Under the pieces are notes generated by a model. It had not been told where the DNA came from and made no database searches. It was given only the letters and a program-made list of their open reading frames with translations. The position numbers and the translations under genes are program-made. 42,050 nucleotides of DNA. Origin: a virus. The stretch's first letter is position 1; every line of letters begins with the position of its first letter. Shown in pieces: positions 1 through 42,050 of the stretch. The stretch lies in IMG/VR virus record IMGVR_UViG_3300021092_002721, positions 1 to 42,050 of that record; one strand, written 5' to 3'.

Positions 1-125
1 TTCACGTGTTCAAACAGGTGAATCGCTTCGCCTTCAGCAACCGGCTTGGGAGCCGCTTCCTGACCGCTCAACTGACCGACCATCAGTCCCAGACCCATCA
101 GGGCCGCAAGAGCAAACGCCTTCAT
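1..125 (-). CDS. Secreted small protein, N-terminal part (runs off the window)
   Basis: The open frame starts at the ATG at 125 and leaves the window at position 1, so only 41 residues are visible. It begins MKAFALAALMGLGLMVGQL, a short positive start plus a hydrophobic core typical of a Sec signal peptide, with likely cleavage near the SG-QE junction. The visible mature part is Ala/Pro/Glu-rich. A purine-rich site (GAGAGG) lies about 8 bases before the start. The ATG overlaps the stop of the preceding small gene (ATGA), so the two are probably translationally coupled. Family and function cannot be told from the fragment. Confidence 0.6.
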   Translation of the reverse strand, partial: MKAFALAALMGLGLMVGQLSGQEAAPKPVAEGEAIHLFEHV

Positions 126-328
126 GTGTACCTCTCTCTTTTGACATAAAAGCCAACTAAATCAAATCGGGGTGGACACCCCCCCGTCTTGTACTTCTTG
201 ATGCCATCCAGGTTAAACTGTACTATAGTCGTTGCCTTTGTTACTGTTATATTTAGATGGCCGCCAAACCTTGTAGAACAATTGAATTCCTGATAAGCTT
301 CTTCAGCGATTATCTCATGGATATTCAT
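122..328 (-). CDS. Small hypothetical protein, 68 aa
   Basis: I do not recognise the family. The 68-residue product has two cysteines, a beta-like central stretch (LNITVTKATTIVQFNL) and a basic C terminus, with no signal peptide or membrane segment. The ribosome-binding site GAAAGG sits 7 bases before the ATG. The stop overlaps the start of the next, secreted gene by ATGA, which supports real coding and operon membership. It lies in a minus-strand run of small envelope-related genes, but it has no feature of its own that suggests a role. Confidence 0.5.
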   Translation of the reverse strand: MNIHEIIAEEAYQEFNCSTRFGGHLNITVTKATTIVQFNLDGIKKYKTGGCPPRFDLVGFYVKRERYT

Positions 329-380
329 GTTAGCCTTTCGTGTTCTAATGTCACATGATCATCAGGCAAAATTGCGATCA

Positions 381-581
381 TCACCATTCGTCCAGTTCCG
401 CTAGTTGTTCTGGACTAGCTTTGGTGATATTAATATATCTATTTGTGTTTTTATCTAAGACCATTCCCGGTCGTGGTGTGGTGCGTTCGAAGCACTTGCG
501 ATAGTATCTTACCAACTTAGTTGGAATTTTGCAGGACTTTCTGTATAATTTCAGCCACGCTTCAGACACCCCGGCCCGCAA
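381..581 (-). CDS. Small basic hypothetical protein, 66 aa
   Basis: The frame opens with a TTG codon; no in-frame ATG and no clear ribosome-binding site is visible, so the start is uncertain. The product is basic at the N terminus (KLYRKSCKIPTKLVRYYRK) and acidic at the C terminus (SPEQLAELDEW), a plausible small soluble protein. It sits between the thioredoxin-like lipoprotein gene and the 68-aa gene in the same direction. Family unknown. It could be a chance frame; composition and operon position are the only support. Confidence 0.35.
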   Translation of the reverse strand: MRAGVSEAWLKLYRKSCKIPTKLVRYYRKCFERTTPRPGMVLDKNTNRYINITKASPEQLAELDEW

Positions 582-663
582 CAGTTAACCATTCTAGGAG
601 CATCGGCGAAGGAATTAAACCTGAATCTGGCCTGTGCCTCACCTTCCCTTGTCTCATACAGGC

Positions 664-1629
664 TTACTTAATTTCATGATCTCTGTCATGCAACCACCGA
701 AGCTGCTCAGTAGTCAGAGTCGCTAACCATTGCCTATCATGTTTGCCGCGATGTATGCCATCATTCGTAAGATGCGTCAGCAACACAGAGCGACTCGGAG
801 TGCTGCTACCATTTATCAACCAGCGACCTGCCGAAAAACTGCCAACCGTCCGCGATTGCGCCTGATTTTCCGCAACCCGTGATGATCGCCACGAATCAAC
901 GAATTTTTTAAGTCCGTTCCAGCCTGTTTGTTGTCGCGTGTTTTTCACGTCCGCTTGCGATGGTGTTATTCCACTAATGTGCCACCAGAACGCAGGCCGC
1001 GACTTCAACCATACCGGAGCGTCGTCTTTCCACACAATCTGAAACGGCAATCCATCTGCACTCGCAAGTTCGCGTTTCGCGTTTTCACAGGGCTGACAGC
1101 CTGGCGAAGAATAACACCACACTTCCGGCAGGTCGACTTCCGCTGCAGCCGCCTCCATATCTCCATCGTCAAGCCATTTAAGCTTAAACGCACCTACACC
1201 GGTCTTTGCCACGCCATTACCATCGGCTTTGAGCAATACTTCGTAAAGCGACACTCCCCCAATCATGCGACTGAGCAAGTTCGTTCGCACCGTGGGCCAC
1301 GGCTTTTCAAACACAAACCGACCGCTGCCGTCGCCAATCTCATACTCGATCTTCGTGCCTGCTTTCGCGTCGAGGGTAGTGCCGTCACGCTCGACATGAA
1401 TCGGATTTGAAAAGGTAACGCTATTAGCCGTGCCAAACCAACTAGCCACCTCGCCGAATTGCTCCGGCGAAACCGCGACGGCGACCGATGTACCGCCCGC
1501 CGTTTCTTCCACCGGCTCAACGATGACAACGTCTTCCGGTTCAATTTCTTGTGAGTCGCCCGGCGGTCGTGCAGCGCAACCAAGCGACAACATCGTCGCG
1601 ACTGTGAGCGAAATTACGGTGTTTTTCAT
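664..1629 (-). CDS. Lipoprotein with thioredoxin-like domain
   Basis: The 321-residue product begins with a lipoprotein signal ending in the lipobox LSLGC (Cys18), so it should be lipid-anchored outside the inner membrane. After a low-complexity Glu/Val linker and a middle domain of unknown type, residues about 172-250 look thioredoxin-like: a C-x-x-C pair (CQPC, Cys178 and Cys181) after a beta strand and a possible cis-proline segment (SRPAFWW). The C terminus carries a short motif of the form LxTLTTEQLRWLHDRDH, which I recall from planctomycete-associated proteins but cannot verify. I chose the ATG at 1629 because GGAGG lies 8 bases before it; a frame extended five residues upstream has no such site. 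The role may be redox chemistry in the envelope, but substrate and reaction are unknown. Confidence 0.65.
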   Translation of the reverse strand: MKNTVISLTVATMLSLGCAARPPGDSQEIEPEDVVIVEPVEETAGGTSVAVAVSPEQFGEVASWFGTANSVTFSNPIHVERDGTTLDAKAGTKIEYEIGDGSGRFVFEKPWPTVRTNLLSRMIGGVSLYEVLLKADGNGVAKTGVGAFKLKWLDDGDMEAAAAEVDLPEVWCYSSPGCQPCENAKRELASADGLPFQIVWKDDAPVWLKSRPAFWWHISGITPSQADVKNTRQQTGWNGLKKFVDSWRSSRVAENQAQSRTVGSFSAGRWLINGSSTPSRSVLLTHLTNDGIHRGKHDRQWLATLTTEQLRWLHDRDHEIK

Positions 1630-1732
1630 TTCGAAACCCTCCACGCATTGCCGTGTGGCTCAGCCTCGCAAGTCGATTCCAAAAGTATTACAATGTTAAA
1701 TTCACACCGAGTGTCATTCTATATTTAAATTT

Positions 1733-1748
1733 GTCGCAAATCTGCGAC
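1733..1748. repeat. Inverted repeat in intergenic region
   Basis: Arms GTCGCA and TGCGAC flank AAATC-like spacer bases between the TM-protein gene (ending 1784) and the lipoprotein gene (starting 1629). On the minus strand it is followed by an A/T run. It could be a weak terminator for the upstream gene or an operator for the lipoprotein gene; the sequence does not decide. Confidence 0.35.
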
Positions 1749-1783
1749 GTTTGTCACCGGCCTATACCGCCAAACGCCCAGCA

Positions 1784-2116
1784 TTATTCGCCCCTCCACC
1801 AATCGATCAGCATTTTGATCCACGCATACAACGTCGGGATCAGGCCGAGAATCAGCAGGATCGGCACACCCGCCGCTTGCTCAACCTGCTGTTGGTTGCG
1901 GTTTGCGTTGTTTCGGACATGCTTTAACCCCTTTTTTAACACCTGCTCCGCCTTTTTTGCGTCGCAACCGAAAGGCAAACGCTGAGCCGCGTATGCGTGC
2001 AACTCCGCGAACACGTACGAAGACGCCTTTGTTTTTTGGTCATCGTCATAACTTAAAAGATAACCATGTTCGTTTAGTTTAGCAGTACATTTCACCGCTG
2101 CTTCGTGGTCTAGCAT
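1784..2116 (-). CDS. Small protein with C-terminal membrane segment (holin-like candidate)
   Basis: The 110-residue product has a soluble, charged N-terminal part (about 1-80) with a Lys/Gln-rich helix, then one strongly hydrophobic segment (VPILLILGLIPTLYAWI) close to the C terminus, ending in a Trp/Arg-rich tail. That makes it a tail-anchored membrane protein with most of the chain in the cytoplasm or periplasm. The start overlaps the end of the cysteine-protease gene by 7 bases and has AGGTGA before it, so the two are co-translated. Holins and other lysis partners are often small membrane proteins next to the muralytic enzyme, which is the only reason to suggest that role. Confidence 0.6.
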   Translation of the reverse strand: MLDHEAAVKCTAKLNEHGYLLSYDDDQKTKASSYVFAELHAYAAQRLPFGCDAKKAEQVLKKGLKHVRNNANRNQQQVEQAAGVPILLILGLIPTLYAWIKMLIDWWRGE

Positions 2117-2925
2117 GTGTCACCTGCTTTCGACTCCGACCATGATTTACGTTGTGGCTCTACCTCGTCAATGCGACTGAATCCGAGCGCAAAAAAATTC
2201 GCGTCCTTTTTCCATACCTCATCCCACAGGTCGCGAGTTATTATCGCTCGTCCGTGTTTGCCCCATTGTGTGCCATGACTGTTTTGCACCACTGGACAAA
2301 GTAGATCATCGAACGTGTCCCAGCCCACGATCAGCCGTGCATGATAACCACGAAACGATCCACTTGTACCGACCCGCTTCGATTCACAACCGGTACAACC
2401 ATCTTGGCCGCTTGTCCATTTCGTGCCGATAACTATACACCGATGGTCTGTCAACCAGTTGATTGCCGTATCCCAATCACGGCAGTCGTAGCGAACTTCT
2501 CCATGATGCTTATGATTTGCTGCCTCGGTGTACGCTGCTTGAGGCAACCGTGTGCTGTATCGCTCTAAAAATGGACACGTTGATTCCAGACACGATCCAA
2601 ATTTTGTGGCGGCAATCAATGTACTCGTAATAGACGTGCCGCCGTCGCGACCGAGGAAGTTACCGCATGACTGACTGGTAATATAACCAAATCGGCGACT
2701 AAATCGAATCACCTCGCCAGTTGCCACATAATTGGCGTGTGACGCTGCGGTCGCAATCGAATGACCCGCGCATGAATTTGTTCTTCCTTGAGACTCGACG
2801 ATCAAAGGTGGCACCCAGCATGGTGTGACGTCTTCGCCTGCACCAAACGACACTGGCACCTTAGCTAAATCGTGAATCGTTTGTTCGTGCTGTTCGTCAA
2901 TGATGAGGCCGAGTCCGTCACTCAT
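2110..2925 (-). CDS. Papain-family (C1A) cysteine protease
   Basis: The 271-residue protein carries the papain-family residues in order. Gln46 supplies the oxyanion hole and Cys52 sits in QGRTNSCAGHS (papain: QGxCGSCWAFS). His195 lies in GYHARLIVGWD, and Asn215 in QNSHGTQWGKHG (papain: NSWGxxWG). There is no signal peptide or obvious propeptide, so it is probably made in the cytoplasm and needs help to reach an outer target. It is coupled on both sides, to a lipoprotein gene (4-base overlap) and a membrane-protein gene (7-base overlap). I infer a lysis or envelope-digesting function, possibly against a protein layer, rather than virion maturation. The stop codon is TAG. Confidence 0.8.
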   Translation of the reverse strand: MSDGLGLIIDEQHEQTIHDLAKVPVSFGAGEDVTPCWVPPLIVESQGRTNSCAGHSIATAASHANYVATGEVIRFSRRFGYITSQSCGNFLGRDGGTSITSTLIAATKFGSCLESTCPFLERYSTRLPQAAYTEAANHKHHGEVRYDCRDWDTAINWLTDHRCIVIGTKWTSGQDGCTGCESKRVGTSGSFRGYHARLIVGWDTFDDLLCPVVQNSHGTQWGKHGRAIITRDLWDEVWKKDANFFALGFSRIDEVEPQRKSWSESKAGDTC

Positions 2926-3308
2926 TTTCCTGCCCTTTCCGCCGCCTTTGCCAACTCCTCAATCACCGCGTCAAACGCCGCTTGGTCGTCCTGCGGCAAC
3001 TCGTCAAGTCGTTTTGCTAGAGCGTCAGCAACACGTTTCCAGCTTTCAGTGCTCGCTTCCGCACCGGCCTGCTCGATGGCTTGTATTCGTTTGCCGTCGT
3101 ACTTCGTGCCTTTGAGTGCTCGCAATTTCGCCGCTCGAAGCACGTCACGTTTCTGGAACGACTCGAACGCAATTTGCTCCAGCGTGTTTGCTCTCGGAGA
3201 CGGTTTCTTTGGTTCGGCAACATCAGCCACGCAGCCGGTGATCAGCAGCGCACACACTAACAATAGAAGGCGGCAATCAATGCCGCGTTTGATTTGTGGT
3301 TGGTTCAC
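2922..3308 (-). CDS. Small lipoprotein, helical (spanin-like candidate)
   Basis: Starting from the GTG at 3308, which has GGGAG 7 bases upstream, the 128-residue product has a basic N terminus and a hydrophobic stretch ending in the lipobox LLITGC. The mature part is charged and predicted helical (Glu/Lys/Ala-rich), with no cysteines after the lipid-anchored one. Outer-membrane lipoproteins of this size next to lysis genes can act as o-spanins, but no matching inner-membrane partner is obvious. Its stop overlaps the protease start (ATGA). A longer reading adds ten residues without a ribosome-binding site. Confidence 0.6.
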   Translation of the reverse strand: MNQPQIKRGIDCRLLLLVCALLITGCVADVAEPKKPSPRANTLEQIAFESFQKRDVLRAAKLRALKGTKYDGKRIQAIEQAGAEASTESWKRVADALAKRLDELPQDDQAAFDAVIEELAKAAERAGK

Positions 3309-3428
3309 CTTAAAACTCCCAGTAATCTCGACGACCAACTAACGATTATCAGTGCTGCCTCAGTCCGCAAAAGAGCGAGACCAAACCAATCAGCTACCAC
3401 GCAAGCACACCAACGACAACATCACCAA

Positions 3429-3845
3429 TTATGTCTTCGGCTCCGCTGATTTTAGCAAAATTCGAGAAGACAAACTGTGAACCTGTTTCAGTCCCTCGGC
3501 GTCACCCTTGACACTGCGGTCAATCTCCAGCGTCAACAACGCTACACGAATCAATGAGTCGGTCACGTTCGCTTTTCCGTCGAGGATTGGCCTCAGCAGG
3601 TCGATAGAATTGGTAATCGTGCCACCGTCTTTGACGAGCGACGACAGCGACCCGCCATTGACGACGGACCAAATCATGCCACCGATCGAAGTCAGCAGGC
3701 CGACAATGCCAACACCGTTGCCTACTTGAGCCGCTGATTCACTGGTACCATAGGCCAGCGGCGACTGATATGCGGCTACCGTCAACGCGGTAAAACCAGC
3801 CATACCTACAGCAGAAATTAAAATTACGATTTGATTACGATTCAT
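3429..3845 (-). CDS. Two-TM membrane protein (holin candidate)
   Basis: The 138-residue product has two hydrophobic segments: residues about 6-26 (VILISAVGMAGFTALTVAAY) and about 43-63 (Gly-rich, VGIVGLLTSIGGMIWSVV). A soluble C-terminal half follows, with short helices. The site AAAGGAG lies 5 bases before the ATG. It is the first gene of the minus-strand operon that continues through the lipoprotein, protease and single-TM protein. Two small membrane proteins around a lytic-type enzyme fit a holin/antiholin arrangement, but this is inference from position and topology. Confidence 0.6.
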   Translation of the reverse strand: MNRNQIVILISAVGMAGFTALTVAAYQSPLAYGTSESAAQVGNGVGIVGLLTSIGGMIWSVVNGGSLSSLVKDGGTITNSIDLLRPILDGKANVTDSLIRVALLTLEIDRSVKGDAEGLKQVHSLSSRILLKSAEPKT

Positions 3846-4456
3846 TTGTGCTCCTTTGTCACACGTAAAACTTTTGATGGTCTATAAGCTAAAAAAACCA
3901 AGACGACCTTCTAAGGTTAAACAAAACATCTAACACCTAGGTCCTAGTAGGGAATATCAAGATCGAAACCAATTACCTTCTGTCTCTACTGTAAAAAACG
4001 GACCCCAACTAATTTATCACTCCATTTCTATCAAGCTCCACCGTCTCAAGTCAGCAGTTAATATCACCTTAACACTGTGAACCGCTGAGGACAGTCGGCC
4101 TTCTCCATTATCAAACTCCGTGGTGTTCATACAAACGTCAATATTTTTGACGACCGGGGGCAGATTTGAATGCTTCGATAATAGTCCTTTTAGTTAGTTT
4201 TATCTGGACGCTTTGCCAAATGTGGTCTGAATTTCTGACCAGCACGACCTATAGTTGTTCTCCCCACACACGTGTCAACATTCCGATGACAGGACATAAC
4301 CAAGAGATCGATTGAAAGTAAGTGGGACTAATGTGCTTTTACGCCCCACATTCAACTCACCGCGTTCGCGTTCCGATATTTTCGATGCCACCGGTTGGAT
4401 CTCCTAATGAGGACGACATCAAAATACGACCGCTGTTTCGCTTTCAGCAAATGGAG
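3846..4456. other. Intergenic stretch, no gene recognised
   Basis: I see no frame of convincing length or composition on either strand in this 611-base region. It contains a small palindrome around CTAGGTCCTAG near 3936-3946 and a weak five-base stem (GTGGG...CCCAC) near 4322-4349. It may hold the promoter of the operon starting at 3845, but no clear promoter box stands out. Confidence 0.4.
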
Positions 4457-4858
4457 TCATGCCGATTTCTCTTGTGGATGGAATTGCTGTGATAAATGTT
4501 GTAACCGGGTGTCTTCTGGGACATCGTATACCCGATTTGAAGATTCAACAATCGAGTATAATCTGATTTTCGGGCCACTAAACAGACCATCAAGTTCTGT
4601 CAATATTTCGTGCCCATCGAAATGTGAGTTCAATCCGAAAATCTCAATAACCCTAGCGGCTTGTTGAGTAGTAAATTTCCTTATCCCAATTTGTCTGAAT
4701 TCAAACAAAATTCCTACGGCTATTGCGATATTGGTTTCACGTACTGACACGATTGCGGTTGGTGTCGGTTGCGTCGTGGCACTCGCAAAAAGCTTTCGCA
4801 CTTCACGCCGCTTATCATTTGAAAATCCGCCGATCAGTGTGTGTAGATAATTCGACAT
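4457..4858 (-). CDS. Hypothetical protein, 133 aa
   Basis: I do not recognise this family. The product is soluble, with an N-terminal segment rich in Lys/Arg (NDKRREVRKLF), a hydrophobic middle stretch (NIAIAVGILFEF) that is probably a buried strand or helix rather than a membrane span, and a polar C terminus. AGAGGATCACA before the ATG gives a good ribosome-binding site. It stands alone between two gene-poor stretches, so the neighbours give no clue. Confidence 0.55.
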   Translation of the reverse strand: MSNYLHTLIGGFSNDKRREVRKLFASATTQPTPTAIVSVRETNIAIAVGILFEFRQIGIRKFTTQQAARVIEIFGLNSHFDGHEILTELDGLFSGPKIRLYSIVESSNRVYDVPEDTRLQHLSQQFHPQEKSA

Positions 4859-5192
4859 TGTGATCCTCTTGGAATATGGTTATGGACTATGTAGCAAGTA
4901 ATAAAACTTACACAGACAAGTTATTTTGGGTAGCCATATCCAAAGATGGTATTCAGTTACGTCAACGTGATGGACACAATTCTGAAGCCATCGACAGGCG
5001 TAATCTATAAACCATGCTTTTGGTTGACGATAAAAACAACCCAATCTTCACGCAACATTTCAAACTTGGCCATTAACTTATTTATCGTTGTAGGACGGCC
5101 TTGCGACCAATTTGGTGAATTAACTGGGCTTGAAGAGGATCTGACTCGATCATCATAATGCAGCCCGACTCAGCGAAATTAGCCAAGATTCA
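4859..5192. other. Intergenic stretch, no gene recognised
   Basis: About 330 bases with no convincing gene. A plus-strand frame at 4946-5158 exists but lacks a ribosome-binding site and reads against all its neighbours. No strong hairpin or promoter box was found. Confidence 0.4.
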
Positions 5193-5333
5193 TCAGAAAG
5201 ACGATTCCCAAATCGCCGCGTCAAACATGTCACCCCCAACCACTGACGCGGTTTCGCCGTTTGCCAACGCCCTTCCCACAGCTCGCCTACCTTGGCTAGC
5301 ATAACCACGCATACTGAATCTACCGCTGCTCAT
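5193..5333 (-). CDS. Small protein after the fibre-like gene, 46 aa
   Basis: This short gene starts two bases after the stop of the large fibre-like gene (TGA-GC-ATG), so translation is probably coupled. The product begins MSSGRFSMRGYASQGRRAVG and continues with a segment of the form ANGETASVVGGDMFDAAIWE. The basic Gly/Arg-rich first half and acidic second half look like real protein rather than noise. I know of no named family. It is likely a small virion component or assembly partner of the preceding structural protein, by position only. Confidence 0.6.
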   Translation of the reverse strand: MSSGRFSMRGYASQGRRAVGRALANGETASVVGGDMFDAAIWESSF

Positions 5334-5335
5334 GC

Positions 5336-6712
5336 TCACGCCTTGCTCAATGTCGTTGTGCTGCGATTGCCGCTCGAATCCAGCCCGCTGTAATCAACCG
5401 TGAACGTACTTCCCCCGATCGTCAGGGTGTAAGTTTCCTCCGCCGTCTGTGCATCACTGCAGGCCCCCACCAGTGCCGTCAGAGCAAACGTCACACGGTC
5501 AATGATGATCGTCTGATTCGCCGTCGTCGCCAGCCCAGCTTGAATCGCCGTGATAGTTGCCGCCGCCAGTGCGTCCGCCGGTATACTGTCCGGCTCGGCA
5601 TCATGCAGCACCGCCGCCGCATGATTGCTGCCAGTGATCTGCAGGCTGCTGTTGCTGTCCGTTGACCTGACCACCCTTGCCCCGAAACTGCCCGCAGTCG
5701 TGTAAGTCGTTAGCAGTGAGTTCCAGACCGCTGCCGCTGTCCCTGCCGTGTTCAGTGGTGCCGTGTAGCTCGCTGCCAGCAGTGCATCGTCAGTACCTCT
5801 CATATCACTGTTTGCCGTCGTTGTATCGACCAGCACAACACGCGAAACGTGACCACTAGCATTGATGCCAAGGGCTGCAAAGTTGCTCGGGAACGTCACT
5901 CCGGAAATGCTGCCAACCGACCCGACGACGTTGCCGCCGACATTGCCTGTCACGCTTGCTACAGCACCGCCAGCAAAACTGCTGACCGTTGCGGGAAATG
6001 TCGCCGCAAGAAAACCAGTCGGCTGCACATAGGTGGGCATCGGCATTCCTGTTACAGTCACGCCGTTCCATTGATCCGTATTTGCCGTGACTCTGTTTGT
6101 CACGCTGCCTACAGCCCCCGTCACGCTTCCTACGGCCCCCGTCACGCTGCCCACGGAGCCGCTCACGTTGCCTGTGATGTTTGCCGTCTGATTACCGAGT
6201 CCGGTTACTGCAATCAGTGCGTAGCCGGTTTTGTCGTTGTTTGTGCTTACTGTGACGCCTGCAGTCACCGACGCTACAGCACCACCGGCAAATGTTGATC
6301 GCGTTGAGACTGCTACGTCGATGCGACCTAATTCGGTTGCCAATTCCGTTCTGACTGCCGTTGCATTCGTTGCCGCTGTCGGTGGTGTTGTATAGCCCGA
6401 GGTTGCGAGCCTGCTGCTCACTGTTGCATCAAGATAGTCAGCGTTTGGGGTTTCATATGCGATGTAAGTGCCATCGGCATTCGCTAATCTGACCCACCAC
6501 TGAGCGAGCAGCGTTCCGGCTGGGTTTGTAGCGACTAATCGATACACGCCTGCGAGTGTGCTCGTCACCGTTGCGACGTACACGCCCGTGGCATTTGTTC
6601 TGGCTGTGACGCTGCCTGCTGTTGCCTCAATCGTATCAGACCCCGCAGCGAATAGTTTTGCTGTGATTGTCTGGCCGGATGGGGCTGCAAATTCGATTGT
6701 CTGCGTTGCCAT
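5336..6712 (-). CDS. Fibre-like structural protein with Gly/Ser/Val/Thr repeats
   Basis: The 458-residue product is rich in Ala, Thr, Ser, Val and Gly and poor in charged residues and cysteine, as in phage tail fibres and appendages. The N-terminal 70 residues look like a small beta domain (ending VYRLVATNPAGTLLAQWWV). The middle holds near-perfect GSVTGAV repeats (21-base DNA units around 6105-6165) and further SVTG/NVGG-type short repeats. The C terminus (about 400-458) looks like a compact beta domain (TYTLTIGGSTFTVDYSG). GAGGCGA precedes the start. It lies in a structural operon with another fibre-like gene. Role in host binding is inferred from composition. Confidence 0.6.
   Translation of the reverse strand: MATQTIEFAAPSGQTITAKLFAAGSDTIEATAGSVTARTNATGVYVATVTSTLAGVYRLVATNPAGTLLAQWWVRLANADGTYIAYETPNADYLDATVSSRLATSGYTTPPTAATNATAVRTELATELGRIDVAVSTRSTFAGGAVASVTAGVTVSTNNDKTGYALIAVTGLGNQTANITGNVSGSVGSVTGAVGSVTGAVGSVTNRVTANTDQWNGVTVTGMPMPTYVQPTGFLAATFPATVSSFAGGAVASVTGNVGGNVVGSVGSISGVTFPSNFAALGINASGHVSRVVLVDTTTANSDMRGTDDALLAASYTAPLNTAGTAAAVWNSLLTTYTTAGSFGARVVRSTDSNSSLQITGSNHAAAVLHDAEPDSIPADALAAATITAIQAGLATTANQTIIIDRVTFALTALVGACSDAQTAEETYTLTIGGSTFTVDYSGLDSSGNRSTTTLSKA
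6105..6165 (-). repeat. In-frame 21-base tandem repeats in fibre-like gene
   Basis: Three near-identical 21-base units encode GSVTGAV-type heptads in the middle of the fibre-like protein. Units differ at a few positions. Such repeats can change copy number and so the length of a fibre shaft. Confidence 0.6.
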
Positions 6713-6715
6713 TGA

Positions 6716-7093
6716 TTACGTCGCCTCTGTTGATGCCGATTGCCATAATGGCAGTAGTTCACCGATCACGATTCTGTCGTCTTGACCCATTTCATACGAC
6801 CAAGCTGCTTTTTGATATTCGACGGGCAAAACTGTGCCGTAGGTTGATACAAATTGCCGACCCATACCGAGCAACAGTAACACTGTAGTCGGTGGCATTG
6901 CATCGATGATGTCTTGCATTTGCTGGCGAGTATGAATGCTGCCGCCACCGAGTTGATTCACGCCCCAAGTGTGCTGATACGCGGCAATGAATTCGTTAAT
7001 AACATTTTCCTCAGCCTGATTGGCTCGGATAATGATGTTTTCGGCATACTCTGCCGCTCTGTTTTTTGGTATTGCTGGTACTGGTAATGGCAT
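6716..7093 (-). CDS. Hypothetical protein between two fibre-like genes, 125 aa
   Basis: The family is not recognised. The 125-residue product is mostly helical by composition, with a hydrophobic segment PPTTVLLLLGMGRQFV that is short for a membrane span, and aromatic residues near the C terminus (KAAWSYEMGQ). Its start shares bases with the stop of the larger fibre gene upstream (TAATG), and the next gene begins three bases after its own stop. This tight packing suggests a virion protein or fibre-assembly chaperone; tail-fibre genes often have such small partners. Confidence 0.55.
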   Translation of the reverse strand: MPLPVPAIPKNRAAEYAENIIIRANQAEENVINEFIAAYQHTWGVNQLGGGSIHTRQQMQDIIDAMPPTTVLLLLGMGRQFVSTYGTVLPVEYQKAAWSYEMGQDDRIVIGELLPLWQSASTEAT

Positions 7094-8625
7094 TATGCAA
7101 GAACTCCAATGTTGCGCAGGGCTTTGACCACTTGCGCGATTGTGTAGCCGTCGAAAGTGTCAGCATCGCTGAGCGCGTTGCCAGCAAATAGCTCATGGCT
7201 GGCCGAGTCCACCGCTGTCGTCGGTTGCTCAATCGGTGTCGCACCATACATACCGACCAATGCTGACGCAGACCCGCCGATGCGTAGACCTCGCAGCGTG
7301 CCGCCTGCAGAGCCTTTGTCAGTCTCAATGGTGCAGATGTTGGATGCCCACGCAATGTTCAGCCGCTCATGGCTGGTAGCACTGGTGTAGGTATTATAGA
7401 CACGCAAGGTATGTGCTGTTGTAGACGCTCGCAGACCGACCAGCCCTGCACCGCCATCACGCACCAGCCCAGTGTCATGTGTTGATGTTCCGGTCACCGC
7501 AGCTGATGCCCAACCAATTGTAGCACCAGACCACGCGACAGCATGGAACGCACTGTTCAGTGTCCAACTGCCGCTCCCAAATACAGGACGACCCGCCGAA
7601 TCAATGACACCGACAGACACACCGGCACTTGTGCGCCAAATTTGCTGATTGACCGATTGCCCGCTTGCCGGTGTGATGTCGATTTGCGTGAGATTGCTCG
7701 AACCAACAACATGCACCTCGCTCAGTGTTTTTCGGCCTGCAAGAGTCTGCGTGCCTGTAGTAATGACTCCTCTTGCGGATGCCGATGCGTCGGGAATGTT
7801 CAGGGTGTGAACTCCAGACGCCGACGAAAACGCAACATTGGTACCCGTCGTGCCGACCGCAAATGTTTGCGTCGCGGTCGTCAGCGAATTCAAGCTTGTA
7901 ATACCGCCGCCGCCACCACTTGGCACTGCCCACGTCTGATCACCACGCAAAAACGTCGTCGCGTCAGCCGTGCCACTAGCGAGTCTCGGCGTAGCAATCG
8001 TGCCGCTGGTAATGTCTGATGCTGCGTGCGTGTGACTTGTGGCTGCTGCTCCGATGTCGGCTGCGGTCAGTGCATCGCTGCCGCCTGTTTCGTGATTTGT
8101 TTTGTGTGCTGTCGGCGTGCGTGAATCCGATAGCCTGCTGTCGTTGCCCTGACAGAATGTGCCGGACGTTGTGCCGAATGCCCCCGCCGTTAAAACACCA
8201 GACGCCCCGGTAATGATTGGCAGGCTTGCTGTTGCGCCAATTGCTCCTGCATTTGTGATGTTGCCGTGCGTGTGGCTCGACGGCGTGAACGTCGCAGGAA
8301 CCCCGCTCAAATCCCCGTAAGCTCCGCTAAACGACGATGTGCCTGCACCAATTGCTGTTCGAGTCGCCGGCCCGTCTGCTAGCGTCAGTAGTGATCGGCC
8401 AAATGCGGTAGTCGTCAGGGCTGCGATTGCCGTCAGATCGCTGTCAAGCGGTTGATATGCCGCTAGCAATGTATCCACCTGTGCCGACGTGTAGACACTC
8501 AGCAGCGTCCGCACCTGCGTTGCCGTCAGTGCGATAGCTGCTGCAGCACTGCCCGTATTGTTCCCAAGCAGCGTGTTTGCCGACACGTCGAGGACCGCGC
8601 TAAAGGGAAATGCTGTGATTGCCAT
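7093..8625 (-). CDS. Tail fibre-like protein
   Basis: The 510-residue product shows features of phage tail fibres. It has long Ala/Ser/Thr-rich stretches, collagen- and shaft-like segments (LSDSRTPTAHKTNHETGGSDAL and SSHTHGNITNAGAIG, a motif common in fibre proteins), a GGGGG hinge near residue 240 and a C-terminal beta-rich part (280-510). The N-terminal 60 residues (LLGNNTGSAAAAIALTATQ) resemble the attachment region of similar fibres. GGGAT precedes the ATG. It follows a sugar-enzyme module in the same transcript, and its many Ser/Thr residues could be glycosylation targets. The exact receptor is unknown. Confidence 0.75.
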   Translation of the reverse strand: MAITAFPFSAVLDVSANTLLGNNTGSAAAAIALTATQVRTLLSVYTSAQVDTLLAAYQPLDSDLTAIAALTTTAFGRSLLTLADGPATRTAIGAGTSSFSGAYGDLSGVPATFTPSSHTHGNITNAGAIGATASLPIITGASGVLTAGAFGTTSGTFCQGNDSRLSDSRTPTAHKTNHETGGSDALTAADIGAAATSHTHAASDITSGTIATPRLASGTADATTFLRGDQTWAVPSGGGGGITSLNSLTTATQTFAVGTTGTNVAFSSASGVHTLNIPDASASARGVITTGTQTLAGRKTLSEVHVVGSSNLTQIDITPASGQSVNQQIWRTSAGVSVGVIDSAGRPVFGSGSWTLNSAFHAVAWSGATIGWASAAVTGTSTHDTGLVRDGGAGLVGLRASTTAHTLRVYNTYTSATSHERLNIAWASNICTIETDKGSAGGTLRGLRIGGSASALVGMYGATPIEQPTTAVDSASHELFAGNALSDADTFDGYTIAQVVKALRNIGVLA

Positions 8626-8779
8626 ATTTAATATCCCGACTGCACGATTTGTGCACGCTGTTGATGATCAGTCCACATGCCCAAGCAATCACTGCGTAGA
8701 ATTCTGTCATCGCGTTAATTATGATCGCAATGGAGAGAGCAAACATGCCATCCACGATTGGCCAGTGAATCCCAGGCAT
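8600..8779 (-). CDS. Small membrane protein, 59 aa (tentative)
   Basis: An ATG two bases after the stop of the upstream gene opens a 59-residue frame with one or two hydrophobic segments (MFALSIAIIINAMTEFYAVIAW). It overlaps the first 26 bases of the fibre gene. The close stop/start spacing suggests coupled translation, but no good ribosome-binding site is visible and the C terminus is composition-neutral. It may be a small membrane protein or a chance frame. A longer reading from 8839 overlaps the upstream gene and is less likely. Confidence 0.4.
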   Translation of the reverse strand: MPGIHWPIVDGMFALSIAIIINAMTEFYAVIAWACGLIINSVHKSCSRDIKYGNHSISL

Positions 8780-8780
8780 C

Positions 8781-9323
8781 TCAAAATGCACCACGTGGCT
8801 CTTTAGACATTGTGCTGCCAATTGACCCGCCCCCGGCACTTAACTTTGCCTGTGCTGCCGCGCTGCGTTTGATCTTAGGCATCGCAACCACAGAACGCTT
8901 GCATACACCCAAAACTTTCGTTTCTGGCTTCACCGTCACATTGAGCTTGCTAATCGCTTCTTCGACATCCTCTTGAACTGTAACCGGGCTAGTATCAATT
9001 ACTAGCAATCGACCATTGACATTGGTATCGCTGGGCATTCCCTGAAGACTGATCTTAAGAACCCCATTTTCATAAAGTACAATATCGCGGCTTTGGAACG
9101 ATACCGCAGACTGTCCGGCCTCGACTAATACTTTTCGATCCGGAACGACCAAACGATTGTCAATTCGCAGCTTCGCCGCATATTCCCCGCCAGACGTGGA
9201 TATGTTGTCAACATTGACCATGACAATCAATGCAACATTTTGCCCCGTCACAGTGAACTGAGCTAGTTCCTGTTCGGTCACAATGTTGAGATTAGCAAAT
9301 GTGTCGTCGTATAAAGTTCGCAT
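8781..9323 (-). CDS. Hypothetical structural-region protein, 180 aa
   Basis: The family is not recognised. Residues 1-120 look beta-rich (QFTVTGQNVALIVMVNVDN; GVLKISLQGMPSDTNV) like a virion or fibre-attachment domain. The last 60 residues are basic and Ala/Ser/Gly-rich and probably flexible. The ribosome-binding site is weak. It lies between the methyltransferase of the sugar module and the fibre genes, all in one direction, which favours a virion role. Confidence 0.55.
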   Translation of the reverse strand: MRTLYDDTFANLNIVTEQELAQFTVTGQNVALIVMVNVDNISTSGGEYAAKLRIDNRLVVPDRKVLVEAGQSAVSFQSRDIVLYENGVLKISLQGMPSDTNVNGRLLVIDTSPVTVQEDVEEAISKLNVTVKPETKVLGVCKRSVVAMPKIKRSAAAQAKLSAGGGSIGSTMSKEPRGAF

Positions 9324-9335
9324 ACGATATATTTG

Positions 9336-10079
9336 TCAAGCCGCTCGTGCAGCGATCATCATATGCCAAGAATCAAAATCGGGTTCTTCAAATATATTCG
9401 GACATTGCCCAATCTTCAGAACATGGAAACCACTTAACTTCAACATGTGAGTAATCTCCATTGGGAAGAAGAATCGCATATAATGGTCTTCCACAAATTC
9501 ATTGCCATGATTGTCCCAAATCTGGTATCGAACATGGCACACATTCTCATTCTGATGTAATGTGCCTTTTGATAGCCGCAAAAATTTTACGCCATCACCC
9601 TCAATTCGTTTAATGCGTTCTCCGACTCCGGTCTGCAAGACAGTCGGGCCATACCAAACGTCGAACAGATACAATCCACCGGGTCTTACATGCTTCCGAG
9701 CACATCGGAACGCATTCATTATTCCTTCGTTGCTGTTTTGATACCCCAAGACCGCCGCCATCGTCAACATTACATCGAAGGTCTCGTGTAAATCAAAGTC
9801 TGCGATATCTCCTTCTACGAACCGCATGCCCGGAATTTTCTTCTTAGCGTTATCAAGCATTCCTGCGGATCTATCCAATCCGACCACCGAATATCTGCTG
9901 TTGTTCGACAGAAATACACTATGATTACCAGTACCACAACCAGCATCTAAAATTTCAACAGCGGCTGGGTCTGCCAAATATTTAGAAATAAGTGCATCTA
10001 TAGTTTCTACTTCCTGTTCATACGGTTTATCCGTGTAAAGCAAGTCATACAAATCAGCATAGTTGCGACCGAAAATCAT
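9336..10079 (-). CDS. SAM-dependent methyltransferase, amino-sugar N-methyltransferase-like
   Basis: The 247-residue protein has the class I methyltransferase fold signature: motif I LDAGCGTGNHSVFL (about residues 44-57), an acidic residue after the second strand (VVGLDRSAGM), and a motif near DIADF. The N terminus (YADLYDLLYTDKPYEQE) resembles the family that includes TylM1 and DesVI, which dimethylate a 3-amino sugar nucleotide. The start at 10079 overlaps the stop of the aminotransferase gene (ATGA); a frame extended eight residues upstream is less likely. Beside an aminotransferase, an N-methyl amino sugar is the likely product. O-methylation of a sugar is an alternative. Confidence 0.75.
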   Translation of the reverse strand: MIFGRNYADLYDLLYTDKPYEQEVETIDALISKYLADPAAVEILDAGCGTGNHSVFLSNNSRYSVVGLDRSAGMLDNAKKKIPGMRFVEGDIADFDLHETFDVMLTMAAVLGYQNSNEGIMNAFRCARKHVRPGGLYLFDVWYGPTVLQTGVGERIKRIEGDGVKFLRLSKGTLHQNENVCHVRYQIWDNHGNEFVEDHYMRFFFPMEITHMLKLSGFHVLKIGQCPNIFEEPDFDSWHMMIAARAA

Positions 10080-11179
10080 GCGAGTTCCCTCAACGCTGAG
10101 CACACGGAAACAAGTTCAGAAATCGTTAATCCAACACCGGATGGGATATAAAAGCCTTGCTTCGACAATTTATCGCAGACTGGAAACTCACCACCAACGC
10201 CTATCGGTTGACGATGTAATCCGGTGAAAAATGGGCGAGATTCAACCCCGCGATCTCGTAATTGCTTGATGAAGTACGACGCCGGACGCTGTGGATCACA
10301 GCTAATCAGCCCAAACATCCAATAGACATTGATCGCGTCTGGCGACTCTGGGGGCAATTGGTATACCCCAAGATCCTTAAGTTGTTGGCGGTAAAATGTG
10401 CCGACGAATTGTTTCTGTCGCAATATGTCAGAAATACGAGATACTTGCCCAAGCCCTATCGCGGCTTGAATATTCGTCATTCTGAAATTATTACCAATTC
10501 CTACATGCGTAAATCGATTCTCACCTTCGCCAAAACACAGATTTCGAATTGACCGCATGCGATCAGCCAATGTCTTGTCATTGGTGATCACCATACCACC
10601 TTCGCCAGTGGTTATTATTTTATTGCCATAAAAACTAAAACATCCGACATGCCCTATGCTCCCGCAACGTTTCCACGTTTTTTCTTGCCGCACCAAGCAT
10701 TCCGCACCATGGGCTTCGGCGGCATCTTCGATGATTTTTAGATTGTGCTTTGCGGCCAACGTGAGAATACTGTCCATATCGACAGGGTAGCCATAAATAT
10801 GCACAACCATAATAGCTGATGTGTTGGGCGTAATCGCGGCTTCGATGGCGTCGGTGTCTATGCACCACGTATATGGATGAGCATCTACGAGAACCGGTTT
10901 CAGTCCATTTCTAATTGCGGCAAGTGCACACGAAATGATGGTGAGGCTCGGAATGATTATTTCACTGCCTTTGGGCAATTGAAGGGCGGCTATAGCAAGT
11001 TCTAAAGCATGGGTACCATTGGTTACGGCAATACCATGTTCACACCCACAATAATTGGCCCATGATTTTTCAAATTCTGGAACGAAGCGGCCCACCGATG
11101 ATATCCAGCCGCTTTCCATGCATTGAGCGACATATTCTTTCTCAGGATGCCCAATCACTGGTGTATTAACTGGAATCAT
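10076..11179 (-). CDS. DegT/DnrJ/EryC1 aminotransferase (perosamine synthase-like)
   Basis: The 367-residue protein is a PLP-dependent sugar aminotransferase of the DegT family, full length for it. PLP-binding residues are visible: Asp152 in EDAAEAHG and the Schiff-base Lys187 in FSFYGNKIITTGEGG, a signature seen in GDP-perosamine synthases. It would transfer an amino group from glutamate to a keto-sugar nucleotide. The start shares bases with the stop of the cupin gene (TAATG), and its own stop overlaps the methyltransferase start. Substrate (GDP- or dTDP-sugar, 3- or 4-keto) cannot be fixed by eye. Confidence 0.85.
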   Translation of the reverse strand: MIPVNTPVIGHPEKEYVAQCMESGWISSVGRFVPEFEKSWANYCGCEHGIAVTNGTHALELAIAALQLPKGSEIIIPSLTIISCALAAIRNGLKPVLVDAHPYTWCIDTDAIEAAITPNTSAIMVVHIYGYPVDMDSILTLAAKHNLKIIEDAAEAHGAECLVRQEKTWKRCGSIGHVGCFSFYGNKIITTGEGGMVITNDKTLADRMRSIRNLCFGEGENRFTHVGIGNNFRMTNIQAAIGLGQVSRISDILRQKQFVGTFYRQQLKDLGVYQLPPESPDAINVYWMFGLISCDPQRPASYFIKQLRDRGVESRPFFTGLHRQPIGVGGEFPVCDKLSKQGFYIPSGVGLTISELVSVCSALRELA

Positions 11180-11568
11180 TAAAATCGAACCTTCTCTTGA
11201 AGCCCGGTATATGGTCCTTGTTTGACCTCGAACAGGACCAAATCATCAGTTACGCGGAATCCATGGCCGCCATTTACTATGATAAGTACATTTCCAGCAT
11301 GCAACTGACGGCTGAATACAAATTCTTGATCTTGATAAAAATCAACGAAGCACGAACCTTTGAGAACTAACAGTACCTCGGTAGTCGTGTGTAAGTGGCG
11401 TTCTACTGGGTTGTGATAGTGTTTTTGTATCTCCGAACCCTTCGGATAGACGATATATCCAGATTGTTGCTGACATTCATTTGGTGTGATAAATGTGGTC
11501 TGGTCCGGCACGTTTCCAGTATAGATGTATCCAAAAAAGACTCCGTCGTGCATTAGATTCTCGACCAT
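11179..11568 (-). CDS. Cupin-fold sugar-cluster protein
   Basis: The 129-residue product is a single small cupin. The metal-binding pattern is visible: KHYHNPVERHLHTTTEVLLV gives His residues and a Glu in the first cupin motif, and GGHGF supplies the second. Proteins of this form commonly lie next to DegT aminotransferases in capsule and lipopolysaccharide clusters. Some small cupins there are dTDP-sugar 3,4-ketoisomerases, but the motif here differs from FdtA/QdtA, so I do not assign that reaction. GAGAGATAATC precedes the start and overlaps the stop of the glycosyltransferase gene. Confidence 0.7.
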   Translation of the reverse strand: MVENLMHDGVFFGYIYTGNVPDQTTFITPNECQQQSGYIVYPKGSEIQKHYHNPVERHLHTTTEVLLVLKGSCFVDFYQDQEFVFSRQLHAGNVLIIVNGGHGFRVTDDLVLFEVKQGPYTGLQEKVRF

Positions 11569-11570
11569 GA

Positions 11571-12284
11571 TTATCTCTCATGTCTCTCGTGGTTTGTCGG
11601 AACAATTGTACCATGTCGTGGGTGGGTTGCTTCCACCAACGGATCAACGAAAATCTTGAATCCAAGTCCTCTTATTGAGCGGCACAGGTCTACGATTTCT
11701 TCATTACCAAATCGTGCTCCGGCCTTAATCACATTCGCGTTGATCAACGGCAGTCCGACACTATCGACTTCAAATAATTCATTATTGCGATACGTCTTGC
11801 AATATGGATATCGATTTGTGAATAATGTTTCGCCTACTCGGTATCCCCATGTGTCGCGAAAATAACAGCTCTTTTCAAAGAAGAACATCGGAGCGACGAC
11901 ATCTTTATTATGAGCAAGTAATCGTGGAATATAATCTTTTGGTAGAGTAACATCAGAATCAAGCCATAAAATATATGATGGATTTTCTTCCATCGCTCGT
12001 TCTAAGGCGATATTCGATAATTGCCCAAGTGTTATTAAGCGATCTGTGATAGCATGGCTAGGATAATGGGGTTTGCCAGTGTCTTTTTTGATTAAAACAA
12101 TATTGAAATTTTTTTGATATTGCTCTAAAGTTTCGTAGGTCGCGTCGGTACTGTCGCCTTCGAGACACACATGAACTATGTCATATTTATTGCCCAATTG
12201 TTGCTTCCAAGCCCCGCGTTGGCGAAAGGCATGGAGCACATCATTTACACAATTTCGAAATAATGTACAGACCGCGATTTTCAT
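11571..12284 (-). CDS. Glycosyltransferase, GT-A fold
   Basis: The 237-residue protein begins MKIAVCTLFRN and shows a GT-A nucleotide-sugar layout: an EGDSTDATYE segment near residues 42-51, and the metal-binding D-x-D in ILWLDSDVTLP (Asp109, Asp111) followed by a substrate-loop region (VDSVGLPLINA). Overall it resembles Anp1-like or GT2-like transferases. It lacks membrane segments, so it should act on cytoplasmic targets such as assembling virion proteins. It is the first gene of the sugar module; no strong ribosome-binding site precedes 12284. A frame extended eight residues upstream is possible. Confidence 0.7.
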   Translation of the reverse strand: MKIAVCTLFRNCVNDVLHAFRQRGAWKQQLGNKYDIVHVCLEGDSTDATYETLEQYQKNFNIVLIKKDTGKPHYPSHAITDRLITLGQLSNIALERAMEENPSYILWLDSDVTLPKDYIPRLLAHNKDVVAPMFFFEKSCYFRDTWGYRVGETLFTNRYPYCKTYRNNELFEVDSVGLPLINANVIKAGARFGNEEIVDLCRSIRGLGFKIFVDPLVEATHPRHGTIVPTNHERHER

Positions 12285-12390
12285 GGGTCTATATATGGTT
12301 TGCAGCACGCTTTACGTGCCCCAAACCCTTGACTATCACATCATTCGGTCGATAATTTGAGACCTTTCACCCAGACATGTCCGAGTTGTT

Positions 12391-12411
12391 GACAATGTAG
12401 CACACATTGTC
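12391..12411. promoter_or_regulatory. Inverted repeat, operator-like
   Basis: Arms GACAATGT and ACATTGTC are perfect complements around a 5-base spacer. The site lies about 110 bases upstream of the glycosyltransferase start (12284) and downstream of the 156-aa gene. The same core GACAATGT recurs in the palindrome at 20720-20732. This fits a repressor or sigma-related site, but nothing shows what binds. Confidence 0.4.
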
Positions 12412-12486
12412 GATCTATTACAAACGCATTGCTGCGGTATTCGCCGCCTCAAAACCTATATATCTAAACCAACCTACGAAATCGGC

Positions 12487-12957
12487 TTAGGATTCTAGAT
12501 CGTCCAATTCGTCGTCTGGGATCTCGAACATCTTCTTGGCCTTGCTCGTCATATGGTTTAAGATCCCCATGTATCGCACAGAATGTACGACGACTTGTTG
12601 CCCAATAATATGGTACATCCCTTCACCATCATGATCATTGAATTCGGTGTTGAGGTGATCTGATTTGAGTTGAGCGACAATATCCTCAACATCAACGCCA
12701 ACCATGTAAGCCCGATCAACCTCAACTACAACATGCTTGACGCCTGCGGAATCGACACCATATACTCGAAACGCGATGCGATAAATCTTTGGGTACGCAT
12801 CGAACCCGGAACCCACCATGTAATCGCAGTGCTTTTCTTTCGGCTCTGCCGGTTCTGACTTCTCTGTCGATTCTGACTTCTCTGTCGATTCTGACTCCTC
12901 TGTCGATTCTGAATCATTGGTCGGAGCGTCGTCGTCCATTCCATTATCATCGTACAT
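12487..12957 (-). CDS. Acidic hypothetical protein with Ser/Glu/Thr repeats
   Basis: The 156-residue product starts with an acidic, probably unfolded tract (DDNGMDDDAPTNDSE followed by three ESTEKS-type repeats) and then a folded part with beta-like segments (IYRIAFRVYGVDSAGVKHVV). The repeats come from three 18-base tandem copies at 12853-12906. AAGGAACAAGC before the ATG is a good ribosome-binding site. It is divergent from the molybdenum-carrier-like gene at 13069. Family unknown. Confidence 0.55.
   Translation of the reverse strand: MYDDNGMDDDAPTNDSESTEESESTEKSESTEKSEPAEPKEKHCDYMVGSGFDAYPKIYRIAFRVYGVDSAGVKHVVVEVDRAYMVGVDVEDIVAQLKSDHLNTEFNDHDGEGMYHIIGQQVVVHSVRYMGILNHMTSKAKKMFEIPDDELDDLES
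12853..12906 (-). repeat. 18-base tandem repeat, three copies, inside a gene
   Basis: Two identical copies and one with a single change encode the repeated hexapeptide of the acidic tract. Copy changes would keep the frame and alter only the length of the disordered tract. Confidence 0.75.
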
Positions 12958-13068
12958 GCTTGTTCCTTAGTGGGAGACGGCAGATTCTGACTACCACATC
13001 TTCATTCAGAAATAGACTGTATTTAACAATAAAGGTAAACAATGCAACAACACTAACGGAGGTCCCAC

Positions 13069-13629
13069 ATGTTAACCAAAGTGATTTCTGGAGGGCAGAC
13101 CGGAGCCGACCGAGCGGGATTGGACGCGGCTATTACAGCCGGGTTAAAGACCGGTGGATGGATGCCGAAAGGCTTCAAGGCACACGACGGGTCTCATCCA
13201 GAGTTCGCTTACCAATACGGCATCAAAGAACACGAAAGCCCTGAATACCCACCACGCACCGCTCTAAATGTGAAAGAATCAGATGGGACTATACGGTTCG
13301 CGTCGAATTTCGTGTCACCGGGAGAACAACTCACCGCGAAAATGATTCGGCAATATGGCAAACCGAGCCTGTCGATTGACGTTAGACGTGAAACCACGAC
13401 GCCTGAAGATGTGTCGAACTGGATCATCGAGAACGATATCAAAATCCTGAACATAGCAGGAAATTCTGACAAGACTAGCCCTGGTATTGGAGATTTCGTA
13501 CAGGCATTCCTACTTCAAGTCTTTACCCTATTGAACCAACATGTACAGCCACCGATTCCCCGACATGCCACGAACCAACACAGAGAAGGCTATAATCACA
13601 GGGCTGCTGGCAAAAATCGGACTCTATGA
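13069..13629 (+). CDS. Putative molybdenum-carrier-like (Rossmann-type) protein
   Basis: The 186-residue frame begins with the conserved VISGGQTGADRAGLDAA segment, followed by GGWMPKGF, Y..RT..NV and SDGTI elements. These match the family annotated as putative molybdenum carrier (MoCo_carrier), which has a SLOG/YpsA-like nucleotide-binding fold. Such proteins are found in phages and may bind nucleotide or nucleotide-sugar ligands; molybdenum carriage is a family name, not shown here. CGGAGG precedes the start. The family usually ends near residue 155, and the last 30 residues overlap another small frame and read poorly, so a real stop may have been lost by frameshift. Confidence 0.7.
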   Translation: MLTKVISGGQTGADRAGLDAAITAGLKTGGWMPKGFKAHDGSHPEFAYQYGIKEHESPEYPPRTALNVKESDGTIRFASNFVSPGEQLTAKMIRQYGKPSLSIDVRRETTTPEDVSNWIIENDIKILNIAGNSDKTSPGIGDFVQAFLLQVFTLLNQHVQPPIPRHATNQHREGYNHRAAGKNRTL

Positions 13630-13681
13630 TGATCGCTATTCACAGTCATCAGTAATCTCGGCGGTTCAGAATTCACGGTAG
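13541..13681 (+). CDS. Small hypothetical protein, 46 aa, ends in TAG
   Basis: In a different frame from the molybdenum-carrier-like gene, this 46-codon frame gives a protein-like sequence (from residue 9: MPRTNTEKAIITGLLAKIGL, then YDDRYSQSSVISAVQNSR). The second ATG at 13565 could be the true start. No strong ribosome-binding site is visible. It ends at an amber codon that falls inside a 29-base tandem duplication, so the end of the gene has been duplicated downstream. Function unknown. Confidence 0.4.
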   Translation: MYSHRFPDMPRTNTEKAIITGLLAKIGLYDDRYSQSSVISAVQNSR

Positions 13682-13718
13682 GAATCTCGGCGGTTCAGAA
13701 TTCACGGTAGGAATCTCG
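13654..13718. repeat. 29-base direct tandem duplication (2.2 copies)
   Basis: Two identical 29-base copies (13654-13682 and 13683-13711) and seven bases of a third. The first copy carries the last codons and TAG stop of the 46-aa frame. Removal of one copy would put the next small frame in the same register as the first, separated only by the TAG. Confidence 0.85.
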
Positions 13719-13719
13719 T

Positions 13720-13812
13720 ATGTGCGCACATACGGTCGATCTAAATCCGAACAGCCTCGATGAATTACAATCATGGCTTACCAATATGGTATTATGGTTT
13801 GCCGATGAATAA
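13720..13812 (+). CDS. Very small protein, 30 aa
   Basis: A 30-codon frame with protein-like composition (from residue 10: PNSLDELQSWLTNMVLWFAD) starts at an ATG preceded by TAGGA, formed by the repeat. It ends five bases before the convergent phosphoribosyltransferase-domain gene. It could be an independent small protein or the tail of the 46-aa frame from before the duplication. Confidence 0.35.
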   Translation: MCAHTVDLNPNSLDELQSWLTNMVLWFADE

Positions 13813-13817
13813 CCTGC

Positions 13818-15248
13818 CTAGAACTTTCCGAAATAAAACGGAACAAAGACGGTTATACTCTGTGGAGACGCTTCATTCACTAATTTGTGGAGCGTTTCCA
13901 TGGTTCCGCCATACTGAATATTATCATCTACAATTAAGACATTTTTCCCTCGTAGCTGATCATCCGAATTATATTGGGATACTCCGGCACTTTTCCCAAA
14001 TAATTGTACGTATCGCCGTTTAGATCCCATGCTGCCGGATGGTCCGGCAAGTGATTTATAAGTTGGCTGTAGACCAACCGGCGTACGTTCTAGCCCCTTC
14101 TGAAGCTTCGCAAATTCTTTGTCAGCCCACAACTTAGGCCATCTAGGATCAGTTGGGAGTATCGTTTCGTTGTATCGAACTGCCCCCAAATATTTTAATT
14201 GTGTCTTCCTGGTAATTTGCCTTTTTTTCGCTAACGCCGGACCTGGCGGCGTCGTTAAGTATTTGTTATGTATAGTATTTGCAAATCGCTGAAGCGCAGC
14301 ACGATCAATAGTCGATTCGAAGTAATCGGTGGTGTCTTCTCTGGGCCGTTTGGCAATTTCAATTACCGGAACACCACCATATGCTTCAGAGATGCGATTC
14401 GCGAATTCCTGATTGAAACTTTGAGTCTCACCAGCACGAACAGTCGAAGTTGGGTATGCAATAATGTCCGGGAAAACATCGTGCCCATCGCCCCACTGTC
14501 CGATTACATTGACTTTGTTAATAATCTGATCCAATATAGTAGTACGCAGTTGAGCTTCATGTGCATTGCGTGGATGTTTAATAATATGCCCAAGAGCATT
14601 TTTAAGAGCCGGTAACAGTTTTTTCTTGCCTGTATTATATCGGCGAGTTGATTTAGCAAGTATTTTTCTCAGGCCATCGACTGATTCCACTCCATTTGTC
14701 TTCAGCAGTCCTTCGACTTGTTTTATGACATCAATGTCACCCTGCAATTCACCGTGTACTTGTGCACGGTGGGCATCGTTGTGATATTGAACCGATTTAC
14801 TATTTAGGTCTCTCAATAATTCTTGGTGTTTTGCTGACAGAGAATCAAGATTATTCAATCTTCTGAATTTTCCTCGTGGTGGAGAAATAGCACTAAGGGC
14901 TCGTAAAATCGGCGGTTCTTGTTTTGCTTTGTAGAAATCGAGGTCGATGTCTGCGGGATCAGCCACACGATATGCATAGTATATCCGTGCCCCTTGAAAT
15001 GATTCTAGGGCTTCAGGGTCGGTAGGAGCTATATTGAGATTAACAGATTTTTGAAATGGTTCAATCTTGATAATATCATTTGGAGAATCTTGCGGTTGGA
15101 ATACAAACGTACCATTAGCCTCAAGAAATTGCATCAAATCAATTTGATTGACCTTTGCCTCACCCTGGAGTCGTTGCTCAATTTGAGCAAGATCGACTCC
15201 AGAATTTGGTAAGTACGATATACCTTCGGTAATGAGTTTCAGCTTCAT
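13818..15248 (-). CDS. Phosphoribosyltransferase-domain protein with capsid-targeting-like leader
   Basis: The 476-residue protein ends in a type I phosphoribosyltransferase signature: the PRPP-binding motif VLIVDDNIQYGGT at about residues 437-449 in GKNVLIVDDNIQYGGTM. The long N-terminal part (1-380) is not recognised; it includes basic helical stretches (KSTRRYNTGKKKLLPALKNA). The first eight residues, MKLKLITE, match the capsid-targeting form seen on other genes here, with a possible prohead-protease site ITE at position 8. No ribosome-binding site is obvious and the stop is TAG. Substrate unknown: purine or pyrimidine salvage, or modification of a host molecule, are possible. Confidence 0.65.
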   Translation of the reverse strand: MKLKLITEGISYLPNSGVDLAQIEQRLQGEAKVNQIDLMQFLEANGTFVFQPQDSPNDIIKIEPFQKSVNLNIAPTDPEALESFQGARIYYAYRVADPADIDLDFYKAKQEPPILRALSAISPPRGKFRRLNNLDSLSAKHQELLRDLNSKSVQYHNDAHRAQVHGELQGDIDVIKQVEGLLKTNGVESVDGLRKILAKSTRRYNTGKKKLLPALKNALGHIIKHPRNAHEAQLRTTILDQIINKVNVIGQWGDGHDVFPDIIAYPTSTVRAGETQSFNQEFANRISEAYGGVPVIEIAKRPREDTTDYFESTIDRAALQRFANTIHNKYLTTPPGPALAKKRQITRKTQLKYLGAVRYNETILPTDPRWPKLWADKEFAKLQKGLERTPVGLQPTYKSLAGPSGSMGSKRRYVQLFGKSAGVSQYNSDDQLRGKNVLIVDDNIQYGGTMETLHKLVNEASPQSITVFVPFYFGKF

Positions 15249-15295
15249 ACACTATGTTTACCTAGACGCAAAAATATTAAAACTAGGAGATCGCT

Positions 15296-15778
15296 ATGCC
15301 AAAGCCAGTTGAAAAAAATGTGGTGGATCTAGTGGCAAGTATGCTCACCTATGATCCAGACATCTTGATCGAAAGTGCTCCTGTCGTCAACGAGATGGGA
15401 AGATACGGTAACAAACGAACTCACACTGGCGGCGGCGAAGGGACTTACGAAGATGAAGAAGTCCCGTTAGACGCATCGGGGACTACCGGCCACGTTATTT
15501 ATACCTATGAGGTACACATCAGCGGCGGCTGGTATCCAGCCACATATGAAACACCCGCCGAAAGTCCCGATGTGCAAATCGGCAAAATCACCAATATGGA
15601 TGTCGTCGGATACGATGAAGACGGCAATGAAATCCAACCGACTCTAGAACAATTGGAAATCTGGAAAAAGTCAGCCGTAGCCTACTTCCATGAAAAATTG
15701 GAAGCGACAGTTATCGAGAAAGAATATGATAAGCTGTCTGGCGGCGATTATGATTATGAACCAGATTATGATTATTAA
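15296..15778 (+). CDS. Acidic hypothetical protein, 160 aa
   Basis: The family is not recognised. The product is acidic, with a Gly/Glu/Asp-rich stretch near residues 45-60 (GGGEGTYEDEEVPLD), a beta-like middle (HVIYTYEVHISGGWYPATYE) and a C terminus of Asp/Tyr repeats (YDYEPDYDY). TAGGAG lies 7 bases before the ATG, a strong ribosome-binding site. It is divergent from the phosphoribosyltransferase-domain gene with only 47 bases between the starts, so a shared bidirectional promoter region is likely. Confidence 0.6.
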   Translation: MPKPVEKNVVDLVASMLTYDPDILIESAPVVNEMGRYGNKRTHTGGGEGTYEDEEVPLDASGTTGHVIYTYEVHISGGWYPATYETPAESPDVQIGKITNMDVVGYDEDGNEIQPTLEQLEIWKKSAVAYFHEKLEATVIEKEYDKLSGGDYDYEPDYDY

Positions 15779-15797
15779 CCAGATTATAATGAGGACC

Positions 15798-15821
15798 GTC
15801 GCCCTCTGGATCGCCTAGACG
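15798..15821. repeat. 24-base exact copy of a piece of the RecB-like nuclease gene
   Basis: These 24 bases are identical to 25135-25158, inside the nuclease gene, where they encode RLGDPEGD. The flanks do not match. A 24-base match is far too long to be chance in a window of this size. Confidence 0.85.
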
Positions 15822-15935
15822 ATAATTAATTTTTGGTAGCCCGACCCCATTTCTTCTAATGACTTGCTGTTTATTCGCCTCTGTGTAGAATATATAGACA
15901 TAACAGATATATATTATAGATCACGAGGTGACGAA

Positions 15936-15992
15936 ATGACAGAACTCGCGATAAATCGATGTGGAACGTGTACTGCCGTGTACTGCTTGTAG
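15936..15992 (+). CDS. Tiny 18-aa peptide, possible gene remnant
   Basis: Behind an AT-rich, promoter-like stretch and the site CGAGGTGACGAA, an ATG opens an 18-codon frame (MTELAINRCGTCTAVYCL) ending in TAG just before a tRNA-like fragment. It has a C-x-x-C pair. It may be the truncated start of a gene disrupted by the tRNA cluster. Confidence 0.25.
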   Translation: MTELAINRCGTCTAVYCL

Positions 15993-16002
15993 TACGCTTT
16001 CA

Positions 16003-16028
16003 GCTTCCTAACCATTCAGATACCCTCC
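16003..16028 (-). pseudogene. tRNA-Ser 5' half relic
   Basis: On the minus strand, the 26 bases from 16028 match the first 26 bases of tRNA-Ser(CGA) at 16842 at all but three positions (same acceptor arm GGAGGGT, D-arm and start of the anticodon stem). After that no T-arm or matching acceptor strand can be found. It looks like a broken copy. Confidence 0.5.
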
Positions 16029-16036
16029 AGATTCAG

Positions 16037-16121
16037 TGACCGGAGAGGGAGTCGAACCCTCACGCCCGTTACAGAGCAAGGGATTTTAAGTCCCTAGTGT
16101 CTACCATTCCACCATCCGGTC
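16037..16121 (-). tRNA. tRNA-Leu(UAA)
   Basis: An 85-base cloverleaf with long variable arm. Acceptor GACCGGA pairs with TCCGGTC, discriminator A, D-arm GTGGAATGGTAGACAC in the leucine form, anticodon loop CTTAAAA (anticodon TAA) and T-arm GAGGGTTCGACTCCCTC. CCA is not encoded. Confidence 0.9.
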
Positions 16122-16220
16122 ATAATCACGAAATATATTCAAGAGGCAATCGCCATTTCAATACTATCGAAGATCGCAATGAACCATCTGTCGGATTGAC
16201 CGACTAATTCTCGACATCTC

Positions 16221-16373
16221 TTATATAATTCCGTGTTTTTTGATGTCGTCCCCGTATAAACAGACCGATTCTTCGCCGGTTTCGACTCGTTCCTTCCAAT
16301 ACGCGAGTTCTTCTGGCGGCAAGAAATCATCAAAGATCGTCAGATTTGGGAAGCTCTGGTCGTGTTTTACCAT
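16221..16373 (-). CDS. Small acidic protein, 50 aa
   Basis: The frame from ATG 16373 reads MVKHDQSFPNLTIFDDFLPP and continues to an acidic helix (EELAYWKERVETGEE) and a Cys-containing tail. It is clearly more protein-like than the competing minus-strand frame at 16139-16330. It overlaps the end of the 138-aa gene by 44 bases. The ribosome-binding site is weak. Small proteins of this kind are common in phage accessory regions; function unknown. Confidence 0.55.
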   Translation of the reverse strand: MVKHDQSFPNLTIFDDFLPPEELAYWKERVETGEESVCLYGDDIKKHGII

Positions 16374-16746
16374 GGATATGTCTCACATCTACTCGGCCAG
16401 CGAATTCGTGAACTTCAAAGCTCACCAATAAATCTTTATTTCCAATGATTTTCCGAGGCCATTGGAATATGTCTAATATCCATCCACGTGCTTTGATTGC
16501 TTCAATGTCTTCTCGTGTCAGAAATACCGATCCACGCAGCCATCCTTTTTTCTCCATTTGAGAAGTCACGTTGCGCCTCGCGAACCGATAGGCTGAGTCC
16601 TTATTATCAAATAGGACTAGTCTGGGTAGACCTCCTGGATCATCAATTGGACGATATACCATTAAGGGCACCCATCGTTCATGCCCACATTCAGCGTGAA
16701 TATCAGCGATTTTTAATTGAGCATCATTGTATAATATTGCGTACAT
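16330..16746 (-). CDS. Hypothetical protein, 138 aa
   Basis: The product is a soluble alpha/beta protein of unknown family, beginning MYAILYNDAQLKIADIHAEC. Segments LPRLVLFDNKDSAYRFARRN and GSVFLTREDIEAIKARGWIL look like small strand-helix units. I chose ATG 16746, with AGG five bases before it, over an upstream GTG at 16752. It lies between the tRNA-Leu(UAA) and tRNA-Ser genes in the same direction, so it may share a long transcript with the tRNAs. Confidence 0.55.
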   Translation of the reverse strand: MYAILYNDAQLKIADIHAECGHERWVPLMVYRPIDDPGGLPRLVLFDNKDSAYRFARRNVTSQMEKKGWLRGSVFLTREDIEAIKARGWILDIFQWPRKIIGNKDLLVSFEVHEFAGRVDVRHIHGKTRPELPKSDDL

Positions 16747-16760
16747 ATTCACCTATCAAG

Positions 16761-16842
16761 CGGAGGACAAGGGATTCGAACCCTAAAAGCCTTTCGACCC
16801 GGCTGTTTTCGAAACGGCTTCCTGATCATTCGGATACCCTCC
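16761..16842 (-). tRNA. tRNA-Ser(CGA)
   Basis: Acceptor GGAGGGT pairs with GTCCTCC (two G-U pairs), discriminator G, anticodon loop TTCGAAA (anticodon CGA), serine-type long variable region and T-loop TTCGAAT. One mismatch (C-A) lies in the anticodon stem. No encoded CCA. Confidence 0.85.
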
Positions 16843-16853
16843 GTAAAATACAG

Positions 16854-16927
16854 TGGGCATTACTGGAGTAGAACCAGTGCACCTTCTGCGTGTCGAGCAG
16901 ATGCTCTACCAACTGAGCTAAACGCCC
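16854..16927 (-). tRNA. tRNA-Val(GAC), unusual C at position 33
   Basis: Acceptor GGGCGTT pairs with AATGCCC, D-arm GCTC/GAGC, anticodon stem TCTGC/GCAGA around loop TCGACAC. The anticodon is GAC, but the base before it is C rather than the nearly universal U33. T-arm ACTGG/CCAGT. No encoded CCA. Confidence 0.8.
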
Positions 16928-16932
16928 TATAA

Positions 16933-17015
16933 TAGTCAAGGAGGGAGTTAAACCCTCACGATCTTACGATCAGCGGCTTTTGAGACCCCCGTGTCTATCA
17001 TTCCACCACACGACC
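16933..17015 (-). tRNA. tRNA-Leu(CAA), degenerate stems
   Basis: The leucine-type D-arm and a long variable arm (GATCGTAAGATC) are clear, with anticodon loop CTCAAAA (anticodon CAA). The acceptor GGTCGTG pairs with CTTGACT only with two G-U pairs and one U-U mismatch, and the anticodon stem also has mismatches. It may be decaying or may fold with tolerance. Confidence 0.7.
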
Positions 17016-17040
17016 ATTATGAGCCTTTAGTAAGGACTGT

Positions 17041-17082
17041 GGCTACGATCATCGCCTTCGTGATATTTCCACGATGGTAGCC
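17041..17082. other. Strong hairpin between tRNA-Leu genes
   Basis: GGCTAC (17041-17046) pairs with GTAGCC (17077-17082), and CATCG with CGATG stacks inside it after a three-base bulge. A second small hairpin AGCC/GGCT follows. No tRNA T-loop is present. It could be a terminator-like or processing structure in the tRNA transcript. Confidence 0.4.
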
Positions 17083-17106
17083 TTGCGGCTGACGGTACTT
17101 AAATAG

Positions 17107-17187
17107 TGTGGACGGAGGGACTCGGACCCTCACACCTTACGGCACTGGCTCCTAAGACCAGCGTGTCTACCATTCCACCACATGTAC
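17107..17187 (-). tRNA. tRNA-Leu(UAG)
   Basis: Leucine-type D-arm, anticodon stem CTGGT/GCCAG around CTTAGGA (anticodon TAG), long variable arm, and T-arm GAGGG/CCCTC. The acceptor GTACATG against CGTCCAC has two mismatches, so the end of the molecule is degenerate. Confidence 0.75.
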
Positions 17188-17220
17188 ATGGGCAAATCTA
17201 TTATACAGGAGAAGGAATTA

Positions 17221-17724
17221 ATGGACGAAACCAAGAAACCTACTGAAAAATCTTCCGATAAGCCAGCTACTAAGGCCGAAAAGCCCGTCGTGGCCGAACA
17301 ACCGGCTACCGAAAAGCTCGTCGAGGCTTCTCCGAAGTCCGAAAAGCCTGTCGTGGCCGAACAACCGGCTACCGAAAAGCTCGTCGAGGCTTCTCCGAAG
17401 TCCGAAAAGCCACTTAAGACCGAAGAGGCCCAGAAGCCCGTCGATCCCGTTCTGACGCAAGAGAAGCCACAAGAAGTGGCAGAAACACGAACTCCCCCAC
17501 CAGAGCCAAAGGGCGAACCAGAGCCTGAATTGCCTCCCGCCGAAGAACCGGTTAGTAGAATTCCCCCTACTGAAGCTCCAGCCGCAGTTGAGCCGGTTGT
17601 TGAATCACCCGTAATGCAGTCTGAAGTCGTGGAATCCCAAACCCCCGGTCCTCATGGCTTGAAGTTCGGGAAGAAGAAGCCACGACCTAAAACTAAGCAT
17701 CTTCCACGGCGTAAAACCATCTAG
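17221..17724 (+). CDS. Low-complexity Pro/Glu/Lys/Ala protein with 21-aa tandem repeat
   Basis: From ATG 17221 (GGAGAAGGAATTA before it) the 167-residue product has almost no hydrophobic core. It is an unfolded acidic Pro/Ala/Glu chain with a basic tail (KFGKKKPRPKTKHLPRRKT). Residues 21-62 are two near-identical copies of a 21-residue unit beginning KPVVAEQPATEKLV. It runs opposite to the tRNA genes on both sides, and its TAG stop abuts the 3' end of tRNA-Ile. A DNA- or head-associated role would fit the basic tail, but nothing proves it. Confidence 0.65.
   Translation: MDETKKPTEKSSDKPATKAEKPVVAEQPATEKLVEASPKSEKPVVAEQPATEKLVEASPKSEKPLKTEEAQKPVDPVLTQEKPQEVAETRTPPPEPKGEPEPELPPAEEPVSRIPPTEAPAAVEPVVESPVMQSEVVESQTPGPHGLKFGKKKPRPKTKHLPRRKTI
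17281..17406 (+). repeat. 63-base tandem repeat, two copies
   Basis: Copies 17281-17343 and 17344-17406 differ at one base (CCC versus CCT). They encode two copies of the 21-residue unit. The near-identity suggests a recent duplication. Confidence 0.9.
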
Positions 17725-17795
17725 TGCGACTGGTCCGGATCGAACGACCCCCGTCTTATCAAGGCGGTGCTCTAATACCGCTGAGTTGCAGTCAC
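17725..17795 (-). tRNA. tRNA-Ile(GAU)
   Basis: Acceptor GTGACTG pairs with CAGTCGC (one G-U), discriminator A, anticodon loop TTGATAA (anticodon GAT). The D- and T-stems each contain a mismatch. No encoded CCA. Confidence 0.75.
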
Positions 17796-17798
17796 GTA

Positions 17799-17872
17799 TA
17801 CCGCTATGGTGATTCGAACCCACCGTTACCCGGCTTAGAACCGGGTAGCCTTGGTTTCTAGCTGATAGCGGC
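17799..17872 (-). tRNA. Probable amber-suppressor tRNA (CUA anticodon)
   Basis: A 74-base tRNA-like sequence next to tRNA-Ile. Acceptor GCCGCTA pairs with TAGCGGT; anticodon stem CCCGG/CCGGG is perfect around loop TTCTAAG, giving anticodon CTA, which reads the stop codon UAG. The T-loop TTCGAAT is normal, but the T-stem pairs poorly and the D-loop lacks the usual GG. The amino acid it carries cannot be told by eye. Confidence 0.65.
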
Positions 17873-17908
17873 ATAAGTGTGACCGCCCAGGATAGGAAAC
17901 GGGCCAGT

Positions 17909-18364
17909 ATGCGACTACGAATAATAGATGAAAATAGGCTTCGAAGTCAAGTGTTAGATGGAAGAACAATCGTATATGAAATTCTAAATTCGTTTCCAGA
18001 CGGAGAAAGATTGCAACGAGCCCTATCGGCTGCCACAGGTGATTCTCCGAAATGGTTCGATGTTCATGCATTTAGAGATCACAGCGGCAAGCTTGTAGGA
18101 GTGGCTAGTCTCTGGAAAGCACCAGATCATGGAGACTCTGAAGGGATGCCCAAGGGCGATTATTTAAGAATAGGAAGTTTAGCAACCGCCCATCCTGGAA
18201 TTGGATCAGAAGTCATAAGAGGTTTAAAGTCCGTAGCCGCAGACCATGGGGCTGGATTGTACCTATCTTCGACGGAAGGGTCTGCCCAAATCTATAAAAA
18301 GCACGGATTTCGTGAGGGTTTCGGAGCTACCTATTATTTGACTGATGAAGACGTTTCGTTATAA
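17909..18364 (+). CDS. GNAT acetyltransferase-like protein with capsid-targeting-like leader
   Basis: The 151-residue product has the GNAT fold elements: a core strand with YLRIGSLATAHPGIGSEVIR, the acetyl-CoA region, and the late YKKHGF motif typical of GNATs (IYKKHGFREGF). Its first residues, MRLRIIDE, follow the shared leader form, with a possible cleavage site IDE. I prefer ATG 17909; a GTG-started reading from 17879 begins inside the tRNA boundary. If packaged, it would act in the host early in infection. Substrate unknown. Confidence 0.65.
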   Translation: MRLRIIDENRLRSQVLDGRTIVYEILNSFPDGERLQRALSAATGDSPKWFDVHAFRDHSGKLVGVASLWKAPDHGDSEGMPKGDYLRIGSLATAHPGIGSEVIRGLKSVAADHGAGLYLSSTEGSAQIYKKHGFREGFGATYYLTDEDVSL

Positions 18365-18368
18365 GCTT

Positions 18369-18503
18369 ATGCGACTACGTAAATTCGATCCCGAACAACT
18401 TCGAATGAGAATCGAAACCAAATTAGAACAGACATCAGACAGCAGAGTCGCCAAAGAAATCGCGAAAGATCATCTCAAAGAAAATCCGAAAGATTTATAC
18501 TAA
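18369..18503 (+). CDS. DUF5661-like small protein, 44 aa
   Basis: The frame begins MRLRKFDPEQLRMRIE and continues KLEQTSDSRVAKEIAKDHLK to the end ENPKDLY. It matches the pattern I recall for DUF5661, a small protein found in many phages (leader, an E-x-E segment with Thr/Ser-Asp, then AKEIAxDHLxExP). Its start MRLR resembles the shared leader, though the protease-site form is less clear (FDPE). It begins four bases after the preceding gene's stop and overlaps the convergent downstream gene by 4 bases. Confidence 0.5.
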   Translation: MRLRKFDPEQLRMRIETKLEQTSDSRVAKEIAKDHLKENPKDLY

Positions 18504-19108
18504 GTTGCGGAAGATGGAAAAGAAGTAAGATTTGCCCTTACACCATCCGTAAACCATTCTGGTACATTACCCAATCGCCATTTAGCAAATCGTACCTTGT
18601 ATCTCACATAATATTCACGATATGCAGTAACAATGTCGGAATTGTAGCAATCTTCTGCTACCGCTTGGCGAAAAGGCGTTCTGTCAACAGACTGGATCGG
18701 TGGTTCATTCTTCGCGAACCACTCCATAATTGGTCGGGTCTGATGATGCAGTAAACCCTTCTTACGCAATGTGTGTGCATAGCGACGTTCATATTCGTCA
18801 CAAAGTGCCAGACCATGCTGCCCTGTCCAACGATAATTTTCAAGACTCGTGCGGACCCAGACACTAACATGATTGTTATTCTGACTCTGGGGGCGATACC
18901 GCCAAACGCACCGATGGGTGCCCTTGTCATTGACAACCATTCGAGATTCTCTAAGAATCTGCGGGGCTTGTGCGATGCGTGGAAAATCGAAGTGCCAATG
19001 AGCTAAACACAACATATCGGCGGCTTCGAGGATAATCTTACAAACATGCTTATCGCAGTTCTCGATAGCCGCTTGACGTGGATCAACATTCAGTATGAAA
19101 AGGTTCAT
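18500..19108 (-). CDS. Conserved phage protein, possible DNA-glycosylase-like family
   Basis: The 202-residue protein starts MNLFILNVDPRQAAIENCDK and continues HVCKIILEAADMLCLAH. This N-terminal pattern (MNxFVLDxDPxxAAxxxCDKHVxKMILExxQML) is one I recall in many phage genomes, sometimes annotated as pyrimidine-dimer DNA glycosylase-like. I cannot confirm that activity. A C-terminal half rich in Trp, Tyr and Arg follows. AGGAG lies five bases before ATG 19108, chosen over a longer frame starting at 19162. The stop is TAG. Confidence 0.5.
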   Translation of the reverse strand: MNLFILNVDPRQAAIENCDKHVCKIILEAADMLCLAHWHFDFPRIAQAPQILRESRMVVNDKGTHRCVWRYRPQSQNNNHVSVWVRTSLENYRWTGQHGLALCDEYERRYAHTLRKKGLLHHQTRPIMEWFAKNEPPIQSVDRTPFRQAVAEDCYNSDIVTAYREYYVRYKVRFAKWRLGNVPEWFTDGVRANLTSFPSSAT

Positions 19109-19175
19109 ATACGCTCCTAACACGTGGAGCGAGTATGTTAAAACAAGTGCCCACTGGTTCATATGTCAAAGAGAC

Positions 19176-19898
19176 TCATCTCTGACCTATGAAATAGCCA
19201 TTATCACTACGCTCAAAAAGCATCCTGAAATTCTTTTTGAATTCGTCAACAATCGCTTTGCAAATCCGAATGGGGTGCCCGATACAATATAATCTCGTAG
19301 GATCGAAGTCGTCGTAAATTCGCTCCCCAAAAATCAATATTCCGCCCGGCTTCAGTGCCGCGAGCATATGTTGAAGACACACTTTCACGTCCATGGTGTG
19401 CTCCAAAACATTGATACACACCACAGTATCGAATTCTTCCGGTGGTGTGAAATACTCAAGCATCATTGGGACTAACGTCACCGGAATATCATGCAATCGG
19501 CGATTGGTATAACTACAATGCCGATGATGAAGATAGTCGTTAATCAACGGATCTTGTAGAGTAATCGAAGTTGCAGAGCGGGCAGATAAGATCGTCCGCG
19601 TTTGAGTGAACGGACCACAGCCAACTTCTAATATGTTACCAAGATTTGGTGGAACTGCATTATAGCCATCAAACAATTGGTGGTGCTCGCGGCTGCGATC
19701 ATCAGAATCAGAGGCCCATGCGTTCATCCAGCCTTGTCGTTCGAACTTTTGGGCGGCTTCCCATCTATTTCTATCAACTTGAATGATACCTTGACCATCG
19801 ACCCAGCGATCGACGTCACTTTGTTCTTTGATAGCCGCTAATGCAGCTTCGCCATGTCGAATATCGTCGAGAGAACCGACCCATATGGGATCTGACAT
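19176..19898 (-). CDS. SAM-dependent methyltransferase, sugar- or natural-product-type
   Basis: The 240-residue protein has motif I ILEVGCGPFTQT (about residues 89-100), a following DP segment (TLQDPLIN) and the motif TVVCINVLEHTMDV, all typical of class I methyltransferases. The C-terminal half continues with LLKPGG-like helices (ALKPGGILIFG). AAGGA precedes the start. It lies after a possible frameshifted tiny gene and next to another methyltransferase fragment, so this region collects methyltransferases. Substrate unknown. Confidence 0.7.
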   Translation of the reverse strand: MSDPIWVGSLDDIRHGEAALAAIKEQSDVDRWVDGQGIIQVDRNRWEAAQKFERQGWMNAWASDSDDRSREHHQLFDGYNAVPPNLGNILEVGCGPFTQTRTILSARSATSITLQDPLINDYLHHRHCSYTNRRLHDIPVTLVPMMLEYFTPPEEFDTVVCINVLEHTMDVKVCLQHMLAALKPGGILIFGERIYDDFDPTRLYCIGHPIRICKAIVDEFKKNFRMLFERSDNGYFIGQR

Positions 19899-19900
19899 AA

Positions 19901-19997
19901 TTATCCTTCATGAACATCGGCCCATTTGTGCATCTCTGGTAGCCAAAGCGATTCAGGGTTGTTCGAGACCAACAACGAATCGCTCTTTGAATGTCAT
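19901..19997 (-). CDS. Tiny gene with probable +1 frameshift (CCC-TGA)
   Basis: Behind a very good ribosome-binding site (GGAGGTTACT) an ATG opens MTFKERFVVGLEQP, which ends at CCC TGA. A +1 shift at that point continues as ESLWLPEMHKWADVHEG to a TAA just before the methyltransferase start. CCC UGA is a known slippery form for +1 shifting. The whole could be a 31-residue protein made by programmed frameshift, or a gene broken by an indel. Confidence 0.45.
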
Positions 19998-20011
19998 AGT
20001 AACCTCCAATG

Positions 20012-20239
20012 CTATGTTTGACATTCCTGCGTCTGACCACCTGATTTCTTGATATTAAATGTCAGATTTTGGTAAACCCTGATCTGGTCAGTAGTGTAGT
20101 GTCTAACTATTCCGCCATCACAATGGACGACGCACCACACATCATTCTCAAACATGCCTGAAGATTGGACATAAATTGCATAACCTGTTTTGTTACCTTC
20201 AACGACTACAGGTATTGGCTTGTTGAACTCGTGGATCAT
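20012..20239 (-). CDS. Small conserved phage-type protein, 75 aa
   Basis: The product (VEGNKTGYAIYVQSSGMFEN, then DVWCVVHCDGGIVRHYTTDQ) resembles short phage proteins of unknown function with a WCVxxCDGG and HYTTDQ pattern that I recall but cannot name. It is compact and beta-rich, with no membrane segment. The ribosome-binding site is weak, and the stop is TAG, within the region just before the tiny frameshifted gene. Confidence 0.5.
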   Translation of the reverse strand: MIHEFNKPIPVVVEGNKTGYAIYVQSSGMFENDVWCVVHCDGGIVRHYTTDQIRVYQNLTFNIKKSGGQTQECQT

Positions 20240-20281
20240 GATTTCTGTAAATCTAACAAGAGTCGAACAATTTCTATATAC

Positions 20282-20527
20282 TCAGGTGTCTAATGAATCA
20301 CTTTCGTTATTCTTGGTTATATCAATAACCGTTTTTGATATATCAATTCCATGTACTTTCCTGAATGCTTCTTTGGCATGAATAGTCAGCCTTCCTATTC
20401 CGCAGCCGAAGTCTAGACATACTTGTTCACTGACTTCTCCAACGCCCTTCAGCAGAATATCCAGGTCTTTGTTGCCGGTCTGCCAATATCGAATAGTGTC
20501 CTTATAACCGTCGCTGGTCCAACACAT
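20282..20527 (-). pseudogene. Truncated methyltransferase
   Basis: The 81-residue frame contains motif I CLDFGCGIGRLTIHAK and a following HGIDISKT segment of a class I methyltransferase, then stops with no C-terminal half. The next genes downstream do not continue it. Either it is a decayed copy of a methyltransferase or a deliberately short protein; the missing later motifs make activity unlikely. The start is uncertain, as no ribosome-binding site is evident. Confidence 0.6.
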
Positions 20528-20598
20528 TGGATCATGCTTGAATCTTGCTTACCAATCGTTGCTAGTTTTCGATTAAATTGAACGAATGATTCCTCAAG

Positions 20599-20672
<74 letters not shown>

Positions 20673-20719
20673 TTAATTTTGTGCCAGATTGTTAATCCAA
20701 CCCAAAACTAAAGAAAGTT

Positions 20720-20732
20720 GCGACAATGTCGC
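20720..20732. promoter_or_regulatory. Palindrome upstream of metallophosphoesterase gene
   Basis: GCGACAATGTCGC is a perfect palindrome with one central base, 17 bases before the ATG of the metallophosphoesterase gene. It contains the GACAATGT core of the 12391-12411 repeat. It overlaps the region where a promoter or operator would lie. Confidence 0.45.
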
Positions 20733-20749
20733 GTCATGGAGGATAAACA

Positions 20750-22075
20750 ATGGCCGAACGTGCCAATAAGTTGACAGATCAGGAGTTGTATTCGCTAGCT
20801 TTAGCTAATAAAGGCAATCTAGCAGAAACCGCAAGACAGATGAACGTCTCGCGTGGTTGTGTGTTTTATAAACTAAAAGAGTCGGGACTTCTTGATCGAT
20901 TGCGAAAAGACTTGCAGTCGGGCAACACTGTTTCGGCAAAAGAGAAAGTAAACATCAAAGAAAAAGGTGCTGTCACTGAGATTGAATATTTTGGTGAACA
21001 GATTCACACCTACGAAGAATTGATTTTAAAATCCGGAATTGATCTCGCACTTTTTGAGATTGATCAAGTCATTACTAACGTCTGGGAACAAGCCGGAGGA
21101 AAATCAGACGGCGGTATCTACAAAACTGGCTTGCGGCAGATTAAAGTTCTTTTGCGTCGCAAGCGAGACGAAAAGATCGCGGTAGAGCGTTTGCTCGACA
21201 AGTTGTCTAAGCACGGACCGTTCTGCGCACGCATTAAGTATCCTAAAGGACGTTCATCCAAAACGCGGCGTGCTTTAGAAGTTTCTTTGATGGACCCGCA
21301 CCTTGGCATGCTTTGTTTTAAGGGTGAAAGCGATCACTCTTGGGATTTATCGCAGTGTTCTAAGCTTTGTATGTGGACTGTCGATCGGTTGCTTGAACGT
21401 GCAGCTAGTTATGGTGATTTTGAAGAAATTGTCTTTCCATTTGGCAATGACTTTATGCACCACGACAATCTAATGCACACGACAACGAAAGGAACACTAC
21501 AGCCAGAAGGCGTGTCGTACTTTACGGTGTACGAGAAAGCTATTGAGCTTGGAATCGCGATCGTGGAACGTCTTTCTGAGGTAGCTCCTGTTCGCGTAAT
21601 TCAAATTAGCGGAAACCATGATCAGGTTTCTTCTTTTAGTTTAGGACATGTTTTGCGGGCATACTACCGACAGAACAGCAATGTCAGCGTGATTGTGGAT
21701 TCGTCGCCGTACAAGTTTTGGCATTACGGGGTAAACTTGGTAGGTTTCGACCATGGACATCACATTAAACCAATTCGCTTAGCCGGACTAATGGCTCACG
21801 AAGCTAAAAACCAATGGGCTAAGACTTGTTTTCGTGAATGGCACTTGGGTGACCAGCACCGTAAAGGTTCAGGTAGTCCGGTAATTATGGAGGAGCAAGG
21901 TGTCAGCGTAGAATACCTACCCTCACTGACGCCACCTAATGCCTGGCACAGAATCAAAGCGTTTAACTGGCAACAGCGAGGCGCAATGGCTTTTGTTTGG
22001 GATCACAGTGAGGGACCTATTGCAAGAATGCAGGTGAACATCAACAGTTACACCGGGAGACCTCTCGGAAATTAA
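20750..22075 (+). CDS. Metallophosphoesterase with N-terminal HTH
   Basis: The 441-residue protein has a Fis-type helix-turn-helix near residues 22-45 (NLAETARQMNVSRGCVFYKL) and then a calcineurin-like phosphoesterase domain. Motifs are visible in order: DPH (Asp182, His184), GND (Asn233, Asp234) with nearby His, GNHD (Asn289, His290, Asp291) and GHxH-type DHGHH (His335-337). It would hydrolyse a phosphodiester, and nuclease activity is common in this family. GGAGGATAAACA precedes the start. With the next gene it forms a plus-strand pair, perhaps acquired together. Confidence 0.75.
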   Translation: MAERANKLTDQELYSLALANKGNLAETARQMNVSRGCVFYKLKESGLLDRLRKDLQSGNTVSAKEKVNIKEKGAVTEIEYFGEQIHTYEELILKSGIDLALFEIDQVITNVWEQAGGKSDGGIYKTGLRQIKVLLRRKRDEKIAVERLLDKLSKHGPFCARIKYPKGRSSKTRRALEVSLMDPHLGMLCFKGESDHSWDLSQCSKLCMWTVDRLLERAASYGDFEEIVFPFGNDFMHHDNLMHTTTKGTLQPEGVSYFTVYEKAIELGIAIVERLSEVAPVRVIQISGNHDQVSSFSLGHVLRAYYRQNSNVSVIVDSSPYKFWHYGVNLVGFDHGHHIKPIRLAGLMAHEAKNQWAKTCFREWHLGDQHRKGSGSPVIMEEQGVSVEYLPSLTPPNAWHRIKAFNWQQRGAMAFVWDHSEGPIARMQVNINSYTGRPLGN

Positions 22076-22099
22076 ACAAGCCATACCAAGGAGGGTACT

Positions 22100-22438
22100 A
22101 TGGCACGCAATATGCAAAACAATTTTAAAACACTTGCTCGAAAGTTGCGGCGTGAGTTTCCGTTGTCACGTCCTTTGCGAATTGTGTGTAAAAAACTGAA
22201 TAAGCAAAAAATCTGTGGGAGTTGTATCACATATCTCGACAACGATGGATCTATAATTCGTTTTGTTATTGAAGTAGATACACACTTGTCGGCATTGTCT
22301 GCGATTGACACGTTACTCCACGAGTACGCGCACGCACTCGATCAAGAGCTTAACGGCGTAGCGGTTGAAGCGCATCGCGCAAGCTGGGGCGTTTGCTATG
22401 CGCAAATTTGGAGATTTTATGTGACACATTTCACTTGA
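22100..22438 (+). CDS. SprT-like zinc metalloprotease-like protein
   Basis: The 112-residue product carries HEYAH (His74, Glu75, His78) in LLHEYAHALDQE and a later conserved His-x-x-x-Trp segment (HRASWGVCY). This layout matches the SprT-like phage family. A zinc protease or a DNA-protein crosslink repair role is possible. AAGGAGGG precedes the start, and it follows the metallophosphoesterase gene by 24 bases, so the two are probably one transcript. Confidence 0.65.
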   Translation: MARNMQNNFKTLARKLRREFPLSRPLRIVCKKLNKQKICGSCITYLDNDGSIIRFVIEVDTHLSALSAIDTLLHEYAHALDQELNGVAVEAHRASWGVCYAQIWRFYVTHFT

Positions 22439-22465
22439 CCTTGTCACCATTTTTAGGGCACATAC

Positions 22466-23179
22466 TCACATGAGAATCCTGCCGCATCGTTTCGAAGCGA
22501 CAATAGTCACACGCGGGCCAGGATCAACCATATGCCGATGTTCGTGTAAAATCTTGAATCGCAAATTATTAAGAACACGATGAATCTCAGCCAAATTAGG
22601 CCAAAAACTAGTACCACAAACTCCACTCAACGCATCATCCCAGTCACCATCAGGGAAATTTTTGCCATAATATATCTCATCATTGTACACTTCATATGAT
22701 GGCGTCAAATGAGGACGGTCCTCGTCGCCAATATGGGTATCGAGGCAGATAGTATGACATTTTGGCAACACATGGTATAAATGCTTGATCGGGAATGACA
22801 AATGATATAAAACCCCGATATGAACTAGAACGTCACAGTTAAATTCAAATGATTGAACATCGGATAAAACTACATCAACATTATTAATGCCCAACAATTT
22901 TAGCCTCAATAGGGCAAATGCGACATTGGTGGGGCGGGCATCGACGGCAATCACATGCCGAAACTTTCTGGATAGCGTGGCGGTATGCCAACCATGCCAT
23001 GATCCGAATTCAACAGCAGTTAATTGATTGCATTCAATATTATCAAGGAGATATCGAAGACGATGATCAGTAGGAAATTCTAAGCTACCGCCAAGTATCT
23101 GTAATGTCCGCTCCTTGATCGATTGCCTGAGTTGGTCGGCAGACGGTTCCCATCGTTCGTTTCGTTTGTGTTGGAGCAT
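22466..23179 (-). CDS. SAM-dependent methyltransferase
   Basis: The 237-residue protein shows a divergent motif I (AVEFGSWHGWHTATLS) followed by an acidic strand end (HVIAVDARP), a motif near NVDVVLSDVQSF, and a later VLVHIGVLYHLS helix with HxxxP-type residues. These fit class I methyltransferases, perhaps of the CmoB-like or natural-product type. The start overlaps the stop of the small gene upstream (TGATG). Substrate is not evident. Confidence 0.65.
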   Translation of the reverse strand: MLQHKRNERWEPSADQLRQSIKERTLQILGGSLEFPTDHRLRYLLDNIECNQLTAVEFGSWHGWHTATLSRKFRHVIAVDARPTNVAFALLRLKLLGINNVDVVLSDVQSFEFNCDVLVHIGVLYHLSFPIKHLYHVLPKCHTICLDTHIGDEDRPHLTPSYEVYNDEIYYGKNFPDGDWDDALSGVCGTSFWPNLAEIHRVLNNLRFKILHEHRHMVDPGPRVTIVASKRCGRILM

Positions 23180-23370
23180 CAATTATCTATTGAATCGTAG
23201 TCAATCAACACGAATTCGCCTTTGATCCATCCACGAGCAACATGCATATTCATCGATTCAGCTAATTCTTCAGCACGAAGTTTAGTTTGCTGAAGAGCTA
23301 GCTTCAATGCAGCATTCCAACCATTACCGGTATAATATTTCCCGGTTAGATTATCAAAAATTACATACAT
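23179..23370 (-). CDS. Small hypothetical protein, 63 aa
   Basis: A short soluble protein (MYVIFDNLTGKYYTGNGWNA start) with a mixed helix and strand pattern and a charged C terminus. GAGAGG lies before the ATG. Its stop shares bases with the methyltransferase start, so the two are coupled. It is divergent from the adenylosuccinate-lyase gene. I do not recognise the family. Confidence 0.55.
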   Translation of the reverse strand: MYVIFDNLTGKYYTGNGWNAALKLALQQTKLRAEELAESMNMHVARGWIKGEFVLIDYDSIDN

Positions 23371-23422
23371 TCAACTGACCTCTCCAAAGTTTTAAAGCTA
23401 GAAAAAGTTATCGGAGAAGAAA

Positions 23423-24472
23423 ATGTTACCACGATACGATCACCCAAAAATCTCAGAAATTTGGTCCATTGGCAATAAATACCTTGTATGGACGCAAATT
23501 GAATTATCATTTCTGTCAGAACTAAAAGCCGTCTCCATTCTCGCCCCTGATCATTTCGAGTCATCGTGGATCGATGACATCCAATCGAGAGAAATGCAAA
23601 CGAAACACGATGTAGTCGCATTCGTTGAGTGGCTCGAATCGAAAGTACACGAAACTGATCCATTATTCAGCCGATTCGTGCATTATGGTTTGACTTCATC
23701 GGACATTGTTGACACCGCTTTTTCTATGATGATCCGTGCCAGCAATGAAGTTATCACTGATCTCTTGCGAGCACTCGTATCTATACTCAAGCAGAAAATC
23801 TCTGAGTGTGATGGAATTATGATCGTGGGACGAACTCATGGGCAGGCCGCAGAACTAATGCCACTCAGCCAAAAGTTCGATACATATTTGCACACAATTC
23901 TCAGGTACGGAACATTCAAATGTGCTTATTACGGACGATTGGCGGATAGTGTAGGATCACTAAAGTATGTCAATCGTGCTGTCGTTATAAACACGCTGTC
24001 TAAACTGAATCTCGTCGAAGGCTTGTATGATGGGCAGATCATCCACCGTGGCATCTATGCAGAACGCATGAATGAATGGGCATTATTGGCAAGTGCAATC
24101 GCGAAAATTGCAACCGATATTCGGCTATTATCACAAAGCGGAATAGAAGAAATGGCAGAAGGATTTGAAGAAAACCAAGTCGGATCATCCAGCATGCCGC
24201 ACAAGCGAAATCCTATACAATGTGAGAATATTTGTGGTCTAGCCAGAGTAATTAGAGGATATCAAACCACAGTAATGCAGAATATTGAACTGTGGAACGA
24301 GCTAGATATCAGCCATTCAAGTGCCGAAAGGATCGTTTTTCCAGACGCGGCAGTATTATTGGGATTTATGATTGAACGAATGACAAATATTATCACAAAT
24401 CTGAGAATCGACAAAGACAAGATCGCTCGAAATACACAAACGCCCGGATTATCCGTGATAAATCATATGTAA
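23423..24472 (+). CDS. purB: Adenylosuccinate lyase, C-terminally shortened
   Basis: The 349-residue protein follows bacterial PurB closely: RYDHPKISEIW start, TKHDVVAF (His62, Asp63), HYGLTSSD (residues 87-94), GRTHG (His139) and the fumarase-superfamily signature GSSSMPHKRNP (254-264) with the flexible-loop serines. PurB cleaves adenylosuccinate and SAICAR in purine synthesis. The usual ~430-residue protein continues about 75-80 residues further; here it ends soon after TPGLSVINHM, at the convergent GNAT gene. It may be inactive or a minimal form. CGGAGAAGAAA precedes the start. Confidence 0.85.
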   Translation: MLPRYDHPKISEIWSIGNKYLVWTQIELSFLSELKAVSILAPDHFESSWIDDIQSREMQTKHDVVAFVEWLESKVHETDPLFSRFVHYGLTSSDIVDTAFSMMIRASNEVITDLLRALVSILKQKISECDGIMIVGRTHGQAAELMPLSQKFDTYLHTILRYGTFKCAYYGRLADSVGSLKYVNRAVVINTLSKLNLVEGLYDGQIIHRGIYAERMNEWALLASAIAKIATDIRLLSQSGIEEMAEGFEENQVGSSSMPHKRNPIQCENICGLARVIRGYQTTVMQNIELWNELDISHSSAERIVFPDAAVLLGFMIERMTNIITNLRIDKDKIARNTQTPGLSVINHM

Positions 24473-24934
24473 ACTATCTTGAGACCATCCACGTCCTTCC
24501 GGTTCAAATCCGTAACGTCGTTCCAGATAACCGGCTAATTTCGGATTCACAACATACACACGGATGTAGGCATTTCCAAATTCAGATTTCAGTGAGCGGT
24601 AGTGGTCTAAAGCAGCATCAATAAGTTTTGGCCCAATCCGAGCAGACGCCATGCCCATCGCTCGCGATTTTGGATCAACTGCAACGTCAAAATCGAAGCG
24701 GTATACATCCTCTCCGTATTCTTGACTTGCTTCATCGTCACGTTCGAACGCTGACCAAACCGCCCCGACAACTTCGCCACCTACTTGTGCGACTAGTGTT
24801 AACTCTTTATTCCGAGATATTCTAATTCCCGAATTGCTAGCAATACGGTCTGCCTGATCAGCAGCCTCCCAATCTTCGGGATCTGCCGCATTAATCTCAG
24901 GTTCTACGAATTCGAGTATAGTGCGAAGTTTCAT
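24449..24934 (-). CDS. GNAT acetyltransferase with capsid-targeting-like leader
   Basis: The 161-residue protein has the GNAT core: VDPKSRAMGMASARIGPKLI with the acetyl-CoA loop form, and the closing YLERRYGF segment. Its first residues MKLRTILE follow the shared leader form with a possible protease site ILE. There is no ribosome-binding site; the ATG sits just after the hairpin at 24941-25008. It overlaps the end of the convergent purB gene by 24 bases. Target unknown. Confidence 0.7.
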   Translation of the reverse strand: MKLRTILEFVEPEINAADPEDWEAADQADRIASNSGIRISRNKELTLVAQVGGEVVGAVWSAFERDDEASQEYGEDVYRFDFDVAVDPKSRAMGMASARIGPKLIDAALDHYRSLKSEFGNAYIRVYVVNPKLAGYLERRYGFEPEGRGWSQDSLHMIYHG

Positions 24935-24940
24935 GCACTA

Positions 24941-25008
24941 TATTTTAATGAGCCGACATAGAAGAAGGTCGTGAAAGCGGCCTTCTTCTATGTCGGCTCA
25001 TTAAAATA
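24941..25008. repeat. 30-base inverted repeat (long hairpin)
   Basis: Arms 24941-24970 and 24979-25008 are complementary at 29 of 30 positions around an 8-base loop. The TAG stop of the nuclease gene (24988-24990) lies inside the right arm, and the start of the GNAT gene is seven bases beyond. It has no clear U-run, so it is as likely to be an RNA-processing or mRNA-stability site as a terminator. Confidence 0.85.
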
Positions 25009-25887
25009 TTGCTGGCCACGCTTTAACAACTTCGCCGCTTTCAATAACAATTTTTTGCGAGATTGCGGCGACAGAATTCGAAGAATATCATCATCGAATT
25101 GATCCAGAGATTTAGCCACTCGCAAGGCTTTCTTGTCGCCCTCTGGATCGCCTAGACGCCCTTCTGCCCGCATTTTAAGCAGCCACGTTTCAAGACGTTC
25201 TCGCAAATCGATTACATTGTAAAGATTGTGTTGATATTCGGCAGGGAGATGTAGAATAAATCCATTGAATAATCGCTCATCGGTATTTCGTTCGATAATC
25301 AAGCGATATAGGCTCAACTGAATACTATATTTAATTTCTTCACAACATGGAAGATCATCAAATGGCGGAAGCATCGTTTCACGAGCATACTTCCGAACCA
25401 TGAATTTCCCAGTCTTCCAGTCGAACAAGCATCGCTTTTCTTCGGATTCAATAACGATCCGTAAAATAGCATCCACTCGCCCAGCAACACCTAATTCAGC
25501 ATCACCAACAGTCCACTCCTTACGATCAAATTTCGCTGACAATCTGGAGCACATACGCCCCCAGGCGATGTCAAATTGTTTCATTTCATGTAAATGGTCG
25601 TTGACAGAAAGCAATAAACGCGGATCACGTCCTTCAAGAACATTCTCGATATAATTGTGGACCCGCGTACCTTTGTCTAATCCAATATCACGCTTCGAAT
25701 CCCATTCGGCTTGGATATCCGCTTTCGATCTTCCAGATGTGGCGGCTTTTGTTTCCAACATTTCGTCACTACGGAATTCTGGAGTCAACCATTTCACAAT
25801 GGACGTAACAGGAATCAGAGCCTGATTACCAAGCCTATAGGTATGCGATTGTGCGTCGAACGTAATATCATCAAAATTGGTAGCCAT
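24988..25887 (-). CDS. RecB/Cas4-like PD-(D/E)XK nuclease
   Basis: The 299-residue protein carries the nuclease core in order: an N-terminal GTRVHNYIE segment (His77), Glu131, Asp139 in GVAGRVDAI, Asp156-x-Lys158 in LFDWKTGK and Gln190-x-x-x-Tyr194 in the QxxxY motif (IQLSLYRL). This is the layout of RecB-family exonucleases and single-domain phage relatives. It should cut or resect DNA in replication or recombination. Part of it (25135-25158) is duplicated at 15798-15821. The stop is TAG. Confidence 0.8.
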   Translation of the reverse strand: MATNFDDITFDAQSHTYRLGNQALIPVTSIVKWLTPEFRSDEMLETKAATSGRSKADIQAEWDSKRDIGLDKGTRVHNYIENVLEGRDPRLLLSVNDHLHEMKQFDIAWGRMCSRLSAKFDRKEWTVGDAELGVAGRVDAILRIVIESEEKRCLFDWKTGKFMVRKYARETMLPPFDDLPCCEEIKYSIQLSLYRLIIERNTDERLFNGFILHLPAEYQHNLYNVIDLRERLETWLLKMRAEGRLGDPEGDKKALRVAKSLDQFDDDILRILSPQSRKKLLLKAAKLLKRGQQYFNEPT

Positions 25888-25900
25888 AGTACCTTATATA

Positions 25901-26398
25901 TCAATTCATATTCGGGTCGAAGATCAGCCCACGTTCTTCGAATTTCTGTTTCATCTCAGCTTCGGTTAGTCCCCAGAAGATAATGACTTCAATAGAAGTC
26001 GTACTACCCTCAACGGAACGTGATCGAAAAGTGAGAAATACCTTATCTCGAAGCTTTTGGTAAGATATATCATCGAGTATGATTACATACAGAATCCGCC
26101 CATCAGATTTACTCAAAACAGCGACATAGAAACTATTATCAATGTACATGACTGGAACAGATGCATCCGTCATAACAGGGACACGTGATAGTATTGTGTC
26201 TAATTCATTCTGAATTGCTTCTCGATCTTTCACAGCGAGAATGACGAAATCACACCCAGGTGGGGGAAGTTTAACACGGTCATTAGCAACAGCGATGGGG
26301 CGGGATTTCCGCAATTCAACAAGATTGTCTTCAGAAAGACCAAATCCTACTACATATGCTTCACGTTCTTGCTTATATCCGGCAGATACTGTTATCAT
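25901..26398 (-). CDS. Hypothetical protein, 165 aa
   Basis: I chose ATG 26398, with GGAT upstream, because the longer frame to 26722 is antisense to the secreted repeat protein and reads as its mirror repeats. The product is soluble with beta-rich stretches (DGRILYVIILDDISYQKLRD) and a charged end (KFEERGLIFDPNMN). Family unknown. It is followed closely by the nuclease gene, so the pair may be co-transcribed. Confidence 0.5.
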   Translation of the reverse strand: MITVSAGYKQEREAYVVGFGLSEDNLVELRKSRPIAVANDRVKLPPPGCDFVILAVKDREAIQNELDTILSRVPVMTDASVPVMYIDNSFYVAVLSKSDGRILYVIILDDISYQKLRDKVFLTFRSRSVEGSTTSIEVIIFWGLTEAEMKQKFEERGLIFDPNMN

Positions 26399-26472
26399 AA
26401 CTTGATCCGTGTGGCACTCGATTGGACTCTCGCATGATTTTAAATACTTCCAAACGATGCCTAAATACAGTA

Positions 26473-26497
26473 AGACCCGGCATTTTAGGCCGGGTCT
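26473..26497 (-). terminator. Stem-loop terminator after the repeat-protein gene
   Basis: AGACCCGGC and GCCGGGTCT form a perfect 9-base stem with a 7-base loop, in the gap between the secreted repeat-protein gene (ending 26535) and the next minus-strand gene. A U-rich stretch follows only loosely on the minus strand (TTACTGTATTT). Confidence 0.6.
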
Positions 26498-26534
26498 CAC
26501 GTCAGTGCTGTCACTCTTCACGTCGGACGAAGGC

Positions 26535-26897
26535 TTAAAAGCCTCTGATGACCGATCGTTGGCGAATGACTCGCCGTGTAACCACCGGAGCCGCGACGAA
26601 TCGCTGTTGAACGAAAACCGGAGCCGCGACGAATCGCTGTTGAACGAAAACCGGAGCCGCGACGATTTTATGCTGGACCATCGGAGCCGCGAGATATTGC
26701 TGTTGAACCACCGGAGCAGCAACGAATACCTGTGACACGAATGATCGCATCACAAACGGGCTTGCCACAAATTGCTGCTGCACAACAACTGGTGAAGTGC
26801 ACCCACCGGTCACAAACTGAACGTCGCTCGCGGTTGCAATACCCGCAAGGCTAGCACAGCCCACTAGGGCTAACAGTGCTACAAGCCAATTCTTCAT
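26535..26897 (-). CDS. Secreted Val/Gln repeat protein of planctomycete-like style
   Basis: The 120-residue product begins with a signal peptide (WLVALLALVGCASLAGIATA) and then repeats of the form AP-V-x-VQQ-x-FVA. The DNA holds a 33-base unit in two near-exact tandem copies at 26594-26660. Proteins with VQQ-type repeats are familiar in planctomycetes, so this is a clue to the host and perhaps a host-derived gene. Role unknown: a surface or envelope protein is likely. Confidence 0.55.
   Translation of the reverse strand: MKNWLVALLALVGCASLAGIATASDVQFVTGGCTSPVVVQQQFVASPFVMRSFVSQVFVAAPVVQQQYLAAPMVQHKIVAAPVFVQQRFVAAPVFVQQRFVAAPVVTRRVIRQRSVIRGF
26594..26660 (-). repeat. 33-base tandem repeat in the secreted repeat-protein gene
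   Basis: Two identical copies of a 33-base unit encode the 11-residue repeat of the Val/Gln protein; shorter partial copies flank them. Copy number could change without frameshift. Confidence 0.75.
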
Positions 26898-27016
26898 GCA
26901 TCATCTCCATACGGGTAACAGGTCGTATTTTCAGGATGTCACGCAACATCCAAGATAAATTTGCGTGAATAATTCTCAAGGGAATTGCCCCTCGCTTTTC
27001 AATACATATAAACGAA

Positions 27017-27046
27017 AGTGGCCCGGTTGTTGTCAACCGGGCCACT
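27017..27046 (-). terminator. Terminator after the major capsid protein gene
   Basis: AGTGGCCCGGTT and AACCGGGCCACT form a perfect 12-base stem with a 6-base loop, 29 bases past the capsid gene stop. On the minus strand a U-rich stretch (TTTCGTTTATAT) follows, as in an intrinsic terminator. Confidence 0.8.
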
Positions 27047-27074
27047 CGAATTGATGCGGATCGAATGGTCTCGA

Positions 27075-28694
27075 TTAGAGGTTAGAGACCGTGATGGTTG
27101 CGTAGTACAGACCACCGTCTTCGATGAGCTTCTTGCCGTATCGGGTCATGATACCCTTGTTCGGCGTGAAGCTGTTTGGATCGAGAACGGTCGGCGTGCT
27201 GAGCAACGGAATGTATGGGGCGTAGAAGTAGCCCGCATCCAGAACGCTGCTGCCCTTAAATCCGAGCAGGATCTTGCAATTCGGGAAGAGCGGATCTTTG
27301 TAAATCCGCATCTTGCCTTGGATCGTGCCGACGTTCATGATGCCGACATCCACACCTTCTGTAGTGAAGGCGTCCGATGCACGGAAGTCATTCAACTGCT
27401 CGAACTTCGAGCAGATGTCAGCACTCATCACCATCCAGTTCGCCGGACCACGGAGAGTGGTGCGGTGGATGATGTTGGCGACTTCGAGCGTCTTGTACAT
27501 CAACGCGATGTTGCGGTCTGTGAAGTTGACCGATGCACCGGCTGCCGTCGCGAAGTTGTGATCAGCACGAATCGAGGCGGAAATGATCAAGTCGTTGATG
27601 ATTTCGCGGTCGATTTCGGCGACCATTTCGTCGGCCATCAAGTCCGTCAAGGTGCTCTCGGCATCGATGTTGTGCACCGACTTCAGGTCTTGAGCGGCTT
27701 CCAGCGACCAAGAGGTCTTCAGCTTGCGGGTGATAGCAGCGACCGAATCGCTGTCGATGCTCAACGTAACTTCCGGCTGGAACGGGTTGGCTTCGAGATC
27801 GTACTCGTAGTTCACCCGTGCGACAGCTCCACCCGGGAAAACACCGGCACTCAGAGTGATCTGAACTGCACCGGTTGTGTGGTTGAAGGTTGTCGCACCA
27901 GCAGTAACCGTATCAACAGAGATGTTAGCGGTGAACTCAGTGCAGTCACCAACCAACACGGTATCGGGACTGCCGTCCGCATCGAAGGTAACTCGCAAGC
28001 AAGGCACTGCGTCATCGCAGTTCGGGCCTGCATCGGCTTCGCTGGCGAATGCTTCGACCACGACCGTTCCAGCGAGAACCGGGCGATGGGCCAGAGTCGC
28101 TGAAATCACTGTGCCACCGACAATCGTCGCGTCTTCGCCACGAACTTCTTGCGAAGAGTAATACGGGTCAAGTGCCCAACCGTTCTGACGGGCAGAGCCT
28201 TGAGCGGTGTTCTGACGCATGATCTGCGTTCCGGCAACCGTCTGTCCCTTCGTGAGAGCGTAACGATATCGGATGTAGAAGATCAAGCTGGCTGGCTGGC
28301 TCATCGGTTGAACGCCGACGAGATTGTCAGCAATCAACTTCGGATAGGACTTCCGGATGAGCGGAAGAGCGAACCGAGTAAAATCGGCGATGTTCGCGGT
28401 TGTCGTCTGGTCTTCGAAGATGACCGAGCGATTTTCCGGATTGTTGTGCTTGTACTGGTTTTCGAGAATTGCCGCCATCAAGCCGAATTTCTGCGGCGTG
28501 ACTTCACGGCACTTGCTGAGCACCGGGGACCACTTCTTGACGAGTGCATTCTTCTTGGACTCGTGAAAAACTGATGCCTTGTGCAAATCGGTTTCTTCCG
28601 TAATTGGACGGCGACCGGCTCCCGCACCTTCAACCAGATGACGGCGACGAGCGTTGCCAGACACCGCAGTACGGCTGCTTCGCGTTGGTAACAT
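27075..28694 (-). CDS. Major capsid protein, T4 gp23-like
   Basis: The 539-residue protein matches the T4 gp23 family: SVIFEDQTTTANIADFTRF followed by ALPLIRKSYPKLIADNLVGV and QPMSQPASLIFYIRYRY in the central region. The N terminus is probably removed in maturation; possible prohead-protease sites LVE (residues 20-22) and ITE (31-33) lie near the start. AAGGAG is 9 bases before the ATG. It follows the scaffold gene and ends at a strong terminator, as expected for the most abundant virion protein. Confidence 0.9.
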   Translation of the reverse strand: MLPTRSSRTAVSGNARRRHLVEGAGAGRRPITEETDLHKASVFHESKKNALVKKWSPVLSKCREVTPQKFGLMAAILENQYKHNNPENRSVIFEDQTTTANIADFTRFALPLIRKSYPKLIADNLVGVQPMSQPASLIFYIRYRYALTKGQTVAGTQIMRQNTAQGSARQNGWALDPYYSSQEVRGEDATIVGGTVISATLAHRPVLAGTVVVEAFASEADAGPNCDDAVPCLRVTFDADGSPDTVLVGDCTEFTANISVDTVTAGATTFNHTTGAVQITLSAGVFPGGAVARVNYEYDLEANPFQPEVTLSIDSDSVAAITRKLKTSWSLEAAQDLKSVHNIDAESTLTDLMADEMVAEIDREIINDLIISASIRADHNFATAAGASVNFTDRNIALMYKTLEVANIIHRTTLRGPANWMVMSADICSKFEQLNDFRASDAFTTEGVDVGIMNVGTIQGKMRIYKDPLFPNCKILLGFKGSSVLDAGYFYAPYIPLLSTPTVLDPNSFTPNKGIMTRYGKKLIEDGGLYYATITVSNL

Positions 28695-28737
28695 ATGCTA
28701 AAACTCCTTATTGGTTAGTATTCGATTCAGGTACAGG

Positions 28738-29457
28738 TTAGATCAGGTCTTCGTCCATACCCTCGGCAATGTCACCAATGTTAAACCCACGTTGTGGTTG
28801 GGTTTGAACAGGCGAAGCCTTGCGTTGTGGCTGGCGTCGGTCCTGATTTTCGAGGAGCGTCTGACGAGTCGTTACCGGGTGAGTGGCAGTACGGCTTACG
28901 TCAATTCTCTTTCGTCCGCCTTGTGTTTGGCGTGACTCAGAGACCGTACCCAAGCGTTGCTTGAGTTGTGCGTTCTCTGCGGCCAACCGTCGATTCTCCT
29001 TGAGAGCTTTCTCGGAGATCGCTACTTGGCGATTGGCAACTTCGACTGCACGAGTGCGTTCCTCGTTGACCTGCTGGATCTTGAGCTTTGCCTTGTCCAA
29101 CGCGGCTGTAGCTTGTCCATTTGGCTCACCATTCGGCTCGATGCCCTCAAGGAGGGACATAACGTTCTTAAGCCTGGTAACAGCCTCGGACTCACTAAGG
29201 GCCGACTGCTTAGCAAGCTGTGCCTCAATCGCAGCAGCTTTCGTCTCACAGAAGATCTGAACTCGACGAGCGAGTTCTCTCTTGTGTGCTTCCGTCTCTT
29301 CGATGCAGACTTTCTTAGCCTGCTCGATACGATTCTGGTAGTCAGAATCGTATTGCTCACGAAGAGTTGTCTTGTAGTCCTCAAGGGCCTCGCAGATGCT
29401 GCCAACCAAGTCCTGGTTGCAACCTGCCTTTTCCAAGAGTGTCTTGATCTTGTTCAT
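28738..29457 (-). CDS. Prohead core scaffold, gp22-like
   Basis: The 239-residue protein is mostly helical and charged, with long coiled-coil-like segments (residues 25-180, rich in Glu, Gln, Ala, Arg) and a Pro/Gln/Arg-rich disordered tail (QTQGGRKRIDVSRT, then further repeats). Size, helical content and position between protease and capsid genes fit T4 gp22. GAGGAG precedes the start. It should form the internal core of the prohead and be degraded during maturation. Confidence 0.7.
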   Translation of the reverse strand: MNKIKTLLEKAGCNQDLVGSICEALEDYKTTLREQYDSDYQNRIEQAKKVCIEETEAHKRELARRVQIFCETKAAAIEAQLAKQSALSESEAVTRLKNVMSLLEGIEPNGEPNGQATAALDKAKLKIQQVNEERTRAVEVANRQVAISEKALKENRRLAAENAQLKQRLGTVSESRQTQGGRKRIDVSRTATHPVTTRQTLLENQDRRQPQRKASPVQTQPQRGFNIGDIAEGMDEDLI

Positions 29458-29519
29458 AACAATCTACTCCTCACGAGCTTGCTGAAAGTTATTTTTGCTC
29501 GAATATAGAAAACTTAGTG

Positions 29520-30302
29520 TTATCTCCGAGACCGGCTCGGAATCTTTGGTCCACGCTTGTCCAAACCGAAGTAACTTTCAATCTCTTGAACCAAGAGATT
29601 TTGGTATGCTTGCGGACTGAATCGATTGCGGGATTCCTTAATTGGTTTCAACCGCCGACTCAGGCTTTCTTGGATTTGCAGAATTGCCCCATTCACTGAC
29701 GGTTCCGCCACAGCGTCCCACGTCACAAATGAATATCCAGGCATCACGCGATAAATCTGATGTCCATGGTGTTCCGCGACTTCCATATCACCCACACCAC
29801 GGGATGAAATACCAACTCGAACTTTATGTTCAAACAACCCGCGAAGGTATGAACCGCAAGGCAGTTTGTGAAGCACTTCAGCTTCACCGAATACCTTCTT
29901 CCCATCCATCCACACTTTCGTGATCAGATGGCTTACGCGGTCGAGATGGATTTTGGCATCGGCTGGGTGGTCAAATTCACCCATCACGGCTCGATGAGAA
30001 ACGTCTTCTTGAATTCCCCGAACAGCAGGAGCAAGAACATCATTGCTTGGATAGAAGCGTTGATTGGCGTTCTCTTTGTCGCCCATTTGGAAAAGCCCAG
30101 TGACTCGCATCACTGGAACTTCTTTGCCGTTAACGTCTTCCGTTACTGTTTCTTTCCGATCAATAATTTCGAATGGGAAAACATCACGGATAAGCTGCAT
30201 ACCGGTAGGAATAACACCAGTTTCAGCGATTAATCCCCGATTGATGGCAGGGAAACCACGCTCTTCCATAAGCGTGGCATATGATCGACGGCTAGGCAAC
30301 AT
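29520..30302 (-). CDS. Prohead protease, gp21-like (peptidase U9)
   Basis: The 260-residue protein shows conserved T4 gp21 features: NANQRFYP near residue 80, catalytic His112 in GEFDHP and Ser166/Ser167 in SSRGVG. The T4 enzyme cleaves prohead proteins after (L/I)-x-E. Its gene lies between the large acidic protein and the scaffold gene. It would also be the enzyme expected to cut the leaders on the cargo-like genes. Confidence 0.85.
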   Translation of the reverse strand: MLPSRRSYATLMEERGFPAINRGLIAETGVIPTGMQLIRDVFPFEIIDRKETVTEDVNGKEVPVMRVTGLFQMGDKENANQRFYPSNDVLAPAVRGIQEDVSHRAVMGEFDHPADAKIHLDRVSHLITKVWMDGKKVFGEAEVLHKLPCGSYLRGLFEHKVRVGISSRGVGDMEVAEHHGHQIYRVMPGYSFVTWDAVAEPSVNGAILQIQESLSRRLKPIKESRNRFSPQAYQNLLVQEIESYFGLDKRGPKIPSRSRR

Positions 30303-30305
30303 TCA

Positions 30306-33300
30306 CTAATCTCCCTTTTTCGCCGTTGGCGGCTTGGTTCCGGTGCCATCATCCTTCTTGACGGTCGGACCAATGTCCTCTAACTCGTCGTCAGTGGCCT
30401 TCGGCAACTTCGGAGTTGGCATATCACGTAAATTATCCTTTACGTGCTTGGTATATTTGGCATTCGATGGACTGGTCACATCCTGATCTTCGACCATTCC
30501 TTCGGTTTCGTCCTCTTCCTCCACTTCCTCCTCTTCCTCCTCGTCCTCCTCGTCTCCCATTTCTGGTGGACCAGCGACTTCTCCATCCATCGAATCTTCG
30601 CCATTTTCGAAGTCTGGCATGGCATCATCATCGCCACCCATGTCTCCAGCATCATCTCCGGGAGCATTGATAGAATCGACCGGCGACATTCCGGAAGTAT
30701 CATCACCGGCATCGCCCATATCATCCATGGAGTCGCCCATGTCGGCGATCATACCATCATCGCCGCCTTCACCACCGGCTCCAAGTTTTCCAACATCGAT
30801 ATCATCAGAGACTTCGACGGATATCGTTCCATCCGGACCGGTCGTGATTTTCGCCATGGCCTCGTTTAAGGCATTGTCTTCACCGTCATCAATTGGACGC
30901 AATTGCTCAATCGATTCACTGATCCATTTGGTGAATGCACGCGGATCGCCGTAGCTCATCTTCGCAGCGGCAAACGCGCTTTCATAAAGTGCTTTCGGAA
31001 TTGGAATTTCAACCGATCCGTCTTCACTCAAGATGACAGGAGTGAGAGATTCATCAGAGCCACCATGGTCGAAGATGAATCGAACTCCCGCATATTCACC
31101 AAGAACAGCATCTTTCTGTGCCTGTCCCCATCTAATGCGGCTTTCCTTGGTCGTCTTCCCAACGCTGGCACGGCCATATCCGCGTGGAGTAATTCGTGGG
31201 CTTCGGTACTGATCTTCGGCCACACCCTCATCGTCCGAATCATCTGATTCCCATGGCTTCTCGGAATCGCCGGAATCGCCAGAATCATCACAAACAAAAT
31301 CGTCCGAACCACTCTTCTTGAACGGCGGAGCGGCACCAGGGAATGGACCACCCTTATCGTCGTCACTTTCCAAAAAGCACGTTACAACCTGTTCCAGTGC
31401 TCTCGACATCTTGCCTTCTGGGATTCGCATTCCCAAGGCTTTCAACGAGGCTTTCGCCATGCTGGGAAGGCTTTGTTCGAGAAGCTTACCAGACAGACGA
31501 TTTTCGGTCGCCAAACGCTGCATGATTCTGATGATCTTTTCGAGGTCTCCTTCATCAGTGATTACCGGCGTGCCGTAATCAGTGATATGAACACCTTCTG
31601 AGAGATCGATTCCTTCATCACGCCGAATAGCATATGGATCTAAGCCTTCCTCAATCTCATCGTCATCGCACGGCATATCGTCATCTTCGTCCTTCTTCAT
31701 CTCATAATGAACAGGACGGGATTCTGATAGTGGTTTTTTCTTCTTGTACTTGCCTTCCATCGGCGGAGCACCGCCCGGAGCCGGAGGAGCACCCGGAGCA
31801 GGAGCAGCAGGAGCAGCAGGAGCAGCAGCAGGGGCCGGAGCCGGAGGAGCACCACCGCCAGCACCCAACAGGGCATCCAGATCTTCGTCACCACCGGCTG
31901 GCGAAGGCGGAGGGACTTCTCCAGCGGCTCCAGCACCCGGTTTACCGGCACCACCGCCAGAACTCTGACCACCAATTTGAATCAGCGGAGAGTTGATATT
32001 GATGACAGGAGCACCACCGCCGCCCCCAAGATCGCCACTAAGATCGAGAGCATCACTTCCAGCCGGACCACCTCCAGGTGGCATTTGATCGAATCCCTGA
32101 AGTGTGTCGGCGGCAGCAAGCTCTTCTTGAATTGTCGCGATCAAATCCTCGGCTTCATAGATCGCAGCATCGTCGAAGTTTTTGTCCTTCAACCGCGTGA
32201 TCAAGCTGCTCAACTTGCTCGACAATTCGTGCGACTCCCGAATTTTCGGAGTCTTGTTTCGCAAGACATCCAAAGTCGTGGCCAAAGCTTCGGCGGCGAC
32301 TTCTCGGTTTGAAATTGTTTCGAAAATCAATGCCAAGAATTTCTGGTATGCACTCTCGAAATTCTTCGATTCTTCGAGAATCCGCACATTTTCCATCAAC
32401 GCCGGATGTTCCGACTTCTTGGCAATATTTCTCCATTCATCGATAATCTTACGGCGGCTCAGCTTCATATTGGTTCTGAAGAAGAGCGTAGCGGTGTCAT
32501 CACACAGTTGCTGGTTGAAAATCGCTTTCGAAGCCAATGCGTTCTCAACCAATGTCTGGAATTGAGCACGATTGAGGAGTGTGAATTCCTCCATCGATTC
32601 TAAGAATGGTGTCACAGCCTGAACAGCGTCGTCGATTTTCGCTTCAGACACCAATCTGGCAGCGTGATAGACGCGGTTTTGGAATCCTTCGGACCAGTAT
32701 GCATTCTTGGCGGCTTCCATCATCCGTCGAGCGACCAGCTTTCGTGCCGCCCATTTCGTGACAGGCAACGAGATCGGTTCTCCATCGCCGAATGAACCGG
32801 AGACGACTGTTCCGTTCTCGACAAGAACGCGATCTCGCAGATTCTCGACAATCACAGCGACCAGTTTTGACCGCACATTGTTTTCGAGACTGACATTGTT
32901 CGGTTGAATACTGATGCGTCGCAGAACACCATCTCGGCATCGAACAGCACCAGAGTAAGGAACAGCCCGACCTGAGAATCGCTGGGCTTTCATGCGGTCA
33001 AATGAAACCTGCATGCCCTTTTGGTCGTTTTCTTCAATTGCCGAAACCAATTTCTCGCAGGTTTCAGCAAACAGACCTTGCTTTTCTTCTTCAACAATTT
33101 CGAGAGGTCTAATATTAGTGATCGTGACCTTGCCATGGGCCTCGCGGACGTGTTCTGCAATGAAGAATTGTTGCGCATTCACATCTTCAATATAAAGTTG
33201 CTTGGCGTGAAGAGCAGCTAGTCTCCACTGTTTACCAGCAGAGCGGCCCATTTGTTCGATCCGCTCTTCGAAAACGGCAACTTTTGCCTGAGCAGAATCG

Positions 33301-33362
33301 TTCAATGCACCAAGGAATTTGCGACTGTCAATTCGTACCGGGCCGGTTGTATTCGATGTCAT
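30306..33362 (-). CDS. Large acidic prohead-slot protein, 1018 aa
   Basis: The N-terminal ~430 residues are charged and helical and look folded. Residues 440-570 are Gly/Ala/Pro-rich (GGGGAPVININ; PAPAPAAAPAAPAAPAP), and the rest is very acidic with Asp/Glu runs (EEDEEEEEEVEEEDE) and a basic end. It fills the place of T4 genes 67 and 68, small core proteins, but is far larger. Several (L/I)-x-E protease-like sites occur (IVE, ILE, IQE, ISE, LSE). I infer an internal core protein that is cut during maturation. Its stop is TAG. Confidence 0.5.
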   Translation of the reverse strand: MTSNTTGPVRIDSRKFLGALNDSAQAKVAVFEERIEQMGRSAGKQWRLAALHAKQLYIEDVNAQQFFIAEHVREAHGKVTITNIRPLEIVEEEKQGLFAETCEKLVSAIEENDQKGMQVSFDRMKAQRFSGRAVPYSGAVRCRDGVLRRISIQPNNVSLENNVRSKLVAVIVENLRDRVLVENGTVVSGSFGDGEPISLPVTKWAARKLVARRMMEAAKNAYWSEGFQNRVYHAARLVSEAKIDDAVQAVTPFLESMEEFTLLNRAQFQTLVENALASKAIFNQQLCDDTATLFFRTNMKLSRRKIIDEWRNIAKKSEHPALMENVRILEESKNFESAYQKFLALIFETISNREVAAEALATTLDVLRNKTPKIRESHELSSKLSSLITRLKDKNFDDAAIYEAEDLIATIQEELAAADTLQGFDQMPPGGGPAGSDALDLSGDLGGGGGAPVININSPLIQIGGQSSGGGAGKPGAGAAGEVPPPSPAGGDEDLDALLGAGGGAPPAPAPAAAPAAPAAPAPGAPPAPGGAPPMEGKYKKKKPLSESRPVHYEMKKDEDDDMPCDDDEIEEGLDPYAIRRDEGIDLSEGVHITDYGTPVITDEGDLEKIIRIMQRLATENRLSGKLLEQSLPSMAKASLKALGMRIPEGKMSRALEQVVTCFLESDDDKGGPFPGAAPPFKKSGSDDFVCDDSGDSGDSEKPWESDDSDDEGVAEDQYRSPRITPRGYGRASVGKTTKESRIRWGQAQKDAVLGEYAGVRFIFDHGGSDESLTPVILSEDGSVEIPIPKALYESAFAAAKMSYGDPRAFTKWISESIEQLRPIDDGEDNALNEAMAKITTGPDGTISVEVSDDIDVGKLGAGGEGGDDGMIADMGDSMDDMGDAGDDTSGMSPVDSINAPGDDAGDMGGDDDAMPDFENGEDSMDGEVAGPPEMGDEEDEEEEEEVEEEDETEGMVEDQDVTSPSNAKYTKHVKDNLRDMPTPKLPKATDDELEDIGPTVKKDDGTGTKPPTAKKGD

Positions 33363-33484
33363 CTAATTCGCTCCTAGATCAGCACGTTACCTTAATATAG
33401 TAGATTTTGATTCTACTGGTTCAGCAGCGTTTCTTGCTTAACTATTACTAATTTTGACCAAATGCGTGTGGGCTAGTCTTAATC

Positions 33485-35464
33485 CTAAAGGCCACTAACG
33501 GCAACTGACGGAAGATCGCTTTCGGTAACTTCAGTTACTTCCTCTTCGGATTCTACTAGCGATCCATCCATCAGAACGTCGTAAATCTCTTTGATTGCGT
33601 CATTGCGAGTGTCTTCGTCAACAGACCATTCGACGAGTAACTCTTTATCTTTGTTTGGGTTGTAAATTTCTTCCAAAATCGTAGAGGGTGATTTCCCATT
33701 ACCTTCATGACGAAGGGTAGGAGGAGATCCCGATAACCCATCGAGTTCTTTGGAAGCCAAAATGTAATCGTAGCCGCTACTATGTTCAATCAGAGGTTTT
33801 TCTGCTGATCGACCTATCCGAGCCGCCCATCGCTCCACGATAACTTTGGCTTCATTCATGCGACCTTGTTTACGGAGTTCAAGTATCAAGCGTTTCTCAG
33901 CAGCATAATCGAATCCTTCAATTGGCGGAGGAGTGTCTCCACCAGCTTCAGCCCCCAGAGCACCCGCTGCGTCTTCTAGAGCACCACCAGCCGCATCCGT
34001 GGGAATATCAGCCGCATCAGTTGGTGGGGTTGGTGCTTCATCACCAACTCCAAGATCCAAGCCACCACCACTGCTGCCACTTTGCGTAGCAGTCTGCTCC
34101 ATATCCTTCAATTCTTGAATTTCATCGGGAGACAAGTCGGTAAAGTGAGTCACAATCCATTCTTTCGGAAACCATCCCAAATCCTTGAGATCGGCCATCA
34201 CAGCTACGCGAGTTTGCCATGTTTCGATTCTATACAATTCTTCCATCGCAGAAGTTGCAGTAAGAGCAACTTCAAATCCACGCAGATCTTCGACACGATA
34301 TCCACGTAACGCGAGGTGAATGATAGCAATTTTGGTTAATCCGGTGGCAACTTCACGTTGTATCCATTGAACAGCTTTCGAAAATTCCGAGTGTGATTGT
34401 GAGAGCGATTTTTCACTGGCTTCGCCAGCCCCCTCCCCAATTCCAACCCGTGCGAACGGGATTTTCATTGGAGACACCATTTTCTTCTTGAAATATTCGA
34501 TATCCTTAATTTGGTCGAGGTTCTCAGCACCCGGCAAAACGTCAACATCCGGACCAGTTCCGTCTGGACGACGCGGCAAGAAGAAGTCATCTTCTTGAAT
34601 AAGTGGAGAATATCGCTCGTCGAACGTGCCGGTAGTTGGATTATAGAATCGCTGGCGTTTGAAATTCCGTGCGATCATCTGCATATATTCCGGCACTTCT
34701 TTTGGCGGAATCATGCCGACAGGAATAGTGAATTTACGTTTCTCCGGTGCACGAGTAATTCTGTAAATCAACGCAGCATCTTCCATCAGCCGCAATTGTT
34801 TGAATGCCTTGCGTCCGCCATCTAACACTGAACGACCATATGGATGGTAGATGTTTTCAAAGCTGGTCAACCGCAAATGCATTACTTGCCACGGATGAAG
34901 AAACATTGGACGCGGCCAAATTGCATCCATATAAAAGAATCCAACAAGATCACCATATCGTGTTTCAATTCTGGTGAAATTGTAGACGTTCATGAATTTA
35001 AGAGCAGAGACGCCGGAACGATTAGCGTCCAGAATTACCTCGAACGGAGAATCACCATATTTGCATAGGTATCGGACTGTGGGACGGCAGAATGTGTCCC
35101 AACGAAGCGTATTGAAGAATAAATCTTCAAGCTCGTGCTTCAGCCGCCGATTGCGTGCTCGAATAATCAATGTGTGTTTTCGTTCAGGATCGACTAAACT
35201 AGCTTCATCGGCATATAAATCTAAACCAAGGCTGATTTCGCCAGTCTGATCCATTTGTTCATAATCTTTATACCTCTCCAATCTATTAATCTGTAGATTG
35301 GTCTGATCGAGGATAGCGGCTTGTTGATTAAAGTCAAGAAATTCGCCGCCAGCAGTTAAACGATCAAGATGTGCTTGATCTTGATATACTCGTTCTGCTT
35401 GATAAATACGGTGCTGCCGGGTAAGTGCACGTATTCTGTCGAAAACTAGCCAGTTACTCGGCAT
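33485..35464 (-). CDS. Portal protein, gp20-like
   Basis: The 659-residue protein matches gp20-type portals: YKDYEQMDQTGEISLGLDLY and ADEA near 65-88, IYRITRAPEKRKFTIPVGM, KRQRFYNPTTGTFDERYSPL, EDDFFLPRRPDGTG with LPGAENLDQI, and YFKKKMVSPMKIPFARVG. The C-terminal part has a Gly/Ala/Asp-rich linker (about 490-545) and a helical acidic end. The portal starts head assembly and forms the DNA channel. Stop is TAG. Confidence 0.9.
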   Translation of the reverse strand: MPSNWLVFDRIRALTRQHRIYQAERVYQDQAHLDRLTAGGEFLDFNQQAAILDQTNLQINRLERYKDYEQMDQTGEISLGLDLYADEASLVDPERKHTLIIRARNRRLKHELEDLFFNTLRWDTFCRPTVRYLCKYGDSPFEVILDANRSGVSALKFMNVYNFTRIETRYGDLVGFFYMDAIWPRPMFLHPWQVMHLRLTSFENIYHPYGRSVLDGGRKAFKQLRLMEDAALIYRITRAPEKRKFTIPVGMIPPKEVPEYMQMIARNFKRQRFYNPTTGTFDERYSPLIQEDDFFLPRRPDGTGPDVDVLPGAENLDQIKDIEYFKKKMVSPMKIPFARVGIGEGAGEASEKSLSQSHSEFSKAVQWIQREVATGLTKIAIIHLALRGYRVEDLRGFEVALTATSAMEELYRIETWQTRVAVMADLKDLGWFPKEWIVTHFTDLSPDEIQELKDMEQTATQSGSSGGGLDLGVGDEAPTPPTDAADIPTDAAGGALEDAAGALGAEAGGDTPPPIEGFDYAAEKRLILELRKQGRMNEAKVIVERWAARIGRSAEKPLIEHSSGYDYILASKELDGLSGSPPTLRHEGNGKSPSTILEEIYNPNKDKELLVEWSVDEDTRNDAIKEIYDVLMDGSLVESEEEVTEVTESDLPSVAVSGL

Positions 35465-35524
35465 ATGTGGTCCTCAAAATCTATTCTATATTTACTGAAA
35501 TTGGTGCCATTGAGGGTAAAAACA

Positions 35525-36049
35525 ATGAGCGATTTTTGGTACTGGCTCCGAGACATATTTAGACGAAACCGACCTACTCCGCCACAACCCCCATTGCCAC
35601 CACCTACACCAACGTCCGTTGCTGGAGAATTGTTAGTCGCTCACAACAATGAACGTACAAAAGCGGGTGTAAGTATATTAACTCTCGATAGTAAGTTAGT
35701 TACAGCCGCAGAGAAGCATGCAAAATGGATGGCCGATAACGAATTGTTGTCGCACAGAGGATCACGTGGTTCGAACGTTGCTAGCAGAATCAGGGATGAA
35801 GGACATCGTCCACAAGCAATGGGAGAGAATATCGCACGTGGTTATAGCACAGTCACGTCAGTCATGCAAGGTTGGATGTCATCTTCCGGACATCGTAGAC
35901 ACATTCTAGCCAGAAAATATAAAAATTGTGGGTTCGCGAAAGTTGGGCGTTATTGGTGTGCAGTCTTTGTAACATCATTAAGCCGACAGTTGGTTTTCAC
36001 TAAATCCGTAAGCCACGAACCAGAACCGCTCTATGGTACGGAAGAATAG
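35525..36049 (+). CDS. CAP/SCP-domain protein
   Basis: From ATG 35525 (GAGGG upstream) the 174-residue product has a short Pro-rich start and then the CAP domain: LLVAHNNERTKAG, His65 in KHAKWMA, His77 in LSHRG, Glu101 in MGENIARG and His123 in SSGHRRHIL. CAP proteins are usually secreted and may bind lipids or act as toxins; here no signal peptide is clear. It is the only plus-strand gene between terminase and portal, divergent from the portal gene, and looks like an inserted gene. Confidence 0.8.
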   Translation: MSDFWYWLRDIFRRNRPTPPQPPLPPPTPTSVAGELLVAHNNERTKAGVSILTLDSKLVTAAEKHAKWMADNELLSHRGSRGSNVASRIRDEGHRPQAMGENIARGYSTVTSVMQGWMSSSGHRRHILARKYKNCGFAKVGRYWCAVFVTSLSRQLVFTKSVSHEPEPLYGTEE

Positions 36050-36069
36050 CTACCACCACCGTTGATACA

Positions 36070-38046
36070 TCAACCTTTACGCTCGTAGAAATATTTAGGC
36101 GGCGTGACAAGCGGGCGACCCTGGCTGATGGGAATGCCGCCAAGTTGAAGCGTATAAGAATCGAGGTGTCGCTGTGCTACAATTTCTGGGAAGTCTGTCG
36201 GAGCTAAAGCCATAGGCATTAATAACGCAGCCCCGCCTTTCCCCGCCCAATCTTCTTGCACATGTGCAGATTGTTCATCCGACAGAATGGTCGGGCCAGT
36301 TTGACTCTTAAATGTAGAATTACCACCAAACGGAGTCAGATTGCCCGCATCAACTACAAATGCATCCGATGTACCTAACAGAGCCAATGCAGTAGCGATT
36401 ACCAAGTCATCGAAGTTTCCTGCACCTTCTTCAGCTTCTGTCTTAGAAGTATCGTGACCTAATCTATCACGCTTTCTAACATACGTGTTAAATTCCTTCA
36501 GTAATCTCTTGCTATAAATTGTATATCCATCTTCGTTATTATCACGAATGCAGTTTAATAGAAACTGATTCAACGTTGGTTTACTTGCCTGCGATGTTGA
36601 AAACCCATATGGGCTGACTTTCAACGGGCGTGCACGCCTCCTACCACGACCTTGAGGTTGCGGCTTATCATTAATTTCTTTGCGTCGCCACAACCGTGGA
36701 TACATTACAGTATATCGCAGTTCGTCGATGATAATATCACCACCATTATTACGCTCGACGACCGCCAATGCACAATTATACCATCTTCCAATTCGATCGA
36801 TATACTTAATCAATTCTCGTGGCAAACATCGGGCCATAAACTCAGCCACTTGTTCACGAGTATAAACATCGAAGATTTCTATAGCATGATAGTCCTTCCC
36901 TTTGCCAGTTGCGGTATCGACACCCATCACATATGGATGTGCAGGTGAACTATGCTCAATAATCTCATTGCCGCGACGTTTTTCAGGGCGAGCCACCACC
37001 GGTTTGGCCCAAATCCATAATCCTTCATCAGGTTCATTAAAGTCGAAGCTGAGTTCTTCAACATTACCCGTCACCGGATGCACGTATGTCTGCATCCCTC
37101 TGACACGCTGAACCGGCTCACGAACTGTTGTAGCAAGATGTGCCAATACTTCTTTTGGAAGTACCGTATTACCAGATCCGATAAACGATGCGAGAATTTC
37201 CTGTTCAAACTTCCACGACTCGCCACGAGCTTGCAATGCTCGGTACTGTTCCTCCAACCATGGAGACCAGTATTGTCCGTATTTGACAATCTCTTCTTTA
37301 GTCGTGCATTTCCGCAAGCCATCACGCGGAGCGATTCGTTTGTGTTCTTTCGAGATTGGATCGAAATATTCGATAACCCAGTCCATATCCCACCAATTGA
37401 TAACAATGGGATTGAACTGATTCGATCCGCTTTCCGCTTCGGTGCATGTTGCCCAATACCAGTTACCAACACCATTCGTAGTGCTGATGACTATAACATT
37501 ACCACCGTGTTGCAGAGTAGGCCAACCACCAGCCCACATGGAATCCATTCCCTGAATAAACGCCGCTTCGTCAATAATATTCAATGACGATGCATTAGAA
37601 CGAAGAACGTCCGGATGTGAGGTCAAGCTCTGGATTCTTGACCCATTGGGGAACATGATTTCATGCTCATTTTGCTTCACCGGTTTCCATAATTCCTTCA
37701 TCCAGTCTGGCAAATGCCCGAATAGGAATACAATATGTTCTCGTAAAAACGACATCGCGTCCTCATCACGACGCGAAACTATCAGAATAGTTTTATGATT
37801 GTGGAACATCGCAAACCATAATGCGAATGCTCCAGCAATTTTAGATGCACCAGCTTGGCGGCATTTGCGGAAAATATTGAGGCGATATTTTCTAAACGCT
37901 CGAATCGCGTTTCGTTGATATGAAAATGGGGTGAATGGGATAATACCGGCAGACGGATGCTTTAATTTACCGTAGGTACGGAGAAACCATACCACGGAAC
38001 TTTGGCATCTTTTGATGATCGCTCTATGTTGTGCAGTTACTGCCAT
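36070..38046 (-). CDS. Terminase large subunit, gp17-like
   Basis: The 658-residue protein has the ATPase and nuclease of T4 gp17. Walker A is unusual, KCRQAGASKIAG (residues 61-72), lacking a G-K-[ST] triplet. Walker B is LNIIDEAAF (Asp159, Glu160), followed by the coupling motif VISTTNG. The nuclease domain holds YVMGVDTATGKGKDYHA, ALAVVERNNGG and DDLVIATAL. It cuts and packages DNA. It overlaps the possible small subunit by one base; the last ~80 residues are not conserved in type. Confidence 0.9.
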   Translation of the reverse strand: MAVTAQHRAIIKRCQSSVVWFLRTYGKLKHPSAGIIPFTPFSYQRNAIRAFRKYRLNIFRKCRQAGASKIAGAFALWFAMFHNHKTILIVSRRDEDAMSFLREHIVFLFGHLPDWMKELWKPVKQNEHEIMFPNGSRIQSLTSHPDVLRSNASSLNIIDEAAFIQGMDSMWAGGWPTLQHGGNVIVISTTNGVGNWYWATCTEAESGSNQFNPIVINWWDMDWVIEYFDPISKEHKRIAPRDGLRKCTTKEEIVKYGQYWSPWLEEQYRALQARGESWKFEQEILASFIGSGNTVLPKEVLAHLATTVREPVQRVRGMQTYVHPVTGNVEELSFDFNEPDEGLWIWAKPVVARPEKRRGNEIIEHSSPAHPYVMGVDTATGKGKDYHAIEIFDVYTREQVAEFMARCLPRELIKYIDRIGRWYNCALAVVERNNGGDIIIDELRYTVMYPRLWRRKEINDKPQPQGRGRRRARPLKVSPYGFSTSQASKPTLNQFLLNCIRDNNEDGYTIYSKRLLKEFNTYVRKRDRLGHDTSKTEAEEGAGNFDDLVIATALALLGTSDAFVVDAGNLTPFGGNSTFKSQTGPTILSDEQSAHVQEDWAGKGGAALLMPMALAPTDFPEIVAQRHLDSYTLQLGGIPISQGRPLVTPPKYFYERKG

Positions 38047-38750
38047 TAAAACTCATCATCTGCGTTCATAGGTTCGTCAAGAATTCGCTCCAAGTCGTGG
38101 TCATTGCCGGTCACACTTACATTTTGATTATTGACTTGGACGCTGGTAGTAGCTTTCATTGAAGCCAACATTTTCGCGTTAGCTTCCATCATTTTGACTG
38201 CCGTCATATTGATATTGGCTTTGACCTCGACTGCCTTAACCAATCCATCGATAAACATGCGAGACGGAGCTTTACTTTGATTTAGTGCCTGCTCGATCTC
38301 CTGCCTGAACATCTGAATCACATCTTGTGCTTCCTGTCGATCTGACCGACAAGCACCAAGAATTTCATCAGTAACACCATCAAGACGATTGAGATACTTC
38401 TGAAGATCGATAGATGGCACTGCCGGTGCCAGTGGAGTATCCATCAATGTTGCAAATGCAGTCGTCGAATCAGATCCAATATCATCTATATTTCTAACGT
38501 CCGTAGGAAATAAAATGGCATCATCGGGTTTGGATAAATCGGATTGAGATGGATCGACAGATATCAATTCAGACGGGTCAATGACCCCTTCAATCCATGC
38601 TGCTCCACTATCACTCACTTCTTCATCTTCTTCAATCGGAGGTTGTGAAGAAGCCTTTGAAGCTTTGGGTGAAGTCTTGGGAGCGGCTTTTGAAATGACA
38701 GGAGTTTCTGGATCTAACTGATTTAACAAATGTTGTAAATCATCATCCAT
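38046..38750 (-). CDS. Possible small terminase subunit (gp16-like)
   Basis: The 234-residue product has an acidic, disordered first half (KASKASSQPPIEEDEEVSD) and a helical second half (LDGVTDEILGACRSDRQE and QDVIQMFRQEIEQAL, then SRMFIDGLVKAVEVK). It directly precedes the large subunit, as gp16 does in T4, and its helical region could form the ring of a small terminase. No clear DNA-binding motif is visible, so this rests mainly on position. Confidence 0.5.
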   Translation of the reverse strand: MDDDLQHLLNQLDPETPVISKAAPKTSPKASKASSQPPIEEDEEVSDSGAAWIEGVIDPSELISVDPSQSDLSKPDDAILFPTDVRNIDDIGSDSTTAFATLMDTPLAPAVPSIDLQKYLNRLDGVTDEILGACRSDRQEAQDVIQMFRQEIEQALNQSKAPSRMFIDGLVKAVEVKANINMTAVKMMEANAKMLASMKATTSVQVNNQNVSVTGNDHDLERILDEPMNADDEF

Positions 38751-39336
38751 GTTTCACTCCGATATGTGAACATAAATCCAACAACCAATCTCTATTTATG
38801 TTCGGAAGTGCCATCATTTTCCGTGACACCAATAATAATTGGCGACGGTTTATATTGGACAAATCACATTCAGATAGATTCTTACCAATATTATACGCGA
38901 TGAATTGGATTTCTTCATCGAACTTGCCCGGCATTGTTCGACGTTGCGTTCGGGCACTATGTGCATGTGCGATCTTACTGCGTCCGTGATTCTGTTGATG
39001 CTCCGGTTTTCGCTTTGGGGCTATTCTCTTCTTAAATTCTGGCAATTTCAGTTGTTGATGCCCGTCTTTGTCGATATGCGAACTCGTCGCATTCTTAACA
39101 GTTCGCCTGCGAATTCGATCGCGAATAGATTCAGGAGTGGTTTCCTGAATAAGTCGATTAAAGTCGTCACATGTGACAGTACCTTCATCGATTTTCTTCA
39201 AGATACCCTTGAGCAACTCATCCGACTCATTTTTTGGTGGCCCATGGCGTTCACACACTTCACACATGGACACGTCAGGATAAGGTTCGTCTTTCTCGAA
39301 TCGTTTATTACAACCTGGGCAATTCTTTGTAGCCAT
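38743..39336 (-). CDS. Zinc-ribbon-type hypothetical protein
   Basis: From ATG 39336 (GGAGGTGAGG upstream) the 197-residue product starts MATKNCPGCNKRF, giving C-x-x-C, and a second C-x-x-C (CEVC) about 20 residues on, a zinc-ribbon or treble-clef-like pair. A basic middle with His/Arg and Lys-rich residues follows. It overlaps the possible small terminase gene by 8 bases. Role unknown; DNA or RNA binding is suggested by the zinc site and basic charge. Confidence 0.55.
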   Translation of the reverse strand: MATKNCPGCNKRFEKDEPYPDVSMCEVCERHGPPKNESDELLKGILKKIDEGTVTCDDFNRLIQETTPESIRDRIRRRTVKNATSSHIDKDGHQQLKLPEFKKRIAPKRKPEHQQNHGRSKIAHAHSARTQRRTMPGKFDEEIQFIAYNIGKNLSECDLSNINRRQLLLVSRKMMALPNINRDWLLDLCSHIGVKHG

Positions 39337-39377
39337 AATCCTCACCTCCAAAAAAGCTACAATATTTTTGGTGAGGT

Positions 39378-40361
39378 CTACTCTTCATCAAAGTCCACAT
39401 TCGATTTCCGATTGTCGATCTTAGGTTCGCCAATAGATCGATTCAGCATCGAATCAGAGAGTTCGAAGCTACGTAGCTTCACAAGATGCAAAAAATTCGT
39501 CACAATCACCCGCGATAGACCAGACTGGTCAACCAATTTACCAATAAGACCATCATATGGACGGTCATCATTCAGAACCAAGTATTCTAATGCATCAATG
39601 ATTTTCAAATGATTATCGTCATACTGATTCAATTCTCTTATTTCTGATAAGAATCTAGCCATCACTCCGCTGACGGGCTTCTGCTTATTTCCGAGATGAC
39701 TAACATATGACCCAGAATTCTTTCGGTCACGACCTTCTTTTTTGATGTGGGCAAGAATCACTGTTCTGGCAATCTGAGACCACATATTAAAAACTTTTGA
39801 CATCCCGCGATACAAAATGGTCTCAGAACCACCATATCGCCCTTGGACCGGTTCAATAATCGGGGTTGTGGTCAATTTGATTCCGCACTTTGGGCAATGC
39901 CGGTGCATCGCCACTACTTCATCTAATGTCTTGATTCCATATTCGAGATCGCCCGGTTGATACAATAACGATTCGGCTGGACGTTCCCAATTGAAGCACT
40001 TACGACAATGTGGGCGTGAACGATACTTGTACAAAGTTCGTTCAATTTGAACCCATGCTGTCTGAAGAAGATCACCGAAAGACGATTCATCCTGGCCGGG
40101 ATAGATGGTATGCAAGCCTTGCTTACGAATGATCTGGCGAATCAATTCGGTAGCATGCGACATAATCATGTCGCGTAATCGAACTTGGGTGCAACCGGTC
40201 CATAAATATTGAGTAAGCTGCCATTCGACTATTTCATTAATGAAATACAGTTTCCGCAGCGGAACCTCAGGTGTTGAAGAGGGTTCGCTGGGCTGTTGTT
40301 GCTCTAGAGAAGAACTTTCGTTCGATTCTAAATCGTCGCTTTTCAACGAGTTCTCGGCCAT
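39378..40361 (-). CDS. Sigma-factor-like protein with inserted zinc site (late sigma candidate)
   Basis: The 327-residue product shows sigma-70-like elements. Region 2.1/2.2-like SSFGDLLQTAWVQIERTLYKY (residues 93-113), then an inserted segment with four cysteines (C119, C122, C156, C159: HCRKC, then HCPKC), then region 2.3/2.4-like RGMSKVFNMWSQIARTVILA, and a C-terminal helix-turn-helix (LVDQSGLSRVIVTNFLHLV, near 276-294). T4 gp55 is the late sigma of phages of this kind, so this may be its counterpart with a zinc insert. The start is uncertain; it overlaps the helicase by 95 bases. Stop is TAG. Confidence 0.6.
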   Translation of the reverse strand: MAENSLKSDDLESNESSSLEQQQPSEPSSTPEVPLRKLYFINEIVEWQLTQYLWTGCTQVRLRDMIMSHATELIRQIIRKQGLHTIYPGQDESSFGDLLQTAWVQIERTLYKYRSRPHCRKCFNWERPAESLLYQPGDLEYGIKTLDEVVAMHRHCPKCGIKLTTTPIIEPVQGRYGGSETILYRGMSKVFNMWSQIARTVILAHIKKEGRDRKNSGSYVSHLGNKQKPVSGVMARFLSEIRELNQYDDNHLKIIDALEYLVLNDDRPYDGLIGKLVDQSGLSRVIVTNFLHLVKLRSFELSDSMLNRSIGEPKIDNRKSNVDFDEE

Positions 40362-41886
40362 CAATGACACCACCGGGGAATATTACCTGAACGTCGAATC
40401 CGGCATTTACCATGGCTTTCAATCTGGATTTCGAGTGACTGTAGAGATATCTGTTGCATCGGAAGAAAAAATCAAAAATCCTGCTATATCCTTGTTGATT
40501 TCTTCGAAGGGCACGTCCGACTTTTTGTATCAAGTCGGATTGTAGTTTACCTCCTCCAGCAATTATCAGATTCTCACAGCCTCCTGCCAAATCGAGTCCA
40601 CGATTGATAATTTTACCACCAATAAGTACGTTGAACTCTCGCTTTTCAAACTTCCGCAGTATCTCATCTCTGCGACGCTTTGGTGTCTCGCCATAAATGA
40701 AGTGAGCTTCCATTCCCTGACCGTTAATTGATTTCTCCAATGCGAATCCAAGATCTTTACGATCCACAAGAATCAACGTTCCGTCTTCCCGATATTTCTT
40801 GCAGATACTAGTAATAAGCTGATGAAAGCGTTGGTTTTCGATTAACCATTCAACATACGCCATATCATAAGCCGAAGCTTCATCAATGTTTCCCTCTAGA
40901 CCGAATGCCATCATTTTGTAATGGCATGGAATGATTCGGCCATGCTTCTGAACATTATCGCGGGTTTCCTTCACGATAATCGATCCGAGATGCTCCTGCA
41001 TCACCATCGCTTCCACTGGCTTATCCGGGTCGATAGGCGTTGCAGAAAATCCGTACCGTCTTCGCCCCTTATAATAGTGTCTGAACAGTGATTTATAAGA
41101 TTCCGAAGTGGCTTTGTCGCATTCATCGACAATTATCATCTCAGCCTTTCTGACATATGAATATAAGAATTTGACATTCTTCACCCTAGTCTGATGTGCT
41201 TTGTATGATTGATCCCATTTTTGCAGCCGTTTGTTTAATGCATTATCTGTTTCATTAAGCTTTCGTATCGGAACATCTGGCGGCTTTTTTGGTGGATTCA
41301 ATGATTGAATCAACCCAACTATGACCATCTCGCCGTTCGGTCGCTTGCCAGCATAGAACAAACCAACTTCTTCAGCGATATCACGCAATTCAAGCCGTTT
41401 TTTCAACTGATCCACAACCACTCGTTGATCTGCCAGAATCAATGTGGGGCAGGGAATCGCTTTGCAAATGCCACAAATGACTTCACCCTTCCCACTTCCA
41501 GTGGGCATATCAATGATTCCGCACTCAGCCTTGCAACATTTCTGAATCGCCCGAATTTGATAATCTTCGAGCTTAATACCTGGCAAGAAGTCTGGGGTTA
41601 TATCTTCTGGCTTTGCAGCCTCGTATGCCCACTGCTGGCGACGATCTTGTATGATCAACGGCAATCCGTGCTTCGTACACACTCCTCGAAGCATGCTCAA
41701 TAGAGGTCGAGCCATTCGCTTTTTAGCCCGATTGTATTTGCGATAGATTCCATCCCAATTACCACGCATTGCTGGATCGATATAGACATTCGGCTTACAA
41801 ACGCTAAATTCTTCCCATATTATCTGATCCTCAGGATCAGTAATATGATCAAGATAAATCCATTGATTGTCAACGTAAGCTATCAT
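40267..41886 (-). CDS. DEAD/DEAH-type helicase, UvsW-like
   Basis: The 539-residue protein has helicase motifs in order: Walker A as PTGSGKGEV (residues 128-136), DECD (254-257) in IIVDECDKA, FSATP near 280-284, and QKVGRALRR as motif VI. A small N-terminal domain (1-100) precedes the motor, as in T4 UvsW. It should unwind recombination or replication intermediates and switch origin replication. The start at 41886 has no ribosome-binding site. Its 3' end overlaps the sigma-like gene by 95 bases. Confidence 0.8.
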   Translation of the reverse strand: MIAYVDNQWIYLDHITDPEDQIIWEEFSVCKPNVYIDPAMRGNWDGIYRKYNRAKKRMARPLLSMLRGVCTKHGLPLIIQDRRQQWAYEAAKPEDITPDFLPGIKLEDYQIRAIQKCCKAECGIIDMPTGSGKGEVICGICKAIPCPTLILADQRVVVDQLKKRLELRDIAEEVGLFYAGKRPNGEMVIVGLIQSLNPPKKPPDVPIRKLNETDNALNKRLQKWDQSYKAHQTRVKNVKFLYSYVRKAEMIIVDECDKATSESYKSLFRHYYKGRRRYGFSATPIDPDKPVEAMVMQEHLGSIIVKETRDNVQKHGRIIPCHYKMMAFGLEGNIDEASAYDMAYVEWLIENQRFHQLITSICKKYREDGTLILVDRKDLGFALEKSINGQGMEAHFIYGETPKRRRDEILRKFEKREFNVLIGGKIINRGLDLAGGCENLIIAGGGKLQSDLIQKVGRALRRNQQGYSRIFDFFFRCNRYLYSHSKSRLKAMVNAGFDVQVIFPGGVIDGRELVEKRRFRIERKFFSRATTAQRTLFNT

Positions 41887-41892
41887 AAGACA

Positions 41893-41900
41893 TATAAATA
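41893..41900 (+). promoter_or_regulatory. T4-type late promoter box
   Basis: TATAAATA is the exact consensus of the T4 late promoter. It lies 49 bases before the ATG of the plus-strand gene at 41949, leaving a leader of about 35-40 bases. The reverse strand of the same site lies close to the start of the divergent helicase gene. Confidence 0.65.
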
Positions 41901-41948
41901 CGCAAATATAACATCAACCAAACAAACATTATACATGGGACCCATGGC

Positions 41949-42050
41949 ATGAAATTATCACTGATAATTGAAGCTGAATTCACCAGACGAAATTTCTTAA
42001 AAAGTATGGCCGGTGCGGCAGCAGCACTTTCTGGAAATGCGCCAATAGCT
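41949..42050 (+). CDS. Leader-bearing protein with Tat-like segment, N-terminal part
   Basis: Only 34 residues are visible before the window ends. They begin MKLSLIIEAEFTRRNFLKSM and continue with an Ala-rich hydrophobic run (AGAAAALSG). The first eight follow the shared leader form, with a possible protease site IIE. TRRNFLK then matches the twin-arginine signal motif (S/T)RRxFLK. Both features at once are unusual: after capsid-protease cutting, the new N terminus would be an almost normal Tat signal. The rest of the protein is out of view. Confidence 0.6.
   Translation, partial: MKLSLIIEAEFTRRNFLKSMAGAAAALSGNAPIA

What the first reader, a model, noticed from the sequence alone, without database searches (positions are those of the whole stretch)
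13818..42050. Shared N-terminal leader: a possible set of capsid-packaged, injected enzymes
Five genes here start with M-[KR]-L: MKLKLITE (phosphoribosyltransferase-domain protein), MRLRIIDE (GNAT), MKLRTILE (GNAT), MKLSLIIE (Tat-like partial) and the looser MRLRKFDPE (DUF5661-like). They are unrelated downstream of the leader. T4 capsid-targeting sequences are short N-terminal peptides cut by gp21 after (L/I)-x-E (Alt starts MELITE). The window has a gp21-like protease and an MCP with LVE and ITE sites. That unrelated enzymes share the tag suggests cargo packed in the head and injected into the host to modify its proteins or nucleotides.
Basis: partly seen in the sequence, partly recalled or inferred. 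Interest (0 to 1): 0.92.

Follow-up and report, generated by a model that had tools for sequence, protein, structure and literature searches.

The report
Shared packaging tag on phage proteins
A family of very large, uncultured bacterial viruses puts the same eight-residue start, ending in a likely protease cut site, on dozens of otherwise unrelated proteins, which probably marks them for loading into the virus head and delivery into the host cell, so the set of injected proteins might be read from the genome.

Summary
The leader is real and strongly non-random. In 14 related records, 34 of 2,686 genes start M[KR][LI]xx[IL]xE. Column permutation gives a mean of 1.0 (maximum 5); other spacings give 0-6; internal methionines match once in 12,707. 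68 such proteins fall into 56 sequence families, among them GNATs, phosphoribosyltransferases, a SAM lyase, an ADP-ribosyltransferase-like and a 2H phosphoesterase-like protein.

All 18 records tested carry a gp21-type protease. The capsid protein has conserved (I/L)xE sites (38 and 33 of 39), and leader position 6 follows the same I/L preference by clade. A SAM-lyase homologue with a closely similar xE|SSLSR junction was found in purified cyanophage S-CREM2 virions (PMC10665884). In that phage, LxE by residue 15 occurs in 9 of 13 virion-detected but 3 of 33 undetected ORFs checked.

Best reading: a lineage-specific capsid-targeting propeptide of the T4 kind, cut after E8, for injected cargo. 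Cleavage, packaging and injection are inferred, not shown. New variant of a known kind.

The parts
13818..15248 (-). 476-aa phosphoribosyltransferase-domain protein; leader MKLKLITE|G encoded at 15225-15248
   Evidence: leader; PF00156 5.1e-6 at residues 428-471 (26.3 bits, equal to the cut-off); homologue in the 595-kb phage LR756511 reads MDFKEWYFINE|G from a GTG, with the E|G junction aligned; ACATA ends 4 nt before the ATG
17909..18364 (+). 151-aa GNAT protein; leader MRLRIIDE|N at 17909-17932 (weakest of the four: missed by the gene caller, possible upstream GTG start, no promoter-like element)
   Evidence: (PF00583 3e-4)
24449..24934 (-). 161-aa GNAT protein; leader MKLRTILE|F at 24911-24934
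   Evidence: PF00583 2.6e-5; homologue in G016 (43% in the alignment) starts MKLSILHE|S, also found by a search with the body alone; AAATATA-like element ends a few nt before the ATG
41949..42050 (+). start of a 285-aa protein; leader MKLSLIIE|A at 41949-41972, then a twin-arginine (Tat) signal TRRNFLK
   Evidence: complete in G001/G002; PF10518 9.9e-5, 22.5 bits against cut-off 22.7
18369..18503 (+). DUF5661-like small protein (MRLRKFDPE): not a member of the tagged set
   Evidence: PF18905 3.9e-5, 24.3 bits against cut-off 27, match begins inside the supposed tag
29520..30302 (-). gp21-type prohead protease (S77), the presumed enzyme that removes the leader; its own N-terminus holds LIAE27|T
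   Evidence: PF03420 4.1e-17; phrog_207 1.5e-38
27075..28694 (-). gp23-type major capsid protein with predicted protease sites at E45 (FHE|S) and E94 (IFE|D); also LVE22 and ITE33
   Evidence: PF07068 6.4e-80
28413..28415 (-). codon of E94, predicted capsid maturation site [IL][FL]E|[DNE]
   Evidence: 38 of 39 distinct relatives; coordinate
28560..28562 (-). codon of E45, second predicted capsid site, xE|[SAG]
   Evidence: E here in 37 of 39, with I, L or V two before it in 33 of 39; the window's own triplet is FHE, so it is not among the 33; coordinate
28738..29457 (-). gene between protease and capsid gene, by position the scaffold; starts MNKIKTLLE, which resembles the tag but is not one because the E is not conserved
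   Evidence: many relatives read MDKIKxLL or similar followed by E, Q, A, G, S or K

Best explanation
M[KR]Lxx[IL]xE is a lineage-specific capsid-targeting propeptide. The eight residues make an otherwise ordinary protein bind the assembling prohead core; the phage's gp21-type protease then cuts after E8, freeing the protein in the head; it leaves through the tail with the DNA and acts in the new host before early genes are made. Different genes have acquired the same leader, so it serves as a reusable address for a changing cargo of host-modifying and anti-defence enzymes. Shown: the leader is real, clade-wide, at a fixed distance from the start, selected at protein level, and in front of unrelated proteins. 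Supported by comparison: the protease site. Inferred: packaging, cleavage and injection.
For: (1) 34 of 2,686 against a permutation mean of 1.0; only the two-residue gap is enriched; 1 of 12,707 internal methionines. (2) 68 proteins in 56 BLAST families (two of the 68 are judged false, see evidence against); the 71 leaders found have 71 different DNA sequences, with synonymous codons mixed at the fixed residues, so selection is on the protein. (3) Leader DNA pattern: 84 matches against 10 for the reversed pattern in 41 records, 23 with a match (recounted; near-duplicate records included); 16 against 11 in 10 records of the named collection, so it is specific to this clade. (4) Searching with protein bodies alone (residue 12 on), homologues of the window GNAT (1 of 1), of the L107 family (all) and of L145 (1 of 1) carry the strict leader, and homologues of L017 and L033 a variant. 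In the L107 family M1, K2, L3, I6 and E8 are five of eight invariant columns, though its members were collected by the leader. (5) The residue after E is S or A in 19 of 34, as at capsid site B; capsid sites conserved in 38 and 33 of 39. (6) Leader position 6 is I:L 32:5 in one capsid clade and 2:21 in the other; capsid site A P3 is I:L 18:6 and 3:11. (7) S77 protease in 18 of 18 records. (8) The tagged SAM lyase (PF23780 2e-11) has matches in 27 named phage records. I compared it with six of them (Microcystis, Alishewanella, Campylobacter, Synechococcus, two Lak): all seven have E followed by [SK][SG][LI][SN]R behind leaders of different length, with I or L two before the E in 6 of 7. The Synechococcus S-CREM2 protein was detected in CsCl-purified virions with 19 unique peptides (PMC10665884). 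(9) In S-CREM2, 9 of 13 virion-detected and 3 of 33 undetected ORFs checked have [LIVF]xE by residue 15, Fisher 1e-4. (10) Tagged genes have a late-promoter-like element just before the ATG in 20 of 70, other genes in 110 of 2,662.
Against: No virion data for any phage of this clade were seen; cleavage, packaging and injection were not observed. The scaffold, a natural place for such a leader, lacks the conserved E. Point 6 compares two clades, so shared ancestry alone could give it, and G017 does not fit (capsid ILE, tags L). By permutation one to five of the tagged genes could be chance; L183:17050 (MoxR-type) is one, since 4 of 4 homologues lack the leader, and L038:2103 is an antisense frame. 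Some homologues lack the leader: 1 of the 80-aa family, 2 of L082, 4 of 4 of the DUF5662 protein, 2 of 2 of L072:5729, 4 of 4 of L091, 21 of 22 repeat-protein frames matching L072:2382. 18 of 41 records have no match to the K-leader DNA pattern, mostly short ones but also G004 (83 kb), G011 (178 kb) and G018 (102 kb). At least 38 of 67 tagged proteins match no Pfam family (29 member-family matches in all). The xE|SSLSR junction could be conserved for a reason other than cutting.
Confidence: 0.84

Rival explanations
1. The leader is a head-assembly tag without injection: the proteins are internal structural or core components that stay in the head or are degraded on maturation.
For: Some tagged families are small, of unknown function and recur in several phages, e.g. 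the 80-aa family A2 and family A3, which could be core proteins; T4 gp22 and gp24 also carry N-terminal LIAE and LLRE sequences.
Against: Several tagged proteins look like enzymes with no structural role (GNAT, SAM lyase, 2H phosphoesterase, PRT, exonuclease-like) and are sporadic: 49 of the 56 families have one member among the sequences held.
Confidence: 0.1
2. The leader is an address for something other than the capsid, such as a phage compartment, a host complex or a regulated degradation signal.
For: Nothing in the sequence alone excludes a non-proteolytic role; other huge phages build compartments (review passages).
Against: The leader ends in the T4 gp21 consensus L/I-x-E (PMC9026906 passages) at a fixed place, is followed by the same residues as capsid site B, follows the capsid I/L preference by clade, and a homologue of the tagged SAM lyase is a virion protein.
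Confidence: 0.04
3. The shared start is a DNA or translation-initiation signal, not a peptide signal: leaderless late mRNAs would need a particular sequence just after the ATG.
For: Tagged genes often have a late-promoter-like element ending a few bases before the ATG and seldom a Shine-Dalgarno-like sequence (8 of 70 against 1,215 of 2,662).
Against: All 71 leader DNA strings differ and synonymous codons are mixed at residues 2, 3, 6 and 8; E8 lies 22-24 nt downstream; 50 of 70 tagged genes lack the element, and 110 untagged genes have it without the leader.
Confidence: 0.02

Closest known systems
T4 capsid-targeting sequence of IPI, IPII, IPIII and Alt
   Same: Short N-terminal propeptide on unrelated proteins, ending in L/I-x-E, with a gp21-type protease in the genome; in T4 the leader alone packages foreign proteins (PMC9026906 passages), and IPI and Alt enter the host (PMC3012670 and PMC5512222 passages).
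   Different: T4 IPII/IPIII leader is MKTYQEFIAE, 10 residues; here M[KR]Lxx[IL]xE, 8 residues. Here up to 11 matches per record and 56 families over the clade. Processing not shown here.
Virion-packaged enzymes of cyanophage S-CREM2
   Same: SAM lyase homologue with a closely similar xE|SSLSR junction, found in virions; ORFs 6, 13, 14 and 154, found in virions, start MKDFDSFLEE, MKDLHSFLTE, MKRFDAFLTE and MKNFSSFLTE. The authors propose that the SAM hydrolase enters the host.
   Different: Different leader dialect. The paper's main text has no occurrence of 'capsid targeting', 'targeting sequence', 'propeptide' or 'cleav'. That the shared leader marks these proteins is my reading.
Inner-head ejection proteins of phiKZ and SPN3US
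   Same: Propeptides cut after E by a prohead protease; proteins enter the host (PMC5694885 passages).
   Different: Several of their propeptides exceed 100 residues, and the motifs are S-x-E or A-x-E. phiKZ and 201phi2-1 have no S77 match and no match to the leader pattern.
Polyvalent proteins (Iyer et al. 2017, PMC5512222)
   Same: Predicted to be injected; same enzyme classes (ART, GNAT, peptidases); one tagged protein hits ART-PolyVal, 25.8 bits, under the 31.2 cut-off.
   Different: Polyvalent proteins combine 2 to 15 domains in one chain; the tagged proteins are mostly small and separate, with a common address instead.
Phage SAM lyases (T3 SAMase, Svi3-3)
   Same: L028 tagged protein matches PF23780, 44.4 bits against cut-off 28.
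   Different: T3 SAMase is described as the first viral protein expressed on infection (PMC8406200, abstract in the listing); here it would be carried in ready-made.

Membership tests
T4-type capsid-targeting sequence and cargo | One short N-terminal leader shared by otherwise unrelated proteins of one phage | tested here: met
   in 67 aligned proteins only M1 and E8 are invariant, consensus MKLxxIxE (M1 and E8 by construction of the search)
T4-type capsid-targeting sequence and cargo | Leader ends in L/I-x-E, the gp21 cut motif | tested here: met
   E is the residue at position 8 in 34 of 62 genes with M[KR][LI]xx[IL]x; next is L with 5
T4-type capsid-targeting sequence and cargo | gp21-family (S77) protease in the same genome | tested here: met
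   Window; 18 of 18 records
T4-type capsid-targeting sequence and cargo | Leader is removed by the protease | not testable with these tools
   Only indirect: agreement with conserved capsid sites
T4-type capsid-targeting sequence and cargo | Protein is present in the virion | not testable with these tools
   A homologue of one tagged protein is (S-CREM2 SAM hydrolase)
T4-type capsid-targeting sequence and cargo | Protein enters the host | not testable with these tools
   No data for this clade were seen
T4-type capsid-targeting sequence and cargo | Late (head-stage) expression | tested here: inconclusive
   Late-promoter-like element in 20 of 70 tagged against 110 of 2,662 other genes; consensus match only
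T4's own leader (MKTYQEFIAE type) | Same residues and length as the T4 leader | tested here: not met
   8 residues, M[KR]Lxx[IL]xE; the pattern has one match in T4, not at the ip or alt genes
phiKZ/SPN3US ejection proteins | S80-type protease with S-x-E or A-x-E sites | tested here: not met
   Window protease is S77 at 62.8 bits; the S80 profile gives 14.2, below its cut-off of 23.4; leader site is [IL]xE
Polyvalent proteins | Several unrelated domains in one polypeptide | tested here: not met
   In the 10 tagged proteins and 10 Pfam shows one kind of enzymatic domain each, except L144:7505 with a weak NT5C-like match besides its PRT; one search gives tallies only for the rest
SAM lyase (PF23780), L028:12386-13084 | Match above the curated cut-off | tested here: met
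   44.4 bits against 28; catalysis not tested
Tat substrate, protein starting at 41949 | Twin-arginine signal after the leader | tested here: inconclusive
   PF10518 22.5 bits against cut-off 22.7; TIGR01409 not matched by it at 0.05. Its homologue L009:13459 passes TIGR01409 at 17.0 against 16.7, E 0.0057

The most novel reading that the evidence does not exclude
Each T4-type lineage has its own leader dialect that has co-evolved with its protease and core: MKTYQEFIAE in T4, MK[DNR][FL]xxFL[TE]E in S-CREM2, M[DE]F[KR]E[FW] leaders ending in NE in the 595-kb phage, M[KR]Lxx[IL]xE here. Any gene that picks up the local leader becomes head cargo, so the injected set of uncultured huge phages can be listed from sequence. 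It includes enzymes delivered ready-made to destroy SAM, modify proteins or degrade signal nucleotides, and at least two proteins with a second address, a Tat signal exposed just after the cut, which would send injected cargo on from the cytoplasm to the periplasm.
Probability: 0.45. Interest if true: 0.87.

Novelty: new variant of a known kind. Interest (0 to 1): 0.74.

Why it matters
For huge phages known only from metagenomes, what they inject along with their DNA is hard to learn by experiment. If this leader is what it appears to be, it is a barcode: scanning a genome for it lists candidate injected effectors at once, including small proteins with no recognisable domain that could be anti-defence factors acting before any phage gene is expressed. 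It also offers new packaging signals to test for protein delivery in T4-type heads in laboratory systems.

Tried and rejected
MRLRKFDPE as a fifth tag: rejected, it lies in a DUF5661-like match. Scaffold MNKIKTLLE as a tag: rejected, the E is not conserved. L183:17050 (MKIGALKE): chance match, homologues start MAKISVIKE, MAKISILKE, MNISKAKLA or MNISIGKKA. L012 and L038 leaders: frames on the strand opposite the head genes, inferred to be antisense from their position; L038 was left out of alignment A1 and both out.

A DNA-level explanation was tested and rejected (71 different DNA strings). A loose motif ([LIVF]xE near any start) shows only a weak peak at position 8; the strict fixed-spacing form carries the signal. 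One search covered a guessed back-translation and found nothing.

The leader outside the clade: the K-leader DNA pattern is not enriched in 10 records of the named collection (16 against 11), including LR756511 (3 against 2). That record has another leader: a pattern built from two starts that I had seen has 4 matches against 0 reversed, so two are new. Of the four starts, three end FINE, LNE and INE, but one ends ANE, outside L/I-x-E.

Leader-seeded searches for families A2, A3 and A4 cannot test leader conservation, because the tool chose the leader as a search seed; I do not count them. PADLOC gave weak matches (ShosT 2, DEDDh 1, PsyrT 1 of 67); which members match was not shown. ShosT and PsyrT are, as I recall, phosphoribosyltransferase-type toxins, so the two tagged PRTs may be toxin-like; not followed up. 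A structure of the Tat-bearing protein was predicted without an alignment and failed (mean pLDDT 42.5), so no fold search was made. tblastn of the window GNAT and of the ART-like protein against the named phages found nothing at 0.01. Literature: searches; in the listings and passages that I saw, none describes this leader; most subscription papers are not held.

Row losses: one search kept the best 80 of 142 loci. One search uses 14 of the 18 whole records (G002 dropped as a near copy of G001; G008, G011 and G018 not fetched; G004 fetched in part), distinct by the first 30 residues, ATG starts only, without the window. One search used 70 of 71 leaders. One search used 68 of 71 (three under 60 aa); one search used 67. 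One search aligned 49 of the 80 capsid loci plus LR756511; 5 of these 50 rows were not placed and 6 were duplicates, leaving 39. One search left out three judged false and 6 leaders without a clade, and leaders inside longer open frames; its capsid table for clade 2 lost rows by a script fault and is replaced (one row, HMK, has no site). One search covers 46 S-CREM2 ORFs of a record with 221 annotated features, and none of the core structural region.

Full report
What the window is. The window is a whole IMG/VR record of 42,050 bases, a fragment of a tailed phage. It matches parts of two longer records, G001 (157 kb) and G002 (100 kb), at 99.93% or more. It carries a gp23-type capsid protein, an S77 prohead protease, a portal and a large terminase. 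The capsid protein brought in 142 relatives, of which 80 loci were kept, some in records up to 408 kb; all 18 whole records tested have the S77 protease. The best-ranked named record by capsid is LR756511, an uncultured 595-kb phage at 40% identity.

The observation. Four window genes start with M[KR]Lxx[IL]xE: the phosphoribosyltransferase-domain protein, two GNATs, and the protein running off the right end. The fifth, MRLRKFDPE, is the start of a DUF5661-like domain. The first GNAT (17909) is the least secure: the gene caller missed it and an upstream GTG start is possible.

Chance test. I called genes in 20-kb pieces of 14 related records with a caller blind to the motif. Of 2,686 distinct ATG-start genes, 34 match M[KR][LI]xx[IL]xE. 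Shuffling the four columns among genes gave a mean of 1.0 and a maximum of 5 in 1,000 rounds. With other gaps between the hydrophobic positions the counts were 0, 0, 4, 1, 1, 4, 6 and 4. Of 12,707 internal methionines one matches. Given M[KR][LI]xx[IL]x, residue 8 is E in 34 of 62; the next is L with 5. After the E come S (10), A (9), D (4), G (3), N (3) and five others once each (all). A direct scan of all loci found 71 such starts distinct by their first 35 residues; at residue 8 E (71) is four times as common as the next, S (17).

Clade specificity. The leader as a DNA pattern occurs 84 times against 10 for the reversed pattern in 41 records, 23 of which have a match (near-duplicate records included). 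In 10 records of the named collection (T4, phiKZ, 201phi2-1, phage G, RaK2, RM378, SP-15, S-SRM01, LR756508, LR756511) it is 16 against 11 (LR756511 is in both sets), although 7 of those 10 have an S77 protease. So the exact leader belongs to this clade. Not every relative shows it: 18 of the 41, mostly short but including G004, G011 and G018, have no match.

Protein-level signal. The 71 leaders have 71 different DNA sequences, with synonymous codons mixed at the fixed positions. To avoid the bias of having collected proteins by their leader, I searched with bodies only, from residue 12. The window GNAT at 24449-24934 has one homologue, in G016, and it starts MKLSILHE|S. All homologues in the L107 family keep the leader; so does the one of L145; those of L017 and L033 have a variant; in the 80-aa family one homologue lacks it. 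Against this, homologues of L082 (2), of the DUF5662 protein (4), of L072:5729 (2), of L091 (4) and nearly all of a repeat family (21 of 22) lack it. The leader is thus kept in some families and gained or lost in others, as a movable address would be.

Cargo. The 68 tagged proteins of at least 60 residues form 56 BLAST families, 49 of them single. Of 67 scanned, Pfam sees GNAT in 5, phosphoribosyltransferase in 2, and once each a SAM lyase (2e-11), a 2'-5' RNA ligase/2H phosphoesterase (7.7e-17, with a weak Acb1 match), ART-PolyVal (2.1e-5, under its cut-off), RNase_T (under its cut-off), DUF5662 and a Tat signal (just under its cut-off); at least 38 match nothing at 0.01. One, a MoxR-type ATPase, is a chance match and one an antisense frame.

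Link to the protease. T4 gp21 cuts after L/I-x-E (PMC9026906, passages). In 39 distinct capsid N-terminal regions (from 49 of the 80 loci) a site [IL][FL]E|[DNE] is present in 38, and a second, [ILV]xE|[SAG], in 33 (the window itself has FHE|S at the second). The second has the same following residues as the leader. Two capsid clades differ: leader position 6 is I:L 32:5 in one and 2:21 in the other, and the capsid site has I:L 18:6 and 3:11 (Fisher 0.002). This fits one protease reading both, but two clades are one comparison, the tagged proteins are not all independent, and G017 does not fit (capsid ILE, tags L).

A virion-proven homologue. The tagged SAM lyase has matches in 27 named phage records. 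I compared it with six: all seven proteins have E followed by [SK][SG][LI][SN]R, behind leaders of quite different length, and 6 of 7 have I or L two before the E. The S-CREM2 homologue (LEE|SSLSR; here ICE|SGLSR) was detected by mass spectrometry in CsCl-purified virions with 19 unique peptides, and its authors propose that it may be encapsulated and enter the host (PMC10665884, passages and section 18). Four of the S-CREM2 virion proteins start MKDFDSFLEE, MKDLHSFLTE, MKRFDAFLTE and MKNFSSFLTE: the same design in another dialect. Of 46 S-CREM2 ORFs that I checked, 9 of 13 detected in virions and 3 of 33 not detected have [LIVF]xE by residue 15 (Fisher 1e-4). This is the nearest thing to an experimental calibration of the inference. 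The paper's main text does not contain 'capsid targeting', 'targeting sequence' or 'propeptide'.

The window's own first case has a similar echo. The phosphoribosyltransferase has a partial homologue near the capsid gene of LR756511 (38% over 60 residues at the C-terminal end, 31% over 96 at the N-terminal end); from a GTG preceded by AGGAGG it reads MDFKEWYFINE|G, and the E|G junction aligns with the window's MKLKLITE|G. LR756511 has three further M[DE]F[KR]E[FW] starts against 0 for the reversed pattern (the pattern was built from two of the four), two of them preceded by AATAAATA or TATAAATA five bases before the ATG; one of the four ends ANE, not L/I-x-E.

Expression. In 20 of 70 tagged genes a late-promoter-like A[AT]ATA ends three to six bases before the ATG, against 110 of 2,662 other genes (Fisher 1.8e-11), and Shine-Dalgarno-like sequences are rarer, 8 of 70 against 1,215 of 2,662. 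The element also precedes untagged genes, one of them terminase-like by eye (L193). This suggests late, possibly leaderless transcripts; it is a consensus match, not a mapped promoter.

Mechanism. I read the leader as a capsid-targeting propeptide: binding to the prohead core, cutting after E8 during maturation, release of the cargo into the head, ejection with DNA. T4 work shows that ten residues of IPIII suffice for packaging foreign proteins, and that targeting and processing residues are separable (PMC9026906, passages). In our leader the conserved L3 and I6 would be the targeting face and I6-x-E8 the cut site; that assignment is inference. The Tat-like signal right behind the cut in the protein at 41949, and in its homologue L009:13459, raises the possibility of a second export step in the host; this is the most speculative part.

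Verdict. It is a new variant of a known kind, T4-type capsid targeting, with a clear test.

Noticed in passing
G004 and G018; LR756508 and SP-15: The S77 protease match is split or lies in an unusually long open frame (657, 614, 576 and 568 aa in that order), as if an intein or other insertion sits inside the protease gene.
   Followed up: no
L156:17095-19926 (G003): Terminase-like frame reads ...GGWPCATGETLIQTDQGLVRLDELCRG, which looks like an intein start inside the terminase.
   Followed up: no
window 15249-15260, 24935-24946 and 9324-9335: Similar elements (AACATAGTGT, AATATAGTGC, AAATATATCGT) end a few bases before the ATG: possible leaderless late promoters.
   Followed up: partly
window 17272-17411: A direct repeat with a 63-base period inside the 180-aa ORF (17182-17724) encodes two copies of a KPVVAEQPATEKLVEASPKSE unit; seen as off-diagonal blast hits.
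   Followed up: no
L072:1636-2382 and frames of L183-L185, L187, L196 (G016) and others: A large family of repeats of the type GRWPEGEEAIKxDPxWAYxYA, one member of which carries the leader.
   Followed up: no
window 29520-30302: The protease N-terminus holds an IAE|TG in many records of one capsid clade, but IAQTG, IAMTG or VARTG in some of the other, so self-cleavage there would be clade-specific.
   Followed up: no
window 2110-2925, 13069-13629, 22100-22438, 35465-36049: Other domains: papain-family protease (1.4e-7), cpYpsA/SLOG (1.2e-40), SprT-like (1.6e-4, under its cut-off) and a CAP-domain protein (1.1e-19).
   Followed up: no
OR473000 (S-CREM2) ORF12: A Cas9-annotated nuclease found in virions starts with a longer leader that ends in FMAE|A at residue 25.
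   Followed up: partly
tagged phosphoribosyltransferases (window 13818-15248; L144:7505-8983): PADLOC lists ShosT (2 members) and PsyrT (1) among the tagged set; if these are the two PRTs, the cargo may be toxin-like.
   Followed up: no
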